DNA from: Oscillospiraceae bacterium
GTDB taxonomy: Bacteria; Bacillota; Clostridia; Oscillospirales; JAAYXM01
Length of the DNA: 39,509 bases
Direction: 5' to 3'
NCBI GenBank assembly: GCA_017435965.1
Contig: JAFSEA010000020.1
Location: 1-39,509, forward strand
Every line of letters starts with the position of its first letter. Within the stretch, counting starts at the first letter, position 1. Position numbers and translations under genes: made by a program. Shown here one piece after another: positions 1 through 39,509 of this stretch. The notes beneath the pieces were generated by a model, which did no database searches, was not told the origin of the DNA, and saw nothing but the letters and a program-made list of their open reading frames with translations.

Positions 1-902
1 CAGATAACACTCTTTGCAACTGTTTTTGCTGTTGCGATATCCTTTGCTCCGCTGACGTTACACTCAAGCATCTTCGTTGCGCCCTCGCCATCTGCCGCAA
101 TCATACGACAGAGATGAACCGTAACGGTATTGAGAGCTTTCATAAATGCGCTGAAATCTTCGCCCTCAGATGTGATTTCACGATTTCCTGCCATACCGTT
201 TGCAAGGACTGTTACCATATCGTTTGTTGAAGTGTCGCCATCAATGCTTACCATGTTGAAGGTATCCACAATGTCGGAAGAAAGTGCTTTTGAAAGCATT
301 TCGGCAGAGATAGCTGCATCCGTTGTGATAAAAACAAGCATCGTTGCCATATTAGGATGAATCATTCCGCTTCCCTTTGCGATGCCTCCTATCTTGCAGA
401 CAGTTCCACCAACTTCAAATTCTACCGCAATTTCCTTTTTTACGGTGTCGGTGGTCATTATACCCTCCGCAGCAGCCTCACCGCCGTCAGCGGAAAGACC
501 TGAAACAAGACTCGGTATTCCGTTTGCAATTGGGGTAATATCAAGAGGCTGACCGATAACGCCCGTTGATGCGACAACAACATCGCTTGCAGAGATCGAA
601 AGTGCATCTGCAAGAAGTGTGCTCATCTGCTCTGCGACTTCAATTCCGTTTGCATTGCAGGTATTTGCATTACCGCTGTTGCATATAACAGCTTGTGCAA
701 AACCGTCTGATATATGGTCTTTTGTAACTGTGAGAGGTGCACCCTTTACAAGGTTTGTTGTGTATACAGCCGCAGCCGTTGCCTTCTTCTCACTAAAAAT
801 AAGGGTGAGGTCACGCTTTGTTCTGTTTTTACGTATACCGCAATGAACTCCGTTTGCAGTAAATCCTTTTGCGGCACAAACACCGCCGTTTATTATCTTC
901 AT
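1..902 (-). CDS. argJ: Glutamate N-acetyltransferase / amino-acid N-acetyltransferase ArgJ, 3' end outside window
   Basis: ArgJ transfers the acetyl group from N-acetylornithine to glutamate (the bifunctional form also uses acetyl-CoA), recycling acetyl in cytoplasmic arginine synthesis. The open minus-strand frame covers the first 300 of roughly 400 residues. It contains the HPNMATML motif; the proenzyme cleaves itself before the Thr of ATML (about residue 187), and this Thr becomes the nucleophile of the beta chain. The ATG at 902 follows GGAGG with 9-nt spacing. An upstream ATG at 907 is closed within three codons. It starts 15 nt after the argC stop, so the two are co-transcribed, as in common argCJBD operons. 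The rest of the operon lies left of the window. Family identity is very clear; whether it is mono- or bifunctional cannot be told here. Confidence 0.96.
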   Translation of the reverse strand, partial: MKIINGGVCAAKGFTANGVHCGIRKNRTKRDLTLIFSEKKATAAAVYTTNLVKGAPLTVTKDHISDGFAQAVICNSGNANTCNANGIEVAEQMSTLLADALSISASDVVVASTGVIGQPLDITPIANGIPSLVSGLSADGGEAAAEGIMTTDTVKKEIAVEFEVGGTVCKIGGIAKGSGMIHPNMATMLVFITTDAAISAEMLSKALSSDIVDTFNMVSIDGDTSTNDMVTVLANGMAGNREITSEGEDFSAFMKALNTVTVHLCRMIAADGEGATKMLECNVSGAKDIATAKTVAKSVI

Positions 903-917
903 ATCATTTATCCTCCG

Positions 918-1841
918 TTATACATTAAGTCCCGTTGTTTCGTCAACGCCCAGTAAAATATTCATATTCTGAATTGCCGCACCGGATGCACCTTTTCCAA
1001 GGTTATCAAACCTCGACACAAGAACTATTCTCTCATCATTGCCACAAACGGTGATCTGCATATCGTCACGGTCTTCATAAGCACAGGCAGACATAAATCC
1101 CTCTTCGTCTGCATTTTCTTCAAACTTCACAAGTCCCTTTATGTAATAATCACGATAAACATTTTTTATATCCTCGATACTTCCGTTTATCTCGCTTGCA
1201 TGAATCGGAATTGAAACTTCCATTCCGCTGTAATATGGTGCAACAATGGGACAGAAAACAGGTGCATAAGATATTCCGCAAATCTTTGTTATCTCGGGAA
1301 GATGCTTATGCTTCTGACTTATTCCATACATTCTGGGAGCATTAAGAAGCATATCAAGCTCCGTATCCTCATATTCTGCTATCATTTTCTTTCCGCCGCC
1401 GCTATATCCGGTTAAAGAAAAAGCGGAGAGATGTGCATCTTTATTCAATATACCCTTTTCAATAAGAGGAGCTACAAGAGCAACAACACCGCTTGCATGA
1501 CAACCGGGATTTGCGATGCGTTTTGAATTCTTTATCTTTTCATAAGCTCCCGAAAGCTCCGGAAAACCATATGCCCACGCATCATTTGTTCTGTGTGCCG
1601 TTGATGTATCTATGATTGCGGTGCTTGAATTCTCAACAAGGGAGACAGCCTCTATTGCCGCCGCATCCGGAAGACAAAGGAACGCAATATCAGCCATATT
1701 CAGCATTTCACGTCGTGCTTCCGTTTCCTTTCTTCTTTCCTCTGAAAGAAGGAGAAGCTCTATATCTTTTCTGTTTGCGAGACGTTCGTGAATCCGAAGT
1801 CCTGTTGTTCCTGCACTGCCGTCAATAAATACTTTTGTCAT
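918..1841 (-). CDS. argC: N-acetyl-gamma-glutamyl-phosphate reductase ArgC, short (type 2) form
   Basis: ArgC performs the NADPH-dependent reduction of N-acetylglutamyl-phosphate to the semialdehyde, the third step of arginine synthesis. At 307 aa it matches the shorter type 2 class rather than the ~345-aa type 1. A Rossmann nucleotide-binding start (IDGSAGTTG, residues 7-15) is followed by the catalytic cysteine motif NPGCHASG, with Cys114. A GAGGAA ribosome site lies 6 nt before the ATG. A consensus promoter sits 65-93 bases upstream, so argC is the first gene of the argCJ unit. No truncation or missing key residue is seen. Confidence 0.96.
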   Translation of the reverse strand: MTKVFIDGSAGTTGLRIHERLANRKDIELLLLSEERRKETEARREMLNMADIAFLCLPDAAAIEAVSLVENSSTAIIDTSTAHRTNDAWAYGFPELSGAYEKIKNSKRIANPGCHASGVVALVAPLIEKGILNKDAHLSAFSLTGYSGGGKKMIAEYEDTELDMLLNAPRMYGISQKHKHLPEITKICGISYAPVFCPIVAPYYSGMEVSIPIHASEINGSIEDIKNVYRDYYIKGLVKFEENADEEGFMSACAYEDRDDMQITVCGNDERIVLVSRFDNLGKGASGAAIQNMNILLGVDETTGLNV

Positions 1842-1905
1842 CTCAAATTCCTCATTTTGATTTTTTCTTCAAGGCAAAACAATATGCCATGATACATTTT
1901 GAATT

Positions 1906-1934
1906 ATTATACAACACAAAGTGAAATTTGTCAA
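1906..1934 (-). promoter_or_regulatory. Sigma-A promoter of argCJ
   Basis: Read on the minus strand this is TTGACA (1929-1934), a 17-nt spacer, then TATAAT (1906-1911), an exact match to the housekeeping consensus. It leaves a leader of about 60 nt before argC. An arginine-repressor operator could overlap it, but I could not identify a convincing ARG box by eye. Confidence 0.85.
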
Positions 1935-1955
1935 TAGTGCATTTATAATTATTAG

Positions 1956-2495
1956 TTATTTTTGAATATTATTCACTTTATTTTTCTTTAAATCAAGTCT
2001 CATTATTGCAATTATGATCGAAATCATATTGACAACCTCGGTGACAATACCACCGATTGCAGGAGGGGTTGATATGGAATTATATACAAGCCATAAAGGA
2101 GAGCTTGTAAACGCCATCATACGGACGTACATAGGAGTTTTAATCCAGAAAGCAACTGTTGTGCAAATCATACCGAGAGTTGGAAGAATTGTTCTCCAGT
2201 CAGTCCAAGTGTACCATCCCGCAGCGATACAAAGACCACAAAAAAACCACAGCCACAACGGATTATCCGCCCACTTCCTCCCTTTGTTTACAAATACAAG
2301 CGCACGAACAAGAGCCACTCCGTTGAGAATTGCACCTGCAGTATTGCCTATAAGCCCGAAATTCAGAATAAAAGCTACGTTTGCCGCAAGCTGAAATGCG
2401 ACTATATACTTATGCGTTTTCTGCTGAAATGAAATAACAGCGAGAGTTGCAGCGATTATACCGATAATCTGCCCTATTATTTCTTTATCCATCAT
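1956..2495 (-). CDS. YgjV-family integral membrane protein, function unknown
   Basis: This is a 179-aa, very hydrophobic protein with about five to six predicted membrane segments. It resembles the YgjV family of bacterial inner membrane proteins: an early IIGIIAATLAVISFQQK helix, an NVAFILNFGLIG segment and several Trp-rich loops. No biochemical function is established for the family. A longer reading frame reaches 2555, but the ATG at 2493-2495 is preceded by AAGGAG at 6-nt spacing, and the upstream part would cover the promoter, so the short form is preferred. It is divergent from the NhaC gene. The argC promoter lies directly after its stop, with no obvious terminator between, so some readthrough into argCJ is possible. 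Confidence 0.8.
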   Translation of the reverse strand: MMDKEIIGQIIGIIAATLAVISFQQKTHKYIVAFQLAANVAFILNFGLIGNTAGAILNGVALVRALVFVNKGRKWADNPLWLWFFCGLCIAAGWYTWTDWRTILPTLGMICTTVAFWIKTPMYVRMMAFTSSPLWLVYNSISTPPAIGGIVTEVVNMISIIIAIMRLDLKKNKVNNIQK

Positions 2496-2505
2496 ATAAA
2501 ACTCC

Positions 2506-2555
2506 TTGATTTTTTCGTATTCTACTATTATAATACTGAATATATAAAGTTTCAA
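2506..2555. promoter_or_regulatory. Overlapping divergent promoters (YgjV gene / NhaC gene)
   Basis: Plus strand: TTGATT (2506-2511), 17 nt, TATAAT (2529-2534), serving the NhaC gene. Minus strand: TTGAAA (2550-2555), 17 nt, TATAAT (2527-2532), serving the YgjV gene. The two -10 boxes share the octamer ATTATAAT. Each -35 box touches the ribosome-binding site of the opposite gene. An 11-bp perfect inverted repeat (2499-2509 and 2552-2562) contains both ribosome-binding sites. Two polymerases could hardly occupy it together, so the two genes are probably transcribed in a mutually exclusive way. Confidence 0.75.
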
Positions 2556-2566
2556 GGAGTTTGATT

Positions 2567-3904
2567 ATGAAAAACAAAAATTCATCAAAAGTGAACAAAG
2601 GAAACCCAATAGCATTGCTCCCAATAGGCATTTTCCTCATACTCTATCTCGGACTTGGTCTGTTTTTGGAGTATGGGCTGAAAATCAAGATGGGATTTTA
2701 CAACATACCCATTGTGATTTCCTTTCTCGCCGCTTTGCTTGTAGCCTGTCTTCAGAACAGAAAGCTTTCTCTCGATAAAAAATTTGAAGTAATGGGAAAA
2801 GGTGTTGGCGACAAGAACATAATAACCATGATAATCATTTTCCTTATGGCAGGAATCTTTGTAGGCGTTGTCGGAAGATCAAGTGCAGAGAGCGTTGCAT
2901 ACTTCGTTCTTTCAATTATTCCCCCGAAGTTTGCCGTTGCCGTTCTCTTTGTTGTAAGCTGCTTTATTTCCCTTGCTATGGGCACATCGGTGGGAACAAT
3001 AACGCTCATCACACCTATTGCGGTTTCTGTTTCTGCCGCTTCAGGCTTTTCTCTTCCCCTCTGTGTCGGCTCTGTAGTCGGCGGCGCAATGTTTGGCGAC
3101 AACCTTTCCTTTATCTCCGACACAACCATAGCCGCCTGCAACGGTCAGGGATGTAAAATGAGCGATAAATTCCGTGAAAACTTTGCAATCGCTCTCCCTG
3201 CCGCAATAGTTACTTTGATTTTAATCATTGTGCTTTCGCTTAACACCGAAATCTCGGGTCAGGTTTCAGGCGATTATGACCTTGTTCTCATAATTCCCTA
3301 TCTTCTTGTCTTCCTTGGCGGAATAATTGGAATAAATGTATTTGCAGTACTTCTCATCGGTATTATATCAGGTGCAGGCATCATGCTTTACACCGGTTCA
3401 ATCACAGGAATGGAGCTTCTCGGCAATATGGGTATCGGTGCTTCCGGAATGTTTGAAACCTCGATGGTTGCAATCCTTGTTTCTGCAATATGTGCGCTTA
3501 TCCGTGAGCACGGTGGTTTTGAAGCACTTCTTTATGCAATACGAAAAATTTTCCGCGGCCGTCGTGGCGGTCAGCTCGGCATGGGGCTTCTTGTAGGTGC
3601 TATGGATATCGCTACCGCAAACAATACCGTTGCAATAGTTATGGCAAATCCCATAGCAAAAGAAATGTCCGAAAATTATAGCATTACCCCCAGAAAGACT
3701 GCATCACTTCTCGATACCTTCTCCTGCATTTTCCAGGGAATCATTCCTTACGGTGCACAAATGCTCGTTGCTATTTCTGCTGTAAACTCTCTGGGAAGCT
3801 CCATTTCAGCCTTTGACATTATTCCATATCTTTTCTATCCGTTTCTGCTCTTTGTAAGTTCGTTGATTTTTATCTTTGTGATACCGGAAAAGAAAAAGAA
3901 GTAA
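2567..3904 (+). CDS. nhaC: NhaC-type Na+/H+ antiporter family protein
   Basis: This is a 445-aa polytopic membrane protein of the NhaC (ion transporter) superfamily, which exchanges cytoplasmic Na+ for protons, or in some members malate/lactate or basic amino acids. About 11 hydrophobic segments are visible. Family hallmarks include the SLAMGTSVGTITLITPI stretch, the FGDNLSFISDTT motif with conserved Asp and Asn in the middle, and a late ATANNTVAIV segment. The frame could begin at a TTG at 2561, but the ATG at 2567 has AAGGAG 7 nt upstream and is preferred. It is transcribed divergently from the YgjV gene and ends at a bidirectional terminator. The exact substrate cannot be read from sequence. 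Confidence 0.88.
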   Translation: MKNKNSSKVNKGNPIALLPIGIFLILYLGLGLFLEYGLKIKMGFYNIPIVISFLAALLVACLQNRKLSLDKKFEVMGKGVGDKNIITMIIIFLMAGIFVGVVGRSSAESVAYFVLSIIPPKFAVAVLFVVSCFISLAMGTSVGTITLITPIAVSVSAASGFSLPLCVGSVVGGAMFGDNLSFISDTTIAACNGQGCKMSDKFRENFAIALPAAIVTLILIIVLSLNTEISGQVSGDYDLVLIIPYLLVFLGGIIGINVFAVLLIGIISGAGIMLYTGSITGMELLGNMGIGASGMFETSMVAILVSAICALIREHGGFEALLYAIRKIFRGRRGGQLGMGLLVGAMDIATANNTVAIVMANPIAKEMSENYSITPRKTASLLDTFSCIFQGIIPYGAQMLVAISAVNSLGSSISAFDIIPYLFYPFLLFVSSLIFIFVIPEKKKK

Positions 3905-3919
3905 AAACTCGAAAAAGCG

Positions 3920-3952
3920 CAACGGATGAGGCATTAGTTGTCTCATCCGTTG
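3920..3952. terminator. Bidirectional terminator between the NhaC gene and operon A
   Basis: A perfect 11-bp stem, CAACGGATGAG (3920-3930) with CTCATCCGTTG (3942-3952), is flanked by A-rich sequence on the left and TTTT on the right. It can end the NhaC transcript and the converging operon A transcript. Nearly the same hairpin follows the paralogous gene at 16427-16463. Confidence 0.85.
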
Positions 3953-3965
3953 TTTTGCATTTTAT

Positions 3966-6900
3966 TTACTTTGTGTAATCGAGGATTCTCTTTATGAGAA
4001 CTGCTACTTCTGCTCTTGTTGTATAATCGGTTGGTGCGATTTCGCCGTTCTTTCCGTTTACAAGCCCTGCAGATATGAGGGCCGAGACTGCTTCTTTTGC
4101 GTAGTCGGAAACAGAGTCGAAATCCTCGTAGGGAACGACCTGTGTGTCGTTCCGTTTTTCGATTTTCTCAAAAGCGGCAAGTGCTCGGTAAACGATTACC
4201 ATCATATCCTGACGGGTAATGTTTTCTCTCGGTGCATACTTATTATCGCCAATTCCACCGACGAGTCCCGTGTTTCTTGCGATTGCAAGCTCACGTGCAA
4301 AGTAGTCGGTTTCAAGAACATCAGCGAAATTCTCGGTATTATCGGAAGAAAGACCGAACGCACGGACAAGGAGAATTGCAAAATCTGCTCTTGTGATATT
4401 ATTTCCGGGAGAGAATGTGGTCCCACTCGTTCCCTTGATAATACCTTCATCTGCAAGGGCGTTGATTGCATCTTCCGCCCAGGCGTGGTTTCCGAGGTCT
4501 ATGAAGCGTACATCCGAAATTTCCGGTGTATCAGGAACCTTTGGTGTGTCCGGAGTTTCAGGCTCATCAGAAGCTTCGGACTTATTCGGTGTTGTTGTGG
4601 TCGCACTTTCACCGCCGCCTCCGCCACCGCCGGTAGAACCGTATACAGTTACATCAAAGCTCTGACTGCTTTCTCTTCCGGATTCATCTCGAGCCGTGAT
4701 AAGAAAGCCTGATTCACCTAACTGAGAGCTTGTCGGCTTCCATGTGATTACTCCCGTTGACTCATCAATAGAAGCGCCTCTCGGCATTACAATTCCTGCA
4801 AAAGTTATGTTTTCACCAAGCGGACTTTCTGCATTAAGCTTTATGGTAATCGAGCTTCCTGCAGAAGTTGTGATTTTATCCGATACCGGAGCAAATCTTG
4901 GTGCTTCGTTGTATACGTTTGATAATGGGATTGTAAAGCTCTGTCCTTTCTGTATGTTATATACATATCCCTGACTGAAATCGGCAGTATTCTTGAATGC
5001 GGATATAAGGCTTATGTCTCCGATATTAAGAGACACATTCTCGCCATTCTGTTCTGCCCCAACTATCTTATATGCACCATTCTGACTGCCTGAGTTTTCA
5101 ACATAAATATACTTATCTTCAAGCTCCGACAGATCAACATCACCGTCAAACTTTACATTGATGCTGTTATCAAATGAAAGCTCTTCCGTAAAATCAATAA
5201 CTGTTCCTTTATATGCAGCAACACCTTGATTTTCTCCAATGATATCTCCATCATTTACATATGCATATATGTTTTCTTCTGCTTCATTTACAGAATAAAC
5301 GCCGACGAAGCCTCTGAAATCAAAGCTTACATTTCCGTCTGTGACTGTGTATGTAATACCGTTGTTTGTTGCATATACAACATAATCACATCTTCCCGAC
5401 TTGAGCTTCACCTTGACTGCTTTAACCACATCATCCTTTGCTGCTTTTCCGTCCTTGATACTTACGGAAATACTTTCAGCACTTTCTATATACATTTCGC
5501 CCTTATAAGGCTGAATAAGCGATGTGAAAAGTGTGTCAAGTTCAGTGCCTTTACGATGGATAAGCATATAATCAAGTCCCGGAATTGCTTTATTGTTTTC
5601 AACATTCGGGGCATAGCCTGTTGCAATTCCCACTCCGTCAGGTGTCCAGTCGTTAAGTGCCGTAAATTTAAGATTAAGGTCTTTTGAGTCATTTACCTGC
5701 TTCTTAAAATCGGTCTGTTCGAAGTTGACCGAGAATGTGCCGTCTTCGATATTTTCCGCACGATTCACATTATCAAGCCAAGTGTATCCTCTCGGATATT
5801 CAGTTTCATACGTCCACGCATTCGGCGAATTAGGATCTTTTCCGTATGGTACATCTTTTCCTGCATATGAGCCTACATACTCTCCGTTTTCGTCAACCTG
5901 AGCAACAAGGTTCAAATCATCCGTTGTATATCCCATGTACGACTGTGTGTGGAAGCTGTATGTATGCTCGTCTCCTCCCTTGACACGGAAAAAGTCTATT
6001 GTGTAGACATCCTTCGGGGATGCTTCAATCGTCAAGGCAGTTCTGCGATAAATTTCCGTCTCATCATACGGTGATGCCTTTACATCCACAAGCTTTACCT
6101 TTTCCGTGCTGTCAAAATGCATCGGATAGCCTGTATAAATTGAATTCTGCCAATCTTCATTTACAACGACAGTATTGTGTGAGAGTGTGTTTGATACCCA
6201 CTGCAAACGGTTTGGCTGCGTTCCCGTTTCCTCAGGATATCCGAGGTCAGGAGTGAAGTTGAAGCCGTATGCATCAATTCCGAGCTGAAGCATATCACGG
6301 TGTCCGTGTCCGCTTGTCCTTCCGTAATACATATACGTATCGTAGCGTTGCTCTTCATCACTATTTGCAGAGCTGCTCTTTATATTTTTACCGCCGCGAA
6401 GAATTGCAAGACCAAATCCCGTGAGATTGTTGCTTTCCATTATACGCTCGCCGTTTTCTTCTATAACCTGCTTCATTTCAGCTTCGAGCGTATCATTGTT
6501 TGTGAAGATATCAACGATGGGATCTTCGATTTTGTTTCCGCTTATATAATAATAGTTTTGTGCAATACGCGGATCTCTCAGCAAATTATATGCTCTCAGA
6601 AGAATTGAAGTATTTGTTGCATACTTCTTTCCTGCAGTTTCACCGTAGTCTCCGCCGGCATATGTATAATCATTTCCGAGGGTAAGCTCAATCATTCCAC
6701 GTATCATCTTTACAAACTTCGGATTTGCAAAAAGGTCAAGGTTTTCATTATCAACACCGTAACGATAAATAGCCTCCGCAACATCGAAGCTACCGGACAA
6801 CCACGAATTGTTATACGATGCACCAACCTCATTTCCAAAGCCGTCACGGTCAACCTCATTGATATAACGGGTTACCATTTCACCGCCGCTGTTTGAAATG

Positions 6901-9900
6901 CATACATTATATGTTTCTCCATATATCGAATCTTTCATCGACTTGCTCTTCGTTGTGCCAGTAGCAATGATCCAATCAAACACAGCGTTTGTCTCTTCCG
7001 AGCAATCGAGAACAATTGCAACCTGTGCTGCGAGAAGCTGATGCATTCCGAAGTTTCCGAGTGCACGACCTTCCTTGAGGTCCTTCACACTCTCGCGAAG
7101 AATTCCGTTTTCAATATTCTCACGAATCATATCCGGAGAGGTTTTTGGGTTCTCAAGTCCATTTTCAAGAGCTTTTTTGGAGAGATATGTAACAACCTGT
7201 GCGTCATCATATATCGGATAGAATGCATCGTATCCGGTTACCAAGCTCTGCGACAGACCGTTCTGCCAAATGCTGCCCAGTATTCTTCCGCTGTTTCTTC
7301 CTCCATGTGAATTTGAATAGCTCAGGCTTGTGTTCTCAAACTTAAAATACGGATACAAATCTGCTATTCTGTCAATAAGTATTGCTCCTGCTCTTCCGTA
7401 TTTCTTATCGCCTGTGTATAGATATGCATTTTTCAGATCATCCACTGCAGTGATGAAGGAATCTCCCTGCAATAAATCATACCAAGCGCCGTGCATATAC
7501 AATGCCACGGGACAGAATTTATGCAACGTTTTCGTTCCGTAAGTTCCGTCGGAAACAGACCAGCCATATCCATCATCAACCATCCATGTTGATGCGTTTT
7601 CTGCTGAAACGTCAAGCTGTTCATCTTTCCATACATCGGGATAAAGAACATTAACAAGTGCATCTTTTTCGCCGTTTTCAACGGCAATTCTGTTATTTTC
7701 AATTGCAAGTTCTCTGTTATATACGCCGTTTTCGTCAAGTCCACGCTTGTATAAAAGTTCAAAATCATTCGATGGGAACAGACGTTTGCAATCAGGACAC
7801 TGTACCTTCCACGGATTTCTTGTCACGTTGATATTCCAACCGTAACTGCCGTATTTTGCACGTATATCCGTTTTGCAATACGGGCAGTTATACATCATTG
7901 TATCAGGTGCGTTGAGAGTCGCAATCGTAGCACTTCTCGGAACACCTTCTCCCGGCAGGTTACTGTATAACACATCGAGGTTTTCAACCCACTTGTCTGC
8001 TGCTACAGCCGCATTTTTTGCTTGAGTTCTTGCCCAATCATACTTCCCGACATTGCGAAGAGCCATCTCACGCATCTCATATGTATACAATGTCGGCTCT
8101 GTCTTTTCAGAGCTTGAAACAACAGTTGCATCGTATGTAAACTCTATTCCTCCCACATCAGCCGTCACTCTGACAACACCTGTGCCACGTGCAACAGAGA
8201 AAACACTTCCTTCGTCATTCACAGCAACAATGTCAGGAGTGAGACTTTCATATGAATATATCGCACCGTCAAGATTTCCTTCAGAGCCATCATTGTTCGT
8301 TCCTGTTACCATCAGCTTCGAACCATCAAAATCAAGAACCGAAACTATTTTATCTTCGCATCTTGCGCTGATTGATGCAAGCTTTACGGATTCCACAGTG
8401 ATTCTTTCCGTCACAGTTTTCTCCGTGCCGTTGAAGGTGACGTGAGCCGTTATATTCGCTTCTCCTTCTGCAAGTGTCAAAAGCTTATTGCCTGAAATTT
8501 CTGCTATAGCTTCGTTATCCGAAGTAAAGTAATAGGATATATCACGTGTATTTACCGCAATTCCGTCGGAAAGAATAGCGCCGGCCGAAATTTCCGTCTC
8601 ACCTCCGACATAGAATATCTCGTGAATAAGATCGATTGTCGCTTTATCAAAAACACTATCATTTACGACAAAATCGAACTCATCCGAAACTTCGGCATCA
8701 CCGATTTTTCCCGAAATAAGCATTTTTACGTTTCCGGGAGTCTTCGCCTTTACAAACGCACCGTCAACTACCGCAACGGATGCATCCGAGCTCGTCATTG
8801 CAAGATTTATTTCCTTTATTCCGTCAAGTGACGGTCTTGCATAATACTTTGTGCCGTTATCCTGCAGAACATAGAGTGCATATTCTTCACTCTCGCCTGC
8901 GGCAATATTTTTCCTTGCCATTTCGGCGCCGAGCTCTGCAGTTTTGCTGAGTTCTCCCGTTCCCTTGAATTCGAGATACGATGGGTACATATTTGCACCC
9001 CATCCCGTTTTCTCTTTTGCAACCAAGGTGAGCGTGTGTGTTCCCTCGGAAAGCTCAAGTGAACGCAGATTTGCAATATATGCAGGATTTACCGTTGCCG
9101 GACTGTAGAAATCGTACTGTCCAATATATTTTCCATCGATATAGATATACGCTGCACTTGCGCCTCCAGATGCCTGGATACCACGGAACGTTATATCGTA
9201 TGCCCCGGAATCCTTCATATAAAAATCAAACGAAATCTGATTTGATGCCTCGGCATTTGAAGACTGAATCTGTAGTCCATATACCTGGAATCGGGTTATG
9301 GTCGATCCGTCACAAAGCTTACTGTCTGTCATACTCTTGTTTATCTGCCAACCGGTATTCTCAATCGTCGCATCATATACCGTTGGCACAACCTGATTCT
9401 GGAAATCGACCTTGAATGACGGATAAACAGGCTCTTCCGAGACAACAAGCGATATTTTCCCCGAAGCAGATTCGCCGTCTATTGTTACCGATGCACTTAT
9501 CTCGACTTCTCCGACCGATACCGGCTTCACGATACCGCCTGCATCCACTGTAGCAACATTTTCATCCGAGCTTTCAAAGCTTATTTCGGCTTTTGAAATA
9601 TCAACATCTCTTCCCGTATTATATTTCGCCGAAACGTTTATCTTCATTCCGTCCGCATCCGCCATAAGAACGAATGCCTTTTCGGAAGAAAGCAAAACTT
9701 CTTCTATCTTTTCTTTTATAACCGTAAAGCTTATCGGTTCAAGCTCTTTGATATTTCCGTCTACCTCAACTGAGAGCGAAACATCGGCTTTACCTGCTCC
9801 CACAGCGGTGACAGCTCCGCTTTCCGAGACAGATATTACCGAATCATCGGAGCTTTTTACTATAAGTTTTATGCTTTCATCGTTGCCTCCGGCAAAGGTA

Positions 9901-11138
9901 GCATTTCCGAGATTGAGCTTTTCTCTTCGGAGGTCAATCTCTGCTCCGTTTTCGAATTTAAGCACGCCCGAAAGATTAGCGTTCTCCCCCGTAAGAAGCT
10001 CTGTTTTATCATACAAAAGTACTGCTTCATCAATTTTCGTGAGCTCTTCTTTCTTTTCAAACTTCACCTCAACGGGAAGCATAACCGAATGTGCTCCGCC
10101 CGAGCTACTTGCAAGAAACGTGAGCTTATGTTTTCCATCGGAAAGCTTCATCGGGCGAAGCTTTGCTGATGTTGCATTCACATAATCCGCCTTGTCTGCT
10201 CTGCAATCAAACCTGCCCACGTAGATGCCGTCGATAAAATAGTTTATATATCCGCCCTCGGGACGATGCATACCATACGCCGTTATGTCGTATATACCGC
10301 CACCGTATGTCTCGAAATCAAACGTGATATATTTGTTATCCGCAACACCCCACGTCGCAAACGAAGAATATGCTTCAAAGCACGAACCTGTAGAGCCGTC
10401 GGCTATCGTTGAGTTTGCTCCATCAACCGACCATCCCTCACCCCTTGAAGTTGCAAGATAGTTCGGATATCTTGTTGTTCCGGGGGCAGGATTTGTTGAA
10501 CTCCAGCCCTCTGTCGGCGTCATTGTACTCGTATCTCCCGTGCGGAGGTCAACACTAAAATTATCTTTGATAACTTTCTTTTGAAACTCCACCTTAACAG
10601 GCAGCATCATCGCATTTGCTCCCGACGATTTCTCGGCAAGAAGCTTGAGCTTATGAGTTCCTGCCGTGAGCGTTATCGTTCCGAGAGTTTCCGACGTTGC
10701 TGTCGTGAGATTGTCCTTTGCTGCATAACAATCGAATTTTCCGATAAACTCACTATCAATAAAATAATTTATATATCCACCTGCGACACGATGCATACCG
10801 AATGCCGTGACTTCATACGTTCCGTCTCCCGGAACCGTGAAATCAAACGTAACGTACTCATTGCCGGTTGCACTCCAGGTCGCGATGGATGTGTATGTAT
10901 CGAAATATGACATTGTGGAACCGTTTGCCAGCGTTGAGTTTGCCCCGTCTACTGACCAGCCCTCACCCTTTGTATTCTCCGTATACGTCGGATACCTTGT
11001 TTCGCTATTCATTGTGCTTACGTCGCCCGTGCGAAAGTCCACTACGAAAGAGCCATCTGCTTCTGCTGATAGTGCAATAGTCGGCATCAGGCTTATAAGC
11101 ATCGCAACGGCAATAAGTAACGATACTATTCTTTTCAT
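3966..11138 (-). CDS. Giant SLH-anchored heparinase II/III-like polysaccharide lyase (2390 aa)
   Basis: Probable cell-wall-anchored lyase for uronic-acid-containing polysaccharide. A signal peptide is likely cleaved after ALSA at residue 25. Then come two related beta-sandwich-like modules (about 30-190 and 191-360), BIG2-type Ig repeats, a third divergent module (about 570-730) and more Ig repeats. The heparinase-like toroid begins near 1016 and has a four-Cys cluster (C1085, C1088, C1114, C1117) in the pattern CPYC...CPDC. Probable active-site elements are NFGMH (N1362, H1366), GHGHRD (H1611, H1613) and LSHNTV (H1654), matching the GHAHAD and AHNTV hallmarks of heparinase II/III proteins. 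A putative Ig domain (about 2083-2160), a Gly-rich linker and three SLH repeats (about 2208-2390; ITRAD, ITRQD, TTRAE) follow. SLH repeats bind pyruvylated wall polymers. AAGGAGGT precedes the ATG, 12 nt after the 788-aa gene. The substrate is unknown. Confidence 0.88.
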   Translation of the reverse strand: MKRIVSLLIAVAMLISLMPTIALSAEADGSFVVDFRTGDVSTMNSETRYPTYTENTKGEGWSVDGANSTLANGSTMSYFDTYTSIATWSATGNEYVTFDFTVPGDGTYEVTAFGMHRVAGGYINYFIDSEFIGKFDCYAAKDNLTTATSETLGTITLTAGTHKLKLLAEKSSGANAMMLPVKVEFQKKVIKDNFSVDLRTGDTSTMTPTEGWSSTNPAPGTTRYPNYLATSRGEGWSVDGANSTIADGSTGSCFEAYSSFATWGVADNKYITFDFETYGGGIYDITAYGMHRPEGGYINYFIDGIYVGRFDCRADKADYVNATSAKLRPMKLSDGKHKLTFLASSSGGAHSVMLPVEVKFEKKEELTKIDEAVLLYDKTELLTGENANLSGVLKFENGAEIDLRREKLNLGNATFAGGNDESIKLIVKSSDDSVISVSESGAVTAVGAGKADVSLSVEVDGNIKELEPISFTVIKEKIEEVLLSSEKAFVLMADADGMKINVSAKYNTGRDVDISKAEISFESSDENVATVDAGGIVKPVSVGEVEISASVTIDGESASGKISLVVSEEPVYPSFKVDFQNQVVPTVYDATIENTGWQINKSMTDSKLCDGSTITRFQVYGLQIQSSNAEASNQISFDFYMKDSGAYDITFRGIQASGGASAAYIYIDGKYIGQYDFYSPATVNPAYIANLRSLELSEGTHTLTLVAKEKTGWGANMYPSYLEFKGTGELSKTAELGAEMARKNIAAGESEEYALYVLQDNGTKYYARPSLDGIKEINLAMTSSDASVAVVDGAFVKAKTPGNVKMLISGKIGDAEVSDEFDFVVNDSVFDKATIDLIHEIFYVGGETEISAGAILSDGIAVNTRDISYYFTSDNEAIAEISGNKLLTLAEGEANITAHVTFNGTEKTVTERITVESVKLASISARCEDKIVSVLDFDGSKLMVTGTNNDGSEGNLDGAIYSYESLTPDIVAVNDEGSVFSVARGTGVVRVTADVGGIEFTYDATVVSSSEKTEPTLYTYEMREMALRNVGKYDWARTQAKNAAVAADKWVENLDVLYSNLPGEGVPRSATIATLNAPDTMMYNCPYCKTDIRAKYGSYGWNINVTRNPWKVQCPDCKRLFPSNDFELLYKRGLDENGVYNRELAIENNRIAVENGEKDALVNVLYPDVWKDEQLDVSAENASTWMVDDGYGWSVSDGTYGTKTLHKFCPVALYMHGAWYDLLQGDSFITAVDDLKNAYLYTGDKKYGRAGAILIDRIADLYPYFKFENTSLSYSNSHGGRNSGRILGSIWQNGLSQSLVTGYDAFYPIYDDAQVVTYLSKKALENGLENPKTSPDMIRENIENGILRESVKDLKEGRALGNFGMHQLLAAQVAIVLDCSEETNAVFDWIIATGTTKSKSMKDSIYGETYNVCISNSGGEMVTRYINEVDRDGFGNEVGASYNNSWLSGSFDVAEAIYRYGVDNENLDLFANPKFVKMIRGMIELTLGNDYTYAGGDYGETAGKKYATNTSILLRAYNLLRDPRIAQNYYYISGNKIEDPIVDIFTNNDTLEAEMKQVIEENGERIMESNNLTGFGLAILRGGKNIKSSSANSDEEQRYDTYMYYGRTSGHGHRDMLQLGIDAYGFNFTPDLGYPEETGTQPNRLQWVSNTLSHNTVVVNEDWQNSIYTGYPMHFDSTEKVKLVDVKASPYDETEIYRRTALTIEASPKDVYTIDFFRVKGGDEHTYSFHTQSYMGYTTDDLNLVAQVDENGEYVGSYAGKDVPYGKDPNSPNAWTYETEYPRGYTWLDNVNRAENIEDGTFSVNFEQTDFKKQVNDSKDLNLKFTALNDWTPDGVGIATGYAPNVENNKAIPGLDYMLIHRKGTELDTLFTSLIQPYKGEMYIESAESISVSIKDGKAAKDDVVKAVKVKLKSGRCDYVVYATNNGITYTVTDGNVSFDFRGFVGVYSVNEAEENIYAYVNDGDIIGENQGVAAYKGTVIDFTEELSFDNSINVKFDGDVDLSELEDKYIYVENSGSQNGAYKIVGAEQNGENVSLNIGDISLISAFKNTADFSQGYVYNIQKGQSFTIPLSNVYNEAPRFAPVSDKITTSAGSSITIKLNAESPLGENITFAGIVMPRGASIDESTGVITWKPTSSQLGESGFLITARDESGRESSQSFDVTVYGSTGGGGGGGESATTTTPNKSEASDEPETPDTPKVPDTPEISDVRFIDLGNHAWAEDAINALADEGIIKGTSGTTFSPGNNITRADFAILLVRAFGLSSDNTENFADVLETDYFARELAIARNTGLVGGIGDNKYAPRENITRQDMMVIVYRALAAFEKIEKRNDTQVVPYEDFDSVSDYAKEAVSALISAGLVNGKNGEIAPTDYTTRAEVAVLIKRILDYTK
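3980..4499. repeat. Long DNA repeat covering the SLH region, copy 1
   Basis: This tract is closely similar along its length to 16487-16997, and the downstream hairpins match as well. Both copies encode the three SLH repeats of the giant lyases. The similarity at DNA level is higher than in most of the remaining gene, which suggests recent exchange or gene conversion. Confidence 0.75.
10086..11058. repeat. About 970-bp DNA repeat of the two N-terminal modules, copy 1
   Basis: Directly repeated at 12468-13437 with an offset of about 2.38 kb and only scattered substitutions. It encodes modules 1 and 2 of the 2390-aa lyase; the other copy encodes modules 1 and 2 of the 788-aa protein. Some stretches, such as 10921-11027 against 13301-13407, differ at only one or two positions. 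Confidence 0.8.
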
Positions 11139-11150
11139 TTTGAGACCTCC

Positions 11151-13517
11151 TTACTCGGAATATATTACTTTATATTCTGCACCGTCTTTATAAATAAGAT
11201 AGCCCTTTGCAACGGAATAATCCGACTGTGCAGTAAACTGACCGTGGGATGAATTTCTCTGGGAATTCATCTTCTCGGAGCAGAATGCAATCGTTATTGC
11301 ATCGCTTTCTCCGAATATTATTCCAACTTCAATAATTTCCTTATCTCCTGCGTCATATTCAATCATATATGCGTCATTCTTGACAACATCATCCATAACT
11401 ATCTTCGGCGAATTGTCATATCCGCTTGCGGCAACAGTAATCTCGGTATTTCCCCATACGTTGAATGTATAGGTTTCGCCAAAATCAACTACCTTGCCGT
11501 CACGAAGCCAATATACTTCTCCATTTGCAGAAGTAAGTGTTATTTCATCATCATAGAAATATTCTCCGCTTACCTCACCCGAAACACCGTTTGAGGGAAT
11601 TGTTACAGAAAACTTTGCTTCCGTTTTTACAAACTTTGCAACCGCACGTGTGAAAGCCGTTACGTTTTCAAGAACAAGCGGAGTTTCCTCTGCTATCCAC
11701 CAATCATTGAATACATATCCGACGAGTGTTGGATTATTTTCGGGTTTTCCTTCTGATATTGCCCTTGTTTCAAGATACTGGCCATTTTCGTTATAATATT
11801 CAACTACAGCTTCGTCATTTGGAACATCCGAATAAACAGCAGTCAACATTGTATGTGTTGTCGCCGTAAATTCATATTCGGCAGAAACGGAGACAATTCT
11901 TCCATAGTCTGCACTTCCTCGTACCCAACCTATAAATCTCTTCCCTTCAAGATCTGCCGCAGATACCTTAACCGAAGTTCCTCTTTCAACCTGTATGGGA
12001 TTGAGCTTTGTATAGTTCTTAATTTCTCCGCCTATTTCAAGAGTTAATTCGCCTTCGGAATCTGCTGCAAAGGTAACTTTTGAAGACACGGAGTTATCCT
12101 TGACGCTGACAGAAACAGCATCTGACGTTACTGCAGTTCCGCCAATCTCAACAGTTGCCGTGATATTTGCAACTCCGCCTCCGACAGCCATTATTATTCC
12201 ATTTTCCGAAACAGTTACAACTTTCTTGTCGGAGCTTTCATATGTTATCTTAACGCTTTCATCATTACCTCCGTCAAGAGGAGCATTGCCCGTGTTGAAT
12301 TTTTTAGCGCGGAGATCAATTTTCACATCGTTCGCAAAGCTGATTTCTCCGGAAATGTTTGCGGTTTCATTCTTTTCAAGCTCCGCTTTGTCGCTTTCAA
12401 TCGTGACAGCGTTTATTGCAATAAGGCTGTCCGTCTTCTCGAAAGTTACTTTAACGGGAAGCATAGCCGAATGTGCTCCACCCGAACCGCTCGCAAGAAG
12501 TGTGAGCTTATGAGCTCCCGAAGACAGCTCCAATGGGCGAAGCTTTGCGGATGTTGCGTTTGCATAATCCGCTTTGTCTGCTCTGCAATCAAATCTTCCG
12601 ATGTAGATGCCGTCTATAAAATAGTTTATATATCCACCCTCCGGACGATGCATACCATATGCCGTTATGTCGTATGCTCCTGCTCCTGATACATTGAAAT
12701 CAAAAGTGATGTATCTGTTGTCGATAGTATTCCATGTCGCAAACGAAGAATACGTTTCAAAGCACGAACCGGTAGAGCCGTCGGCTATCGTCGAATTCGC
12801 ACCGTCAACTGACCACCCCTCACCCTTTGAGGTTGCAAGATAATTCGGATATCTTGTTGCTCCGGGCACGGCATCGGGTGTGTTCCATCCCTCGGTCGGT
12901 GTCATTGTGCTTGTGTCGCCCTTACGGAAGTCTACGTTGAAATCATCTGTGATGACCTTCTTGAAATCTACCTTCACGGGAAGCATCATTGCATTTGCTC
13001 CCGATGATTTCTCGGCAAGAAGCTTAAGCTTATGAGTTCCCTCCGTAAGCTTCACCGTCCCGAGGGTTTCTGACGTCGGAGTTGTGAGATCGTCCTTTGC
13101 TGCATAGCAATCAAATTTTCCGACGAACTCGCCATCAATAAAATAATTTATATATCCACCTGCGACGCGATGCATACCATACGCCTCGACCTCATACGTT
13201 CCGTCTCCCGGAACCGTAAAATCAAACGTAACGTACTCATTGCCGGTTGCACTCCACGTTGCGATGGACGTGTATGTATCGAAATATGACATCGTGGAAC
13301 CGTTTGCCAGCGTTGAGTTTGCCCCGTTTACTGACCAGCCCTCACCCTTTGTATTCTCCGTATACGTCGGATACCTTGTTTCGCTATTCATTGTGCTTAC
13401 ATCTCCTGTGCGGAAGTCAACGGAAAACGAGCCGTCTTCCTCCACTGCAAGTGCAAAGCCCGACATCAGGCTTACGAGCATACAGATTGCGATAATAACT
13501 GATAATGTTTTTTTCAT
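11151..13517 (-). CDS. Secreted multi-module protein paired with the operon A lyase (788 aa)
   Basis: No enzyme domain was recognised. A signal peptide ends near ALA at residue 24. Two N-terminal modules (about 30-190 and 193-360) are almost identical to those of the neighbouring 2390-aa lyase and have motifs such as VDFRTGD, GEGWSV.GANST and GYINYFIDG. They look like carbohydrate-binding beta-sandwiches, but no family was assigned. A BIG2-like domain (about 370-475), an InlB-like bacterial repeat (about 480-565) and a C-terminal half (about 570-788) with YMIEYD, EVGIIFG and GYLIY follow. This C-terminal half recurs in the 753-aa protein at 25617. No SLH, LPxTG or membrane tail is visible, so it is probably released or held by partners. 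AGGAGG lies 8 nt before the ATG, 17 nt after the GH20 stop. Substrate capture or scaffolding is an inference. Confidence 0.8.
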   Translation of the reverse strand: MKKTLSVIIAICMLVSLMSGFALAVEEDGSFSVDFRTGDVSTMNSETRYPTYTENTKGEGWSVNGANSTLANGSTMSYFDTYTSIATWSATGNEYVTFDFTVPGDGTYEVEAYGMHRVAGGYINYFIDGEFVGKFDCYAAKDDLTTPTSETLGTVKLTEGTHKLKLLAEKSSGANAMMLPVKVDFKKVITDDFNVDFRKGDTSTMTPTEGWNTPDAVPGATRYPNYLATSKGEGWSVDGANSTIADGSTGSCFETYSSFATWNTIDNRYITFDFNVSGAGAYDITAYGMHRPEGGYINYFIDGIYIGRFDCRADKADYANATSAKLRPLELSSGAHKLTLLASGSGGAHSAMLPVKVTFEKTDSLIAINAVTIESDKAELEKNETANISGEISFANDVKIDLRAKKFNTGNAPLDGGNDESVKITYESSDKKVVTVSENGIIMAVGGGVANITATVEIGGTAVTSDAVSVSVKDNSVSSKVTFAADSEGELTLEIGGEIKNYTKLNPIQVERGTSVKVSAADLEGKRFIGWVRGSADYGRIVSVSAEYEFTATTHTMLTAVYSDVPNDEAVVEYYNENGQYLETRAISEGKPENNPTLVGYVFNDWWIAEETPLVLENVTAFTRAVAKFVKTEAKFSVTIPSNGVSGEVSGEYFYDDEITLTSANGEVYWLRDGKVVDFGETYTFNVWGNTEITVAASGYDNSPKIVMDDVVKNDAYMIEYDAGDKEIIEVGIIFGESDAITIAFCSEKMNSQRNSSHGQFTAQSDYSVAKGYLIYKDGAEYKVIYSE
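12468..13437. repeat. About 970-bp DNA repeat of the two N-terminal modules, copy 2
   Basis: Partner of 10086-11058 in direct orientation. Recombination between the copies would delete about 2.4 kb and fuse the start of the 788-aa gene in frame to the lyase, because both copies lie at the same position of their reading frames. Confidence 0.8.
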
Positions 13518-13534
13518 TTTGATTTCCTCCTGCT

Positions 13535-15307
13535 TTATTTTTTAAGAGCAACAAGCTCATTTTTCCTGGTTTCAATCTGTGATTTGAAGATTTCAACGCC
13601 TTTTTCAAAATTGCGTCTTATCCAAAGCTCATAGAATTCTTTCGCAAGTCGATCAGAAAGTACGATGAGCTCATCGAGTTTTTCATTTGAAAATTTATAG
13701 CCCATTCTTATTTTGCAAAGCTCACTTGAAAGAATTACCATTTCTGAATTGAGAATTATTTCAGATTTGAGCTGTTCGTCAAAATCAAGCTTTTTTATGT
13801 CTGAAAGCACTTTGTTGACATATTCCGTGACATTATTAAAATAGAACTCATCACCGCATTCTTTAATGTCATAGAAATATGCATAGCGGGATTCATTCAG
13901 CGGAAGTCTGAAAAGCTCTCCGCACATTGTTCCCACATGGACTCTTTCGGGTTCAAGGAGATAATAATTCCCCATTCTGTAAAGAAGTCTTGATACAGGA
14001 ACTCCTCCAAAAATCTCTTCATCCACATATTTTTCGGAATTGCGGATAAAATCAGCCTTAAAAGTCTCTCCGTCCTGCTCAGCCCCTGTATTCCATCCAT
14101 ATTGACCGCAAAGTGCTATCGGCACATAGCTCCAGACTGCAAACTGTGCGTGCCCTGCATTTCCCCAATCGGTGAGGAGAATTCCTTTTCCGCCGTGCTT
14201 CACGGCAATCTCTGCCGCAGTTCGGATGTTGAAGGTCGTTACATCCATTCTACCTGTATAGCTCAGGTGTGTGTTTACGGAAGGACAGACATAATAATTC
14301 AGTCCTGCATTTTTAAACATTATGCAGTGCTCTGTCATAAGCTGAGACTGAATAAGCTCATAACCCCATTCGAGAATAACGGAATCTTTTGGGATCATTT
14401 CATAGAGCTTTTCACTCTTATAAATCATATCAGACCAAAACATAACCTTTTTGCCGTGTTTCTTTCCCACCTCTTCATTGAGACGGCTGAGCCACTGCAT
14501 AAAGAGAATATCTTTTCCGTTTTTATCGCAGAACTCCTTTGTTTCTCCCTTTCCGAGACCATACGCCTCATCCAGTCCTATATTGACGTATTCTGATTTG
14601 AAATTCGGAAGAAGCGAATCATAAAGCTTTGAGATAAATTCGAAGCTTTCAGGGAGAAAAGGGTTAATTGTGTTCGTCTGATTTTCTCCGTCCATAACGC
14701 AGAGATGCTTAAATTCATCAAACTTAAACCAGTTCTCAAGATGCCCCAAAGAATTCTGATTCGGAACAAGGTCTATAAACCTTTCCTCGCAATAGGCTTC
14801 AAGCTCTTTGATATCATCTTCCGTCAGACAATCGAAGTTTTCTGTGTATTCGGGAAAAGCATTGTATTTAAAGCATTCTCCCTCCATATAAAGCTGAAGT
14901 TCATTATATTTGAGCCCCGAAAGATAATCTATGAGTTTTTTTATCTCGGAGACTTTCGGCATACGACCGCGGCTGATGTCAAGCATATATCCGCGGCGTG
15001 AAAGCTCCGGTTTATCTTCTATGTATATAAAGTCAAGAGTATCTCCACTCTTCTTTATAAGCTGAAGAAGTGATGTTACCGCACGGTATATTCCAACCTC
15101 GCAGGAAGCACCGATTGTGATACCGCCGGCATCAACCGTGATTGAATATTCTTCAGTTCCGAAAAGCGGCTTTTTTTCAATCTTAATATCATCGTTTCCT
15201 TCTTTTATCTTATTGAAAAAAGCGAGAAGCGAAATTTCTTTACAGCTTGTTTTCAGCCTGTATCTTCCCTCTCTTTTTTCTATCTTTTGCACTCTTGGAA
15301 ATATCAT
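13535..15307 (-). CDS. GH20-like beta-N-acetylhexosaminidase, cytoplasmic (operon A copy)
   Basis: GH20 enzymes remove terminal GlcNAc or GalNAc from glycans by substrate-assisted catalysis. The 590-aa protein has an N-terminal GH20b-like alpha/beta domain (about 1-110), then a TIM barrel starting at RGYMLDISRGRMPK. The catalytic Asp-Glu pair is D246-E247 in VNIGLDEAYGLG, and LEWGYEL and LLTDWGNAGH supply aromatic residues of the barrel. There is no signal peptide, so it should act on imported sugars. It is the first gene of operon A, with an extended -10 promoter upstream and AGGGGTGA before the ATG. The paralog at 29280 has the same architecture. The substrate may be a hexosamine-terminated oligosaccharide made by the lyases, which is an inference from context. 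Confidence 0.85.
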   Translation of the reverse strand: MIFPRVQKIEKREGRYRLKTSCKEISLLAFFNKIKEGNDDIKIEKKPLFGTEEYSITVDAGGITIGASCEVGIYRAVTSLLQLIKKSGDTLDFIYIEDKPELSRRGYMLDISRGRMPKVSEIKKLIDYLSGLKYNELQLYMEGECFKYNAFPEYTENFDCLTEDDIKELEAYCEERFIDLVPNQNSLGHLENWFKFDEFKHLCVMDGENQTNTINPFLPESFEFISKLYDSLLPNFKSEYVNIGLDEAYGLGKGETKEFCDKNGKDILFMQWLSRLNEEVGKKHGKKVMFWSDMIYKSEKLYEMIPKDSVILEWGYELIQSQLMTEHCIMFKNAGLNYYVCPSVNTHLSYTGRMDVTTFNIRTAAEIAVKHGGKGILLTDWGNAGHAQFAVWSYVPIALCGQYGWNTGAEQDGETFKADFIRNSEKYVDEEIFGGVPVSRLLYRMGNYYLLEPERVHVGTMCGELFRLPLNESRYAYFYDIKECGDEFYFNNVTEYVNKVLSDIKKLDFDEQLKSEIILNSEMVILSSELCKIRMGYKFSNEKLDELIVLSDRLAKEFYELWIRRNFEKGVEIFKSQIETRKNELVALKK

Positions 15308-15363
15308 AAAAAATCACCCCTTTGTTTTTTGCTACTTTCCTCCACGTTAATTCTTTTGTAATA

Positions 15364-15372
15364 ATTATAGCA
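15364..15372 (-). promoter_or_regulatory. Extended -10 promoter of operon A
   Basis: On the minus strand this reads TGC-TATAAT, an extended -10 (TGnTATAAT) with no good -35 box at 17 nt. A weak -35 region combined with an extended -10 fits a promoter that needs an activator, such as the AraC protein encoded just upstream. Confidence 0.6.
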
Positions 15373-15406
15373 TATAAAAATCGACGATTGTTGTCCTCTT
15401 TATTTT

Positions 15407-15443
15407 AAAAAGCTCACCTCGTACAGCGACACGGTGAGCTTTT
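15407..15443 (-). terminator. Terminator after the AraC regulator gene
   Basis: The stem GGTGAGCTTTT (15433-15443, minus-strand reading) pairs with AAAAGCTCACC (within 15407-15418) around a loop of about 14 nt. On the minus strand it is followed by a T-rich run. It separates the AraC gene from operon A. Confidence 0.8.
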
Positions 15444-15451
15444 CTTTCAGT

Positions 15452-16273
15452 CTATATTTCACGTTTTATAAATTGCTTTGGAGTTGTATTGTGATTTATC
15501 TGCTTGAATGCTTTTATGTAAGTATCTGCATTTTTGAAGCCACACATTTTTCCGGCTTCTTCAACACTATATCCTTCATATAAATATTCAACCGAACGCA
15601 CAATCCGATAAACGGTAACGAACTGGTTTATTGTATGATCGGTATACCTTTTAAACATTTTGCTAAGGTGATATTTATCGAAGTAGCATGCATCCGCAAT
15701 TTCATCAACAGTAAGCTTTGAAGTGATATTCTCCCTTATATAATCTATGACTTTATGCATTTTCTCTGTTTCAAGCTGCCATTCACTACCGTCAACCGTC
15801 TCGCCGTTTTCAAGGCAATTAACTATAAATTGAAGAATCTCACGATTTCTCAAATCTCTTTCTTTTCGGGAATCGATTGGTATGCTGCTTAGTGAAACAA
15901 ACATATTTTTAAGGACATCGGCGTCCTCATTGGATATCAATACAATGGTTTTTTCATCGGCAAGCTTATGAATTTTTTCTGCAACAGCTGTATAATCACT
16001 ATCTATTTTTCTGACTATGTCAAAAAACGAACTTATCATATACCACTCATCATACTCTTCCGTGAGCTTCATATGGGAGAAAATATTGTCTTTTCTTATC
16101 GCCAATATATTTCCATCTGCAACGTATCTTTTCCCATTGACGCAAATCTCCGCAGCAGCGTTTTTGAAAAAGTCAAGTGTCAGCACCATATTATAAAATA
16201 TCTGGGTATAGTTGTCTCTGTTTTCGCAAAATTTTTCCCATTTTACATTGTGGCAGTTAATAATATTTTTCAT
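15452..16273 (-). CDS. AraC-family transcriptional regulator, likely for operon A
   Basis: This is a 273-aa protein with a ligand-binding-type N-terminal half of no clear family and a C-terminal AraC DNA-binding domain. The two helix-turn-helix segments lie around ADACYFDKYHLSKMFKRY and GKMCGFKNADTYIKAF, ending with the usual PKQF. The frame can be extended to an ATG at 16327, but that ATG has no ribosome site and lies only about 10 nt from the predicted transcript start. The ATG at 16271-16273 has GGAAGG 6 nt upstream and is preferred. It has its own promoter and terminator and sits directly upstream of operon A on the same strand, so activation of operon A by a glycan breakdown product is plausible but inferred. 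Confidence 0.85.
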   Translation of the reverse strand: MKNIINCHNVKWEKFCENRDNYTQIFYNMVLTLDFFKNAAAEICVNGKRYVADGNILAIRKDNIFSHMKLTEEYDEWYMISSFFDIVRKIDSDYTAVAEKIHKLADEKTIVLISNEDADVLKNMFVSLSSIPIDSRKERDLRNREILQFIVNCLENGETVDGSEWQLETEKMHKVIDYIRENITSKLTVDEIADACYFDKYHLSKMFKRYTDHTINQFVTVYRIVRSVEYLYEGYSVEEAGKMCGFKNADTYIKAFKQINHNTTPKQFIKREI

Positions 16274-16342
16274 CGCATACCTTCCGTAACCGCCGTCGTT
16301 GTACACAAAGCTCACCTGCCTTTCCATTATAAAACCAATAAA

Positions 16343-16371
16343 ACTATAACATAATTTAGCTTTCTATGCAA
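16343..16371 (-). promoter_or_regulatory. Promoter of the AraC regulator gene
   Basis: Minus-strand TTGCAT (16366-16371), a 17-nt spacer and TATAGT (16343-16348). The predicted start near 16336 supports translation from the ATG at 16273 rather than 16327. Confidence 0.65.
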
Positions 16372-16426
16372 GCAAAAACAGATTTATCAAGCAAATGAAA
16401 ATATAAAACAAATGCGTAAAACACAA

Positions 16427-16463
16427 AACAACGGATGAAGCATTAAACGCCTCATCCGTTGTT
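16427..16463 (-). terminator. Terminator of operon B
   Basis: A 12-bp stem AACAACGGATGA (16427-16438) / TCATCCGTTGTT (16452-16463) lies just after the 3041-aa gene. On the minus strand it is followed by TTTGTGTTTT. The stem is almost the same sequence as the terminator at 3920-3952. Confidence 0.85.
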
Positions 16464-16472
16464 TCTGTTTAT

Positions 16473-19400
16473 TTACTTCTTATAGTCGAGGATTCTCTTT
16501 ATGAGAACTGCCACTTCTGCTCGTGTTGTATAATCGGTTGGTGCGATTTTGCCGTTCTTTCCGTTAACTAAACCTGCTGTGATAAGTGCCGAGACGGCTT
16601 CTTTTGCATAGTCTGCGACATAACGGAAGTCTGCATATTCAACATCTGCAATTTCAAACTCAACATCAAGCTTCTGCATTGCACGGTATACAATCACCAT
16701 CATATCCTGACGAGTGATTGTGTTTTTAGGTGCGTACTTATTATCACCTATTCCGTTTACAATGCCTGTATTTCGGGCGACTGCAAGTTCACGTGCAAAG
16801 TAGTCGGAAGCATCAACGTCTGCAAAATTCTCCGTATCATCACTTTCAAGCTCAAATGCACGTACAAGGAGAATTGCAAAATCTGCTCTTGTGATATTAT
16901 TTCCGGGTGAGAAGGTTGTCTCGCTTGTTCCCTTGATAATACCTTCCTCTGCAAGGGCGTTGATTGCATCAGCCGCCCAGGCGTGGTTTCCGAGGTCGAC
17001 AAAACGAGGTGTTGTTTCGGGAACATCGGGTGTTGTTGGCACATCGGGCGTTTCCACTTCGGGTTTTGTAGGTTCGGTCGGAGTTGTTGTGGCTGCACCA
17101 CCGCCTCCGCCGGTTGTTGAGCCGTAGACCTTTACAACAAAGTCCATTGAGGATTTTCTTCCGGATTCGTCCGTTGCGGATACGATGAAGAGATTTTCAC
17201 CAATCTGAGAGTTTTGTGCTTTCCATGTAAGCTTTCCTGTTTCTTTTTCTATTGAAGCACCTCTCGGACCGGAAATCAATTCATAAGTCATGCTCTCGCC
17301 GTCTTCGTTTGCAGCAACTATGGTATAAGACATCACACTGCCTACGCTTGTAGTCAAGCCTTTACTTTCGGAAACAAACTCAGGTGAGCCGTCTTCAATG
17401 CTTGTAAGCGGAATGCGGGCAGGCATTCCCTCGCCAATGATATAGACATAACCAAGCTCAGGCTCATTGACGTTCTTATACTTGCGGATTGATGTTACTC
17501 TGCCCACATCAATCGCAACATCGTCACCACGGCGTTCAGCTCCAATAATCTTATAAGAGCCGCTTCGTGTTTCCGGACCATTGTCAACGAAGAGATATCT
17601 GCCGGAAAGCTCTGCCAGGTCTGCATCACTTACAGGCTCTGTGGGAGTGATAACAATTTCATTTTCAAGTACAAGTTCTGTTGTGAATGACTTTACCACG
17701 CCTTCAATTGCACCCTTACAATCAGTCATATCACCGATGATATCGCCATCGTGAACATAAGTATAGGTATTATTGCCATCTTCGTTTACAGTATAAACTC
17801 CTACAAAACCACGGAAAGCAAGTTCAAGGTCTCCATCTGTAACCTTGTATGTGACTTTGTTATTGGTAGCGTAGAAGATATAATCCACCCTGCCACTTGT
17901 ATGGGTAATCTTAAGGACCGCTGATGCATCCTTATCCCCTTCCGCACCGTCTGTAATTTCCATTGTGAGTTCTTCACTTGATGTGAGAGCACGAGTTGTG
18001 CGATAAGGTTCAAAAACTGTTGTAAAGAGTGTATCGAGGTTTTCTCCGCTATTTTTCACAAGAACATATTTGAGTCTGTCAATGTTCTTGTTTTCGGCTT
18101 TCTGCGGCGGATATCCGTCGGCAATTGCCACTTCACAAGTTGCACCGTTTTCGAGATTTCTTCCATTGAACATTGTCATATGGAGTCCAAGACCATTTGA
18201 ATCCTTGATCATTTTATTGAAGTCCTTTATCGCAAAGTCAACTTCAAATTTTCCCGAAGGATTGCTGTCACGATCAACATTGTTAAGCCACGTATAACCA
18301 CGGGGATATACTGTTTCATAGTCCCATGCTGCAGGAGAATTGGGATCCTTTCCGTAAGGAACATCTGCACCTGCATATGAGCCTACGTAATTTCCGCTTT
18401 CATCAGTCTGAGAAACGAGTTCAAGACCAGCTGTTCCGCTGATTTCATTGGACTGTGCGTGGAGGCTGTAGAGATGATCGTCACCGCCAAGAACACGGAA
18501 GAAGTCAACCGTATAAGAAACGCTATCATCAATATCTACGGTGACAAGACTTCTTCTGTATTCATCCGTCTCTTCGTAAACATACGGAGTAGAAACGTCC
18601 ATAAGCTGAACCATTCCGTCATCAGAGAAGTGCTTTGCCTTACCGCGGATTTCTTCGTTGTTGATCTGATTTTTCTCATTGACCATAACAGTATTATGAG
18701 AAAGCACCGTTCCTGTCCACTGGAGACGTTCAGGATCTGTTCCGGTAAGTGTCGGATAACCGAGGTCGGGCATATAATTGAGTCCGAACGCTGTCATACC
18801 GAGGTTAAGTGTGTCGTTGTGTCCGTGACCGGAGTTGCTTCCAAAATACATCCATGTATTTCGGAAGGTGTTTGTCTGTGTTGCATCCGTGACAAGTTTA
18901 TAGTTCTTGCCTGCACGGAGCATTCCGAGACCGAAGTGAGTCATCATTTCCGAATCGAGGTCAAGCGTGCCATATTCTTCAATAACATCACGGATTTCCG
19001 TTTCAAGAGACTCCGGATTCTTGAAGGTTATCGGATATGTTACACCTTCATATCCATAACGGTCATAGTATACCTGAGCAAAAATCGGGTCTGCAAATGC
19101 TTCCCAACCGTCGCGAATTCCTGTTACGCCTGCCCAATGACCCGAACCTGCAGTCGAGCCGGAGTCACCGATCTGCGGTGTGTAGTAATCCATCATAAGC
19201 GGATAGAGAGAATAAAGCATCTGAACAAACTTCGGATGATTGAGAAGATTTGCCTCCTGATATCTTTCATATACCGCAAGCACTCTCTGAACCTTAACGA
19301 GGTTTCCAAGCCATGTATTGTTGTAGCTTGATGCCTCATTTCCCATACCATCACCGTCGATTGTGTTTACGAGAACTTCATCGATACCGCCGCCACGACA

Positions 19401-22400
19401 TTCTGAGGTCGCAGAGCGAATCCATCCCGGTGCCATTAAATATTCAAGCCATTCCTTAGTTTCCGGCATTGAATCAAGAACTACTGCACCCATTGCATTC
19501 GCTGCCTGCGGCATACCGAAGTTACCGGAAACCGAGCAATCACGGAGTCCTTCAAGAGCCGTACGGATAAGACCATCTTCAATGTTTGTTCTTATCTGTG
19601 ATGCACTTTCTTTTGAGTGACGCATCTTTATCTGCTTAGATTTTTCACTCAGATATTTAATTACAAACGGATCCTCATAAACATCGAATACCATATCATA
19701 GCATTCAATTCTCGTTGTTACCTCGCCACATTCCCAAATACAACCAACAGTCTTACCAGTGTAAATTCCGCCGTCCGAGTTGGTTACTATATCTTTCCAA
19801 AGGGATGTGTCATAGTCCGGATAGAAATCTGCGATTCTGTCAAGAAGAATTGCCGCAGCTCGCCCGTATTTTATTTCACCTGTGTGGAGATATGCATTTG
19901 CGCAATTTGTTACAGCCTTGGGGAGAATTGCGCCGTTTTGGTCATAATCGGTAAGCTGATACCAAAGACCGAAGTGAGTATAATATGCGATGTAAGTATG
20001 GCGTTCAGCTATACCGTTGGGAGCCTTGAAGGGATTTCCCTCTTCATCGGTCGGGTAGTAACCGTAGCCATCATCAACACCCCAGGTTTCAACCGTCTCA
20101 CCCGGACGAAGTCCCTGGCCGCAGTTAATGGTCTTAATCTTCAATTCTCCGTTTTCATCACGGTCTCCAACTTCGGGATAAAGCTTATTCTCAAGATAAC
20201 CCTTTCCATAGCCGTAGTATGCCTTTGAACCCTTTTCTGCAGTCGGGTCACCGAACATTTCTGCGTGCTTGTCAAGTGCTCTCTGTCGATCAAACTCACC
20301 GTATTCGTTAAGACCGAGCTTATAGAAGCTTCCAAAGTCATTTGATGGGAACTTTCTCTTACAATCCGGGCACTGTATCTTCCACGGATCCTGAAGCGGA
20401 TTGGTAAGCCATGTAAACTGACCGTATTTTTCCATAAGGTCAACATTACAGTAGCGACAATATGTTCCGTAGGGATCCTCCATAAGACCCATATACGCAC
20501 CACGGGGAATTCCCTCCGAAGGAATGAGATCATAAATCAAGTCGAGATTATCGACATATTTATCCGCATTCTTCTTGTAGTTGTTTGCCTGCTGACGTGC
20601 CCAATCGTATTTCTCAACATTTTCACGGACGTTTGCAACTCTTTCAGAAGTATAGTAGCTTCCCTCAAGTTTTCCGAGAACAACAGGGAGAGTTATTTCT
20701 CCACTTCTTGTTCTGCCATTGAGAGTTACGGTTACAGAGAAGCGTGCATCACCTTCTGCAATCGGGTTGAGTTCTCCGCTTTCTGAAATCGTTGCATACT
20801 CCGGAGCAAGAGCTGTGATGCTGATTTCTGCACCTGTCATATCAAGCTCTTTTCCGAGGTTACTGTATGCCTGAACAAAGAGAGGAACTGTGTCGTTTTC
20901 TTTATCGGTAAGACGAATTCTCACACTTCCGCCTGCAGTTGCCGTGAAGGATACCATTCCCTCATCAACAATTTCTATATCAACAATCGCAGTCTTTGTT
21001 ACTCCATTGAATACGGTTGTGACTTCAATCTGTGCGATTCCTGCCTCAAGTGCTGTAAGCTTATCACCCGAAACTGTTGCGATATCGGGAGTAAGTGACT
21101 TATATGTAGTTACTGCGGCAGTACTCTCGGTCACTCTTCCGCTTGTGAGCGTTACGGTGGGTATGAGAGCAACCACATCACCTTTCATAACCTCTTCGGT
21201 TGCAGGTGCTGCTGTTGTTGAAGCAATCGGATCATCCTCAACACGGATAGAAACTTCCTTTGTCGTCTTCTTTCCGTCTATAACAGCTTCGACAACAAGA
21301 GTTGTTTCACCCTCTGCCTTACCCGTTATATCGAGAACACTTGTTCCCTTTTCTGCCTTGCGTGTGCTGTTTGTTGCAGTTACTTTTCCCGATGCATCGG
21401 AAATGTTTACTGTATTTTCTCCATCAATTGCAGTACCGTTGTTTGCAGGTCCAAAGAAGTGAACGGTACCATCGCTCATTTTGACCGTTACAAGAGCTTC
21501 GAGTTTTTCGCCAACCGCAATTACAGACGGTATTTCGGTCTGAATTTCCGAAACATCAACTGTTTCTACATCTGTCGGCACAAGCTCAACGCTGTATGGT
21601 ACAAAGAATGCGCACCAGCTCGGCATTTCGTACGGTCTGATTGATATTTCGACCGAGCCACGTTCAAGATACATTGTATTGAGCTGTTCGGTTGCAAGAT
21701 ACATCGTTCCTGCCGCAAAATCTGCTTTCGGATCGTTGAAGATAAAGTTACCTGCGTATCTGCCATTTACATAAATGTAGCTGTCTGAGTAGTTTGCAAG
21801 TCTTGCACCTGTGAATTTAACGTTATAGTAACCCGATGCCTTGATATCAGTTTTTATCGTAAACATCGAATTTGCACGTGTCGGCCACGGTTTTGTTCCG
21901 GTCTGAATCTGGACAAGGAGCTTTTCGCTTCCGTCCTGAAGATTTATCTTAAGCGGTGTGTAGCGACAATTATATGTCGTCATCTTTCCTGAATCCAGAA
22001 CAAGCTCAAAGCCCTTGGTTTCCCAATCGGCAGACGGAGCTGTCTGATCAGCATACTTCATTGTGTCCTGAGAAAGCTCAATCATCGTATACTCAGGCTT
22101 CGGAGACTCAACTGCGTTCAATGTATATTCGGATGTATATTCCGTTCCGGATACCTTTGCCGTGAGTACAACGGTTATCGGACCTTCCTTAAGCGGTTTG
22201 ATTTTTCCGTTGAATTTTCCGAGCTTTACTTCGCCCGAAACTTCGCAAGCTTCACTGTCTTTTGCAGATATAGTAAAGCCATCGTCCGTGTTCTCACCGC
22301 CTGTTGCCTTATATTTACCGATATAGTATGCACTATCATCACTCATTACTGCATTTGCAGTAAAATCGATAGTTTCCCTTACATACATCGTTTCAGGAAG

Positions 22401-25400
22401 TGTGTGTCCGATGCTCTTGTATTCAACGGAGCTTACCTCCGAAAGATATGTTATCTTGAGAGAATTGAGGATAAGTCTTGCGATATCATAGGGCTTCGTG
22501 AGGTCTGTGCTTGTGCCGGTTCTGTAATATCCCTTTTCGGTTACCGCAAAGGTTATCTTGATTTTTCCGTTTGAATCGGGAGTTAGGTATACGGTATTAA
22601 GTCTTTCCTCACCACCGAATACCCATGTATTTGAATCCTCAAAGAGCGTGCTTGAATAATCTCCTGCATATACTCCGTCGGCATAAACCGAGAATATTCC
22701 GCCATCGGCATTCTTTGTTCCTCGGATGGAAATACCATAGTAGCCCGAAGGTGCACCTTTTCCGAGGTCAACCTCAATTGTCCATTTTCCTTTGAGGTCA
22801 TCCGACGCACCTGACCATGCCTTTGTTCCGCAGTCTGCGATAAGGATGCTCTCCATCTCGCCCTTTTCGTTCTTTACATCAAGGTCAGTTCTTGTTCCCT
22901 TACTTGAATAGCTTACAGTTTCCGAAGGTACTGTTACAAATCCGCTTCCGTGGAGAGTTCTGAGGTTCCATTGCTGTGCATATGAACCGTCATCACCTTC
23001 ACCTCGGATTGTTGTTCCGAAGTCAACTATGACAGGTTCTCCCGTCCATACGGTTTCTGCTATGTTGATTGTGTGTTCAGTTTTATATTCTGTTCCACGG
23101 ATGGTTGCACAAAGCTCAACAACCGCTTCGCCACCGGATATTGCGGTGAGCTCGCCTTCGAAGATTCCGTCATTGACTACACCTTCAATTTTGACGTTGC
23201 CGGTCTTTGCTGTGACCGTGAATTTGTCGGTTGTAGCTTCGCCGCCCGTGACAGCATATTTCCCGGTTCTGAAGACTTCGTCGTTGGACATTACTGCATT
23301 GGCTGTAAATGCTATCTTATCACCTGCAACTGCTTCCGACGGAAGATTGTGAACATTTGACTTGTGGGAAAGTTCTATCAATTCCGGTTGCGGAGTGAGT
23401 GTCAACGTATTAAGACAAAGTCTTGCTGTCTCATAAGGAGAGCTTGTATCAGCTATACCTCCAACCGCATAATAACCGTTCTGCGTTACTGCAAAGGTTA
23501 TATGGACTTTCTTATTACTGTCGGGAGTTATATAGACTGTATTGAGGTCTTTCTTTCCACCGAAAATCCACGAGGTTTTATCATTTAAGAGCGTACTTGA
23601 ATACTCACCTGCGTATACTCCGTCAACGTAAACTGCAAAGGTTGCACCCGATGCCATCTTTGTTCCACGAAGAGAGACTGCATAGTAACCCGAACGTGCA
23701 TTTTCTCCCAAATCAACCTCAATAGTCCATTTGCCGACTTTGGAGCCTGCAGTTCCGTCCCAGGGCTTTCTTCCGATATCTGCAATAAGGAATTTTTCCT
23801 GAACGTTTTCTTCATTTGCAACGGTAAGGTCAATTCGTGTTCCCTTATTTGCAAAGCTTGCGGTTTCACTTGCAACAGTAGTGAAGTTTTCGCCAAACAT
23901 TCCATTGCAGTTCCATGCAGCCCCGTATACGCCGTCATCGCCTTCGCCACGCTTCATATTGCCGAAGTCTACGGTTACCGGCTCTGCAATCCATTCGCCC
24001 TCGTCTTCAGATCCAACTCTTACGGTCTTTTTGAGTTCCTTTGTCTTGCCGTCTACGATTGCGGTAACGGTAATTTCTGCCTCACCCTCTTCTTTTGCCG
24101 TGAGGATATACGTTACGGTTTCGGCAGTTGATGCCGTTCCAAGCAAGCTCTGGTCAAGTGCATCGACAACGGTTACTGCCGACACTTCAAGAACTGACGA
24201 ATCCGAAGAAGTAACCTTGACGGTATTGTTTGTACTTGAAGGCTCGCTTCCATCTGTACGATAACCAAAAGCTCTGTAGGTGCTGTCATTCATTTTGACC
24301 TTTGCGGTCATATTTTCCGATGCTCCCGGCTCAAGGGTGTCCGGTATCGCACTTTCAATCGCTGATACGGCAGGCTCATCTACAGGGACAAGCTTTGTTG
24401 TATCCGGAATGAAGAATCCAAATCCGTTGGCGACATATCTGACACGTGGTCTGATTGATATTTCAGCCTCGCCTGCCGGGATATAGACAGTATTGAGTGG
24501 CTTAAAGTCACTCTTTACAAAGCCTGACTGGGCTGTGTGGAAATCCACGTCTCCGACATACTCATCATTTACATAAATCGCACAAAGCGAGGCGTTCTTG
24601 GTTTGAATTGCCGACATTTCGGGTCGATAATAACCTGCCTGAGGCACCTTGACCTTGAAGGTCATTTTCTGATTTGTATACTGTGGGAATGTGTATCTCA
24701 CGCACCATTGGAGGTAGAATTTCTGACTATCCAATGTAACTGCAGTATAGCGGCTGTTGTATGATGCACACTTTTCAGGCACCATTTCAAAGCCATAGGT
24801 CTGCCATGCAGAAGAAGGTGCGGACTTATCTGTGTACCACGCTGTATCCCATGATGTTTCCGCAACGATTGTCTCACGCTCTGCCGCAGAAGGTGCATCA
24901 CAAGGCGCAAAGGTTATATCCTCAAGGAGGATTCTTGCTTCTGTTGTGCAAGGTGTTTTGTCCGTTGCAGAAGTGTAACCTTGTTCCTTGAGAACAAACG
25001 AAAGCATAAACTTTCCGTTTGCATCGGGAGATATATATACCTTTCCGAGATTTACAACAAGATGCTCACCTGCACCTACATTTTTCTCACTTCGACAATT
25101 GTAATCTCCGACATATGCCCGGTCTGCCCAAACTTCCCATACTCCTCCGAGGAAATGGTCTGTTCCGCGAATGGTAAGGTCATACCATCCTGCTTCAGTT
25201 GTTCCTGCATCTATCTCAATCGTCCAGCGACCTGCAGTATTTGCAGTTGTCTGATTGACATATGCTTTCTTATTCCATACTGTTGCATCAAGCACTACCT
25301 GAAGCATCGTAACTCCGTCATAGCCTGCAACTGCGAGAGCATTATTTCTTATCTGATTGCTTGCAGGACCTGCAGTTGATGTTTCAGCAGTAACCGTAGT

Positions 25401-25598
25401 GAAATTTGTACCGGTTATCGCTGCCGGTTTTATTGAAGCTTTGTCGTGGTTAATTGCAATACTTGGATCACCACTTGTGCGATAAGCAAGGTTCACAACA
25501 ATGCTTTCACGTTCTGCGCCGCTTACAAGCACCACCGCAGGAAGCAGTGATATGCACATTACAAGAGCAAGAACGAGAGAAAGTATTCTTTTCTTCAT
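16473..25598 (-). CDS. Giant SLH-anchored heparinase II/III-like protein (3041 aa), operon B copy
   Basis: Paralog of the 2390-aa lyase with a longer front end. A signal peptide ends near residue 28. At least five beta-sandwich-like modules of two classes follow. One class carries VDFG..RGEGDDG (clear at about 540 and 855, with a divergent copy near 30-230). The other carries FE(M/L)V...YN.RYT (about 245-410 and 1170-1330). BIG2-type domains lie between them. The heparinase-like part starts near 1645 and has a four-Cys cluster (C1714, C1717, C1743, C1746), GHGHND (H2258, H2260) and LSHNTV (H2301). At NFGMPQ (N2026) the His seen in the paralog is replaced by Pro2030. A putative Ig domain (about 2735-2830), a Gly/Pro/Thr linker and three SLH repeats (about 2863-3041) complete it. 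It is the last gene of operon B, 18 nt after the 753-aa gene. The enzyme class is likely; the substrate is unknown. Confidence 0.87.
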   Translation of the reverse strand: MKKRILSLVLALVMCISLLPAVVLVSGAERESIVVNLAYRTSGDPSIAINHDKASIKPAAITGTNFTTVTAETSTAGPASNQIRNNALAVAGYDGVTMLQVVLDATVWNKKAYVNQTTANTAGRWTIEIDAGTTEAGWYDLTIRGTDHFLGGVWEVWADRAYVGDYNCRSEKNVGAGEHLVVNLGKVYISPDANGKFMLSFVLKEQGYTSATDKTPCTTEARILLEDITFAPCDAPSAAERETIVAETSWDTAWYTDKSAPSSAWQTYGFEMVPEKCASYNSRYTAVTLDSQKFYLQWCVRYTFPQYTNQKMTFKVKVPQAGYYRPEMSAIQTKNASLCAIYVNDEYVGDVDFHTAQSGFVKSDFKPLNTVYIPAGEAEISIRPRVRYVANGFGFFIPDTTKLVPVDEPAVSAIESAIPDTLEPGASENMTAKVKMNDSTYRAFGYRTDGSEPSSTNNTVKVTSSDSSVLEVSAVTVVDALDQSLLGTASTAETVTYILTAKEEGEAEITVTAIVDGKTKELKKTVRVGSEDEGEWIAEPVTVDFGNMKRGEGDDGVYGAAWNCNGMFGENFTTVASETASFANKGTRIDLTVANEENVQEKFLIADIGRKPWDGTAGSKVGKWTIEVDLGENARSGYYAVSLRGTKMASGATFAVYVDGVYAGEYSSTLLNDKTSWIFGGKKDLNTVYITPDSNKKVHITFAVTQNGYYAVGGIADTSSPYETARLCLNTLTLTPQPELIELSHKSNVHNLPSEAVAGDKIAFTANAVMSNDEVFRTGKYAVTGGEATTDKFTVTAKTGNVKIEGVVNDGIFEGELTAISGGEAVVELCATIRGTEYKTEHTINIAETVWTGEPVIVDFGTTIRGEGDDGSYAQQWNLRTLHGSGFVTVPSETVSYSSKGTRTDLDVKNEKGEMESILIADCGTKAWSGASDDLKGKWTIEVDLGKGAPSGYYGISIRGTKNADGGIFSVYADGVYAGDYSSTLFEDSNTWVFGGEERLNTVYLTPDSNGKIKITFAVTEKGYYRTGTSTDLTKPYDIARLILNSLKITYLSEVSSVEYKSIGHTLPETMYVRETIDFTANAVMSDDSAYYIGKYKATGGENTDDGFTISAKDSEACEVSGEVKLGKFNGKIKPLKEGPITVVLTAKVSGTEYTSEYTLNAVESPKPEYTMIELSQDTMKYADQTAPSADWETKGFELVLDSGKMTTYNCRYTPLKINLQDGSEKLLVQIQTGTKPWPTRANSMFTIKTDIKASGYYNVKFTGARLANYSDSYIYVNGRYAGNFIFNDPKADFAAGTMYLATEQLNTMYLERGSVEISIRPYEMPSWCAFFVPYSVELVPTDVETVDVSEIQTEIPSVIAVGEKLEALVTVKMSDGTVHFFGPANNGTAIDGENTVNISDASGKVTATNSTRKAEKGTSVLDITGKAEGETTLVVEAVIDGKKTTKEVSIRVEDDPIASTTAAPATEEVMKGDVVALIPTVTLTSGRVTESTAAVTTYKSLTPDIATVSGDKLTALEAGIAQIEVTTVFNGVTKTAIVDIEIVDEGMVSFTATAGGSVRIRLTDKENDTVPLFVQAYSNLGKELDMTGAEISITALAPEYATISESGELNPIAEGDARFSVTVTLNGRTRSGEITLPVVLGKLEGSYYTSERVANVRENVEKYDWARQQANNYKKNADKYVDNLDLIYDLIPSEGIPRGAYMGLMEDPYGTYCRYCNVDLMEKYGQFTWLTNPLQDPWKIQCPDCKRKFPSNDFGSFYKLGLNEYGEFDRQRALDKHAEMFGDPTAEKGSKAYYGYGKGYLENKLYPEVGDRDENGELKIKTINCGQGLRPGETVETWGVDDGYGYYPTDEEGNPFKAPNGIAERHTYIAYYTHFGLWYQLTDYDQNGAILPKAVTNCANAYLHTGEIKYGRAAAILLDRIADFYPDYDTSLWKDIVTNSDGGIYTGKTVGCIWECGEVTTRIECYDMVFDVYEDPFVIKYLSEKSKQIKMRHSKESASQIRTNIEDGLIRTALEGLRDCSVSGNFGMPQAANAMGAVVLDSMPETKEWLEYLMAPGWIRSATSECRGGGIDEVLVNTIDGDGMGNEASSYNNTWLGNLVKVQRVLAVYERYQEANLLNHPKFVQMLYSLYPLMMDYYTPQIGDSGSTAGSGHWAGVTGIRDGWEAFADPIFAQVYYDRYGYEGVTYPITFKNPESLETEIRDVIEEYGTLDLDSEMMTHFGLGMLRAGKNYKLVTDATQTNTFRNTWMYFGSNSGHGHNDTLNLGMTAFGLNYMPDLGYPTLTGTDPERLQWTGTVLSHNTVMVNEKNQINNEEIRGKAKHFSDDGMVQLMDVSTPYVYEETDEYRRSLVTVDIDDSVSYTVDFFRVLGGDDHLYSLHAQSNEISGTAGLELVSQTDESGNYVGSYAGADVPYGKDPNSPAAWDYETVYPRGYTWLNNVDRDSNPSGKFEVDFAIKDFNKMIKDSNGLGLHMTMFNGRNLENGATCEVAIADGYPPQKAENKNIDRLKYVLVKNSGENLDTLFTTVFEPYRTTRALTSSEELTMEITDGAEGDKDASAVLKITHTSGRVDYIFYATNNKVTYKVTDGDLELAFRGFVGVYTVNEDGNNTYTYVHDGDIIGDMTDCKGAIEGVVKSFTTELVLENEIVITPTEPVSDADLAELSGRYLFVDNGPETRSGSYKIIGAERRGDDVAIDVGRVTSIRKYKNVNEPELGYVYIIGEGMPARIPLTSIEDGSPEFVSESKGLTTSVGSVMSYTIVAANEDGESMTYELISGPRGASIEKETGKLTWKAQNSQIGENLFIVSATDESGRKSSMDFVVKVYGSTTGGGGGAATTTPTEPTKPEVETPDVPTTPDVPETTPRFVDLGNHAWAADAINALAEEGIIKGTSETTFSPGNNITRADFAILLVRAFELESDDTENFADVDASDYFARELAVARNTGIVNGIGDNKYAPKNTITRQDMMVIVYRAMQKLDVEFEIADVEYADFRYVADYAKEAVSALITAGLVNGKNGKIAPTDYTTRAEVAVLIKRILDYKK
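16487..16997. repeat. Long DNA repeat covering the SLH region, copy 2
   Basis: Partner of 3980-4499 in direct orientation. The matched tract runs from the end of the gene through all three SLH repeats and stops at the Pro/Thr-rich linker, which is different in the two genes. Confidence 0.75.
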
Positions 25599-25616
25599 TG
25601 TTTAATGCACTCCTTT

Positions 25617-27878
25617 TTAGTTCAACTCTGCGTAAACAACATTTGTAAATGTTCCGTCTGTATAAATTAAGTATCCTCGAACAACACTTTGGTCATATGT
25701 TCCGCTGTCGTTCTTCATCGCTGTAAACTGACCGTGAGTTGCATTTTCTTCTTTGTTTACGGATTTTGCCTTGTAGTAACAGCTACCGACTGTGTTGTGT
25801 GTGCTGTCACCGAAAAGAATTCCCGTTTCAATCTTTGTAAAGCCTTCTGGAATGTCATACTCAATCATATACATATCTTCCGTTGAATGCTTATCAAGCA
25901 CTATAACAGGAAGAACATCGGCATCCGCTGTTTCAAAGCTTATCTCGGCAGCATCGAAGATATAGTGATTATATGTTGTACCGTAGGCAACTGTCTTTCC
26001 GTTACGCTTCCATACCTTTGCAGTTGCATCGCTGAAGGTTATCGATTTATCATAAACGACGTCATATTCTTCCGAACCGAAGCTTACTTTTCCGCTATAC
26101 TTCTTTCCTTCATCCTTATACTTTGCAACAACTCTTGTAACTGCCTTTACAATGTTACTTCCGTCAAATGCGGTTTTTCCGTCTGTTGTCCACATATCAA
26201 ATATGTATCCTGCAAGAGAAACTTCCGGAATATCCGATATTGCATTTTCCGTTGTCGTTTTCTTTGTTACAAAGTCGCCGTTTCCGTTAAAGAAGTAGAC
26301 CTCTTTTTCTTCGCCCTCAGCTACAGTCACCTTATCAAAAACTGCGATTATTGATGTGTTCACATAGGGTCTGAAAGAATACTCCGCATCACCGCTTATA
26401 AATTTTCCGGATGCATCCTTCCAATGGCTGAATACATAGCCTTCATCCGCAATCGCTTCTGCACGAATATTTGTTCCGGGTGCGACACTTGTAATTTTTT
26501 CAGAAGTGGATTTTTCAACAGTTCCGCCCGAAAGCGCATCAATGTATACGCTTATATTCTTCTCTATTTCCTCGCCCGGTGCTTCTGAAACGAGTTCCAT
26601 TTTAAGTGTGTTGAGAGCAATTCTTGCTGTTTCGTACGGAGTTGTCAAATCGCTGTAATAGCCATTCTTTGTTACCGCAAAGGTAACCTCTACCTTGCTG
26701 TCTGCATCAGGAGTTATATACACACTTCCAAGTTTTTCTTCGCCACCATGCACCCACAACACAGATTTATCAAGAATGTTTGAAGAATAGCTTCCTGCAA
26801 GTATACCGTCAACGTATACATCAAACTCTCCCGCTGAGTATAATTTTGTTCCTGTCATTGATATGTCATAGTATCCGGATTTTGCATTTTCGCCCATATC
26901 AACGGAAATTGTCCATCTTCCGAGATTATCGGATTCAACTCCGCTCCAGGGCTGTCTTCCAAGGTCAAGCTGTGCAAACTTTTCATATTTTCCGTCTGCA
27001 TTTTTAGAACTTAAGTCAATACGTGTTCCATTATTCGAAAATGTTGAGCTCTTCGCTGCAACTGTCGTAAAGTTTGAACCAAAAATTCCTGTTACAGGCC
27101 ATTTGACACTCCCTACATATGTTCCGTCATCGGTTGCACTGCGGAGCACAGTTCCGAAATCAACCTTTACAACACCCTCTTCGGGTACATACTCCGAAGG
27201 TGTGAGCGAAAGTGAATTTATTGAAAGTCTCGCTGTGTCATACGGCGTTGTCATATCTGTATAATATCCTTTGTTGGTACAGCGAAAAGAAATTTTAATC
27301 TTTTTGTTGCTGTCGGGAGTTATATACACCTGTCCGAGTTTTTCCTCTCCACAGAATTCCCAGCTCACGCCACCCTTTGTGGCAATATACTCACCTGCGT
27401 ATGCATTATCCACATATACATCGAATGTTCCACTTTGCGGCGTCTTTGTTCCGCGGATTGCAACATCATAGTAACCTGTTTCTGCATTCTCTCCAAGATA
27501 TGCTTCTATCGTCCACACGCCTTTGAAATCAGAGCCTGTATATACATCCTTTCCATCCCACGCACGTGTGCCCAAATCAGCGATGAGGAAACGTTCGCTT
27601 TCTCCGCTTTCATTGGTAATTGTAAGATCGTTGCGAGTTCCTTTTACTGCATAACTTACCGTTTCAGCCGCAACAGTTGTGAAATTGTCCCCAAACATTC
27701 CGTTAACGTTCCAAACCGAGCCGTATACCCCGTCATCCCCTTCGCCACGGAGAAGATTTCCGAAATGGAACACAATTTCACCGCTTCCGGTAATTTCTAC
27801 CGTGGTTTCCGCAGCTACTGCCGGGACTAATGCCACGAGCATACATACTGCCATAATCATTGCCAATATCTTTCTCAT
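25617..27878 (-). CDS. Secreted multi-module protein paired with the operon B lyase (753 aa)
   Basis: No enzyme domain was recognised. A signal peptide ends near AVAA at residue 23. Two modules (about 29-230 and 234-440) belong to the RGEGDDG / VYITPDSNKK class found in the neighbouring 3041-aa protein, not to the class used in operon A. An InlB-like repeat (about 442-515) and a C-terminal half (about 522-753) follow. That half parallels the 788-aa protein, with YMIEYD, IETGILFG, THGQFTA and RGYLIY. No SLH, sortase motif or membrane tail is visible. AGGAGG precedes the ATG, which starts only 3 nt after the ceramidase-like gene ends. Likely a secreted glycan-binding partner of the lyase (inference). 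Confidence 0.8.
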   Translation of the reverse strand: MRKILAMIMAVCMLVALVPAVAAETTVEITGSGEIVFHFGNLLRGEGDDGVYGSVWNVNGMFGDNFTTVAAETVSYAVKGTRNDLTITNESGESERFLIADLGTRAWDGKDVYTGSDFKGVWTIEAYLGENAETGYYDVAIRGTKTPQSGTFDVYVDNAYAGEYIATKGGVSWEFCGEEKLGQVYITPDSNKKIKISFRCTNKGYYTDMTTPYDTARLSINSLSLTPSEYVPEEGVVKVDFGTVLRSATDDGTYVGSVKWPVTGIFGSNFTTVAAKSSTFSNNGTRIDLSSKNADGKYEKFAQLDLGRQPWSGVESDNLGRWTISVDMGENAKSGYYDISMTGTKLYSAGEFDVYVDGILAGSYSSNILDKSVLWVHGGEEKLGSVYITPDADSKVEVTFAVTKNGYYSDLTTPYETARIALNTLKMELVSEAPGEEIEKNISVYIDALSGGTVEKSTSEKITSVAPGTNIRAEAIADEGYVFSHWKDASGKFISGDAEYSFRPYVNTSIIAVFDKVTVAEGEEKEVYFFNGNGDFVTKKTTTENAISDIPEVSLAGYIFDMWTTDGKTAFDGSNIVKAVTRVVAKYKDEGKKYSGKVSFGSEEYDVVYDKSITFSDATAKVWKRNGKTVAYGTTYNHYIFDAAEISFETADADVLPVIVLDKHSTEDMYMIEYDIPEGFTKIETGILFGDSTHNTVGSCYYKAKSVNKEENATHGQFTAMKNDSGTYDQSVVRGYLIYTDGTFTNVVYAELN

Positions 27879-27881
27879 TTT

Positions 27882-29258
27882 TTATTCCTCCTGATTTTTT
27901 ATTTTAACAGAAACCTTCTGTTTAGATACCTTAGAGTCGTTTTCCAAACTGTTTATGAGCTTAACCATCTCATCCGCTATAACAAAATCTTCGCCTTTTT
28001 TGACATTCGAGCTTACCGCCTCATAAATGCCCCCGTCATATGCATCACTTGTCGGGAAATATGTGTTTCCGCCATTTGTACAGCAACAGAGGAGGGTCAT
28101 TTTATGTTTTGAACGTTCACGGATTCGTTTTCCTATATCATTGAAGGGCTCACCCGGTATTCCGCCAAAAACAACATCTCCTATCTTCACTGCACTTAAA
28201 AGTATTTCAAAGCTTTCCGGACCATTTTCAAGTCTTTCTATCCTGAGAGCTTCAGGAACGGAAATGTTGGGTGTATCTTCTCTTCGTTCAAACGACTCCC
28301 CGTATTTCCGATAAAGCTCAAGTACCTTTTTTGCATCCTCGAGCTTGTCGTTTGCTTTGTTTGTCCTGATACTTATCTTTTTTGTTGCAAAATCTATATC
28401 TTTGCTTTCAAAGGGCTTTGTTTTTCCGCAAATCTGAAGAACACCGCCAGCCAAAGCCATCCCCATATACTTTGTAAATTCATATCCGTGGCGTATGTCC
28501 CACTCGCCTTTTATGGGGCTCACGTCAAAGTGGTTCAAATCCCCTTGAAAGCCTGTAAAGAATGCGCACTTGACAGTTCCCAAAGCATTTTCAACGGTAT
28601 TACGAAGTATTCCGCACCAATCAGCGCTGATATAATCTCCGCTGATTGTGTCGGGATGAACACCGAAATTAACAATATAAATATCATCGGTGTTATCTCG
28701 CTCTGCTTTCAGGAGATACATTCCTTTGTGAGGCTCCGATACAGGTCTGACTATATCAGGATTCCCTATACCGGGATTGGTCTTAACACTTCCATCCTTC
28801 ATATGGTATGCACGCACAAATGCGATATTTTCTACGGTTCCGGACGAATAAGAAAGCTTTGCCGCTTTTGCATCGTCAAGAGCCATTTGCGCACAGTTGC
28901 AAAGTAGTTCTCCCAGATATTCATCGTATATTGGCATTCCGTCACCTGTCTCACGGATACCAAGAGTCGGTCCGGTATGCGTATGAGTTGCCGAAAGAAA
29001 AACTGCGTCTATTGAGATGTTTAGCTTCTCCGAGATTTTTCTTCTGTACGAATTTGCAAAATCGTCCGTAATATAAAGTAAATCAACGCTTATCAGAACG
29101 ACAGTTTTCTGCGAGTTTACAAAAGAAACAGCATTTGCATAAAGATCGTCGAGAACTCCTTTTGCTATTCGGGGATAAAAGTATCCCGAAATATTTATCC
29201 CAAGAGGCGGAGTTATGCAGACACGTGCAAAACCGACTTTGAGATTTCCGTTTTCCAT
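27882..29258 (-). CDS. Neutral/alkaline ceramidase-fold hydrolase, substrate unknown
   Basis: The 458-aa protein matches the N-terminal catalytic domain of neutral ceramidases, zinc amidases that use a Ser nucleophile. Visible motifs are GYFYPR near the start, the zinc-site motif THTHTGP (H92, H94) and FGVHPD (H201) followed by SADW. At the position of the ceramidase GDVSPN motif it reads GDLNH (D240-H243), so the nucleophilic Ser is absent. There is no signal peptide and no C-terminal Ig-like domain, unlike secreted ceramidases. It therefore probably hydrolyses another bond, perhaps in an imported glycan derivative. AGGGAGG lies 10 nt before the ATG, and the gene starts 21 nt after the GH20 stop inside operon B. 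Fold assignment is fairly sure; activity is not. Confidence 0.8.
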   Translation of the reverse strand: MENGNLKVGFARVCITPPLGINISGYFYPRIAKGVLDDLYANAVSFVNSQKTVVLISVDLLYITDDFANSYRRKISEKLNISIDAVFLSATHTHTGPTLGIRETGDGMPIYDEYLGELLCNCAQMALDDAKAAKLSYSSGTVENIAFVRAYHMKDGSVKTNPGIGNPDIVRPVSEPHKGMYLLKAERDNTDDIYIVNFGVHPDTISGDYISADWCGILRNTVENALGTVKCAFFTGFQGDLNHFDVSPIKGEWDIRHGYEFTKYMGMALAGGVLQICGKTKPFESKDIDFATKKISIRTNKANDKLEDAKKVLELYRKYGESFERREDTPNISVPEALRIERLENGPESFEILLSAVKIGDVVFGGIPGEPFNDIGKRIRERSKHKMTLLCCCTNGGNTYFPTSDAYDGGIYEAVSSNVKKGEDFVIADEMVKLINSLENDSKVSKQKVSVKIKNQEE

Positions 29259-29279
29259 TCACACTCATCCTCCCTACAA

Positions 29280-31073
29280 TCAATTTTGCATTTTCAAAAG
29301 GTCTCGCTTGTGCATTTTAAGATGTTCTATGAACACTTCAACGCCTTTTTCGTAGTTTTGCGAAAGCCACAGGCGTTTGTATTCGGGAATCATCCAATCT
29401 ATAATCTCACAAAGCTCGGACACCTTTGCTTTGTCGGCGTTTTTCTTTCCACGGAGCTTACAAATTTCTGCCGAAAGAATAACCATTTTTGAATTCAGCA
29501 TTATTTCTGCTTTAAGTTCATCATCCAATGAAAGCTTTTCGATTTCCGAAATTGTTTTCTTGGTATAATCTATAACATTTCCATAGAAAAACTCTGTGTC
29601 AAAGCTATCAAGATCAAAGAGGTTATAAAGCTTTGTTTCACACATAGGCTTCCAGAAGTTTCCGCCAAGCATTGTGCCGACCGGAATTCTTATAGGTTCA
29701 AGCAGGTAGTAATTTCCCATTCGGAAAAGAAGTTTAGACAAACCTTCACACTTAAACACAGCTTTGTCAAGAATTTCACCGGCTGCCGTAACATAATCAA
29801 CACCAAAACCGATGCCTTCACACTCACCGTCTACAATATTCCATGCATACATACCTGCAAGAGCAATCGGGATAAGCTCCCACACGGGAAAATGCGGATG
29901 ACCCGTTTCACCCTGACCCGTTCCCCACTCGGTGAGAAGAAGTCCTTTTGCACCGTTTCTCACGCCAATCTGTGCCGAGGTTCTTATGTGCGAAAGCATT
30001 ACATCCGACCTACCTGTGAGGGACATATGTGTGTTGCAGGAGGGACAAACGTAAAACTCACATCCGATATCTCTGAACAGAGCACAATGCTCTCCCATTG
30101 CTCCCATATCCTGATTTTCATATCCCCATTCAAGAGCTACGGCATCCTTGGGCAAGGATTTATAAATATCACGATTTTTTACAATCATATCCGCCCAGTA
30201 CATAACCGTCTTACCGTATTTTTCTTTCACATAGGAATTTATCTTTTCCATCCAGGTGAGCCACGCCTTTTCTTTTCCGTGCTTTTTGCAATATTCTTCG
30301 GTCTGATATAAACCGAGACCGTATGCTTCATCAAGACCAATGTTTACATAATCGGATTTGAAGTGCGGCAAGACCGAATCAAAAAGCTTTTTTATAAATT
30401 CAAAGCTCTCCGGAAGAAGCGGATTCAATGTGTTCAAATCGTTTGTGCCGTCACCGAGACCCAAATACTTTAGTTCATCATATTTAAGCCATGGTGCGAG
30501 ATGCCCGAAGGAGTTCTGATTTGGAACAAGGTCGATGAATCTTTCCGAGCAATAATCTTCAAGCTCTTTTATATCTTCGGGAGCGAGACAATCAAAGCTC
30601 TTCGTATACTCAGGAAATCCGCTGTACTTAAAGCAATCTCCCTCCATATATATCTGGAACTCGTTATATTTAAACATACAGAGCACATCAATTATTTTCT
30701 TGAAGGTCTCCACCTTCGGCATACGGCTTCGGGCTATATCATACATATAACCTCGCCGTGAAAGCTGTGGCTCATCCTCTATATGGAGACACGGAAGACT
30801 GCAACCATTTTGCTTTATAATCTGCCACAGGGACGTGACACCTCGAAAAAGACCTTCATCACAGGAGTATGTAAGAGTGATTCCGTCACTCTTTATATCA
30901 AGAATATACTCTTCCTTCTTAAGGCAAGGATTTTCTTTTAGTGATACATTCCCTATGCCCTTTTTTATCTCCGAAAACAGCTCTACGATTGAAAGCTTTT
31001 CGTATGCTTTGTCAATGACGTAGCTTCCTGAGCTTATTTCAAGTTTCTTTTCTTTTGGAGCAAGCATCTTCAA
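29280..31073 (-). CDS. GH20-like beta-N-acetylhexosaminidase, cytoplasmic (operon B copy)
   Basis: Paralog of the GH20 at 13535, 597 aa, with the same order of domains. The N-terminal GH20b-like domain is followed by a barrel starting at RGYMYDIARSRMPK. The catalytic pair is D248-E249 in VNIGLDEAYGLG. Shared signatures include CPSCNTHMSLTGR, LEWGYEN and LLTEWGTG. No signal peptide is present. AAGGAGG precedes the ATG, 10 nt after the transporter gene. Two divergent GH20 copies in parallel operons suggest that each trims a different oligosaccharide, for example GlcNAc- against GalNAc-containing products; this is not shown by the sequence. Confidence 0.85.
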   Translation of the reverse strand: MKMLAPKEKKLEISSGSYVIDKAYEKLSIVELFSEIKKGIGNVSLKENPCLKKEEYILDIKSDGITLTYSCDEGLFRGVTSLWQIIKQNGCSLPCLHIEDEPQLSRRGYMYDIARSRMPKVETFKKIIDVLCMFKYNEFQIYMEGDCFKYSGFPEYTKSFDCLAPEDIKELEDYCSERFIDLVPNQNSFGHLAPWLKYDELKYLGLGDGTNDLNTLNPLLPESFEFIKKLFDSVLPHFKSDYVNIGLDEAYGLGLYQTEEYCKKHGKEKAWLTWMEKINSYVKEKYGKTVMYWADMIVKNRDIYKSLPKDAVALEWGYENQDMGAMGEHCALFRDIGCEFYVCPSCNTHMSLTGRSDVMLSHIRTSAQIGVRNGAKGLLLTEWGTGQGETGHPHFPVWELIPIALAGMYAWNIVDGECEGIGFGVDYVTAAGEILDKAVFKCEGLSKLLFRMGNYYLLEPIRIPVGTMLGGNFWKPMCETKLYNLFDLDSFDTEFFYGNVIDYTKKTISEIEKLSLDDELKAEIMLNSKMVILSAEICKLRGKKNADKAKVSELCEIIDWMIPEYKRLWLSQNYEKGVEVFIEHLKMHKRDLLKMQN

Positions 31074-31083
31074 ACCTCCTTAT

Positions 31084-31932
31084 TTAAATGTTGAGTAGTA
31101 CAACAGAAATTATGCCGAACATATATCCGAGAATTTGTACTTTTGAAAGCTTCTCTTTGTAAAAAAGAATTGCTATTGCAAAGGTTATAGCCATTCCGCC
31201 TGCCGAGATTGAAGGGAACAAAATTGCCGTGGGCAAAAGTCCCGTCAGGAGCATTACAAAGAGATTTACCGCACCGTTTGCCACACCCTGGATTGGTGCA
31301 TACCGAAGCGCAGTTGTGATGCTTTTGCCGATATTTTTGTTCTTGTACAATCCCGAAACAAGCGAAGCCAATGTGACAAAAAGCAGAGCAATAATCATAT
31401 ATTCATTTTTATATGCTCCGCCAAACTTTAGCTGTTGCATTTTCTGAACGGTTGAACACATACCGTTACCGACAAACTCAACAGCGAGCCAGATAAACCA
31501 ACTGCGGGAAAACTGCAGTTTTTCATTTTTGAGATTTACAAAAACAAGTGCCGTAAAGAGCAAAACAATCCCAATGTATCCGCAAGCTCCGATATCATCT
31601 CCGAGCCAAATAATTCCATACAAGGTCGGAATTATAAGACCGAATTGATTCACGAGAACCGATATTGAAAGCGGTCCTGTTCGTATTGCATTAAGACCGC
31701 CGAACAATGCCATACAATAGAACACACCAAAGGCTATTGAATATGGAACAACATCGGGGTTGAGATTAAATGAGCCCACTCCGCATATCACGAAGAAAAT
31801 CATTGCAAAAAATGCCGAAACCGCAGAGAACATCATTGAATTCTGACATTCTGCTTTAAGGCTGTATTGTTTTGAGACAATTCCCTGTGCCGTAACTCCG
31901 AGAATTGTTGCCGCAAGAAGTATGTAATTCAT
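31084..31932 (-). CDS. EamA/DMT-family membrane transporter
   Basis: This is a 282-aa protein with about ten hydrophobic helices in two halves and the typical DMT ending, GGMAITFAIAILFYKEKLS followed by a last helix. DMT proteins move small metabolites such as amino acids, nucleotide sugars or sugars, in either direction. The start codon overlaps the stop of the upstream TIM-barrel gene (ATGA, 4 nt), which indicates translational coupling and a shared function. It is the only transporter in operon B. The substrate cannot be read from sequence. Confidence 0.8.
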   Translation of the reverse strand: MNYILLAATILGVTAQGIVSKQYSLKAECQNSMMFSAVSAFFAMIFFVICGVGSFNLNPDVVPYSIAFGVFYCMALFGGLNAIRTGPLSISVLVNQFGLIIPTLYGIIWLGDDIGACGYIGIVLLFTALVFVNLKNEKLQFSRSWFIWLAVEFVGNGMCSTVQKMQQLKFGGAYKNEYMIIALLFVTLASLVSGLYKNKNIGKSITTALRYAPIQGVANGAVNLFVMLLTGLLPTAILFPSISAGGMAITFAIAILFYKEKLSKVQILGYMFGIISVVLLNI

Positions 31933-33857
31933 ATTTTTTCTTTATCTTTTCCTTTCTTTGAAACCACAAAGCCTGCGAAAGAAAAGGGAGGTATTTCGGA
32001 AAGATACACTTTATCTCCCTTAATCTCACCTGTGCAGTTTATACACTCAATTTCAGAATATTCGGAATCAAGCTCAATCACGGGATCAATTACCGAGTCC
32101 GGGAAGATGTTCCACAGGCCGACAGCCATCTCATTCTCTTTCTTTTTCGCAAGTGTGTAAAGGTCGGGGTTTCCATAAGAATAAGCAGGGAGCTTTTCTC
32201 CAAAAAACTCGACGGCTTCTTTTATCTCACGGGACCTTAAGTAGCTTCTGTATGTAATTTCACCGTTAAAATATGCATCAAATGCAAATACGAGGAATTT
32301 ATGTCCCGAAGCATTTTCATAGAGGTATGAGCCGATAATTTCGCCCGTGGACACTTTATCTTCCTTTGTGTAGGAAAATCTGCTCATTATTTTTGCTTTT
32401 TCCGAAACGGAAATATCATACACATTACATTCAATTCCATGGAATCGGAACTCAACTCTGACCACATCACGACCTTCGTTGAAAAACTCCTCATCACACG
32501 AAATCAATGAGCCTTTTTTGATAAGTCCCACATCAATTCCATTTTCGCTGAGAATTTCAGCGGCACGCATATCAATTATGACACCTTTTTTCAACGCCTC
32601 ATCGGAAAGCTCTGTTGCATTTTCACCAAAGGCGATTCCGCATACTCCGAGGCTTTCATACACCGACGGTATTGAATTATCAGATGTCATTCTTGAAGCC
32701 GGAGAGAAAAAGCAATTCTGAATTTCTTCTCCCATTCCCGATATGGATTCAGGAATTTTCATATCGGAGAACTTTTTCATTTTCTCATACACTCTGATTC
32801 CGCAAGGCTTTTTGTCTCCGAAATGCTTTTCTATTTCCGAATAAAGCGGAAGGTTTCGGATGTGGTGGAAAATATATCCCGACTCATATCCCGGATTTGA
32901 ATAATAGTCAATTCCGTATTTTAAAATTCCGTCAAAGCCGCCGGATGCCCGAAGTGCAGTATCAAAAATCTCAAGGTAGCTTGCCGGGCAGTTTGTTCTC
33001 GGTCTCGGGTATACATCTCCTTCGGAGAATACTTCAATGCCGCTACCCTCACACCAGCTTTTTTCCATACGCTCAAGCTCTATGATATTCTGCAAACGGT
33101 TTCCCCATTGCTTTTCTTTTGCCCAATACGGTGCACCGATAAAGCGCATAAAAGGCTTTGTATTTCCTGCAAGGAGCTTTGAAATTGTTATTGAATCAGT
33201 TCCGTCTGTATCCCATGCGCCGATGCAGGAACACTGACCGAGACGAATTTCGGGATTCACTTCGTCAAGTGCCTCTCTCATTCTTTTTGCAAAGCTCTCC
33301 AAAAAATAGCCGTTGGCAGAAAGCCACGCATCACGGTATTTATTCTTACCTCCGGATAAAAGCTTTGATATTTTCTCCTCATCAAGCTTTTCTCCGAGAA
33401 GCTTTTCCATATAGGCAATATGGTTATCGCACACACAACCCATTCCGATATCAAGAAAACTGTATCTGAAATCATCATCGTACATTATTATATCAGGTTC
33501 GCACGCCGCCATTTTCTTGATATAATCGGCGGCAAACTCAACAAAGGTTTCATCGGACGGACAAAGCTGAGTTGTACTCACCTTTCCCTCCGGTGATTTC
33601 ATATGCATATATGAATTCTTTTCAAGCATAGTCATTGACCATATCCAGACACCGACTTCAAGACCGTGCTTTTTAAAAAAAGTGCAATTTTCACGGAGAG
33701 CATCAAAATCACGCTTTTGCTTTTCCGAATCCAGCACATATTCTCCAAAGCCCAAAAACACACGTTTTGCGCCCAGCTTTTCTATTTCTGCAAGAAGGTT
33801 CTCTCTCCCCATTCTTGCTATATTTGAATTCATTATCGGAACAGATATTTTATACAT
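31929..33857 (-). CDS. Putative TIM-barrel glycoside hydrolase, family not recognised
   Basis: First gene of operon B, 642 aa, with no signal peptide. Residues about 1-340 look like a (beta/alpha)8 barrel: it has a VGVWIWSM strand, an acidic strand end MYDDDFRYSF, EVFSEGDVYPRPR, and LKYGIDYY near the barrel end. Residues about 390-470 resemble a flavodoxin/GATase-like domain as in the trimerisation domain of GH42-type enzymes, followed by a small beta-rich tail. I do not recognise a defined CAZy family. DDDF and the SEGD glutamate are candidate catalytic acids. AGGAGG lies 6 nt before the ATG. Its place at the head of the operon and its coupling to the transporter gene suggest a cytoplasmic glycan-processing enzyme. 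Confidence 0.6.
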   Translation of the reverse strand: MYKISVPIMNSNIARMGRENLLAEIEKLGAKRVFLGFGEYVLDSEKQKRDFDALRENCTFFKKHGLEVGVWIWSMTMLEKNSYMHMKSPEGKVSTTQLCPSDETFVEFAADYIKKMAACEPDIIMYDDDFRYSFLDIGMGCVCDNHIAYMEKLLGEKLDEEKISKLLSGGKNKYRDAWLSANGYFLESFAKRMREALDEVNPEIRLGQCSCIGAWDTDGTDSITISKLLAGNTKPFMRFIGAPYWAKEKQWGNRLQNIIELERMEKSWCEGSGIEVFSEGDVYPRPRTNCPASYLEIFDTALRASGGFDGILKYGIDYYSNPGYESGYIFHHIRNLPLYSEIEKHFGDKKPCGIRVYEKMKKFSDMKIPESISGMGEEIQNCFFSPASRMTSDNSIPSVYESLGVCGIAFGENATELSDEALKKGVIIDMRAAEILSENGIDVGLIKKGSLISCDEEFFNEGRDVVRVEFRFHGIECNVYDISVSEKAKIMSRFSYTKEDKVSTGEIIGSYLYENASGHKFLVFAFDAYFNGEITYRSYLRSREIKEAVEFFGEKLPAYSYGNPDLYTLAKKKENEMAVGLWNIFPDSVIDPVIELDSEYSEIECINCTGEIKGDKVYLSEIPPFSFAGFVVSKKGKDKEKI

Positions 33858-33886
33858 TATAATCCTCCTATAACATTACAATATAT

Positions 33887-33915
33887 ATTATATTTTAATG
33901 AACAAATATGGACAA
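33887..33915 (-). promoter_or_regulatory. Promoter of operon B
   Basis: Minus-strand TTGTCC (33910-33915), a 17-nt spacer and TATAAT (33887-33892). The start would give a leader of about 25 nt containing AGGAGG. It lies back to back with the regulator promoter at 33964-33992, leaving about 50 bp where the PocR-AraC protein could bind. Confidence 0.65.
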
Positions 33916-33963
33916 GTAACTATCTTCTCCATTTTTTGCAATATATTCCACCTCGCAAATCTA

Positions 33964-33992
33964 TTTACAAATTTCACCAATCGTGATATACT
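33964..33992 (+). promoter_or_regulatory. Promoter of the PocR-AraC regulator gene
   Basis: TTTACA (33964-33969), 17 nt, TATACT (33987-33992). The predicted transcript starts near 33999, which excludes the in-frame ATG at 33898 and supports the ATG at 34012. Confidence 0.7.
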
Positions 33993-34011
33993 CTACAAAG
34001 AGGTGAAACTT

Positions 34012-34857
34012 ATGATCATAAACTATGATATTGAGCGACTTGACGGCATATTGCAGGATTTTTCAAACGCCTGCGGAATCAACATAATCATCGTAGACAT
34101 AAACTTTTCTCCTTTGAACACAAAATGGAGCAAAAATAACCGTTATTGCTATGCCATACAATCTACAAAATACGGAAAACAGGCTTGTTCCTGTTCCGAC
34201 CGGAAGCTTTTTGAGAAGTGCAGGGCATCCCGAAAAGCAGAGGTGCAGATTTGTCATGCAGGTCTTGTTGACGTTGCCGTTCCGATAATATTCAACGATG
34301 ATATCCTTGCATATATAATTCTCGGTCAGATGAAAAAGGGGGATGATTTTTCTCTCGTTTCAAAATATCTCAAAAACATCCCGATTGAAAATGAAAAAAT
34401 GGCTGAGCTTTATGAAGATCTTCCCCTCTTTGATGCCGATCGGATAGACAGTATTGCAAACATTGCAACAATGGTGGCAAAATATATAATGCTCGAGGCC
34501 GTTCTGAAACCCGAAAGCAATATCATCATAGAAAGAGCAACAAATTTTATTGAAAAGAATCTCGGTGATGACCTGTCAATAGAAACGCTCTCCAACCGTC
34601 TCAATATATGCAGAAGTGCTCTGTATAAAAATTTTGAAATCAAGTTCAGCTGCACTCCGGGTGAATATATAAAAGCAAGACGAATAGAAAAATCGAAAGA
34701 TTTACTTATAAACTCCGATCTTTCCATCGAATCCATATCTGAACAGGTGGGATTTTCAAGCGGTGCATATTTCAGTCACGTATTTAAAGACCTGACCGGC
34801 TCTTCTCCCCTGAGCTACAGGAAAACGCAAAGAATTTCACAAAAAAACTACAGATAG
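34012..34857 (+). CDS. AraC-family regulator with N-terminal PocR sensory domain
   Basis: This is a 281-aa protein. The N-terminal 150 residues fit the PocR ligand-sensing domain: it has a FSNACGINIIIVD start, a cluster of Cys residues in YCYAI...ACSCSD...KCRAS...QICHAG, and VAVPI followed by LGQ. The C-terminal AraC DNA-binding domain contains LSNRLNICRSALYKNF and ISEQVGFSSGAYFSHVFK. PocR domains are thought to sense small hydrocarbon derivatives, and the Cys cluster may bind metal or sense redox. The frame could extend to 33898, but AGAGGTGA lies 6 nt before the ATG at 34012. It is divergent from operon B and is its likely activator (inference). Confidence 0.85.
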   Translation: MIINYDIERLDGILQDFSNACGINIIIVDINFSPLNTKWSKNNRYCYAIQSTKYGKQACSCSDRKLFEKCRASRKAEVQICHAGLVDVAVPIIFNDDILAYIILGQMKKGDDFSLVSKYLKNIPIENEKMAELYEDLPLFDADRIDSIANIATMVAKYIMLEAVLKPESNIIIERATNFIEKNLGDDLSIETLSNRLNICRSALYKNFEIKFSCTPGEYIKARRIEKSKDLLINSDLSIESISEQVGFSSGAYFSHVFKDLTGSSPLSYRKTQRISQKNYR

Positions 34858-34859
34858 AG

Positions 34860-34889
34860 AAAACCACCGGTATAAAAGCCGGTGGTTTT
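34860..34889. terminator. Bidirectional terminator between the PocR-AraC and PHP genes
   Basis: A perfect 11-bp stem AAAACCACCGG (34860-34870) / CCGGTGGTTTT (34879-34889) with an 8-nt loop lies in the 35-bp gap between two convergent genes. U-rich sequence follows in both directions. Confidence 0.9.
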
Positions 34890-34892
34890 GGT

Positions 34893-35801
34893 TTATCTGT
34901 CCAGTATTTTATTCTTAATCTCGTCAAAATATTGTTTTGAAGTTCCGTATATGAAAGGCTCTCTGTAATAGCGACATTCCTTTGGATTTTCATAGCGTTC
35001 ATAATAACCGCTGCAAAGTCCGGAATGATCGGAGCCGCCTGAAATGAACAGATTTTTTTCAAGTGCCAGCTCATATGCCTTTTCCTTTTCCTCTTCCGTA
35101 AGGTCTGGATGATGCACTTCTATTCCGTTTATTCCCATTTCGATAAGGGCATCAACACAAAAAAGCTGATTGTGAGGATGAGCAAGAACAGCTATACCTC
35201 CCGCATCTCGGATAAGCCTGATTATTTCAGCTTCCGTTCTGTATGGAAACGGTGCAACTGCATCCTTTGCATATTTTCCGAACATAACTTCACGCAAAAA
35301 TGTAAGATCGCTCAATTTCATAACACCTTTTGCGCTGAGAGCGTGACGCACCTGAGAGCCTGAAATCCATGTCTTGTCTTTATTGTATTCGAGAATTTCT
35401 TCCCATTCCACGCCTTTTATTGAGCCTCTTTTGACGGCGTTTACAAAAAGCTGACGAGTCATTTCCGTTCTTCGCTCACCAAGCTGTTTTATGTATTCCT
35501 TTATGGGCGGATGCTCCGGGTTGAAATTCAGCGCAACTATGTGAAATTGTGAGGAGACGGAAGGCTCCGCAGAAATACCATTGAGAAGCTCCGACGGTGC
35601 ATTGAACTCAATTCCCAAAACAAACTCAAGTCCGTATTTCTCACATTCCTTGCGGATTTCCTCACATCCTGAAATGGTATCGTGGTCGGTAAGTGCCAAA
35701 GCTTTGTATCCTTCGTTTTTTGCCGCACAAACAAGCTCTTCGGGCGAATATCCACCGTCCGAATGATAACTGTGTGTATGTAAATTGGCATACATATTCA
35801 T
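34893..35801 (-). CDS. PHP-domain metal-dependent phosphoesterase
   Basis: A 302-aa cytoplasmic PHP protein of the TrpH/YciV-like group, whose studied members hydrolyse 3',5'-nucleoside bisphosphates or short RNA ends. Metal-binding motifs are intact: NLHTHSYHSDGGYSPEEL near the start, ALTDHDT, GIEFNA, VLAHPH and GSDHSG. The start has AAGGGG 9 nt upstream and a TTGACA/TAAAAT promoter. It is a single-gene unit between two terminators and need not belong to the glycan system. Confidence 0.85.
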   Translation of the reverse strand: MNMYANLHTHSYHSDGGYSPEELVCAAKNEGYKALALTDHDTISGCEEIRKECEKYGLEFVLGIEFNAPSELLNGISAEPSVSSQFHIVALNFNPEHPPIKEYIKQLGERRTEMTRQLFVNAVKRGSIKGVEWEEILEYNKDKTWISGSQVRHALSAKGVMKLSDLTFLREVMFGKYAKDAVAPFPYRTEAEIIRLIRDAGGIAVLAHPHNQLFCVDALIEMGINGIEVHHPDLTEEEKEKAYELALEKNLFISGGSDHSGLCSGYYERYENPKECRYYREPFIYGTSKQYFDEIKNKILDR

Positions 35802-35834
35802 AAAATCATACCCCTTGCAATTTGTCGTATTGCT

Positions 35835-35863
35835 ATTTTATCAATTTTTTTGTTCTTTGTCAA
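35835..35863 (-). promoter_or_regulatory. Promoter of the PHP gene
   Basis: Minus-strand TTGACA (35858-35863), a 17-nt spacer and TAAAAT (35835-35840), near consensus. It lies in the 83-bp gap that follows the terminator at 35885-35929. Confidence 0.8.
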
Positions 35864-35884
35864 AACTCTTCTCTTGATATTTGC

Positions 35885-35929
35885 AAAAAACGAGGTCAGC
35901 ATCCGAAATAAATGCTGACCTCGTTTTTT
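35885..35929. terminator. Strong terminator after the small-peptide gene
   Basis: An 18-bp stem AAAAAACGAGGTCAGCAT (35885-35902) / ATGCTGACCTCGTTTTTT (35912-35929) with a 9-nt loop is bounded by A and T runs. It sits 8 nt beyond the stop of the 42-codon gene, so it ends the InlB-repeat transcript after the small gene. Confidence 0.92.
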
Positions 35930-35936
35930 TCATTTT

Positions 35937-36065
35937 TTAGTCAAAATCCAGTCCGCCGCCACCGGTGTTGTCGGTTGCGCCGCCGCCTGTAAGTCCCGAT
36001 GCTGTTATAACATCGTTCTTTGCAAGCTCAACAAGCTCCATTTTCGGTGCTTCATACTTGTTCAT
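35937..36065 (-). CDS. Small peptide gene of 42 codons (DVITASG motif, Gly-rich tail)
   Basis: A 42-aa frame with a proper ribosome site (AAAGGAG, 9-nt spacing) and ATG at 36065, starting 18 nt after the InlB-repeat gene and followed directly by a strong terminator. The N-terminal half has an amphipathic look, MNKYEAPKMELVELAKND. Then comes VITASG (residues 19-24) and a Gly/Asp tail with GGG (27-29), GGGG (35-38) and final LDFD. There is no Cys, no hydrophobic signal sequence and no nearby modification enzyme. From memory, short unannotated proteins with YE.P.ME...DVIT(T/A)SG recur in gut Clostridia; this is recall, not a search. Candidate roles are a peptide signal, a precursor peptide or a small partner of the surface protein. 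Coding status is well supported; function is unknown. Confidence 0.8.
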   Translation of the reverse strand: MNKYEAPKMELVELAKNDVITASGLTGGGATDNTGGGGLDFD

Positions 36066-36083
36066 TTTCTCTTTCTCCTTTCT

Positions 36084-39000
36084 TTAGTTTTTACCGAAAT
36101 AGTCATCACGATATGCAGTAACCGTTTCATACATCGTTACTATATCCTGATAAACAATTTTCTCTTGCTCACCGTAGTTTCCGCTTGTGTCTGCTCCTCG
36201 GGTCTTTGCAAGCTCATACGCATTTCTCACCTTGACATCGCCGTAGTGGTAGCCGTCCGCATCCTTTACATAGAACATTACATATGCGTTGCTGTTTAGC
36301 TGATATGTATATATTCCTTTGTTGTAAAGTGCCGTGATAAGACTTCCGTCTATCGTTGCATCTCCCACTTTACTGCTGAATACGTATGCATCACTCTTTG
36401 TGCGAAGCTCTTCCGCAGTCATTTTCCCCCCGGCTATTTCTCCGGCTGTATCATAGAACACAATCGCTCCGTACTCTTCAACGGAATTGTAGTCAATAAG
36501 CTTCCCGCTTTTCTGTACTATTGCATTTACTTTGAGTCCCCACGGCTCAACAAGAACTAACTGCACGCTGTTTCCGAATGTATATGTCTTTACTGTCTCT
36601 TCTGTAAACACGCCGTTTTCAGAAACGTGCTCCGAAAGCTTTGGTGCACTCATATCCGGTAACCTTGTCACCTCATCAAACTGTGCACGGTACTTCTTAA
36701 CGTTTCCTTCAAGCACACTCATCTTGTCATATACATTTCTCTCAAGCACATTAGTGTAGCTCTGCGTGTTGTTCTTTCTCTCATCAAGAAGGGATTTTAT
36801 GTTTCGTTCCCTTATCGGTGCATACTGTATTCCAGCTGCATCCTCTACATAGAAGAGAACGAAGATTGAATCACCCATTTCGTATGTATAAAGTCCCTTA
36901 TCATAATTTGCTGTGAGAAGGCTTCCGTCTATTCCTGCTGTTCCCTCTTTCTTTGATTTCTTGACGGTATTCGGATTATTCAGAATCTCTTCAACTGTCA
37001 ATGTGCTTTGTGTTGCATCTTTATCTTCAAGCTCGCTCTTGCGGATGAAATATGCACCATAATCTTTGAGTGTGGCATAGTCAATGGGGTTTGATATGGA
37101 ATCTGTGTATACCAAAAGATTTGCCTTCAAGAACCACGGCTCAATAAGTCCGATCTGTACGGATTGACCGAAGGAATATTCTTTTACTTCGGGCTTTTCA
37201 ACTTCATTTTCAAGCCATACTGCATAAAGTACAACACTTTCTCCGTCATTCTCTGTTAGATTCTTCACACTTTCTTTATCAGAATAAGTTTCAACTGTTG
37301 CTGATTCATCAAGCGACCAACCAAGGAATGTAAATCCATCACGAATAAATGTGTTCTCTGCAAGAGATGCTTCAACATCATATGTATGCGAGGATGATTT
37401 ACTCTCACCAACACCTCCGTTTGCATCGTATGTAACGGTATAGGTATTGATTCTCCACTGTGCATAAAGTTCCTGATATGTTGACAAACGTTCAAAACTG
37501 AACACATGCTCACTTGTTACTTTCGTTCCGCTTCCGTCCTTTGCACTGTTCCAACCCTTGAATGTATATCCTTTTTTTGTCGGAACAGGCATTTCATCAT
37601 ACGCTGAATTATACGAAATTGACTGTGTTGCATATGGTGTTTCATAGTCATCTGTATAGTAATTAACTTTATATACAAGAGGTTTCCACTGGGCGTAAAG
37701 CACATCAAAAGCAGCTACTTCATAATTAAACAAGTGATTGCTGTTTATGTATGTTCCACTTCCGTCTTTTGATGTGTTCCATCCCTTAAAACTATATCCT
37801 CTCGGAGCTTCAGGAGTCGGAAGTTCACCAAAAGTCGTATCATAGGTAACACTCTTTGTTGCATATGGTGTTTCCAAGTCGTCTGTATACATCTTGACCG
37901 TAAACACTATCGGCTTCCATTGAGCGTATAATGGTTGCCACGCTGTCAGTGTTGCCGGGGTTTCGCTTGTTATCTGCTCTCCACCCTCCTCTTTTGTGAA
38001 CCATCCGAGGAACGTGTATCCACGTCGAGTCGGTGTAGGCAGTTCTCCATACGTTGTTCCATGCGTTACGTTTTTACTCTCAATCGGCGTTTCGCCACCG
38101 TTTCCGTAAAACGATACTTTGTATGTGTTTACCGCCCATTGTGCATATAAATCCTGTGTTGTGGAATGCTCAAAGCTAAATATACTTTCACTTGTTATTG
38201 TGAGTCCGCTTCCATCAGCAAGGCTGTTCCAACCTCTAAAGGCATATCCGGGGCGTGTTGGAGTTGGAAGTTCACCGTAAGTTTGGTCATACTTCACTTT
38301 TTTAGTTTCAGTATCTACTGTTCCGCCGTTTGCATGGAAACGTACTTCATATGTAAACGGCCAGAATTGGGCGTAAAGCATTGTGTGCGTCACTGTGTTA
38401 TTACTGAATATATCTTCCGCAGTTACATATGTTCCGCTACCATCCGGTGCACTGTTCCAACCTTTGAACCCATAACCTTGTGGTATTTCAGTTGGTGTTG
38501 GCAACGTACCATACGCTGTATCATATGTTACGCTTTTCACATTATACGGCGTTTCCATATCATCTGTGTAAAATCTTACCGTATATACTTTCGGTGTCCA
38601 TTGGGCGTATAAAGTTTGTTCATCATAGAACACTACTTTTGATTCACTCGTTTTTAGCGTTCCGCCGCTTGTCCATGTATACCAACCTTTGAATGTATAT
38701 CCCGGTCTTGTCGGTGTCGGCAATGTTCCATATGTTGAATCATAGGTTACGCTCTTGCTCGCTGTATCCACCGTTCCTCCGTTGGCATCAAATTTTACTG
38801 TGTAGGTGTTTGGTGTCCATCTTGGGTATAAGTGTTGATATGTTATTGTTTCAAAACTGAATATCATATCACTCGTTACTTGCTCTCCACCTTCCATTGC
38901 GCTGTACCATCCAACAAAGCTGTATCCCTCTTTCTCCGGCACCGGCATTTCTCCATATGCCGTATTGTAATATACTGTCTTTTCGGAATATAACGTTGTT

Positions 39001-39509
39001 TCATCTTTTCTGAACCTTACTTTATATGGTATCGGTGTCCACTGTGCATACAGAAATCGATATACTGCATTGCTGTGGTTAAATATAGTTTCACTCGTTA
39101 TATCTTCTCCGCTTCCATCAGCCTTACTGTTCCATCCCTTAAACCAATAACCAGCCGGTGCTTCCGGTGTTGGAAGTTCGCCATAAGCCGAATCGTATGT
39201 AACATTTTTTGTTGTGTATGGAGTTTCCGTATCATTGGTATAGAAATTTACCAAATATACGTTCGGTGTCCAATGGGCATAAAGAGGTTGCCACGCGGTG
39301 AGTGTTGCCGGGGTTTCGCTTGTTATCTGCTCTCCACCCTCCTCTTTTGTGAACCATCCGAGGAATGTGTATCCCTGACGAGTCGGTGTAGGCAGTTCTC
39401 CATACATTGTTCCATGCGTTACATTTTTACTCTCAATCGGTGTTGTTCCACCGTTTCCGTAAAACGATACTTTGTATGTATTTACCGCCCATTGTGCATA
39501 TAAATCCTG
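36084..39509 (-). CDS. InlB-repeat surface protein with duplicated C-terminal domain, 5' end outside window
   Basis: The frame is open to the right edge, so the ATG at 39407 is internal. At least 1141 residues are present. Ten complete InlB B-repeats (Listeria-Bacteroides type, about 70-80 aa each, core YGELPTPTR.GYTF.GW and ending LYAQW) fill 37213-39509, preceded by part of an eleventh. Two related C-terminal domains follow, at about 36790-37195 and 36230-36600. They share TFG.SVQ, VEPW or IEPW, YGA, IDGSL(I/L)TA.Y.KG.YTY and MFYV or LFYV. InlB B-repeats are extracellular stalks in other bacteria. The C-terminus has no SLH, LPxTG or membrane helix, so an anchor would have to be N-terminal and outside the window. 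The gene is followed by the 42-codon gene in the same transcript. Confidence 0.85.
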   Translation of the reverse strand, partial: QDLYAQWAVNTYKVSFYGNGGTTPIESKNVTHGTMYGELPTPTRQGYTFLGWFTKEEGGEQITSETPATLTAWQPLYAHWTPNVYLVNFYTNDTETPYTTKNVTYDSAYGELPTPEAPAGYWFKGWNSKADGSGEDITSETIFNHSNAVYRFLYAQWTPIPYKVRFRKDETTLYSEKTVYYNTAYGEMPVPEKEGYSFVGWYSAMEGGEQVTSDMIFSFETITYQHLYPRWTPNTYTVKFDANGGTVDTASKSVTYDSTYGTLPTPTRPGYTFKGWYTWTSGGTLKTSESKVVFYDEQTLYAQWTPKVYTVRFYTDDMETPYNVKSVTYDTAYGTLPTPTEIPQGYGFKGWNSAPDGSGTYVTAEDIFSNNTVTHTMLYAQFWPFTYEVRFHANGGTVDTETKKVKYDQTYGELPTPTRPGYAFRGWNSLADGSGLTITSESIFSFEHSTTQDLYAQWAVNTYKVSFYGNGGETPIESKNVTHGTTYGELPTPTRRGYTFLGWFTKEEGGEQITSETPATLTAWQPLYAQWKPIVFTVKMYTDDLETPYATKSVTYDTTFGELPTPEAPRGYSFKGWNTSKDGSGTYINSNHLFNYEVAAFDVLYAQWKPLVYKVNYYTDDYETPYATQSISYNSAYDEMPVPTKKGYTFKGWNSAKDGSGTKVTSEHVFSFERLSTYQELYAQWRINTYTVTYDANGGVGESKSSSHTYDVEASLAENTFIRDGFTFLGWSLDESATVETYSDKESVKNLTENDGESVVLYAVWLENEVEKPEVKEYSFGQSVQIGLIEPWFLKANLLVYTDSISNPIDYATLKDYGAYFIRKSELEDKDATQSTLTVEEILNNPNTVKKSKKEGTAGIDGSLLTANYDKGLYTYEMGDSIFVLFYVEDAAGIQYAPIRERNIKSLLDERKNNTQSYTNVLERNVYDKMSVLEGNVKKYRAQFDEVTRLPDMSAPKLSEHVSENGVFTEETVKTYTFGNSVQLVLVEPWGLKVNAIVQKSGKLIDYNSVEEYGAIVFYDTAGEIAGGKMTAEELRTKSDAYVFSSKVGDATIDGSLITALYNKGIYTYQLNSNAYVMFYVKDADGYHYGDVKVRNAYELAKTRGADTSGNYGEQEKIVYQDIVTMYETVTAYRDDYFGKN
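37213..39509 (-). repeat. Tandem InlB B-repeat array with a six-repeat higher-order period
   Basis: Ten consecutive coding repeats of about 210-240 bp. The segment 39286-39509 is nearly identical to 37933-38156 with a constant offset of 1353 bp (451 codons, six repeats). Neighbouring repeats pair in the same order by sub-type (TDD..ETPY type, EMPVP type), so the array seems to have grown by duplication of six-repeat blocks. Confidence 0.8.

Follow-up and report, generated by a model that had tools for sequence, protein, structure and literature searches.

In the PULs of Bacteroidota, a gene for a surface glycan-binding protein (SGBP) lies beside that for a degrading enzyme, with one system per glycan and a regulator of its own. 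The DNA analysed here (the window: 39,509 nucleotides from an Oscillospiraceae bacterium) resembles these loci in having a dedicated, putatively glycan-binding partner beside an enzyme, and its own regulator; it differs in lacking SusC/D, as a Gram-positive system, in that binder and enzyme modules are homologous to each other, and in the use of one enzyme family everywhere. Large, multimodular, CBM-bearing enzymes held by SLH domains on a Gram-positive wall are known from Paenibacillus sp. JDR-2, which displays the surface glycanases Xyn10A1, Bgl16A1 and Amy13A2 and encodes 77 SLH proteins, 29 of them for carbohydrates (PMC4765114). Many enzyme families are deployed there, about one per substrate, whereas in our genome one family recurs 59 times; nor do the sections of that source considered here mention a secreted partner repeating the enzyme's modules, such as is present here.

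The closest structural relatives of our enzymes, PL17 Alg17c (4nei) and PL40 Uly1040 (9vtk), share their fold and their catalytic Asn, Tyr and HxH residues and, for Uly1040, the Asp-His-metal arrangement; but they are only 16-19% identical, and have neither the extra zinc-ribbon-like N-terminal part nor the giant, modular, anchored architecture found here. A preliminary description of this DNA had considered surface-anchored lyases with a matched secreted partner not to be a standard described type, and the openly accessible literature searched indeed yielded no such architecture, an absence which is not proof.

Gene content of the two units

Coordinates and Pfam matches confirm that the order GH20 - module protein - SLH protein, as first described, is found twice in the window, each time with an AraC-type regulator of its own. 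In unit 1, with all genes on the minus strand and gaps of 12-17 bp, a GH20 gene (13535..15307, 590 aa; assigned by Pfam and tree), with a GLDEA catalytic-pair motif in its sequence and no signal peptide seen, precedes the secreted partner MOD1 (11151..13517, 788 aa; sequence, DNA and model comparison) and SLH-lyase 1 (3966..11138, 2390 aa; Pfam, conservation over 59 paralogs, and fold). The adjoining AraC-family regulator (Pfam) lies at 15452..16327, minus strand. SLH-lyase 1 begins with a signal peptide, two CBM6/35-like modules, Ig-like modules and a third CBM-like module; these are followed by the core (about residues 1076-2080), with zinc-ribbon-like cysteines C1085/C1088/C1114/C1117 and residues N1362, E1437, Y1442, D1497, H1611, H1613, D1631 and H1654, and then by a He_PIG Ig domain and three SLH domains.

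Unit 2, also on the minus strand, begins further upstream than the preliminary description had it: tightly coupled to it are a first gene (31929..33857) encoding a 642-aa protein, for which family and profile searches gave no match, and, overlapping this by 4 bp, a gene for an EamA/SMR-type transporter (31084..31932, 282 aa; a weak match). Separated by gaps of 3-21 bp come a GH20 (29280..31073, 597 aa; Pfam and tree), a PF04734-like (ceramidase_alk) protein (27882..29258, 458 aa; a marginal match of 32.8 bits against a cut-off of 32.1, over the N-terminal half only), MOD2, the secreted partner (25617..27878, 753 aa; Pfam search and sequence comparison), and SLH-lyase 2 (16473..25598, 3041 aa; Pfam and conservation over paralogs). 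The latter has CBM-like and Ig-like modules to about residue 1700, a core at about 1701-2740, He_PIG and three SLH domains. Divergent from the unit, a PocR-type AraC-family regulator (Pfam) occupies 33898..34857 on the plus strand. The two GH20s score 71.7 and 68.5 bits (PF00728; cut-off 22.3), and both SLH proteins carry three SLH domains and Hepar_II_III_C above Pfam cut-offs, with PF07940 scores of 28.7 and 39.6 bits (cut-off 24).

Across the host genome, the conserved unit is the module protein (MOD) with the SLH-lyase, and GH20 is an optional accessory. A MOD lies directly upstream on the same strand of 30 of the 55 lyases having upstream sequence; that 13 of the 55 have none within four genes counts against the cassette reading. 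The genome holds 11 GH20 genes, near only a minority of lyases; L134 shows the GH20-module-lyase order in one further species, and C94 and L171 carry looser versions of it, so the trio is not the conserved unit. Genes of the AraC family occur within three genes of 34 of the 59 lyases, mostly on the opposite strand.

An expanded lyase family and its matched partners

The host is an uncultured, Oscillospiraceae-type bacterium of the ruminant hindgut, represented by a 2.65-Mb MAG; its lineage appears solely as metagenome-assembled genomes in the records examined. A pyruvyl transferase (PF04230), of the kind required for making the SLH ligand, is present in this genome. All 59 PF07940 matches belong to a single family, almost all with reading frames 2,000-3,300 aa long (median 2,628 aa), and 57 pass the curated cut-off; the lyases take up 17.2% of the assembly, and lyases plus MODs (identified in the stretches around the 59 matches) 20.8%. 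An SLH region is found in 55 of the 59, the exceptions being mostly truncated by contig ends, and a simple heuristic finds signal-peptide-like starts in 54 of 55. Searching other species by core alignment, we found 21 to 72 candidates in three congener genomes, 1 in another, and otherwise at most 11 per genome in a phylum survey of 398 genomes. Strain redundancy as the source of the 59 copies was rejected, because the highest pairwise core identity is 73% (median about 41-42%) and contamination is 2.1%.

The AlphaFold model of the core of about 1,000 aa (pLDDT 90.6) has an (alpha/alpha) toroid plus an antiparallel beta-sandwich, and fold searches matched it to PL17 Alg17c (Z 36.0, rmsd 3.5, 591 residues aligned) and PL40 Uly1040 (Z 35.6); profile matches were partial only (PL17, 2e-10 over 135 positions; PL40, 5e-7; PL39, 9e-5). 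The Asn-Glu-Tyr-Asp-HxH active site is retained in essentially all paralogs (N 58/59, E 58/59, Y 59/59, D 59/59, H 59/59, H 58/59; the full set in 57), and four cysteines of the core region in all 59. These residues match the catalytic sets of PL40 Uly1040 (PMC12915356) and of PL35, PL17 and PL39 (PMC12088678), a correspondence set by motif and profile alignment rather than superposed coordinates. The modelled core thus falls within the Heparinase II/III-like toroid plus beta-sandwich lyase superfamily, with a predicted lyase activity. The heparinase-like, SLH-anchored protein of the preliminary description is borne out, as a lyase-fold enzyme, by PF07940 and the SLH domains, although the nearest folds are those of PL17 and PL40 rather than of heparinases.

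The matched secreted partner proved far more literal than had been noticed. Over residues 1-473, MOD1 and SLH-lyase 1 are 74% identical, and the first 1084 nt are 83% identical as DNA, which suggests recent copying; in MOD2, the two N-terminal modules share 42-55% identity with those of SLH-lyase 2 at residues 541-811 and 856-1097. The N-terminal modules of MOD1 and the lyase are beta-sandwiches which resemble solved CBM6/35/36 or MiXBM structures (Z 9-12 over 105-120 residues; for MOD1, MiXBM at Z 12.3 over 118 residues, CBM6 and CBM35), in a predicted model with parts below pLDDT 50, and no Pfam CBM model matched the N-terminal modules of the window proteins; we regard them as CBM6/CBM35-like modules and putative glycan binders. 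The C-terminal domain of MOD1 (about 297 aa) consists of InlB-like repeats and an unassigned end, and is common to 45 proteins, including MOD2, in the stretches around lyases. Its profile found internalin B repeats in the PDB; WD-40 and designed-propeller matches were disregarded, as they rest on a biased stretch of about 22 residues, and the alignment yielded no conserved stretch for searching genome contigs.

Among 57 lyases, the best match of the MOD N-terminal modules is the lyase of the same cassette in 27 of 37 cassettes, with scores summing to 8107 bits where the highest of 2,000 permutations reached 2748, and likewise in 20 of 31 cassettes from three other genomes; the ten MODs that match another lyase better count against the cassette reading. 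Proximity as the cause was rejected by neighbour controls: adjacent lyases share modules as best match in just 3 of 19 cases, while a MOD is closer to its own lyase than to the next in 17 of 18. Since modules are shared within pairs and not between neighbouring lyases, copying is confined to the MOD-lyase pair. Concerted evolution is hinted at, and the evidence is suggestive only, by several of the few testable cassettes, in which a MOD is at least as like its own lyase as its MOD ortholog (C24/L171: 41% between orthologs versus 55% and 74% within cassettes); C92/L102 has the reverse pattern, the ortholog being closer than the own lyase.

Could these proteins instead serve chiefly as a varied surface coat or a set of adhesins, in which catalysis is secondary and the matching stems from repeated module copying between neighbouring genes? 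The nearly constant SLH domains (median pairwise identity 72%, versus 41% in the core) beside highly variable N-termini, the absence of a catalytic domain from MOD and the recent copying suggested for MOD1 would fit, but the intact active sites of 57 lyases and the neighbour controls speak against it, and we think it rather unlikely.

Candidate substrates and the relation between the units

A second reading, foraging on host glycosaminoglycans or mucin in which the lyases cut heparan, chondroitin or hyaluronan and GH20 removes hexosamine, draws on the PF07940 domain, the GH20s of some clusters, the gut habitat and the action of the fold relatives PL12, PL21, PL33 and PL35 on glycosaminoglycans. 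However, the whole genome has one, weak, sulfatase match and two GH88-type matches, which argues against a specialist in sulfated glycosaminoglycans; the closest folds are PL17 (alginate) and PL40 (ulvan), and GH20 adjoins just that minority of lyases. The glycosaminoglycan substrate guessed at earlier is weakened by these findings to an unlikely one. Unsulfated hyaluronan could still be accommodated within it. So few GH88-type genes alongside 59 lyases also count against the cassette reading, as do the status of the genome as a MAG, the low-confidence parts of the N-module model and the occurrence of an epimerase among proteins of this fold.

The preliminary description further suggested a locally duplicated operon pair, serving two substrates or two forms of one substrate. 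The same gene order indeed occurs twice, the GH20s fall in one clade of the tree, and the terminator-like hairpins are similar, as had been seen: minus-strand hairpins downstream of unit 1 (3920..3952) and unit 2 (16426..16464) have the common stem CAACGGATGA..CATCCGTTG, a similarity continued in the last ~540 bp of both SLH genes (78% DNA identity). The stem was rejected as a genome-wide terminator element, as hairpins behind other lyases differ in sequence. The GH20s are 49% identical and the SLH proteins 40% over 1,950 aa, so that homology is real and not due to chance. However, because the lyases belong to different clades and their core identity (42%) equals the family median, the units are not a local duplication but two examples of a repeated cassette. 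SLH-lyase 1 is nearer to C22, C70 and C95 (57-60%) and SLH-lyase 2 to C41 and C95 (61%); their SLH domains (79%) rank just 235th among 1,081 pairs, and their modules have no special mutual likeness (rank 9 and 12). The duplicated-pair reading, already largely refuted, is thus quite improbable. Dermatan sulfate epimerase 1 of humans has this fold (Z 25.8), which speaks for the core acting as a C5-uronyl epimerase or having some other activity of the fold, but the nearest structures are all lyases and secreted, wall-anchored CBM enzymes usually degrade, making this the least probable reading.

A proposed surface cassette system

We consider it probable that a two-gene surface cassette has been expanded at the level of the genus, and that two of the resulting members lie in the window. 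A giant secreted lyase would be anchored on the cell wall through its three SLH domains, and its core would cleave uronic-acid-containing polysaccharide by beta-elimination, with Tyr as acid, Asp and a metal site helping His to act as base, and Asn as carboxylate neutraliser. The glycan would be chosen by the CBM6/35-like modules of the long N-terminus. MOD, built from near-copies of its own lyase's modules on a constant C-terminal domain of about 300 aa, is proposed on that account to bind the same glycan, and may work as a dedicated capture or adhesion partner. Divergence of the lyases and modules could then give specificity for many glycans or decorations, with an AraC-type regulator tending to accompany each cassette and perhaps controlling it, and GH20 or other accessories joining those cassettes whose glycan contains hexosamine. 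Of the original interpretation, surface glycan systems with their own regulators and a matched partner are retained; the duplicated pair and the trio are not.

On our best reading, the sequences encode a large set of lyases that act at the cell surface on diverse uronic-acid glycans, and a dedicated binder for each lyase. More tentatively, this could be a Gram-positive foraging strategy in which some 60 wall-anchored paralogs of one lyase family, each with a cassette-specific secreted binder kept by continual module copying, make orthogonal enzyme/receptor pairs for varied uronic-acid polysaccharides (e.g. bacterial exopolysaccharides or hindgut plant gums). The family offers some 59 candidate lyases, their active sites intact and their mutual identity about 41%, and an equal number of new candidate binding modules. 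If the proposal is true, these would be natural enzyme/glycan-binder pairs whose specificities can be read against each other, and a gut bacterium would have specialised by greatly multiplying one lyase family, not by gathering many enzyme families.

Two gene units and their GH20 genes

As the preliminary description had it, the order GH20, secreted CBM-bearing module protein (MOD), putative SLH-anchored lyase is present at both sites of the window; the genes are on the minus strand, with intergenic gaps of 3-21 bp. The PF04734-like gene inserted in unit 2, the AraC-family regulators flanking both units and the same hairpin stem at the end of each were likewise confirmed. Unit 2, however, starts two genes earlier than noted, with an EamA-type transporter and, as its first gene, a 642-aa protein of no family (31929-33857), which matched nothing in Pfam, in NCBIfam or among PDB sequences and by eye is a putative TIM-barrel-type hydrolase. 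The window also encodes another secreted repeat protein, at 36084-39509, which carries ten Listeria-Bacteroides (Flg_new) repeats; at 1,141 aa or more, it continues past the window end.

The suggestion that the units are a duplicated pair did not hold: the cores (the ~1,000-aa lyase parts with the PF07940 match) of SLH1 (3966-11138) and SLH2 (16473-25598) share 42% identity, the median over all pairs, and the two lyases fall in different clades, each with nearer relatives elsewhere in the host genome. Only the GH20s of the two units are close, forming a single clade that also contains C55 and L134, a locus of another species. GH20-MOD-lyase recurs in SIG480 (at L134), and loci C94 and L171 carry looser forms of the order. 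The host genome has 11 GH20 genes against 59 lyases, and GH20 is therefore an optional accessory, not part of the repeated unit, which consists of MOD and lyase.

An expanded family of predicted surface lyases

The host genome (a MAG of 2.65 Mb in 119 contigs, 88% complete, 2.1% contamination) contains 59 PF07940 matches, nearly all within open frames of 2,000-3,300 aa; we fetched the stretches around all of them, contig ends cutting some MOD-lyase cassettes. All 59 proteins are one family, in which the N-terminus varies and is built of CBM-like and Ig-like modules; it is followed by the conserved core and, where the contig covers the gene end and with few exceptions, C-terminal SLH domains. 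Complete genes have a median length of 2,628 aa, and the lyases account for 17.2% of the assembly, or 20.8% when partner genes are included. Median pairwise identity is 72% for the SLH domains versus 41% for the cores, which suggests either homogenisation of the anchor or strong constraint on it. Genome-wide there are 267 candidate SLH repeats (150 scored), many outside the lyases.

Because candidates are numerous in congeneric genomes (21, 58 and 72 in three; one match, 3 candidates, in a fourth) and few in sister genera (1-11) and in 398 genomes across the phylum (at most 11 each, with frames spanning about 560-1,440 aa), the expansion is genus-specific and present in several independent MAGs. 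Named relatives come from Oscillospiraceae/Clostridia MAGs from the hindgut of goat, water buffalo and water deer; in Paenibacillus and Cohnella the relatives are single and shorter and lack SLH. Giant members of this lyase family with no SLH or MOD detected occur in other genomes, at L154 and L161 (water deer MAG) and L172 and L173 (goat MAG RGIG3136), several ending at contig ends.

The predicted core model (pLDDT 90.6) best matches Alg17c, a PL17 alginate lyase (Z 36.0 over 591 residues, 19% identity), and Uly1040, a PL40 ulvan lyase (Z 35.6 over 659 residues, 16% identity), followed in order by PL39, PL12, PL15, PL21, PL35 and PL33. Published catalytic sets are Asn245, Tyr305, Asp358, His485 and His487 in PL40 (PMC12915356), and Tyr258/His413/Asn201 in PL17 and Tyr239/His405/Asn186 in PL39 (PMC12088678). 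In our family N1362, E1437, Y1442, D1497, H1611-x-H1613, D1631 and H1654 (SLH1 numbering) are each kept in 55-59 of 59 proteins; the HxH...D...H metal-site region aligned directly with PL17 in a profile alignment, while N1362, Y1442 and D1497 were equated with published residues by motif order and spacing, not by superposed coordinates. Just two of the 59 are changed at N1362, Y1442, H1611 or H1613, namely C51_1200_g17 (L042) and C36_2001_g5 (L052), which are candidate inactive or altered lyases.

A secreted partner that repeats its own lyase's modules

MOD is defined by a ~297-aa C-terminal domain, found in 45 proteins within the fetched stretches. Of the 55 lyases having upstream sequence, 30 are directly preceded by a MOD gene on the same strand (spacing mostly 13-136 bp), and a further 12 have one 2-4 genes upstream, where some belong to a neighbouring lyase; AraC-family genes occur no more than three genes away from 34/59 lyases. 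Residues 1-473 of MOD1 (11151-13517) are 74% identical to residues 1-473 of its own lyase, and the DNA is 83% identical across the first 1,084 nt. When 37 MODs were compared genome-wide with 57 lyases, omitting the first 30 residues, the own lyase ranked first for 27 and was not the top match in the other 10; own pairs summed to 8,107 bits, against a permutation mean of 1,422 and maximum of 2,748 (2,000 permutations). In three other genomes the own lyase was the top match for 20/31 MODs. Nearness as the cause is ruled out: the matching is particular to the MOD-lyase pair and not a by-product of their closeness, because adjacent lyases are mutual best N-terminal matches in just 3/19 cases and a MOD prefers its own lyase over the next on the contig in 17/18.

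Surface glycanases combining SLH and CBM are a known kind: Paenibacillus sp. JDR-2 is described as having 29 SLH proteins related to carbohydrates, drawn from many families (PMC4765114). Relative to what is reported there, the present system differs in having ~59 copies of a single enzyme family, together with a secreted partner repeating the modules of its own enzyme.

Substrate and proposed function

The N-terminal modules of MOD1, in a predicted model, are similar to MiXBM (Z 12.3), which binds xanthan, and to CBM6 and CBM35, the CBM35 matches including structures with bound glucuronic acid or unsaturated galacturonic acid. The host genome has one weak sulfatase match and two GH88-family matches, which argues against a main target among sulfated glycosaminoglycans. 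Genes neighbouring the lyases include sugar-binding lipoprotein-type SBPs, GH39, Gfo/Idh/MocA oxidoreductases and xylose-isomerase-like barrels, a set that fits glycan foraging; the last two recur, for example at L053, L031 and L078, pointing to unusual sugar-acid catabolism. We propose that the lyases would act at the cell surface to cleave glycans containing uronic acid, and that each MOD would capture the same glycan as its lyase.
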